Shown in pieces: positions 1-29,284 of a stretch of DNA of 29,284 nucleotides (within the stretch, counting starts at the first letter, position 1; each line of letters opens with the position of its first letter). The notes beneath the pieces were generated by a model that saw only the letters and a list, made by a program, of their open reading frames with translations, was not told the origin of the DNA and ran no database searches. A program made the translations under genes and the position numbers. Source of the DNA: Hysterium pulicare CBS 123377 (Eukaryota > Ascomycota > Dothideomycetes > Hysteriales > Hysteriaceae); assembly GCA_000467715.1 (NCBI GenBank), contig AJFK01000275.1, forward strand, positions 1-29,284, written 5' to 3'.

Positions 1-540
1 GGGTGACGATTTATGTAGTTTCCGGTGCGAGCACCAGAAGCAAGGACCATGTGAATGAGACCTTGAGCAAGTAAGTCGGGGTGAAGCTCTTAAGATCGAC
101 GCTCGGGAGAGAAGATCTCGGATATCCCGTTGATGGGGAGTTTCCGCGGACTGCGTTCGGGAATGTCGATGCTCGGGGCGTGACAAGCCCAATTCCAAGC
201 CAGGCTTGAACAGGAGCTGAGAAGTCGTTTCGAGTATGCCGTCGCTCGGAGGCGAGACAAGACCCAACACCAAGCCGTGCTTGAGGAGAATCTCGGAAGT
301 CGATGACTGCCTTCGGGAACGCCGGCGCTCGGAGGTGAGGCAAACCCAATATCAAGCCATGCTTGAAGAACCTTCAGGAATGTCAACGCTCATAGACGAA
401 ACAAACCCAACACCAAGCTAAGCTTGAAAAAGATTCAAAAAGTCAAAGACTGCCTTCGGGAATGTTAAAGCTCGATGGCGAAAACAAACCCAATACCAAG
501 CCATGCTTGAACAAGATTCGAAAAGCGAAAGACCCTCAGT
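1..540 (+). repeat. Imperfect tandem repeat, about 61-83 bp units, coiled-coil-like reading
   Basis: Five clear unit starts are seen near 184, 258, 341, 402 and 485, each beginning with a variant of CAAACCCAAYACCAAGCC and followed by a block like GACTGCCTTCGGGAATG and a GCTCGG stretch. A partial unit precedes them from about 140. Spacings are 74, 83, 61 and 83 bp. Read on the plus strand in shifting frames, each unit gives a peptide of the form QTQ(H/Y)QAxLE, which resembles a coiled coil, but stops and frame changes separate the units. It may be the decayed 3' part of another coiled-coil family gene that starts left of the window, or simply a minisatellite. The minus strand also stays open but gives a low-complexity, hydrophobic translation. 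Confidence 0.7.
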
Positions 541-589
541 CCAAAAGTCCGAAAGAGTTCGAGTGAGCTTTATACAATCCACCGAAGTG

Positions 590-930
590 TCATGTATTAC
601 ACGATAGAGAGTGCTCACCGACGGGTCTCCGCGTGTATGTCAACAAGACGAGTGATAGCCGAAGCTTGAAACTCTTGATGTCAGGTTGAGCAAAAGCTCG
701 GGGTGTGAACTTCATGCCACCCAAAGGCACCCCGTGAGTCGGCGCTCGTATAGAAGGTATCACATGAAGTTTCCCACAGAGGTGAGCAAGGCCAATGGGC
801 GACCGAGAGTGGGTGCTGTTACCAACAAACACCAAGTCAAATGGACTGGGTCCAGATGAATGAAGCTCGGGGTGGTGGTTGTTGGGGAGGGAAGAAGGAA
901 TTGGAGGGGAGGAAGAGCTTTTAAGCACGC
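590..930 (-). promoter_or_regulatory. Leader-like CT-rich stretch (minus strand)
   Basis: On the minus strand a TTAAAA motif (918-925) is followed by a pyrimidine-rich leader. The plus-strand form (about 860-915, GGTGGTGG then GGAGGGAAGAAGGA) closely resembles the leader of element 6 at 20245-20300. It may be the promoter end of another copy of the structured element pointing left, but I find no GCGGG or CCCGCT hairpin here, so this is weak. An open frame runs through it without an ATG start. Confidence 0.3.
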
Positions 931-1425
931 TTAGATCATTCCAAGATAGGTAAAGCGCTAGCCGGATCTGTCTGTCGTAAACATCGTAAGATCGAATGTT
1001 CAGGAACGCATCGTCCGTGCCCGCTAGGCAACCAATCAGATTGCTTTATTTTCGACGTTTATCGTGGATATTCATTGAGTTAGCATGATAGTGCACGTAC
1101 TACTCCCGATCTGTCAAGAACGATGGTAAAATATCCGAAAGCAATCAAGTGTCTCGCTTGAATTGGAGGGTTGGGACCAATAACTAAGAAAGGGTATTTT
1201 TGGTTTCATTCACTGTTTGACCCTGGTACGTGCGTCACTGACGTATAGTTATGCTGAGTGAGTGATTTTTTCAGCATTCGAATCTCTAAAAAATTTCTAA
1301 ACCTCACCAATACCTCGACGACAATCCACAACCTGCGCCCGTACAATTGTACCAGATACAGCAAATTCATTTTTCTTAACAGTACACCATCGTGGATTGT
1401 CTTTTATTCAAGTTTCTTTCATAAT
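931..1425 (+). promoter_or_regulatory. Upstream region of gene A
   Basis: No gene is seen here. A CRE-like TGACGTA lies at about 1239-1245, roughly 185 bp before the chosen ATG of gene A. A longer open frame begins at a GTG at 1258 but has no ATG before 1426, so 1258-1425 is treated as 5' leader. Confidence 0.35.
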
Positions 1426-2202
1426 ATGCCACCCCGACTTCGACACACCCTTCGTCCAAAATCCCCAATTCAAGAGATGCCGAGAATGGACCCTGCCTCC
1501 GCATCGGATGCCTCCCTTACTGAGAAGCTCAACACTGTGAAGAAGAAACATGAGATCTTGAAAGAAGACTTCGAGGCTCTGAAGACAATGTACCAAGTCC
1601 AAGCCGCAGAGTTGAACAAATTCCAGACTAGAACGAGTCGCGCCGCAGAGTACGCTCCATCGCCTCCGATTCCCCATCCTATTCTCTCACCCCTTTCATC
1701 TTTTTCGTCCCACAAACGCCACATACTAACATACTCATTCCCTTCCAGACGAACCGCCCCTCCAACCCTCCCCTCCAAACTCCTCAAACGCCGCGTCGTC
1801 TGCATCCCCTGCTACCGCTTCGACCGCCACAAAACTTGCGATGCCTGCAGTCCGTGCAAGAACTGCAAGAAACGTAACCAAACTTGTCGCTACGGAAGGT
1901 GCAACCGCTTTCAGAAGGAGGAGTGTAAGAATCCGAAGTGTACGCTTGTGCATGAGGGAGATGGGTTTGAGGAGAAGGAGGTGGTTAAGATTACCCATGT
2001 GAGGAAGGTCGTGCATGGGGTGAAGAAGGTTAGGACGAGTAGGTTGGTGTGGCGTGCGAGAAAAGCGGTGAAGAAAGAGGGAGGAGGTGGAGGTATGGAG
2101 GCTGGAGAAGAGGGTGCTAGTTGTACTGAGGATGGCGAGGCGGCTGATGGAGTTGAGGTGTCGGGGAATGGCATGGCTGCGGAACACGAGACTGAAAGCT
2201 AG
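1426..2202 (+). CDS. Gene A: coiled-coil protein with C-terminal Zn2Cys6-like plus CCCH-like domain
   Basis: Two exons, 1426-1649 and 1749-2202, give 225 aa. The 99-nt intron (GTACGC donor, perfect CTAAC branch site, TTCCAG acceptor) is a multiple of three and has no stop, so an unspliced reading also stays open. Residues about 28-70 form a lysine/glutamate-rich coiled coil. KLLKRR precedes the cysteine domain, whose ligands are C93, C96, C105, C108, C111, C114, C121, C126, C134, C139 and H143. The first part fits the Gal4-type binuclear cluster (C-x2-C-x8-C-x5-C-x2-C-x6-C, with an additional C108); the last part is C-x7-C-x4-C-x3-H. The tail is basic, then glycine- and acid-rich. The ATG at 1426 is the first usable start. 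Probable role: nuclear DNA- or RNA-binding protein, by inference from domains only. Confidence 0.85.
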   Translation: MPPRLRHTLRPKSPIQEMPRMDPASASDASLTEKLNTVKKKHEILKEDFEALKTMYQVQAAELNKFQTRTSRAAEYAPSPPIPHPILSPLSSFSSHKRHILTYSFPSRRTAPPTLPSKLLKRRVVCIPCYRFDRHKTCDACSPCKNCKKRNQTCRYGRCNRFQKEECKNPKCTLVHEGDGFEEKEVVKITHVRKVVHGVKKVRTSRLVWRARKAVKKEGGGGGMEAGEEGASCTEDGEAADGVEVSGNGMAAEHETES

Positions 2203-2439
2203 CACTTTGGCAGCTCAGGGTGTATGGGAACATACTGCTACCATGACTGCGGCATTGTGGTATTCTGGCTGAAGACTCCGGTTTAGGAGAATCCCAGTTT
2301 GTGCACTCACGATAAGCCATGTCCAGAGGCGCCACCTTTCACTCGCACTAATTAACATGTACTATCATCTAGATTCTAGACATCTCGGATACGCCAACCA
2401 AATCAGCGGAAACCCAGTTGTGTGTTCTTTGATTCCAAT

Positions 2440-3335
2440 TTAATCCAATTGATGCTCAATAAAATCTGCCGGAAGTTCAACGCCCGTGCTTGTTGCAGTG
2501 CTTGGTGTAGCACTTACCGCAGCGTTCGTAGTACCTGTTGCAGCGCCTGTCACATCACCTTCGGTGAGCATCTGGAACAATGATCGTGGGACTATGTTAG
2601 TCAGGACGACATTTTGGATGCTCACCGTTGAAAAAGACAGGAAAAATGGACAAGGAGGCTAATTGAAAATACTAAATCAATTGTCAGCGCAGAATAATCC
2701 CATCGACTGTAGCTGGATGTACACTTCCAAGCAAATCCCAACCGATTCGAATGGATACCTCCAATACAACGGCACTCGAAAACTTTTGAAGATTGGCCGG
2801 AACAAGGCGGGATACTTTGGAGCCAGTCGGCCTGGAAGGACGCATTTGAACAAAGAAGGAAGGATCGTTGATCCACAGGAAGATCGGGCTCTGCGCAGCC
2901 TGCTCTCCATCGGTCTCTGCCGTTGCCGAATCGGGCTGATGAGCAGATGTTGTGGAGACCTGCTTATTTTTGAGGTACTTGCTAAACCATCCGTGGACAT
3001 CCTCCAGCATTTCTTGGCCGTCACATAGTTTGGATTCGACTTTTTGTGTTTGACAACTACAAGAGCATCATCATAGTCAGCAACGGGTGTTTTTCTATGA
3101 AATGCTCCGAAGTGATGACATATACTGACGGATTCATTCCTGCGAAGAGCAAGTTCTCTCTTTGTCGTGAAAAGTCTTTCTCCTTCATGGAATCAGTTTT
3201 TGTACCAATTATGGAGTCGGAAATACCTAGACCTGGGATCTTATATGAGCATGATAAGAAGATCGAACATTCTACTCCCAACTTGCCCAAATGGCCTCGT
3301 ACGTCTCTAAAACTAATCTCGCGTGTCTCTCGCAT
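2440..3335 (-). other. Doubtful spliced locus K (gene or remnant, minus strand)
   Basis: Two good intron signatures lie on the minus strand. One has donor GTGAGC near 2626, branch CTGACTAAC and acceptor TTCCAG at about 2571-2573, followed by an exon with in-frame stop at 2440. The other may run from a GTATAT donor near 3123 to a TGTAG acceptor near 3057. Between them a frame (about 3055-2684) begins with a short glutamine/glutamate-rich, coiled-coil-like stretch. I cannot join these pieces into one consistent frame and no cysteine domain is visible. A plus-strand frame (2690-3028) is equally open. It could be a damaged relative of the neighbouring family or an unrelated gene. Confidence 0.25.
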
Positions 3336-3339
3336 TTAG

Positions 3340-3855
3340 CTTCCCCATATTATTGTCTCCTCTGATATCATTGTTTTGGACACCACGTCAAGAACCATAC
3401 TAACCCAAAATCTTTCGAATAATACCGATGCAACCATCGAACACTGCTCATACTGCTTCCCTCTCTACGAAGATGCTGTTATAACCTCATTCTGGTGCTG
3501 GCTCGGGGGTGACACAATTGAGGGGACTGTTAAGCCGAAGGATGAGGCTAGAGAAGAGCCCCTTAAGGCTATCTCTTCTTAGCTTTGACTTACTCGTTGG
3601 AGACTGCTCATACACATGGGGAGGGGTTCAAGTTCCCCAAGAGTCTCAGGAAAGGGTTCTTCCAAGGTATTTAATGGCGCCCACAAGTTTCCATCTAGCC
3701 ATGGGTATGATCCATGCAGCTTATATCTGTTAATAGTAGCATGATAATGAACATTACGACTCGTGGAGATTGTACTCAGTTTATTCTGAGCACTCGGTGT
3801 GGCTGTGCTGTGGCAGAGCCTAGCATCGGCGGCATATCGGCTGATTAGATAATCT
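3340..3855. other. Intergenic, nothing convincing
   Basis: Only short overlapping frames without matching introns or recognisable domains are present. I see no repeats shared with the rest of the window. Confidence 0.5.
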
Positions 3856-3859
3856 CTAG

Positions 3860-4702
3860 CGTTTTCTCGCGGCACTTTAAACTCACCTCCCGCCTCTCTC
3901 TTCTATTTCAACCTCCAACTCACACTTTCCGTCTGATATTGCTTTTATCGCTGCTCTCTTCATTATGGCCCCCCTCTCTTCTTTTAGCTCCCCTCCCTTC
4001 TTTTAGCCTTCCTCCATTCCTTTCTGCCGTCTTTACTCCTCTCACTCTTGCTATCTTCCTTCCCCACGTTGATACCGCGCGCCCAATGCCTTTTCCGGCA
4101 GCCGGTACAGCCCTACTGATACTTGGAGAGCTCTTTCCCAAGTACAACCTCAAATCTATGGTTCAAAAACTCAACGTATGCTGTCTTCTGCACCCGCTTG
4201 GGATGCGACACAACGTATGTTTGGAAAAGACTCTGACCCATAACTTGGCCTTGTCTCCCAACCTTCGCGGGTTGTGGCGAAAATTGCAATTGAGGGCTCC
4301 CGGCTCTGTCATATGGTTGGTCTTGGAGGCTAAGAGTCTGAGTACTTTCACGACTTGATCCGAGACAACACTGCCTGCGGGAGGCAGCTCGGGCTTCGTG
4401 GATCCAAGGTCCTTCTTGTGTGTGCCGCTACCGGTAGGTTTCTGGCCCCGTTTGACTTTGGTTGAATCGGAATGCGCCATCTCACAACGGTCTTGTGTAC
4501 TTCCTTGAAAGCGACTTGATCTGCGTGGTTTGGTCGTGTTCAAATGCTAGGGTGTGTGTGCCCGCTATCTCATGCACTGCCTTTGGAAATCTTGGAGGTT
4601 GAGGGCTCCCCTCCTTCCTTGATGTAGTTGATCTGATCCTGCACTTCATTGGCCTTTTTTTCGTTGACCTTTCGCCTTCATGGTGGATGTTGAGGAAGAA
4701 AC
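3860..4702 (+). repeat. Structured dispersed element, copy 1
   Basis: After a TTTAAA motif and a CT-rich leader (3870-4060) come, in order: ATACCGCG; hairpin H0 CCGG-CAG-CCGG (4095-4105); hairpin H1 CTGCCT/AGGCAG around loop GCGGG (4371-4387); GGTTGAATCGG; a CACAA/TTGTG stem; CTTGAAAGCGACTTGAT (ending 4520); GCTAGGG; hairpin H2 with arms GTGTGTG/CATGCAC around a loop starting CCCGCTATCT (4554-4577); a T7 run (4654-4660); and a TTCATGGTGGATGTTGAGG block ending at 4702. The H2 arms pair fully only if G-U pairs are allowed. It ends 428 bp from the stop codon of gene B, in convergent orientation. Confidence 0.75.
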
Positions 4703-5129
4703 TGGAACGAGATCGGTATCTCAAGGATCGTGTAGTCTTATTCCACCACGCAGATCTCGCCGAGCCACAACAAAATGGTCCTTGACATTCCCTTCCTCGA
4801 ACTATGCTTCCCCTCTAACTGCTCTTATCCGCGTATGGCTCACTAATGTATGCGATTTGACTAACTTATGAGGGGCTTATCGATAAAATCTCAAATACCC
4901 CGCGATGCAAGTTAGGGAAACAATGTTCTCCAGCCAAGGGATGGATTAATAATTGGAGGCATGTATTTTGCACAACGACACGCCGCTGTTCGAAAGAACT
5001 TAGAAGTATCTAACATACACCAAACTCTTCTTCCAGCTTGCAATCGTATCTCTTCAAGAACCCCAATCCGCCAAAACTAGTATTCTTCCTCATGACATGA
5101 TGAATTGAAGCAGCTGTAGGAAGCATGCT
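4703..5129. other. Intergenic, 3' of gene B and of element 1
   Basis: No gene, domain or shared repeat is visible. This is the tail-to-tail spacer between element 1 and gene B. Confidence 0.5.
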
Positions 5130-5873
5130 CTATCCTGAGCATCCCTGCCAAAACTCCTCTTCAATACCTGCGAATGCCTGACCTTTGTGCTGGCGTGGAG
5201 GATGGCTATTGACGCATTGTGGACAGACGCCAGCATGGTTGCAGTTGATGTTATGTGTGGGACAGATGGTGCCAGGCAGTTGGCGGGAAATTGGGTCCAG
5301 TTCGCCATCATCGGCGTTGTGGGCACTCCGAGGTGTTAGTTTATTCGACAATGGGCGTGGGAGTGATTAAGCTTACAGGTCGGCCATCTCCTTGCATATA
5401 GCGGGATCTTTCATCCGGACGGATATGTCGCTCGACATCTTCATCTCAGCGAATCCCCTGGACAGAAAATGGAGTTTGTGACTGGTTGGGGAAAGCTTCT
5501 CGAGCTGGTCGCGAAGAAGAGTAATTGTTGCTCGGTCGAACTAGGATGGATTATTCATGTTAGCGGTGTCTATTCCTCGTCTCCTAGACCTCAGGTCAAG
5601 AATGCTTACTTCGGTCCGCTTCTCCTTCAAGTCGTCCATGGTGATGAAGGTAGAGAGAATATCCCGGATCTCATCGACCTTCATCTGAAGTACCTCAATT
5701 GCATTGTCCCGAGTCTCAATCTCCACCTTGGCCTGACGCATGACCTTCGTATTCTCAAACATGCCGCCAACTAACTCATCGTGCGCAATCTTGTCGGGCT
5801 TTCGAAGAAGGAATTCGTTCCTATCGGCGAGGTCCTGGAGGGCGAATGTAATATGAGTAAACGGGATGGACAT
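5130..5873 (-). CDS. Gene B: coiled-coil protein with C-x2-H-x9-C-x2-C knuckle
   Basis: Exons 5873-5610, 5540-5377 and 5325-5130 join to 207 aa. Intron 1 (69 nt, GTAAGC...GCTAAC...TAG) is phase 0; intron 2 (51 nt, GTAAGC...ACTAAC...GAG) is phase 2. Residues 1-125 are a charged coiled coil rich in Glu, Lys and Met. The C-terminal exon holds C164, H167, C177 and C180, with exactly the spacing seen in genes D and E, plus an extra C171. The basic tail found in D and E is replaced by a short unrelated end, so the finger may be partly decayed. The promoter region faces element 2 head-to-head. Probable role: nucleic-acid- or protein-binding, by analogy with its paralogues. Confidence 0.75.
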
Positions 5874-6630
5874 GTTGGTGGGTCTTTCGTTTGGGAATGG
5901 AAAGATGAGCAGAATGAAGATTGGGTCTGAAGAATTGAAAGGATGGGTCGAAAGTGTGAGGATGGAATTTTGAAGAGGTGGAAAAGAGAAACACACATTG
6001 GTGGGGGCGAGCGGAGTTAGCCGAGTGATTTGGGTGCTCAGCATGTCCACTCCTTCTCAAAGATAGAAAGAACACCAAAGAAGTTCAGCGGGTCCTCGGA
6101 TCACTTCAGACGTATCCGCGTTTATCTGCTAGTAGTCGAGACATGAGCAATTGATGTATCTCGAATGGAACAAATAATGTCCTCAAGCAAAAGCTTCTGG
6201 CTTCAAAGCATATCTAGACCAATACGTACAAATGGTAATTTGGGGAGAAGGACACGATGTTTGGGAATGGGGATGAAGAATTCCAAGAACCCAAAAGCCA
6301 AACAGTATTTCCTTGGAGTAAAGAAGTTCACCACCATTGATTAAGAATGAAGAACTTGAGGGAAAACCAAGTGCAGTCCTCCGCCATTTGACCATCCACG
6401 TAAAACTACAATGTGCGAAAGAAGGCCGAAATCTTCAGAAAATCTTGACACATGTCTTTCCTTTTTCCACCAAAGCGTGCCCACTCTCAAGGCATTTTTC
6501 AATGCAATATACGCTGTACTTCTTGAAGACCTGACTCACGATGTCAAACTGGCAGCCTTCTCATTGGCGGGTTAGTGCTCGGACCAACAATTCACGTGCA
6601 ATATTCGGCAACTTCGCCAAGGCGCTAGTC
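5874..6630. promoter_or_regulatory. Head-to-head region between gene B and element 2
   Basis: On the minus strand a pyrimidine-rich leader precedes the gene B start (about 5874-5990). A bZIP-type TGACTCA lies at 6532-6538. No convincing coding sequence is present; the open frame 6337-6534 (+) has no supporting features. Confidence 0.4.
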
Positions 6631-6639
6631 GCTCGGGCA

Positions 6640-7550
6640 CACTTAATTCGCACCTCCATTTATCTGCAACCTTCATCACTTACACTCACCTTCCACCATC
6701 ATTTTCCTTCTTACTTAGACCCACTACCTCCTCACACCAGCCTTCGAATGTTTCAAGTAACTGATAAATCACTTTCACATCTGCTGCCTTGCTCCCATCT
6801 TCTTCAATTTCTTTACTCCTTCTCTTCTCCTGTCATTTGTATTCCCTAATACCGCGGAGTTCGGCCTTACATTGGCAACCAGTACAGTAAATCCAGAGGT
6901 TTTGTTCGTCTCCTTGTATGATCAGTAATGGTCAACTCTCTCTTAGATTCAAAAATCCACGACAGCATCGGACCTAGACCTTTCCAATCGGATTGGGGCT
7001 ATAGGTACTGCGCGGATTTAAAGTAACTTCGTGGCAAGTCCAGGCCTCACGCCTTTAACCAAGGTTGCCCCTTGCCTTGTGGAGAGCTCCCGGCTCGAGA
7101 CTCGGTGGTGCACTGGTCCCCCACCGAGTTACTGTCTTCACGCATGACCTGAGGAGTTTGCCTGCGGGAGGCATCTTAGGCTTTGTGAATCCAGACTCCT
7201 ACCTACGCATATTTCAGATATGGTGATGAAGAGGGCCCTCATGCATCTACATATGTCATGCCCCTCCAGCCGCTATGAAGATCGGTGCTGGTAGTAGTCT
7301 GGTTGAATCGGATGCCGCTACCACAACGATCTTGTGTACTCCCTTGAGAGCGACTTGATCTGAGTGTAGTAGTTACAAAGCATTCACAAGCTAGGGTGTA
7401 CCTGCCCGCTATTTCATGTACGCGCTCTGGAAATCTTGGTACTTCGGACTTGTCTTCTTTACCGCACTGGGAGTCTATGCCTGGTGTTTCCACGACCCTT
7501 TTTCGTTGACATCTCTGCATCTTTACGATGGGTGTTGAGGAAGAAGAATT
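6640..7550 (+). repeat. Structured dispersed element, copy 2
   Basis: A CT-rich leader (6640-6850) is followed by ATACCGCG, an H0 equivalent (TTGG-CAA-CCAG, near 6877), H1 with stem TGCCT/AGGCA and loop GCGGG (7159-7173), GGTTGAATCGG, a CACAA/TTGTG stem, CTTGAGAGCGACTTGATC (about 7343-7360), GCTAGGG and H2 with arms GTGTACCTG/CATGTACGC around loop CCCGCTATTT (7396-7423). A T6 run and TTGAGGAAGAAG close it at about 7550. The H2 arms differ from other copies at several positions but still pair (one mismatch, one G-U). Convergent with gene C, ending 389 bp from its stop. Confidence 0.75.
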
Positions 7551-7938
7551 AGTATCTACGTTACCGGTCTCGGCCTTCATTTTCATCCAACGCACGGGAT
7601 CCTCTGCCTGGTCAAGGAAACGCAACTTGGGAATATCAATGGTCACCCTCATTGAGATTTCTTTAGAGATCGCCAGATTCTCCATTGTGAACTCGTTTAC
7701 GATTTTTTGGGTTAAAAGATTATACTATTTAGCATTTGCAGTGATTTTCGCTTGTGCACCATCTTCCGAATTCTGCATTTCTGACACAACGTGCGATAAA
7801 GCCGGACACAACGGCATTATACGCATGGAGATATATCCTAAAGCCAACAATGTGAGCTCCTTACCTCGTTTCTCCCTATTGATCGAACGCATCATCTAAA
7901 CGCATCCCATCGCCCATACCCACAACCAGCGGAACATC
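7551..7938. other. Intergenic, 3' of gene C and of element 2
   Basis: Open frames exist on both strands but none has a start, intron or domain that I can support. Confidence 0.45.
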
Positions 7939-8780
7939 TTAGCGCTTTTTGTAATTCGTAGATCTGTAGAAGCACTTCAGCTCATGCTCAATGCAATGAG
8001 AACAAGGGCTTCGGAAGTCGCATTTGATATTCGATCGGAAGCAGTTGGTACATGCCGCCTCTTTGGCCGACTTGAGAGAGTCGATAGTCATAGGAACGAT
8101 TGCTCTGTAGAGAGGTCAGTTTAAGAGACAGTGAGGGGTTTTCGAGGTGTGCTTCGATCATAATTAACGACTTTGCGCCTTTTGTTGGCCGAAGAAAGAG
8201 ATGAATCAGCTCCGAGTGGGTTGGGTCTGAACGGCAAGCCAGCAAACTGCTCCTTGAGCTGCTTATAATCTTCTTGCAACTTAGTATGGCTAGCTTGCAA
8301 GTAATCCCTCTCATTTTCAGCTGCGAAGCAACGCTGACGTTCCACGTCAATAGCATCCTAATTTGATCAGCTAGGAAGTTGGGTATAGGATATGGAGTCT
8401 GAACGAGTACCTGGTGTGCCATTCGCATCCGATCCATGCTTTTGTTGATTGCAACCATTGCTGCATGATGTGCAACCAAAGCTGTATGCATCTCCGCGGA
8501 GGTTATTACTTTACGGTCTGACATTGACTCAAGCATTTTGGTGTACCAGTCTCGAGTAACGAGTGCATCCTCTTGCTGGGAACCCCTGAATTCTGCTTGT
8601 TGGACGTCGGACGCCGCCTTTCCCAATGCCTCGATGGCCCTTCCAATCCTGTACTTGGAAGCCATGAGGGTCATGACGACATTGCCAGAATGGCGTATTG
8701 TCGAAGTTCTCGAGCGTAATGTCAAGGCCTTCGACATGCAGATATAGTTCTGGAATGAGATGCTTGGGGTCGGTAGACAT
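7939..8780 (-). CDS. Gene C: coiled-coil protein with C-terminal Zn2Cys6 cluster, frame-disrupted
   Basis: From ATG 8780 a plausible N-terminus is read for about 32 residues, but coding potential then continues one base out of frame (from about 8680) as a helical region down to 8411. A 53-nt intron (8410-8358, GTACTC...TTAG, phase 0) leads to a coiled-coil exon ending in NKRRK. The last exon (8104-7939, acceptor CTACAG) is phase 2 and encodes a textbook binuclear spacing, C-x2-C-x6-C-x5-C-x2-C-x6-C, with KCD and SPC as in Gal4-type domains, then a short basic end without the CCCH extension. No phase-2 donor is visible upstream; the available GT donors (GTCGTT) are phase 0, so the cluster is out of frame. 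An alternative start is ATG 8674. Two frame problems suggest a young pseudogene, unannotated splice forms or assembly errors. Confidence 0.65.
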
Positions 8781-9040
8781 CGTGTGGTGATGAGTGTGTA
8801 GACGGGTAGTGGAAGTGTGTAATGATGACTCCGGGATGGGAAGAGAGAGAGGGATATGGTCGGCAGAAGGTAAATTCGGGCGAGAGTTCAGGGAAGCCGG
8901 CCTGACGTTGTTCCGAAGTGGTTAATACGCTCGCCGAAGTTGAGGAAACTCGGCGAACTCCGGCGTTGCTAATATCTGACTCATCAACCGCGCACAAAAA
9001 CCCCTTCTTCCAAGTTGTCCGCAAATTTTCAACCTCAACC
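8781..9040. promoter_or_regulatory. Compact head-to-head promoter of gene C and element 3
   Basis: Only about 260 bp separate the gene C start from the leader of element 3. It contains TGACTCA at 8977-8983, the same bZIP-type site found upstream of gene E and element 6, and a 6-bp inverted repeat CGCCGA/TCGGCG near 8932-8955. A shared bidirectional promoter is inferred. Confidence 0.4.
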
Positions 9041-9895
9041 TCCACACTCAACTTCCTTTCTCTCTTTTTTTTCCCAACCACAGTTCCACTTTTTTGTGGA
9101 TTCAACACAACATTTTATCCATTGATCCCCTTTATATCATCCATGTTTATCCCACCCGCTCCGTCATTCATCTTTGCTCCCTTCACATATGCACTACCCT
9201 TCCCTCTGATACCGTGTTTCTTTGCCGTCGCATTGGCAGCCGGTGCTCTCAGTACTTTCAGTACGACCTCAACTTCCTCCGATTCAGAACTTCACAACAG
9301 AATGCTACCTGGACCACTCCACTGTTTCTCATTGGAATGGGGCATTGGTACTGTGTGAGTTTGGAAGAGTCTCTCGCCGCACACTTGGCCCTGGGTCCCT
9401 CCCGAAAGGGTACGGACTACGCTGCAATTGAGACCTCCCGGGTCAATCATATGGCCGGCCTTGGAGCCCCTTGAGACTCTTCCTTCACGTTTGACCTGAT
9501 ACAGCCTGCATGCGGGATGCAGTTCGGGCTGCGTGAATCCGGTTTCCTTGATCGTGCGCCCTTCATCGATTATGACGGCAAAGGTTCATGCATCTAGGTG
9601 CCATGTTCTCAGCCTGCAGAAGTCGGTGATTGTGACTGCTTGGATTCTTGGTTGAATCATATGCTTTCTGATAAGCAACGGTCCTGTGTACTCCCTTGAG
9701 AGCGACTTGACTCGCGTTTGCCAGAATGGCATATACATGCTAGGGTGTGTATGCCCGCTATCTCATACACTTGCTGCTTCAAACTTGCGGGTTTCATTCC
9801 CGCATGCAGAAATTGATGTCTGCATTTCCGTCGCCTTTTTTCGTTGACAATTCAACCTTCATGGTGGATGTTGAGGAAGAAATTTGTCGGCATGG
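9040..9895 (+). repeat. Structured dispersed element, copy 3 (best preserved)
   Basis: A T/C-rich leader with TATAT near 9132 is followed by ATACCGTG, H0 (TTGG-CAG-CCGG, 9234-9244), H1 CTGCAT/ATGCAG with loop GCGGG (9506-9522), GGTTGAATC, CTTGAGAGCGACTTGA (ending 9710), GCTAGGG, and H2 arms GTGTATG/CATACAC with loop CCCGCTATCT (9747-9770). Then come H3 TGCGGG/CCCGCA with a 7-nt loop (9786-9804), H4 ATGCAGA/TCTGCAT with an 8-nt loop (9804-9825), a T6 run and TTCATGGTGGATGTTGAGG. Compared with copy 1, the H1 stem has a C-G to A-T exchange on both sides. Convergent with gene D, ending 373 bp from its stop. Confidence 0.8.
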
Positions 9896-10267
9896 CCGGA
9901 CAAATCGGTCATGGTATTTGGATCTGCATCGTTTAGGCCAATTAGTCCTCCAACGACCTAATGCCATTCATTTTGAACAGTAACATATGATCGCCCCGTA
10001 CTGCCCCGTACTGCCCCGCACTACCATTTCATTTACTTCAATGAACGCAAATTGAGGAATCACGAAGCTCTTCCGTGTATCTGTTTGATTCATTTCATGG
10101 TATATGAGCCATGTCCGCCGAGAGATTGAAAACACTGGCATGACCCTGACTATACAGCCTACTCTAAAGAAGAAGTGATCACCCTACTCAATACCTATCC
10201 GTGACGTTCGATTCGCTGTATAGAAAGCAGCGCAATCCCATGCCCGGACTATTCTGAGCTAAGCTCC
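9896..10267. other. Intergenic, 3' of gene D and of element 3
   Basis: No gene is seen. A short run of CTGCCCCGTA repeats (about 9993-10020) is the only notable feature. Confidence 0.5.
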
Positions 10268-11223
10268 CTAGTCTAACTCGATGGCGGTACCCTTGGTCGT
10301 ACCGTTTTTACGACCACGACGATGATGACGCTTCTTTTCTCGCTGTCTCTCACACGAGAGACAATGACCCTCTGCAGTAAGTTGAATATTGTGCTCGCCG
10401 CAGACACCACCCGTGAGGTCTCGTGTGGTATGAGCCGACATACCGTCAGCCGTCGAGGTACTGTAAGCTGTTAGTGCCTACATCAAAGGAGGACCGGATG
10501 GGGGTGATCACTAACGTAGTTAGTTTGCGTTGTTTGTTCGAGTACTCCAGATCAACTTCATCGTCCACATCATCCCTTGCAGTTTGCTTGCTGCGGATAG
10601 CCATGTTGACATTACCAGCCGACGCAGTTTGCTTATCTTTTAGCTTTCGCTTCAGGATAGCTACCAACTCTTCCAGCGATACCACCATGGCATCGCTCTT
10701 GAGGCGGGAGCGACGTTCTTCCTCCAACTCGGCTTCCAAGGTCTAGACGATTATTAAGGTTAGCTTTGATAACTAACAATCGAGCGCGTTGGTTAGATCG
10801 AGAACAGTTACCTGGACCCGTTCATCTTGACGGTCTTCGAATGCATTAAGACGAGTATGGAGCTCATCTACCAATGCCCAGTCTCGTGTGATTGAGCCGA
10901 CGAGGTCTTCGTAAACAAGTTCCATTTTCTCAACGGTAGCGTCGTCCTTAAATTCGAAAGCCTAGCAAGTTCTTAAAGTTAGCCAAGCGTGCGCCACCGT
11001 AGCTCAGATTGAGAAAGCTTACCGCAATGCGAGCTTCATCAAGCTCATGTTGACGTAGCGACTCCTCCATTGCATCTGTGGCCGACATCAAGTGCTTCCA
11101 TACCTCAAGTGCCTCATCTGAAGTGGTGTTCGAACGAAGCTTTCTTAACATATCTCGATTTTTGGTGACGAGGCTGCGAAGGCTAGCGGTGATATGACCT
11201 TCGTGCTCTTTGATGAGTTCCAT
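10268..11223 (-). CDS. Gene D: coiled-coil protein with C-x2-H-x9-C-x2-C knuckle and basic tail
   Basis: Four exons, 11223-11023, 10961-10812, 10742-10516 and 10460-10268, give 256 aa. Introns of 61, 69 and 55 nt have donors GTAAGC, GTAACT, GTTAGT and CTAAC-type branch sites; the first two are phase 0, the last phase 2. The ATG at 11223 was chosen by alignment with gene E; the frame is open further upstream to an acceptor-like site near 11430. Residues 1-165 are helical and coiled-coil-like, with MEESLRQHELDEARI matching MEASMRKHQTDEARI in gene E. NKQRK ends the linker. The last exon has C213, H216, C226 and C229 followed by KKRHHRRGRK, a probable nuclear localisation or nucleic-acid-contact tail. 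Gene D is a tandem duplicate of E and convergent with element 3. Confidence 0.85.
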
Positions 11224-11654
11224 TTCGGCCAATGTGGTGGAGTCGAAGGGATTATGGAGGAAGAGCGTCAGAGTTGAGAGTACCGCACTTTGAAGATGAG
11301 AGGCAAAATCAGAGGCAAAGGAAATGTATTTGCGTAGGGTGGTGTTTGCGGACTCGGTTATCTGGGTGATCAAAGCAATCACTTCGTCCAAAAACGGTAT
11401 AGCCTCACAGTCTAGTTCTTTGTCCTTGAATTGCTAACATGAAAGCAGTTAGGATTTTTATAATCGTGCTATGTTATGGTACATGCCATGGCAATTGACC
11501 ACAGAGACCTGTCTGTACATAGGGAAAACTTTCCAGAAAAAAGGCTTTACAATCTACCCTACAAGAAGGGTGATCAGCCCCGCCGATTCCCAGTCTAGAG
11601 CCTCTGATTGGAAGGGAAGTATTGTGATATCCCTATCCCGAAGCAAATCAGAAC

Positions 11655-12569
11655 TTAAACCCCTTCGTTCAAGTCGACACCCTTGCCACGGCCAGTGCGA
11701 TGGTGGCGCTTCTTCCCCCGCTTCGATTCGCACATTGCGCAAGAACCTGGAATATCATATGTGACATTGTGTTCCGTGCACAACACTCGAGCAGACGAGC
11801 GAGATTTATCAGGAGAAGCATTGTCGGTTCCGGCGGCGCTGTGCATTGTCAAAATATGCCTCCAGTTGGAAAAGCACTATCACATACCCGAGGGTTTTCG
11901 CTTTCTTGCTGGGGTAGTCATCGTTTTCATCACCATCACCATTCTGACCTTCCTTGACGCGTATAGAGAGCGTCATTTGACCATTGGAGCGGACTACCAT
12001 ATCCCTAAGTTTTTGTTCCAAAGAGTCGATTTGCTCAAGGAAGGCTCTCTCGTTACGCATGCGTAACGCATGTTCTGATTGGAGCTCGGTAGCGACAAGC
12101 TATAAAAGTTGAGTTAGTTGTAAGGCTCACGCTCGGTCGTGTTGGTTAGTTAGAGGATGCTTACCAAGATCTGTTCGTCCTGTTTCCGCTGTATTCCAGA
12201 AAGCTTTCGTTCGATCTCGGCTCGATAAGACATTGTTCCCGCAGCCGATGCTTCGTTGTCCGCAACAATGCGCTGGGCATCCGCAATGGATGTATCGATA
12301 GTGTACTTCTGAGCCTAACGGAGCATTCCGAGTTAGCTATGCTCGTTTCTAGAGCTACTCGAGTTGGCATAGAAAATCTTTACCCTGATGCGTGCTTCAT
12401 CGGTTTGGTGCTTCCGCATAGAAGCTTCCATTACCTCCGTAGATACTCGCAGTTGTGCCAACACCTGGGCGGGTGTGACAAGGAGATTGGTGGTGAGGAT
12501 GAAACGGTTTCTCTGGACCGCCTTCTCGAGGGCAATAGTAACAGGGCTGTTGGAGGTTTGCTTATCCAT
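11655..12569 (-). CDS. Gene E: tandem paralogue of D, coiled coil with C-x2-H-x9-C-x2-C knuckle
   Basis: Exons 12569-12384, 12314-12165, 12099-11888 and 11838-11655 give 243 aa. Introns are 69, 65 and 49 nt with donors GTAAAG, GTAAGC and GTATGT; phases are 0, 0 and 2 as in D, and exon 2 is exactly 150 nt in both genes. Coiled coil spans residues 1-150, then an Asp/Asn-rich linker and SKKAK. The last exon carries C203, H206, C216 and C219, then KKRHHRTGRGKG, nearly identical to D. Upstream lie TATAAATA and a TGAGTCA site. No structured element follows it; its 3' end abuts the upstream region of D (about 430 bp). Function unknown; domain order suggests a nuclear dimeric binding protein. Confidence 0.87.
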
Positions 12570-12668
12570 CGTGATTGTAGGTGGTCGTAAGCTACAAGAA
12601 GACAGGGCAAGCAGTAGGGTTGTATTGAAGATGAGAGGACGAAATTCGAGGCGAAGGAAAAGTCAAGT

Positions 12669-12720
12669 ATTTATAGGTGGGGTTTGGTGGGACGTGGGGT
12701 GGGTTTGGCCTGCTGACTCA
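12669..12720 (-). promoter_or_regulatory. Promoter of gene E: TATAAATA and T-MARE-like bZIP site
   Basis: Read on the minus strand, CCTGAGTCAGCA (TGACTCA on plus at 12714-12720) is followed by a GCCAAA stretch and, about 38 bp further, TATAAATA (12669-12676), roughly 100 bp before the ATG. The same order of site, GCCAAA and TATA is found at element 6. Homologous but degenerate sequence lies upstream of gene D. Confidence 0.6.
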
Positions 12721-14849
12721 GGGTAGCGGTGGTTAATGCATTCACTTTTGTCCAGAAACGGAATATACGCCCCCTGACTTAGTCTTTTATCCTTATCTAC
12801 AGAAAGACTGCAGGTGCTGAGAACAGCAGATCTATAACTGTCAGCTATATGCAAGAGACGTCAAAATCATTCAGTTTCTTAATGTAGTCTAAAGCTACTC
12901 CATTTTTCCTGCCTAGAACGGGATAGACATCGCTCTGGCCTCATGGCTGATCTATGGTCGGAGCCAGAATATCATTTACAGATCTGATACATAGATCAAT
13001 TGGCCAGTGTGCCCAGCTCAGACATGACAATTGATCAATAGACCCAGTGCTCCCAGAGCGCTCGTCTGACGCTTGGTTGTGTAGGTGCAATAGAATAACT
13101 TTACTTAAATTACTAAAATGACGCGCATTCCAGACACTTATTGCTCGCAAACTCACTAGCAGTTTATTTAAATCGACTTTTCCACCCTGATCTGAACCTG
13201 TCTTGTCCACATAGTCTACTTGAAAGTAGGGTGTTCCCGCTCGCTCGTTGGTCCGTTCCCATTTCAGACCTCAAGAGAGTCCCATGGTATTCCGGACGGG
13301 ATGGGCTATAACTCGAAATTGTCTTGACAAAACTCTCCCAGATTTAAACCCTGGGCACTTCAAGCACTATAGACATGATCTGTGTACCGCTGGCTTTGCT
13401 CCAAGTAGGTCCTTCGCGAGCCACACCCGGTTTTCTGCCACGATAGGGTTTTGAGGGTGTCATGGACCGGAAACGATGGGTCCAAAGTGTGCCAATAAAG
13501 AGGATATTGCAAGGCTTATTGATGCGTTTTTGAAATCTATACCATTACTCGATTCTCCTGGGGTCTCGTGGAGATATGCTGGAGTTCATAGGCAGGACGA
13601 ATATGCGAAAGGGTAGAACGTCAAAACGTCTCGGCGAAATCGTCCCAGAATAACCGAGAGTATAGTCCTGTATATTAGTTGTGATGTGCTCGTATCCTTG
13701 GTATGCCTCCGGTGGGTCCCTCGTCAGAGCCTCTTCCGGATGCAAGGTTACGCCAACGCAACTAAGTAAATCCAGTTAGAGAGCACAGTAAAGTTTGCGA
13801 TTAATGAACGGTATATTCTGCAACAACCACCTACTTTGATCCATATTCGGGGACTTTATATTGAACTTCCGGTGCGGCCAGAAGGGGGTGGGGGGCATCT
13901 CAAAACGTCTCTGCATAGTTCCTTGGAAATTGATGAGGGATTAATTCTTGCTAGGCGCACGAGTTCTAGATGGTGGCGGATGCGCTCCATGTGGGTCATT
14001 CATACGTAGCATCGATGAAGCTAAAGTGACATCCGCATGGGCATGCAGGCCGGTTCGTGTGCGACCGGATTACGCAAATCGGAGAGAACACGAAAGTTGA
14101 AGCTACTAGACCCTTGCGTCCTGTTCTTTTTTTAGACTTGTTTGGATGTCCGAGTATTGTGAGTGATTAAGTTTTGTGATGGGTAGAAAGTGCTTGGGCA
14201 AGAACTCAAAACGTGTTGGCAGAATCTCACAAGATTAAATGGCATGATAGTCCTTACAGTACAGATGAATTCTGCATAAATGCGAATGAGCTCTATGCGC
14301 GTCCTTCGTGAGGCCAGTCGAGGTATCAGCAACCACGCTCTAAGGCGTAAATCGCTTCATGGATAGGGCAAGCGCGCATTCGTCGGTACCGCTGTTAGGC
14401 GTTCATCAGGATTCATTCCGTTGTATCTCTTGGCTTCCTCTTATATCTCCTGTTATGGTCACCTCCGCGTGGGGCTGACTAGTGGCATCTCCAGACTCCG
14501 GGGGTCTCGAGTTGAGCGGGACGGGAAGGCCTCATATTAATTCCCTCGCTTCGCCTTGTAGAGATGATGCGCTCTTAACGGTAGTGTTCACTGTGATGAA
14601 TGTGATGTCGCGTCTTGGAGTAGTGCTTTACGGCGGACATTCGAGTGAGTGGTAGTGTAATTGGTTGTTGAAATCGAAAGAAAGCTGAGAGGGGTGCGAT
14701 GGGATAAGATGCGATCGAGGGACGAGGACTAGGTAGAGAAAGGTAGTCTATAGATCAAGTGAACGAGAGAGTAGAAGGTACCGTTGGTCGGGCTAAGAAA
14801 GATACGTAATGGCAGTTGTGGCTTTTGGCGATGGAGATGCCGATGGAAG

Positions 14850-15135
14850 GGATCAAACCGGCAAAGACAGCGACCAAACATATCCGGTATATTTCACTTC
14901 AAACGATTGAGATTTAAAGCCGCAAATTGTTCCATTGAACTGCTGGTAACAGAGAAGGGCGCAAGATCTCATCAGCAAGCAGCTGCACAGACGCTTTGTC
15001 GTCCTCAACAACTCTCTGTTGAAGTGACAAGGGATATCAAAGAATAAAAGCTCGCAGCAAGCATCGCACATAGGTTCTCTTATGAAACCAAACGAAGGAG
15101 TCGTGCATAATACCAGTCGGCATTCAACCCCCACA
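14850..15135 (-). pseudogene. Possible decayed cysteine-rich family remnant
   Basis: One minus-strand frame contains a cluster of cysteines (CDACC, then CSC, C and C) loosely recalling the family domain, while an overlapping frame after a possible acceptor (near 15012) reads as a short helical segment. Neither preserves the spacing of intact members. A degenerate H2 hairpin lies immediately beside it. The identification is tentative. Confidence 0.2.
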
Positions 15136-15142
15136 GATCAGG

Positions 15143-15167
15143 GTATGAGCTAGCGGGCATACTCACT
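15143..15167 (-). repeat. Degenerate H2 hairpin core (minus strand)
   Basis: Arms GTATG/CATAC enclose a loop that reads CCCGCTAGCT on the minus strand, matching the conserved H2 loop of the structured element. The GCTAGGG block and the other hairpins are not recognisable, so this is probably a fragment. Confidence 0.4.
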
Positions 15168-15839
15168 CTATCATTCGTTTGCTTTGGTCTTTTCCGCTTC
15201 CATTAAGTCACCTCGAAGGATTAACACCGTGTATTTCAGGCCTATTGTCGCCCACCGAAACGAAGTGTTAAAGCCATAGGCTGGGTCCATGCAGATCAAA
15301 ATAGCTCCCGGTACTTGTCGAGACTCGAAACCCGGAGAGGAACATGTTCAAAGCCAACCCACATAATCCAGCCACTAATCATTCACCAAGTATACCGTCG
15401 GGAGCTCTCAAACAAGGCTCCAACTCTGCATACAAGAGTCGCGCGTCGTCGGTGTTGCTCTCATGCTCCCGCAGTATCGGTGGCACCCGAAACGCCGGGT
15501 TACTCGAAAGGTGAGCATGAATAGCCATTCGGTGTGTCTTCCGCAGTTTCTACGTTGGTGCGCTACTGTATGTCATATAGCAATTGCGGTGTGTTGAGAA
15601 GCGGAATATTCGTATGGAGTAGAAGATTAAAGCGGCGGCCGATGGAGGACATGATGCGGTAGCACTGAGATAGGTTAGGTCCTGATCATCATTAGACGTA
15701 GTATCAAAGGAAAGGGGCCAGGCTTGAGAGAATAGATGTGAGGTAAAAAATGGTAACTTGCAGAGATGGATGAGTAATATTCAGGGGCCGACTACGGCGG
15801 AACCTCGGTCGCTTAGAACTAGTAATCGCTAGCGCTTCC

Positions 15840-16375
15840 TGGTTGCACCCAAATTTCACCTCACTTTCTCGACTCCAGCCTTCGACTCCAACCTTCGGTA
15901 CTCACCTCTGCTCTCCCTCATATTCTCCCAAATTCATCCTTGCTTGTACACTTGTCGGCACAGCCTTCCATATTCTTCCCATCTCACCCCACCTCACTCC
16001 TCCCTTTCATCACGCTGATACCGCGCTTCTAAGCCCCGGCAGCCGGTACAAACTTCTTATGCTAGGGCGGTTGGTTGCTCAGTACAAACAGAATCTCATG
16101 GATATCCCGAATCAAAACCTGCTGAGATACAACGGCCCTGTGCACTCCCTTGAGAGCGACTGGGCTTGAGTCGATTGGCAACAACAAAAAGCTAGGGCGT
16201 GTATGCCCGCTGGTTCATACACATTCCATTGAGAAACCACGGAATCGATGGGTGGTTTGTATGGTGCACACCTCGTTTCGGCGGATTGGGAGTTCATGCC
16301 TGCTTGCATCTCGATGACCTTTTTTCATTGACCTTTCTCTGCCCTTACGGTGGGATTTGAGGAAGAAAACGAGTT
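15840..16375 (+). repeat. Structured dispersed element, copy 4 (internally deleted)
   Basis: CT-rich leader (15845-16010), ATACCGCG, H0 CCGG-CAG-CCGG (16036-16046), CTTGAGAGCGACT (to about 16162), AGCTAGGG and H2 arms GTGTATG/CATACAC with loop CCCGCTGGTT (16199-16222) are present, followed by a T6 run and a TGAGGAAGAA block ending about 16375. The H1 hairpin and about 300 bp around it are missing. A second partial copy follows directly. Confidence 0.7.
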
Positions 16376-16479
16376 TTGTCCGTTCATACATCGCATATCA
16401 CCCTATTGAAACAGCGCCAAAGTAACTACTGCAATACTTAGATCGTCTGCCACCTACAAAATGGCTGACCACTTCCCTG

Positions 16480-16825
16480 TGAAAGGTTTCAGGCTCGACA
16501 CTCCGAGTTCCAAGCTCGACGTTCGGTAGCGCCCCTGTTTTCTCTTTAAGCTACTTTCCTCATTTCACAATCTGAAGGTTCCTGCGCGGGAGGTTCAACT
16601 GAAGCTTGCGTGATCCAAGCTCCTTCTCCACAACCCTCGAAAACATTGACTGAGAAATCTCATCCATCTAGATGTTACATCCTCTGGTTGGTGCGGGTGA
16701 TTGGTACTGGTTGAAAGGCTCGATTGAATCAGACAATGTCATTTCACAATGGTGCAGTGTATTTTCTTGAGAGCCACCTTGTGTGGATGGCTAGTGTGCG
16801 GAAGCTATTATAATCGCATGTGCTT
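16480..16825 (+). repeat. Structured dispersed element, copy 5 (partial)
   Basis: The segment holds a GGCTCGACACTCCG block like that of copy 2, a CCTGCGCGGGAGG equivalent of H1 (about 16581-16593, stem weakened), GATTGAATCAG, TTTTCTTGAGAGCCACCTT (about 16762-16780) and a degenerate GCTAG plus H2-like hairpin (16789-16822). It has no leader and no T-run block. Gene F ends 230 bp further on, in convergent orientation. Confidence 0.55.
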
Positions 16826-17051
16826 TTTTAGGGGCTTAGGGAACCTTAAGATTGACTGAAATGATTATGGGGGACTATCAAACAGGTGCTAATGTTAAGG
16901 CCCTGCTCGAAGTTCTCGAGCTAAAGTTGAAGCCTATCACTTCATGTCGGCTATCCCATTTTAGCCTGTGGAAGACGCAATGCCAATGTCATCGTCATTT
17001 TACCCGGTGCCCTTCTGTTCTGTCGACACCTTCGCCCCTTAGATGCCCACC

Positions 17052-17874
17052 TCAATCATCGCGCTTGCGCTTGTCTCCGGTGTGTTGTTGAGCGGGAGAG
17101 TTAGAAGAGTCGAGATGTTCGCAGTCGGTATTGCTACAGATGATTTAGATCATGAAAGTAAGATCAATATGTAGGATTATGCAAGTCATTCTTACTTAGT
17201 GTTCTCATCCATCTCGCGCCTAATTTCATGATAAACCTCAAGCTCGGTAGGCGTGAGAACCGTCTCAAGTGGAGGCATCTCCTTGATGCCTGATATCTGC
17301 GCTTCGATGAATACCGTAGCCTTGCTGGAGATAGATTGCACAACTGCTATTTTAGCCTCCGCAGAGAAACTAAACCAATGAGAACTCAACGCAAAATCAA
17401 AAAGCAACATCGTTACATCATTGAATGAAATCAACAACTATAAATGAGAGCTTTAAATATAATCGCCGCTTGCGCGTGGTTGAGCTTAATCAAACTCTTC
17501 TTCTAGCCTCCGCAGCATGTTGTTCAGCCTTAGCATCCTATAGATTGCAATCCCATCAGCCATTGTTCTTGAAGCATATACCAAAACTTCGTGTTAGGTA
17601 CCTTGAGTCTGGCGGCTAAAACCTGTTGCTCCTCCTCAAACTTAGCCTCATTGATCTTTTTCTCCTCTGCCAAAGCCGCATTTTTTGCTTCCAGACAAGC
17701 TGACATGGCTTGCATCGTCTTTAGATTGTGGTTGGGCTTCTCCTCTACCTCTACGCGCGCTGCTAACGCCGCCCTCTTTTCTTCCAGAGAACTGCCGGGG
17801 TTTTGGAACGCTTGGAGGACGAGAGCTTCGGTCCGTTCAACTTCAGCCCGGAGCTCGTTGAGATCGTAAAGCAT
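17052..17874 (-). CDS. Gene F: coiled-coil family member with decayed zinc knuckle
   Basis: Proposed exons 17874-17602, 17537-17496, 17356-17196 and 17133-17052 give 185 aa. Introns 1 (64 nt, GTACCT, phase 0) and 3 (62 nt, GTAAGA...TGTAG, phase 2) are clear. Intron 2 (139 nt, GTTTGA...GAG, phase 0) is long for this cluster and less sure; if it is not spliced, the protein stops after about 106 aa. Residues 5-105 form a strong Ala/Glu/Lys coiled coil. The final exon keeps only C163-E-H165 where D and E have C-x2-H, lacks the second cysteine pair, and ends in KRKRDD, a likely nuclear signal. It appears to be a D/E-type member that lost zinc binding. It is head-to-head with gene G. Confidence 0.7.
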
Positions 17875-18231
17875 AGTGATGGAGTGGATGAGTGAGTTGT
17901 GTTCGACTTTTAAGTCGAGGAGAGAACACGGATGGAGGTATGTGTGTGGCGGAGACGAACACGAATTTTGGGATGTACAAGACTTGTTAAGGTTACGATT
18001 GGTTATTGTAGATTGGTTATTGTAATTCTAGAACGAATGAAGGACGCCCGTGTAGTGTCTCCCAAGTAGGTCACCAGGGGCGGATATTCACAGAGCGCGT
18101 GAAAAGGTTGTGCTTACACAAAGCGGTGATGTTCGAGTTGTTAAAGCGGAGTACGTCAGGTACCACACTTTCGCTGGTTGGGACCGTCACGCTGAAAGCA
18201 TTAGAACTGCCCAAAATACTTGTTCTCTTCC
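17875..18231. promoter_or_regulatory. Divergent promoter region of genes F and G
   Basis: About 360 bp between two ATGs pointing apart. The stretch near 17910-17925 contains a TTTTAAGTCG motif and a duplicated GATTGGTTATTGTA (about 17997-18024). No bZIP site is evident. Confidence 0.4.
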
Positions 18232-19263
18232 ATGGTCGGCCTTCCCAATTCCTCCACCATCAACCCTTCTTTGCTTCAACAACCACTGCCATCCAACGCA
18301 AAGATGGAGGGTTCTAACAAAGCATTCAACAACGTCTACAATATCAGTGCCTCCAACAATCTCTCCAACACTCAAACAGGTGGAATGTCGACAAAGCGTC
18401 CAGATAGAACCCCTTATGTATCTGCAGCTACGACTTCTGGAGATGGCCAGCATGCAGAGCTCCTGTCGAGCTCTGAGGATGAGGACGAAGTTTCCCGGAT
18501 ACTATACTCCGATAAAGCTAAATCACCCGTAGGAAACTGCCAGGGCTACTCTCCGAAGGCAAGTTCTAATGTATACCAGGGCCTTACCGAAGAAGTGCTG
18601 AAGCTCCGCGAGGAGGTCGCGACCTTGACCAAAGAAAAGTCCGAGTGTCAGCATGAAATCTCCACTCTACGGTCCGATAAAGCAGTGCTAGAGAGCTCGT
18701 TGGCAGAGTCTAAGCAAAAAGGTGAGGGTCACGCCCAAAATCTGCAGGTAAGAAACATTCAATGTTCCCCTTGTATAGGGACAATAGCTGACGCAGATCC
18801 GCTTTAGACAGTTATCGATGAACAACGCAACTTGATCCAGATACTCAAATCTAAAGTTGAAAACCTCGAGAAGGAGGTTCAGTCCCGGAACAAGCCCAAC
18901 TCCAATTCAAAGGCTGCTGTTGATATGAATCCACCAATGGTAATGATTCCAGCTCTAAATTCTACCAATGGGAAAATGTAAGTTTTTGAAATCCAAACAA
19001 TGTGTTCTTCAGTCAAAAGTTGCTAACACCTTCATAGTCCTGAAACTAAGATCCCTAAGCCGATCCCTCCTCATGATGTAAAATGCGTGAGCTGCTTTCG
19101 CCATGGGTTTGATTGTGATGGGAGGGAGCCATGTGTGTGCTGCGTTATACGACAAGTCGAAATTTGCGAGAGGGTTAAGTGTTTTAATTTTCAGAATTGT
19201 TTGAACCCTGAGTGCACATATGCTCATGAATGGAACCACTACACCAAGTTCAAGGAATGGTAG
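18232..19263 (+). CDS. Gene G: coiled-coil protein with C-terminal Zn2Cys6-like plus CCCH-like domain
   Basis: Exons 18232-18747, 18808-18977 and 19038-19263 give 303 aa. Both introns are 60 nt (GTAAGA...TTTAG, phase 0; GTAAGT...GCTAAC...CATAG, phase 2). The N-terminal 100 residues are Ser/Asn-rich with an acidic SSSEDEDE patch; residues about 115-215 form a coiled coil. The C-terminal domain has C245, C248, C255, C261, C264, C272, C277, C283, C288 and H292. The first six fit Gal4-type spacing (x2, x6, x5, x2, x7) with the CD and EPC landmarks; the remainder is C-x5-C-x4-C-x3-H. The protein ends 11 residues later. The start was taken as the first ATG; a TTG extends the frame 12 bp. Convergent with element 6. 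Confidence 0.87.
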
Positions 19264-19769
19264 GCAACGAGATCAAGAATGCAAAAGGGAAGTATTATTA
19301 AAGTAGCGGATCCGAAAAGCCTATAAGAGAACACTATAGAAGGAGGGGGTTAGGGTCAAAATCCTGCAATAACCTCAACAAGTGTGCTAGCTCTCAACGG
19401 CAGATCAATTTATGAATTCATCTTGATCATATGGTTTTGTTGAAAATGTCGGAAGTCGTTCTTTTTATCTAACAAATAACAAAAATCTATGCTGTGAGAC
19501 TAGGTTTTGGAAAGTCGAAGGGGCAAATGTTGAGCTTTGCAGAGGTATCGCTGGAGGCTTTCTAGCCTAGAAGTTTTCTGACCCTTTGAAGAAAGGCAAG
19601 AAATACAACGGTCACAACAGGAAGCACTAATCACTACCTGGAGATGAAATATTTCACATTGTTTAACCAATAAAAGACGGTACACAACGTGCCCTCTCAG
19701 CGATCACAGGGCAATACTGATGAGATAAGGTAGCGCCCAGTAGATACCGTGATATCAACTTTCCTGACA

Positions 19770-20310
19770 CATATTATTATACTTCGCCCTCAAGTTCCGT
19801 TCATGACAGAAGCGTAACGGCAAAAGAAAAAGCCCTGTGGCATGCAAGTATTAATCCTTGCAAGCGGGTATAAAATCCCGTTCCCTGAGGCATGTGTATG
19901 AAATAGCGGGCATACAAACCCTAGCTTTCGAATGACAAACATTCTAATGGCTCCCAACAACACCCTCAAGGGGATATTTCTAGAGTGGGTAACCAACAGG
20001 TCCAATCGAGGTCTCCGCTAACTTTTCCTTACAAGAGCGTCCAGATTTGCGGATCTACAAGGCCAATGTAAGAGTCCAGTCAGAGCCCATCGAAGATCCT
20101 GTAGTTGAACAAAGTACAACCCAGAACATCGAAGCGCCACCACCCTTAGCCCTAAGCTGATCAATCACAAAGACGCTTTGCCTTGGCCATGACAAACCAA
20201 AAATGCATTTGATCAAGACCCGGGTTAACGATGGTTGCGCTTCGAAGTGGTGGTTTGTCCAGTGCTGAGGAGGGAAGAAGGAGCGTGGAGGAGGAGGTTT
20301 ATATGGGCTC
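19770..20310 (-). repeat. Structured dispersed element, copy 6 (minus strand)
   Basis: Minus-strand order: TATA (20298-20304), CT-rich leader, a divergent middle with a CCCCTTGAGGG block (about 19960-19972), AGCTAGGG, H2 (19894-19918; loop CCCGCTATTT), H3 CGGG/CCCG with an 8-nt loop (19865-19880), H4 TGCAAG/CTTGCA with an 8-nt loop (19843-19862), then CTTTTTCTTTT and TTGAGGGCGAAG. The H4 stem differs from copy 3 at several positions on both sides while remaining fully paired. H1 is not recognisable. It is convergent with gene G, about 500 bp away. Confidence 0.7.
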
Positions 20311-20341
20311 CCTAAGCGAGCCATTTGGCGCTGCTGACTCA
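20298..20341 (-). promoter_or_regulatory. Promoter of element 6: bZIP site and TATA
   Basis: On the minus strand GCTGAGTCAGCAGCGCC (TGACTCA on plus at 20335-20341) is followed by AAATGGC and, about 30 bp on, ATATAAA. The core TGCTGACTCAGC is close to a T-MARE and the arrangement repeats that of gene E, which argues that the element is a transcribed unit. Confidence 0.6.
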
Positions 20342-20344
20342 GCC

Positions 20345-21206
20345 CCCTAAAGCAGAGCCACATTCATTTACACGTGACCGGAACTCGGAATTGATGCGAG
20401 TCTCAAGCACAATGATTAGGCCTTTACACACGATTCATCAAGATATTCGTATCATAATCACTAGTAAGAAATGGTGATGCCCCTCCAAACTTGATGTTCA
20501 GGTCCTTATTTTTTTTTTAACCTATCGTCATCGTCGTTTTGTAGATCCAAACCTCGATAGATTGAGCTATGAGATTTTATTCTCGAGAACCAGCAACACG
20601 ATGGTATTTCTCTATTGGAGAATATTCTGGTCTTCGAGCAAACATCGGCAGCAAACGGTTATGATGGGCTGGCTATATGAGCCCAGCTAAAACCTCCATC
20701 AAGGAATCAGAGCTTTATGATTCAATACTCCTTGATAGCCTACAGAGTGTTTGCTATACTAAGTATTGAGATGTTGTTTATCACTAACCTCAAACGTCGG
20801 CGTACTTCACTATTCACTACCTCCTGAAGTGCTCCACCGTTGGCCCACTTCCAACTTATCATGTTCATTGTATTTCAGTGCTGTCGAGCTTTCTGCTCGT
20901 CTCCAAATTGTGGGATTGGTTTCATTTCACTATGACGGTCAGGTCATAACGGTTCAAATGCAAATGCAGACGAGCACGTTCCGCTCCAGCCTCCGTTCGT
21001 GGTGAATGAGTGGCGCAATGAATGCGCCAACGCTTGGGCGATGCCACCACTAGTGTACTGTCAGGCTTTCACGGTAATCTCGTCGCGGGAAAATAAATAG
21101 TTGCGCGAAGCCTTCAAGAATACCATCAACTTTGACTCAACTTTGGACTCGAATCGCCAACCCAACCACGCTCCTGGAATCCTCATTTTCAGCCCCCAGT
21201 GCTAGA
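20345..21206. promoter_or_regulatory. Upstream region of gene H
   Basis: No gene is supported. A T9 run lies near 20511-20518. AAATAAATAG (21091-21100) about 107 bp before the gene H ATG could serve as a TATA element, and TGACTCA occurs at 21133-21139, probably within the transcribed leader. Confidence 0.4.
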
Positions 21207-22636
21207 ATGTCTTTCATGGACAACTTCGATGACCATCCGAGATTGGATGAAGATTCTACATCTGTACCAGACACTGCTTCTTCTACGACAGTAATAGGGG
21301 AACCATTACTTCATCATTCTTTCGACTTTTCTGCCTCCGACAGGGCTATGACTACCAACAAACCCTCTCAACAGGACTCAGATACCAATGAGCTACGAAT
21401 CTCCGGTTTAAGTAGCCGAACCTCTTCGCTGGATATGGATGTGAGCTATGTTCCCCCATACCAGGTAGAGGATCTCGCAACATTCGACAATTTCAAATTC
21501 CCTCCGTTGCCTGATCTATCTTTTACATATCCAGATGGCTCGTATGCCTTCCCGACAGCCAATCTTCCCTCACCCCCGCCGGACATAACAGACACCCAAC
21601 TGATCGCACAACATGCAACCGTTGCTGCACCTGAGTCCGACCATACTGGATACAACTATGGCGCAGGGACTCTCGATGCAGGTCGCCTTTTGGAGAATTT
21701 TTCAGACCTTCAGAAGCATAACTCATTGTTGCTGAAAACTAATTCCGATCTTCTTGAAGAACATGCTCGCTTCCGTGCGCAGAACCAGCAATTTCGGGCA
21801 GAAAATTTGACGTTCCGCGGAGATAATGCATCTTTTCGGATCGAAAACGGCCATAATCGACTTGAGATCATGACTCTTCGGAGCCATCTAGGGGTGAAGT
21901 ACCTACAGGAGAGTACAGCAGTACAAATTGAAGAACAGTTCGCCAAGATGGAGAAAGAAAATGAGGCAAGTATCGCTGTGCCAATGACTTAATGCAATTG
22001 CCATTCGCTGACGTTATTCCGTCTCCAGGCGTTGAAGCTCCAAATCGATCAGAAGGATCAACTTCTTTCTAATAAAGACGAGTTAATCTCGGAGAAGGAC
22101 CATCTTCTCTCCGAGAAAGACCGTCTCATTGTTAGCAAGGACCAACTTCTTCTCGAGAAGGACCAACTTCTTCATTGCCACCGCGTCGAGATCACCCATC
22201 TCAGGAAGGGATTCCAAGACGCCCTTGAGAAGCAGCGCCAGAAGCACGGGGGTGAAATGAATGAAGTCATGAACGTTCGTGCAAAACGTCTGGGTGACGA
22301 TGTCTTGACTTCCCGAGCCAAGAAGCCTAAGTCAGAAACCCAAGCAACCTTGTAAGTACCATAACTGAGCTTCGAGGGATGTTCTAACAATGTCTTAGGA
22401 GTGAGACCTTACCCAATCCGGGAGTAGTCTGTGTTACATGCTTGTCCAGCAATCAGGCAGCATCCTGCGATAGTGGCCGGGTTTGTGCGAACTGCGAGAA
22501 GTCCAATAGCACATGCGTCCGAATGAAATGCAAAGATTACGCGGGGACTTGCCGAAATCCGCGCTGCCAATATTCTCACCTGGGAGATGGGCATTCCGAT
22601 CCTGTTCGATACCAAAAGCTTCACCGTAGTTCATGA
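21207..22636 (+). CDS. Gene H: long heptad-repeat coiled coil with C-terminal Zn2Cys6-like plus CCCH-like domain
   Basis: Exons 21207-21965, 22029-22351 and 22399-22636 give 439 aa, the longest member. Intron 1 (63 nt, phase 0) has a GC donor, GCAAGT; the nearby GT donor would break the frame. Intron 2 (47 nt, GTAAGT...TTAG) is phase 2. Residues 1-160 are acidic, Ser/Pro-rich and probably disordered. Residues 161-230 contain FRxxN heptads, and 258-302 are six near-perfect heptads of the form KDxLLSx, encoded by 21-bp DNA repeats. AKKPK marks the linker. Ligands are C372, C375, C384, C390, C393, C400, C405, C412, C417 and H421. The repeats imply a long parallel dimeric coil. Convergent with element 7; head-to-head with element 6. 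Confidence 0.88.
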
Positions 22637-23299
22637 AATTCGAATGGCCATTAGGGGCGTAATGGGTGATGGGTAAAATCTCAAGCATTACGCACATACA
22701 TCATCAACTAGGAAAGCTGAATTGTATTCAGTCTCTCTTGTTAGAGTTCCTGGCGTGAAATGGAGATGGATTGGGACTATACTTTTGCAAATTATTGGTA
22801 GGGACTGAGTTTGTGTGGTATTGCGAATTTTGGGTCGAGGCAATGGTGGCGACTTGTCTGCTCGTATCGTACTGGCACAGAAGAACCTAAGAATTAGCAT
22901 TACCGATAATAATAATGATAAGGCATAAGGTCTCTGAAATGCATGTGGTTCTTGGCTTGTAAGATGCGCGCAGTCTGTTAACTTTGCTTACAATTCGCCA
23001 ATTTTGCAAAATCATTGCCGAAAATAGTGAGCAGTCGCAGAAAATCGTCGATTCGGGGTGTGTAGACTTATTGTTGGTTATTTTGAGGAGAAGGAAGTCA
23101 GCCTGCGTGGGTAAGGGCGACGTGAATCAGGTTGAAAGTAGTAAGGTCCCGCCGAAGCTGGAGGATCCGCTAACGTACTGTATGAAATTGAATCAAGTAG
23201 GATCTTAGCATAGATGACACCAGACAAATGTAGGTGGTCTACGGTCATGCATAGAAGTTCATTGATACGCGCATAACATGACATGTTTGCATGAACGAT
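22637..23299. other. Intergenic, 3' of gene H and of element 7
   Basis: Nothing convincing is seen. An open plus frame (22984-23208) has no supporting domain or intron. Confidence 0.45.
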
Positions 23300-24140
23300 A
23301 CTCTTCCTCGACTACAGCACATGGCCATAGATCAACGAAAAAAAGTGCCATCGACACGCGGGCATTATTCCCACAGAAAAACAATGAGTTCTAATCTGTC
23401 AAGGCTGGTGTATGATTTTAGCGGGCATACACACCCTAGCTTTCGAACAACGAGAGTATAAGCCGAAGCCCACACCCATCGTGATCTGACTGGACTTCTG
23501 CCTGAGCGCTCAGGGCGCCTAGCAGTAATGACCAACGCACAGAGGTCATGTCACTCCCCGAAGGATCTGACAGAACCAAAGTGGAAAGGGGCCTCACGCT
23601 ACCCTTCTACATGATTGTGAAAGCAAGCACATCGATATGAGTTCGCCGGAGTATTTGAAGACCAGGGCGGCCACAGATGTGGCATCTCTAGGAGACAAGG
23701 CCGGGGCATCCCAGGGACTCCGCTTGAACACCTACTCCAAGACCAGGGCGGCCACGGGTGTGGCATCTCTAGGAGACAATTCCCCTAGAGACAAGGCCGG
23801 GGCATAATCATTGCAGGGACAAGTGAAACCATAGCAGCTATGCTGCCTCCAAACCATGCAGTTGAGTTGCGACGAAGCGTAAGTGCTGTGAAGAAGGAGT
23901 GGAAGAGCGAAGGATTGGAGGTAGAACGAGGATGTAGAGAAATAGTGTATGGTAGGAATGCACAACGAGGATGTAGAAGGAAGGTGCAGAGGGAGGAAGG
24001 TGGCGATGTAAGCCAAAGAAACGAACGAGGATGTGGTGTAGAGGGAGGAAGGTGACGATGTGAGTTGAAGTGTTGAATGAGGATGCGGAGTGGTTGGGTT
24101 GAACGAGAGTAAGAAGCTTTCGGGGCGGGCTTAAATATAC
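23300..24140 (-). repeat. Structured dispersed element, copy 7 (minus strand)
   Basis: Minus-strand order: TATATTTAAG (24131-24140), a leader with internal ACATCCTCGTT repeats (24110-23920), an H0-like GCAGC-ATA-GCTGC hairpin (about 23837-23849), a tandem duplicated segment, a 14-bp palindrome CCTGAGC/GCTCAGG (about 23501-23514), AGCTAGGG, H2 arms GTGTATG/CATACAC (23408-23433) whose loop is one base longer but keeps CCCGCT, a GTGGG/CCCGC hairpin (23358-23374) and a T7 run with CGTTGA. The extra loop base would shift any reading frame, yet the stem is intact. Convergent with gene H. Confidence 0.7.
23658..23816. repeat. Two-copy direct repeat within element 7
   Basis: About 45 bp starting AAGACCAGGGCGGCCAC recur at 23658 and 23739 (81-bp offset), and AGACAAGGCCGGGGCAT recurs at 23694 and 23789. 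An 8-bp inverted repeat TCTCTAGG/CCTAGAGA surrounds about 23766-23791. Confidence 0.75.
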
Positions 24141-24692
24141 TTTGAATGGCGGGCTTACGTAATTTCTGAATCACAAGGCGCAGTTTGACTAGGTTACATT
24201 CATTCACTAATGCTATTCGTCACCAGTTCGCTGTTCTAGCATTATCTTATGGTGCCCGCTTCACGTAGGCACTTGCCTTTAGCAGAAACCTCATTCATAT
24301 TCGTGGCATATGCGCAAAGCGACTGCATGACGCGTATTTCGCTACCCTATTTAGTATGACCAAACCATGGTGGAGATCGCTGTTCCTTTCGAGATGCACT
24401 AGAATAGTGGAATGCGATTCGGTGATGACATATTCTCCGATTCCTATGAGTATTATGATTTCATGCACATCATGCTAAAGTATGCGAATAGTTCTTTTGT
24501 GTGTGTAGGTATATGAGTTTTAAACTATCGAGAAGCCCTGCACGCCCGAAATCGAGCGGCTTGGCTACGATCTATCTGACCTATGACAATGCTCTCATTT
24601 AGCCTTTTGGTGATCTACCGTGAGCAGGAGAATCTAGCCTCTAGGTTGCGCCCAACAACGGATCCCCCGCCAGTCTAACCATTATGATCGAC
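24141..24692. other. Intergenic between gene I and element 7
   Basis: No gene or shared repeat is visible. Gene I and element 7 lie in the same orientation here, which breaks the usual convergent arrangement. Confidence 0.45.
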
Positions 24693-25547
24693 TCAAGCAT
24701 CTTTCTTTGCATTCGTGAACGTGTCCCGAGTACCTGCGGCCCGATACAAAGGCAACCGCTTAATCTTTCGCTGTGGTACGAGGTTCGAGAGTCCATCTTG
24801 CTCATGAGCGTAGCTGCATCCAACAGGCGATTCGCGATATGCACAGACTCCGAGCTCGAAAGTCTTGCACTTTTGTCGGACGCAGGTCCAACCGTACTTG
24901 GCGCAGAAAGAACAGGTTTCTTTATCATCACATGAACCTTCTAGTCTATGGCGGACGCAGTTCTCGCAAGTTGCTGTTTTCCCAGGTTTGATGGCTTTTG
25001 TTGGGTTGCCTGGTAGCTCACTATGGGTGGATTAGTTGATGAAGGGGTAAACAAGGTTAAATACAGATGCAGGAACGTACTACTCTGCCTTGCGTTTCTT
25101 ACTATTGGTCGATTTTTCTTCCATTACTGTTTCAAGGGCATCCTCCACAGGGTCTGGATGCACGTTACCCGCTTGTACCGTCGGGCGAGTTCTCTCTTCG
25201 CGGGAAACCCTTGCGGCCCGGGCTTTAACACGTTCGAGAAGGAGGATGTTATCAATTTCAGCATGAAGAAGCTTGTTGCGTAGCTCGACAATGATACCTC
25301 GTATGTTTTTGAGTTCAACTCGCTCCTTGCTTTCCTACCGAGCGGCTGGGTTAGCATTATTTACCTACAGTATTCACAATGCGCCAACCTTTGTCTCTTC
25401 GCGAGCTTCTTGAACCTTTTGCTGACACTTCTCTGTCCACAGCATGTCTGCTTCTCTTTTGTATCGGTCGCGCTCGCTCCTTAGTCTACAGTTCTCATCT
25501 TGAACGCGGTCCACTTCGGATTTGTCGTGGGAAGGCTCGGTGGGCAT
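24693..25547 (-). CDS. Gene I: coiled-coil protein with C-terminal Zn2Cys6-like plus CCCH-like domain
   Basis: Exons 25547-25389, 25334-25081 and 25020-24693 give 246 aa. Introns of 54 nt (GTTGGC...GCTAAC...TAG, phase 0) and 60 nt (GTACGT...CTAAT...CATAG, phase 2) are well formed. No single exon is long and ATG-initiated, so a simple ORF scan misses this gene. Residues 5-110 are a charged coiled coil; KKRK ends the linker. Ligands are C156, C159, C168, C174, C177, C184, C189, C197, C206 and H210. The last spacing (C-x8-C-x3-H) is longer than in paralogues. A basic tail with QRKIKR follows. It is head-to-head with element 8. Role inferred as nuclear binding protein. Confidence 0.88.
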
Positions 25548-25770
25548 CGTAGAAATATGGTGGTTGATTGCTGAGGGTCGTGTCGTTTTTCGTGTTGAGT
25601 TTGTTGAAGTTGAATCTTGGGAGACAATTTAGTTATGCGAAGAAACGAGAATGGAGCGTCGCAGTTCAGAAGATCCAAACACAGAATACAAAAGCGATGT
25701 AAGTGAATGCAGGTCCGTTTCACCTGCGATAGGGCCAGATATGTGAACGAGAAGATAGCAGATGTTGAAC

Positions 25771-25787
25771 CCGCCGCCGCCGCCGCC
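25771..25787. repeat. Short CCG microsatellite
   Basis: About five and a half CCG units lie in the divergent region between gene I and element 8. Confidence 0.8.
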
Positions 25788-25832
25788 TCAAACTCATTTC
25801 GTTTTCCTGTCACCCCGTCAGTTCATTGCCTT

Positions 25833-26290
25833 TATAAAACCCTTCGCTCCTCCACTTCCTCGGATTTTCTCTCCATGAACTCATGCTACGTTTCGCCTTG
25901 GGGCAACCTACTGACTTAGGTTGCCTGACCCCTCGCTCGTCCATCGGGTCCGAATGTAGAAATGGGTTCCAATTCCTCTCAGAGGCTCCTGCATTGAATC
26001 TGTGTTCTCAGTCCCACCGATCAAGGAAAAGGACCTCACGGACAATGCAGCATTCTTCGTGAACCCTCAGCAAAACAGCAACCAGGCTGCGGGAGTCTAT
26101 GCCCCCAGATGATGCTCGCGGAGTCGGTTTACAAAAGCTAGGGTGTGTATGCCCGCTATTTCATACACCAGTCTTCAACTCTTTGGGAAGTGGTACCCAC
26201 AAATGGTATTTCGTACCAGCAAACGTTTTGATGACCTTTCTTTTCGTCGCGATGTTCACCTTCATGGTGCGTCGGGAGGAAGAAGCGCTG
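25833..26290 (+). repeat. Structured dispersed element, copy 8
   Basis: TATAAAA (25833-25839) and a CT-rich leader are followed by an H0-equivalent hairpin GGCAACC/GGTTGCC (near 25902-25925), H1 GGCT/AGTC with loop GCGGG (26085-26097, one G-U), AGCTAGGG, H2 arms GTGTATG/CATACAC with loop CCCGCTATTT (26145-26168), H3 GTGG/CCAC (26190-26200), H4 TGGTA/TACCA with loop TTTCG (26204-26218), TTTCTTTTCG and TTCATGGTGCGTCGGGAGGAAGAA. It is shorter between H1 and H2 than copies 1-3. Gene J lies downstream in convergent orientation, 615 bp away. Confidence 0.75.
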
Positions 26291-26904
26291 GCTGTCTCGC
26301 ATATTTGGCGCAACATTCCTTTCCATATAATTGTAATAGGAAGCGTGTTTAGAATTCAACGAGATACTGTACATGGTATGGTGGTTTCAGTAGAGAATAG
26401 ACGAAGCAGAGTTCTATCTTGACATCACTTTGTCTTGGTAAATGTGAAATATTGAGGGCAGTACAGTATCGACATGTTCGTTTCAGGCTTTTCCCAAAGG
26501 TCAAACGTTCTGTGCGAAATGGACCATATCAAGTTAGGCCTCCAATCCAGTAGTCACTATCCCTCCGATCTCACTGCCTGGAATGGAAGAGATCAAAATA
26601 TCTGCCTTTACGACTCAGCTTCGCCGGCGCTGTCGAGAAGAGCACGGTATTTCTATGTCCGTTTGAGGCTTTCTTCAAACGTTAAACATTTTGTGCACAA
26701 CGGGATGTATTGAGGTAAGCCATCAAACCAGTAGTCATCATTCCTCAGATTGTAATGCCTAATTTAGAGGAGATCTATCTTTACTTTTGTCGCCATTTGA
26801 TTTCGTCATCTATGGCTTAGCTTCTCAGCCACAACTGTACAACTGTACATGTGTATTACCCAAAAGCCTTGCACGGCTATAACACCACATGTCTCCACCT
26901 GCTA
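26291..26904. repeat. Intergenic with an approximately 150-bp tandem duplication
   Basis: The stretch from about 26466 to 26620 is repeated, diverged, from about 26647 to 26795 (offset 181). Shared blocks include TATGTCCGTTTGAGGCTTT-like and CCAGTAGTCA(C/T)-like sequences. No coding sequence is supported. It lies between element 8 and the 3' end of gene J. Confidence 0.6.
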
Positions 26905-27735
26905 TCACACACCCTCTTTGCGCGATTTCTCCTTCTTCGACACCTTAGCGTACTCCACGAGCTCTGCGTAGGTGTCACCTGGATGGACATAGATGCATTT
27001 TGAATTCAGACAGGTCCACTTTCCGTAAGACCGGCACTTCATTCTCTTGCATGCCGCCCCGTTGGCTTGACATTCTGCGCACGGAGTGCCATTATCGCAG
27101 GAAGCTTCGTTGTGATTGATCAGGCAGTGAACACAGGGGACGACTTTCCTGGAACGAGGGTCAGTAGATTGAAAGAGTAATGAGGTTGAAAGAGGTCGTA
27201 CTCGGCGATTTGATTTCCCAGTTTTGCTTTCTTAATTGATGACTCGTCATTGAGCTCCCTGGGGCGCTTGTTGTTTAAAGGGCTGCTTTGGACTGTTAGA
27301 CCACCCATCTTTCGGCTCAACGCGCTCATCTCCGCTTCGTATTGTAACTTGATGGTTTGCATAGCATCTTGAAAGGCTTTCTTTTTCTCAGAAAGCTGAT
27401 GTTCCAGTGTCTAGACGAGGTTGTCCGTGTCAGTGGCGAAAGGATATATTCAAACGAGGTTCACGTACCACCACTTTTGCTTCTGATCTGATAGCTCGTT
27501 CTTCCGCTTTGGTGGCGCGTGCATTTGCCTCATTTGCGCGACGACTCACGGTGTCGATTGTGTCAGCGGCCTCGAGAATAGTATCGCCTTGCCACTCAAT
27601 CGTCCATTGCAAGTTATCAATCTGCTTTTGTTTATCGTCAAGTTTTCTGCCATACTTCTGGATTGTATGCCGAAACGTAGTTTTCAGAGACTTATACTTT
27701 GCGCGATCTTGCGCAGATCCGGGATTAAGGTCCAT
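26905..27735 (-). CDS. Gene J: coiled-coil protein with C-terminal Zn2Cys6-like plus CCCH-like domain
   Basis: Exons 27735-27469, 27410-27202 and 27148-26905 give 239 aa. Introns are 58 nt (GTACGT...CTAG, phase 0) and 53 nt (GTACGA...CTGAC...CCAG, phase 2). Residues 8-120 form a coiled coil rich in Ala, Arg, Glu and Lys. The linker contains NKRPREL and IKKAK. Ligands are C164, C167, C176, C182, C185, C192, C197, C205, C210 and H214, the same spacing as gene A. A Lys/Glu-rich tail follows. The ATG at 27735 is the first after which the coil begins; the frame is open upstream to 27897, so an extra N-terminal exon is possible. Convergent with element 8, head-to-head with element 9. Confidence 0.87.
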
Positions 27736-28229
27736 CTGTGGTTCTACACAACGGGTGGCAGATGGCGGTGTGTTGATAGTTTGGAGATGTTGAAAGAGTA
27801 GGTTGGGTACTTTACCTACGTAAATACATACGTGCTCTACTTGCAACCCACGAAAGTGGCTAGTGTAAATGAGCTCTTTTAGCGTAGGAAGCCGCAAGAT
27901 TGAAGATATTCGCCCAGGTCAGCTGCGCCTCTCTGAGTTACATCCGTGGGTATCCTACCTGACCTACTTGAGGCCTTGTCTAGTATTTCAATCGGTTGCT
28001 GCCGCTGTTTGGCTTCGGGTCCTAATGAACGTGTACTCCACGCGCCGGTAAGATTCGGCTGGGTCCAAACATGCGGCGCTAGTAGTGAATCACTGTCATT
28101 TGGGTTGAGATTGCGGGCAGCGGGTCACAAGGTGCGGGAATTAACTAGGTAAAAAGATCATCTGGAGAATACACAACTGCCCGTTCGCCGAAGACCTCTA
28201 GGATTTAGCGCTTTGGCACAAGTATTTGA
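27736..28229. promoter_or_regulatory. Divergent region between gene J and element 9
   Basis: No gene is supported and no TATA box or TGACTCA site is evident. Confidence 0.35.
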
Positions 28230-29010
28230 TATCCATGGCCCCGCTCTACTTCAACCTCATTCCTTCTCCGCCACAACCTCTACTCCACCTCAACCTCTAC
28301 TCCACCTCAACATCCACTCCACCTCAACCTCCACTCTACCTCAACTTCAACCTCAACTTTGTCTACCTCTGCCTGCCCTCCCTCGATTCTTTTAAAGCTA
28401 TCGTGGCTCTTTGCCCTCTCTCTCTTCAACCCACCCCCACAAGACACCACCCCATTCCAACTTCATGCACCTCGACTCCAATGGTAGTCGTTCACTGTTC
28501 ACCGGATCTTACGAGGAGTCGTGGCCTTGCCAAGGTCCCTGCGGGGGTCGCCCTTCATTCACCGTAGATTCAAGCTCGGACAAAGCGCCATGAGGAGGCC
28601 TGACTTTAGCCCTCTCGGGGGTGGTTCCTTCGGGGGTCGTACTCGTTTCACCATGCGTGGCTCTCCGAGTTCTTCGAACTTTGACACAACTACTTAGGAG
28701 CCTTGAGTGAGTCTCATGAGGAAGGATGGGTAGCTTGGTGTCTTCTGTTCTGTGCGGCCGTTTCGCGGCAAATTTCCTGCTATTCCCTTACCCGGCGTTG
28801 GAATCTTTGGTCACCCTCGTGCACCTTGATGCCGACGACAGCATGCCCTAGTAGGAGTATATGCCTGCTTTCCTGAATGCTGTCCTTTCTTTCGCGTTGA
28901 AACTTTGCGGGTGTTTGTGCCCGGAGTAGGAGTATATGCCTATTCTTTCAACGCACTCTTTTTTTGCCCTTGTGCTGTTGCCTTGATGGTGGCACTTGAG
29001 GGCGAGAGAT
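28230..29010 (+). repeat. Structured dispersed element, copy 9 (diverged)
   Basis: A CT-rich leader containing a minisatellite (28266-28360) is followed by triplicated CGGGGGTCG blocks (28545-28645), a CTAGTAGGAGTATATGCCTGC stretch in place of GCTAGGG-H2 (28848-28870), H3 CGGG/CCCG with an 8-nt loop (28908-28923), H4 TAGG/CCTA with an 8-nt loop (28927-28942), a T7 run (28960s) and TTGATGGTGGCACTTGAGG. H1 and H2 are poorly preserved. By the pattern of the other copies, a family gene on the minus strand is expected just right of the window. Confidence 0.5.
28266..28360. repeat. 17-bp CT-rich minisatellite
   Basis: About five imperfect copies of CCACCTCAACCTCTACT lie in the leader of element 9. 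Confidence 0.8.
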
Positions 29011-29284
29011 ATATCAATCCTGTTAGTGGGAGGCAAGCCATTCGCCATTCATCTACGTACTACGGTACTGAGCCACAACGTAAACTACTAAGATGTTCTG
29101 TTCGAACTTCAACACCTGAATAGTAACACAAGTGCATTCTGTCTCCTGCTATCCATCGATTAACTCATTATTCGCACCTGGTTATCCTAATCATTACATT
29201 CTCAAGCTCCCACTCAACCTCAAATCCCTAGAACTAAACCCCACCCCAACCCCCACCTCCCCCCTCGGCAGCATCCACTGCTGC
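29011..29284. other. Right edge, nothing identified
   Basis: A C-rich stretch with CCCCACCCC runs occurs at the end of the window; on the plus strand it resembles a fungal leader but no start follows within the window. Confidence 0.3.

Follow-up and report, generated by a model that had tools for sequence, protein, structure and literature searches.

A Hysterium pulicare locus of structured RNA elements ending in a hairpin that also adjoins spliceosomal RNA genes

The window (the whole 29,284-nucleotide stretch analysed, contig AJFK01000275.1 of Hysterium pulicare CBS 123377, here C214) contains a series of related RNA elements interleaved with protein genes (table 1). Sixteen element copies carrying a terminal hairpin, H5, were identified, eight of them on C214 and eight in the last 37 kb of C213. 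Within the window, nhmmer with an HMM built from three copies, copy 1 among them, gave 10 matches above the inclusion threshold (15970-16094 and 16109-16370 being counted as one element) and an 11th, weak match at 28854-29007 (E 0.043), which is backed by the covariance model. An earlier note made from the sequence had described about nine copies between positions 3860 and 29010 with stems changing on both sides together; this observation is confirmed, the span is correct, and the blocks that it regarded as invariant (GCTAGGG, CTTGAGAGCGACTTGA and a T-run with CGTTGA) are all present in the window, the T-run block being part of H5. The stems that it quoted were also found, namely CTGCCT/AGGCAG from approximately 4371 and CTGCAT/ATGCAG from approximately 9506 for H1, and ATGCAGA/TCTGCAT, TGCAAG/CTTGCA, TGGTA/TACCA and TAGG/CCTA for H4, with 8-nt loops in three of these four H4 hairpins, and the one-base loop gain in the copy at 23408-23440(−) is real.

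Table 1. Coordinates of element copies and interleaved protein genes in the window (R1 and R2, covariance models).
Feature	Position	Strand	Parts and nearby signals	Basis
Protein gene	1258..2202	+	Zn2Cys6-like plus C-x7-C-x4-C-x3-H region 1801-1953	
RNA element copy 1	3863..4744	+	H4 ~4620-4645; H5 4656-4701; promoter-like TTTAAA ~3876, then pyrimidine tract	nhmmer E 2.1e-204 (copy helped build HMM); R1 68.4 bits, R2 62.5 bits; promoter-like scan
ORF counted as interleaved-family gene	5541..6050	−	divergent to element copy 2	position and composition, by eye
RNA element copy 2	6640..7580	+	H4 7464-7487 (loop AGTCTATG); H5 7498-7546	nhmmer, R1, R2
Protein gene (ORFs)	7972..8780	−	Zn2Cys6-like segment 7972-8052; divergent to element copy 3	
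RNA element copy 3	9003..9918	+	H3 9739-9770; H4 9804-9825 (loop AATTGATG); H5 9836-9882	nhmmer, R1, R2
Degenerate element copy	14996..15222	−	recognisable H3 block; no H5 by R2	nhmmer E 5.8e-8; no R1 or R2 match
RNA element copy 4	15970..16370	+	H3 16191-16222; H5 16320-16368	nhmmer, R1, R2
Partial element, middle part only	16504..16805	+	H5 not found	nhmmer E 1.1e-22; no R1 or R2 match
Protein gene	18220..19263	+	Zn2Cys6-like/CCCH-like region 19084-19227 at end	weak coiled-coil-type Pfam hits
Element copy, 3' module	19780..19934	−	H4 TGCAAG/CTTGCA, loop GATTAATA; H5 19782-19825, GCC/GGC at H5 base; upstream TATAAA ~20303, CGCTTAG ~20318	nhmmer, R1, R2; promoter-like scan
Protein gene	21132..22636	+	ends in Zn2Cys6-like/CCCH-like region 22430-22579	Pfam zf-CCCH_2 E 4.6e-4, below curated cut-off
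Element copy, 3' module	23300..23448	−	H5 23300-23343	nhmmer, R1, R2
Zn2Cys6-like segment of another family member	24882..24968	−		
Element copy, 3' module	26125..26291	+	H5 26239-26285; upstream TATAAAA ~25833	nhmmer, R1, R2; promoter-like scan
Protein gene	26938..27897	−	Zn2Cys6-like/CCCH-like region 26983-27135	
Element copy, 3' module	28847..29009	+	octaloop hairpins AGTAGG-AGTATATG-CCTGCT and AGTAGG-AGTATATG-CCTATT; H5 28962-29007	nhmmer (weak), R1, R2

The Cys spacing of the interleaved proteins resembles that of the fungal Zn2Cys6 cluster; a scan of four segments at E<=10 listed no Pfam Zn2Cys6 match. In three of four segments zf-CCCH_2 (Nab2-type CCCH) was matched below its cut-off (best 21.0 bits versus 25.8), with no match in the fourth, and three Cys and one His of the CCCH-like region are invariant in all nine aligned members.

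The strongest evidence for a structured RNA is provided by H5, a 46-nt terminal hairpin with a 7-bp UUUUUUC/GAAGAAA base, a G-G mismatch, a UUGA/UUGA step containing tandem wobble pairs and an upper stem that is variable in sequence yet paired, closed by a loop of mostly 5 nt; the model comprises 18 pairs with arms of approximately 20 nt. Across 13 copies, H4 and H5 together had 91.1% of their 314 cells paired versus 51-58% with the partners slid, double changes were present in 17/25 pairs, and none of 500 shuffles reached any of five measures, relatedness among the copies being incompletely removed by these slide and shuffle controls. H4 taken separately has double changes in 6/7 pairs (17 matches, model-fitted alignment). 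The signal of H3 is weaker, with 94.6% of 56 cells paired (2/500 shuffles) and only two pairs with double changes (16/500 shuffles), and the putative pairing of H1 is seen in three to four copies. Among 29 R2 matches, in an alignment fitted to the model, 95.7% of 507 cells were paired (slid controls, 53-67%) with double changes in 14/18 pairs, and a MAFFT alignment of 20 gave 95.8% of 354 cells (slid, 54-62%) with double changes in 13/18 pairs.

Structure pairs were compared with all other column pairs by an APC-corrected G-test. Of the 820 column pairs in the alignment of 29 copies, the eight ranked highest are all structure pairs. With n testable structure pairs in an alignment, the n top-ranking column pairs included 8/14 structure pairs in alignment A6 (from which the copies at 7498, 16320 and C213:73321 were dropped for their longer or different upper arms, and which lacks those at C213:52157 and 61390, outside that set), 10/14 in A7, 5/21 in A3 (without C213:73259 and the degenerate 14996 copy), 6/21 in A4 and 4/7 in A5; some structure pairs rank low, one of them at 443/820 in A6 and at 476/820 in A7. 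A5 consists of 11 of the 14 dispersed pattern matches described below, C16 and C289 having been left out for their different length and the identical C243 and C300 merged. In the 11 dispersed H5 copies, which had no part in defining the structure (derived from the cluster), 154/154 cells were paired (slid, 46-56%), 66 of them fixed by the search pattern (6/14 pairs) and the other 88 free, and all seven variable pairs show double changes. This strong covariation, which holds on copies outside the cluster, and reading frames that are not shared support the earlier proposal that the element is a structured transcript and not a protein.

Outside the cluster H5 was sought with the pattern TTCGTTGN{12,32}TGAGGAAGA, which gave 21 matches, and none in the reversed control, and which places H5 on 14 contigs besides those of the cluster. 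By eye, 18 of the 21 are H5 and three (on C23, C356 and C369) are not; a place on C350 considered as H5 was also discarded, as it looks like coding sequence. The pattern TTGAN{9,22}CTTGNN{9,22}TTGAGGAAGAA, whose second gap was set too long, gave no match. R2 recovered H5 at all six further loci taken from the pattern (seven hairpins in total), and at E<=1 it matched nothing in C213:1-50,000 and nothing in the initial 10 kb of either C212 or C215. A long element beyond C213 and C214 was not found by genome-wide DNA and pattern searches, which give lower bounds. The word 'dispersed', as used in the earlier note, consequently applies to the terminal hairpin and not to the whole element, for which one locus was found. 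The pairing with a gene family that it had proposed is supported as interleaving at the locus but not as a functional pairing, H5 being present on 14 contigs outside the cluster and the protein family having one weak match outside it (C552). Its overall interpretation is partly supported.

Several of the H5 loci are spliceosomal RNA genes according to Rfam, with U2 and U4 above threshold and six U1-like matches below it (22 to 53 bits versus a curated cut-off of 69.5; weakest E 0.08). H5 starts 0-10 nt past the model match at U2 (L045), U4 (L065) and U1 (L061). In L045 the U2 match, which is full-length and includes the last stem-loop, ends at 1499 and H5 occupies 1500-1545; in L065, U4 at 310-175(−) is followed by H5 at 173-128(−); and in L061 a full-length U1 match at 341-195(−) ends 10 nt before H5 at 184-139(−). 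A second, sub-threshold U2 match in L042, at 609-484(−), is followed by H5 at 484-440(−) (E 0.0022). In L060, L062 and L064 an apparent intron follows the end of the U1 match, which puts H5 further away in the DNA. A separate Rfam scan of seven other loci with H5 identified no RNA (best E 0.33). The prediction that H5 also follows U5 and U3 failed at both loci available, one U5 and one U3 match, where R2 was run on 701-bp pieces reaching 237-261 bp downstream. TATA-like boxes were also seen by eye at the snRNA loci. As a separate observation, five of the six U1-like copies contain, by eye, intron-like insertions, which differ between paralogs and one of which sits between AUACUU and ACC. The U2 gene of Rhodotorula hasegawae is described as having an mRNA-type intron (Takahashi 1993, cited in PMC2586383), whereas the present insertions are in U1 and vary between paralogs.

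The cluster RNAs themselves gave no match to Rfam in a scan of the entire window at gathering scores, and in relaxed scans of window positions 3800-10000 and 25800-26320 and of C213 at 50-60 kb and 80-87 kb every hit had E >=0.5; the scans made assigned the copies to no known family. Like the genes of U1, U2 and U4 (RF00003, RF00004, RF00015), they share H5, and 6/16 have a TATA-like box plus pyrimidine tract in a simple scan run with no shuffled control, such a site not being found by it in the other 10. Unlike U1, U2 and U4, they have no Rfam match in these scans, and 15/16 have no strong Sm-like site close to their 3' end. Since only one of the 16 has such a site, they are not ordinary Sm-class snRNAs, and that identity was rejected.

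In Schizosaccharomyces pombe, every Pol II snRNA gene is predicted to have a stable hairpin immediately 3' of the mature RNA, with a stem of 23-32 nt and a loop of 3-5 nt, at which Pac1 promotes termination, and Pac1 hairpins are defined by a stem of at least approximately 20 nt, in which bulges are tolerated, and a 3-5-nt loop (PMC8421224). With arms of approximately 20 nt, loops mostly of 5 nt and 18 modelled pairs, H5 is within these limits, its arms being shorter than those of the S. pombe snRNA hairpins and at the lower bound for Pac1. Like the Pac1/Rnt1 hairpins, H5 lies directly 3' of Pol II snRNAs and combines a small loop with an imperfect stem; unlike them, its base sequence (UUUUUUC-G-UUGA / UUGA-G-GAAGAA) is conserved across U1, U2, U4 and the cluster, and unlike the S. 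pombe case no H5 was detected at the single U5 and single U3 loci. The genome also has RNase III domains, with six matches on four contigs. Two each are on C107 and C94, which may encode Dicers, and from their single domains C401 (486-aa frame, 64.4 bits) and C71 (433-aa frame, 29.5 bits) are candidate non-Dicer RNase III enzymes. S. cerevisiae Rnt1 recognises an AGNN tetraloop, whereas the H5 loop is mostly of 5 nt (CUUGU, UUCAU). Structured RNA candidates have been found by comparison in fungi (PMC5640933, PMC8216456); none of those consulted is presented as a hairpin at snRNA 3' ends or as a family arranged in a cluster. One of them is the 'AU-rich hairpin' motif, of which 8/12 examples are in Rhizoctonia solani (PMC5640933).

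Because H5 covaries and adjoins U1, U2 and U4, at the position of the RNase III hairpins of fission-yeast snRNA genes, we regard the elements as most likely snRNA-type Pol II genes for structured non-coding RNAs of a new family, with H5 as an RNase III cleavage hairpin, and we consider this combination probable. RNA polymerase II would transcribe the cluster elements, each RNA would end in H5, and H5 would most likely be cleaved by a Pac1/Rnt1-type RNase III, freeing the RNA 3' end and stopping transcription. The mature part, including H3 and the 8-nt-loop H4, would form the new family, amplified to approximately 16 copies at one locus, and the interleaved proteins with zinc-binding motifs may bind the cluster RNAs.

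An uncut H5, remaining as the mature 3'-terminal stem-loop for stability or protein binding, is unlikely. In its favour, the U1 match in L050 and L042 runs into the first part of H5, so that the mature RNA could include H5 there; in the U1 copies on C15 and C300 the Sm site is separated from H5 by little sequence, with no clear stem-loop IV; and the lower stem and G-G mismatch are conserved beyond the needs of a generic RNase III substrate. Against it are the full-length U2 and U1 of L045 and L061, which are complete before H5 begins, and the position and loop size of H5, which fit the published Pac1 hairpins (PMC8421224). That the cluster is a graveyard of functionless snRNA-derived pseudogenes appears improbable: some copies are indeed partial or degenerate (16504-16805, 14996-15222) and 10/16 lack a TATA-plus-pyrimidine site in the scan, but H4 and H5 pairing is kept through double changes across the cluster copies where neutral decay would break the stems, and outside H5 the cluster RNAs do not resemble U1, U2 or U4 in the Rfam scans made.

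Mobile elements of SINE or MITE type, with H5 as a transposition recognition hairpin, would account for many copies with a conserved 3' end and variable bodies. This origin is nonetheless very improbable because long, whole-unit copies were found at one locus only, on C213 and C214 (lower bounds), and several of the H5 units found elsewhere are genes for U1, U2 and U4 that have TATA-like boxes of their own. Precursors of small RNAs (milRNA/siRNA), or another hairpin-processing role, could be suggested by hairpins of approximately 46 nt and by the possible Dicer loci on C107 and C94, each with two RNase III domain matches, but the sequence of the upper stem changes freely with pairing kept and the same H5 follows U2 and U4, which makes such a role highly unlikely. 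We give almost no credence to the conserved blocks being a protein-coding or exon relic. Minus-strand open frames do run over copies 1 and 2, and in the last 160 nt at least one of six frames is open in 10/16 copies; however, each individual frame is open in at most 4/16, base changes follow the pairing, and the relic is disfavoured by both the frame counts and the covariation.

Returning to snRNA-type genes as the preferred explanation, H5 emerges as a sequence-recognisable hairpin at the 3' ends of U1, U2 and U4, of which no description was found in searches of open-access literature. Its pattern, being short and giving no match in the reversed control, may serve as bait that picks snRNA-type genes genome-wide, including ones that Rfam misses. 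More speculatively, and with rather low probability, the locus could be a co-amplified RNP system in which approximately 16 diverging RNAs with recurring 8-nt-loop hairpins (AGUNUAUG-like) are bound by at least 11 Zn2Cys6-/CCCH-like proteins and co-diversify with them, for example in a self/non-self, selfish or regulatory role, with a borrowed snRNA promoter and 3'-end signal. The presence of a clustered RNA family beside putative RNA-binding proteins makes the idea of a dedicated RNP locus testable.

Folding of each copy of the element predicted an ordered series of hairpins in every one. H4 has a stem of variable sequence that encloses a conserved loop of 8 nt (AATTGATG, GATTAATA, AGTATATG, AGTTTATG and others), while the terminal hairpin, H5, has the layout TTTTTTC, G, TTGAN, a loop mostly of 5 nt, NTTGA, G and GAAGAAA, and is closed at its base by GCC/GGC on its two sides in three copies. 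Across H4 and H5 of 13 copies, 91.1% of 314 cells (one cell being one base pair in one copy) were found to be paired, with values of 51–58% for slid controls, in which the stem partners are shifted, and double changes were present at 17 of the 25 pairs. The structured transcript proposed in the earlier note is supported. Realignment of 17 matches to R1, the covariance model of H4 and H5, gave 92.0% pairing (401 cells) and double changes in 18/25 pairs. The preceding hairpin, H3, is mostly invariant, with double changes at 2 pairs. A loose scan of C213 and C214 for octaloop hairpins (8-nt loop) returned 16, whereas 20 shuffles averaged 5.1, and 11 of the 16 fall inside copies of the element.

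The genome comprises 37.2 Mb in 596 contigs, two of which, the window itself (C214, 29,284 bp) and C213 (87,102 bp), bear successive numbers, have both the RNA and the protein family in common, and may be physically joined. Spliceosomal RNAs, signals of introns and promoters rich in pyrimidines show the genome to be eukaryotic. A profile built from three long copies yielded 10 matches above the nhmmer inclusion threshold in the window plus a weak one, later confirmed by covariance model, and five in C213 at E ≤ 1; a further match there (E 1.4) was also confirmed by covariance model, and two more C213 copies were added by R1 (see table). The R1 search of 116,386 bases gave 17 matches with E ≤ 10, the weakest at E 0.00096, all on C214 or on C213 beyond 50 kb, and none at that threshold in C213:1-50,000. 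Genome-wide DNA and pattern searches, the counts of which are lower bounds, found no match to the long element outside C213 and C214.

Features located in the window and in other contigs of the genome (positions with an L-number refer to the fetched DNA piece)
Feature	Sequence	Position	Strand	Remarks
Direct repeat	window	181-533		near contig start; 52 nt, five times, 61-83 bp spacing
Protein gene	window	~10260-11391	-	basic, Cys-containing end motif, about HN ... C-x2-C ... KKRHH
Protein gene	window	11660-12560	-	adjoins the preceding gene; similar end motif (by eye)
Short direct repeats	window	23658-23779, 23983-24086		41 nt at 95% and 52 nt at 77%; lie upstream of the 23.3 kb minus-strand element
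Weakest R1 match	window	28847-28904		additional octaloop hairpin in the last copy
Sm-like site and hairpins	C213 (L025)	~50,004-50,187		strong Sm-like site AATTTTTTTTTTGG, then two octaloop hairpins, then H5
Element copy	C213	52112		added by R1
Element copy	C213	61345		added by R1
Element copy	C213	83.5 kb		profile match, E 1.4
Tandem H5	C289 (L064)	133-177, 58-103	-, -	29 nt apart, 3' of one U1-like gene
Local H5 group	C327 (L057)	648-693, 1480-1525
Local H5 group	C15 (L042)	440-484, 1092-1137, 1500-1545	-, +, -

H5 is also found elsewhere in the genome, where it was sought by patterns, so that its counts are lower bounds. The strict pattern gave 9 matches (C15, C16, C56, C159, C249, C300 and three window copies; reversed control, 0) and a second one 9, with C240, C327 and C596 newly found and one match in the reversed control; its match on C350 looks like a chance match and was rejected as H5. 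A third pattern gave 21 matches (control, 0). By eye, 18 of these are H5, of which 4 belong to the cluster and 14 to other contigs, and three are not. At 11 of the 14 dispersed loci all 154 cells pair under the structure set in advance from the cluster (slid controls, 46–56%); the search pattern fixed 66 of these, and the remaining 88 free cells all pair, with double changes in 7/7 variable pairs. Pairing amounts to 95.8% of 354 cells in a MAFFT alignment of twenty copies and to 95.7% of 507 cells when twenty-nine (16 from the cluster and 13 from elsewhere, down to E 0.11) are aligned to R2, the covariance model of H5, ranks 1–8 of 820 column pairs all being structure pairs in that alignment. 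R2 was later run on six more pattern loci and matched at all six, including C289 with two tandem hairpins. Some RNAs in the local H5 groups of C327 and C15 are without Rfam recognition.

Comparison with Rfam identified U4 at one dispersed locus (L065, 89.1 bits) and U2 at another (L045, 80.5 bits), both with a cut-off of 46, and a weaker U2 match at L042 (34.3 bits). At six loci (L061, L050, L060, L064, L042 and L062) there were U1 matches, none of which reached the cut-off of 69.5 (bits, 53.4 to 22.2; E, 8e-11 to 0.08). The U1 assignment is supported by the alignments, which contain a AUACUUACC 5' end, an AUUGCAC loop and an AAUUUUUG Sm site, hallmarks of U1. Apparent introns of spliceosomal type, read by eye, account in part for the low scores: one between AUACUU and ACC in C242 (L062), C243 (L060) and C289, after AUACUC in C300 (L050), similar in C15 and absent from C315; the other before GCAAUUUUUG in C242, C243 and C289, and absent from C300, C15 and C315. 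The U1-like paralogs differ in that each apparent intron is present or missing at the same place, the first lying within the end that recognises the 5' splice site. Counted from the end of the full-length matches, H5 starts after 0 nt at U2 (L045), 1 nt at U4 (L065) and 10 nt at U1 (L061); the U1 match overlaps H5 at L050 and L042, and ends before the second intron at L060, L062 and L064. Upstream of most dispersed loci read, a TATA-like box is visible by eye together with a pyrimidine tract.

For fission yeast, one study (PMC8421224) describes predicted hairpins, with stems of 23–32 nt and loops of 3–5 nt, that immediately follow every Pol II snRNA and at which the RNase III Pac1 promotes termination. 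H5 agrees with these in position and loop; its arms, of about 20 nt, lie at the lower bound given for Pac1 and are shorter than those stems. RNase III domains were matched six times in the genome, on four contigs, of which two (C401 and C71) show one domain each. By taking into account this likeness and these genes, H5 is read as a hairpin that RNase III would process at the 3' end. The predicted H5 was not found at U5 (C329, 69.4 bits) and U3 (C244, 48.4 bits), with no R2 match in the 701 bp around either; H5 therefore marks a subset composed of U1, U2, U4, the cluster and several RNAs without an assigned family.

On this reading of H5, the cluster RNAs would be snRNA-type transcripts that measure some 400 to 900 nt between the presumed promoter and H5. 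In 6/16 copies, a simple scan that had no shuffled control detected a TATA-like box with a pyrimidine tract behind it; only one of the 16 has a strong Sm-like site close to its 3' end, and the copy at C213:50.1 kb is the most snRNA-like of the cluster. Rfam scans, relaxed for part of the cluster, gave no identity.

The RNA genes of the window are interspersed with the protein genes, several as divergent neighbours. The proteins have a coiled-coil look, by eye and from weak Pfam matches, and nine aligned members share twelve invariant columns; outside the cluster the family has one weak match, on C552. In a count without random control over C214 and the part of C213 past 48 kb, both C-x2-C-x6..8-C-x4..5-C-x2-C-x6..7-C and C-x5..7-C-x4-C-x3-H occur in 11 segments, the first alone in three and the second alone in one. 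The former resembles a fungal Zn2Cys6 cluster, which Pfam did not report in the four segments scanned; the latter resembles a Nab2-type CCCH finger, and zf-CCCH_2 matches 3/4 segments, all below cut-off (best, 21.0 of 25.8 bits). By eye, the two adjoining genes with the HN ... C-x2-C ... KKRHH end look like a different subtype of the interleaved proteins.

As a hypothesis, the RNAs and the proteins may be physical partners. The element is best classed as a new family of putative snRNA-type RNA genes that lie in a cluster and share with U1, U2 and U4 a 3' hairpin conserved in sequence.
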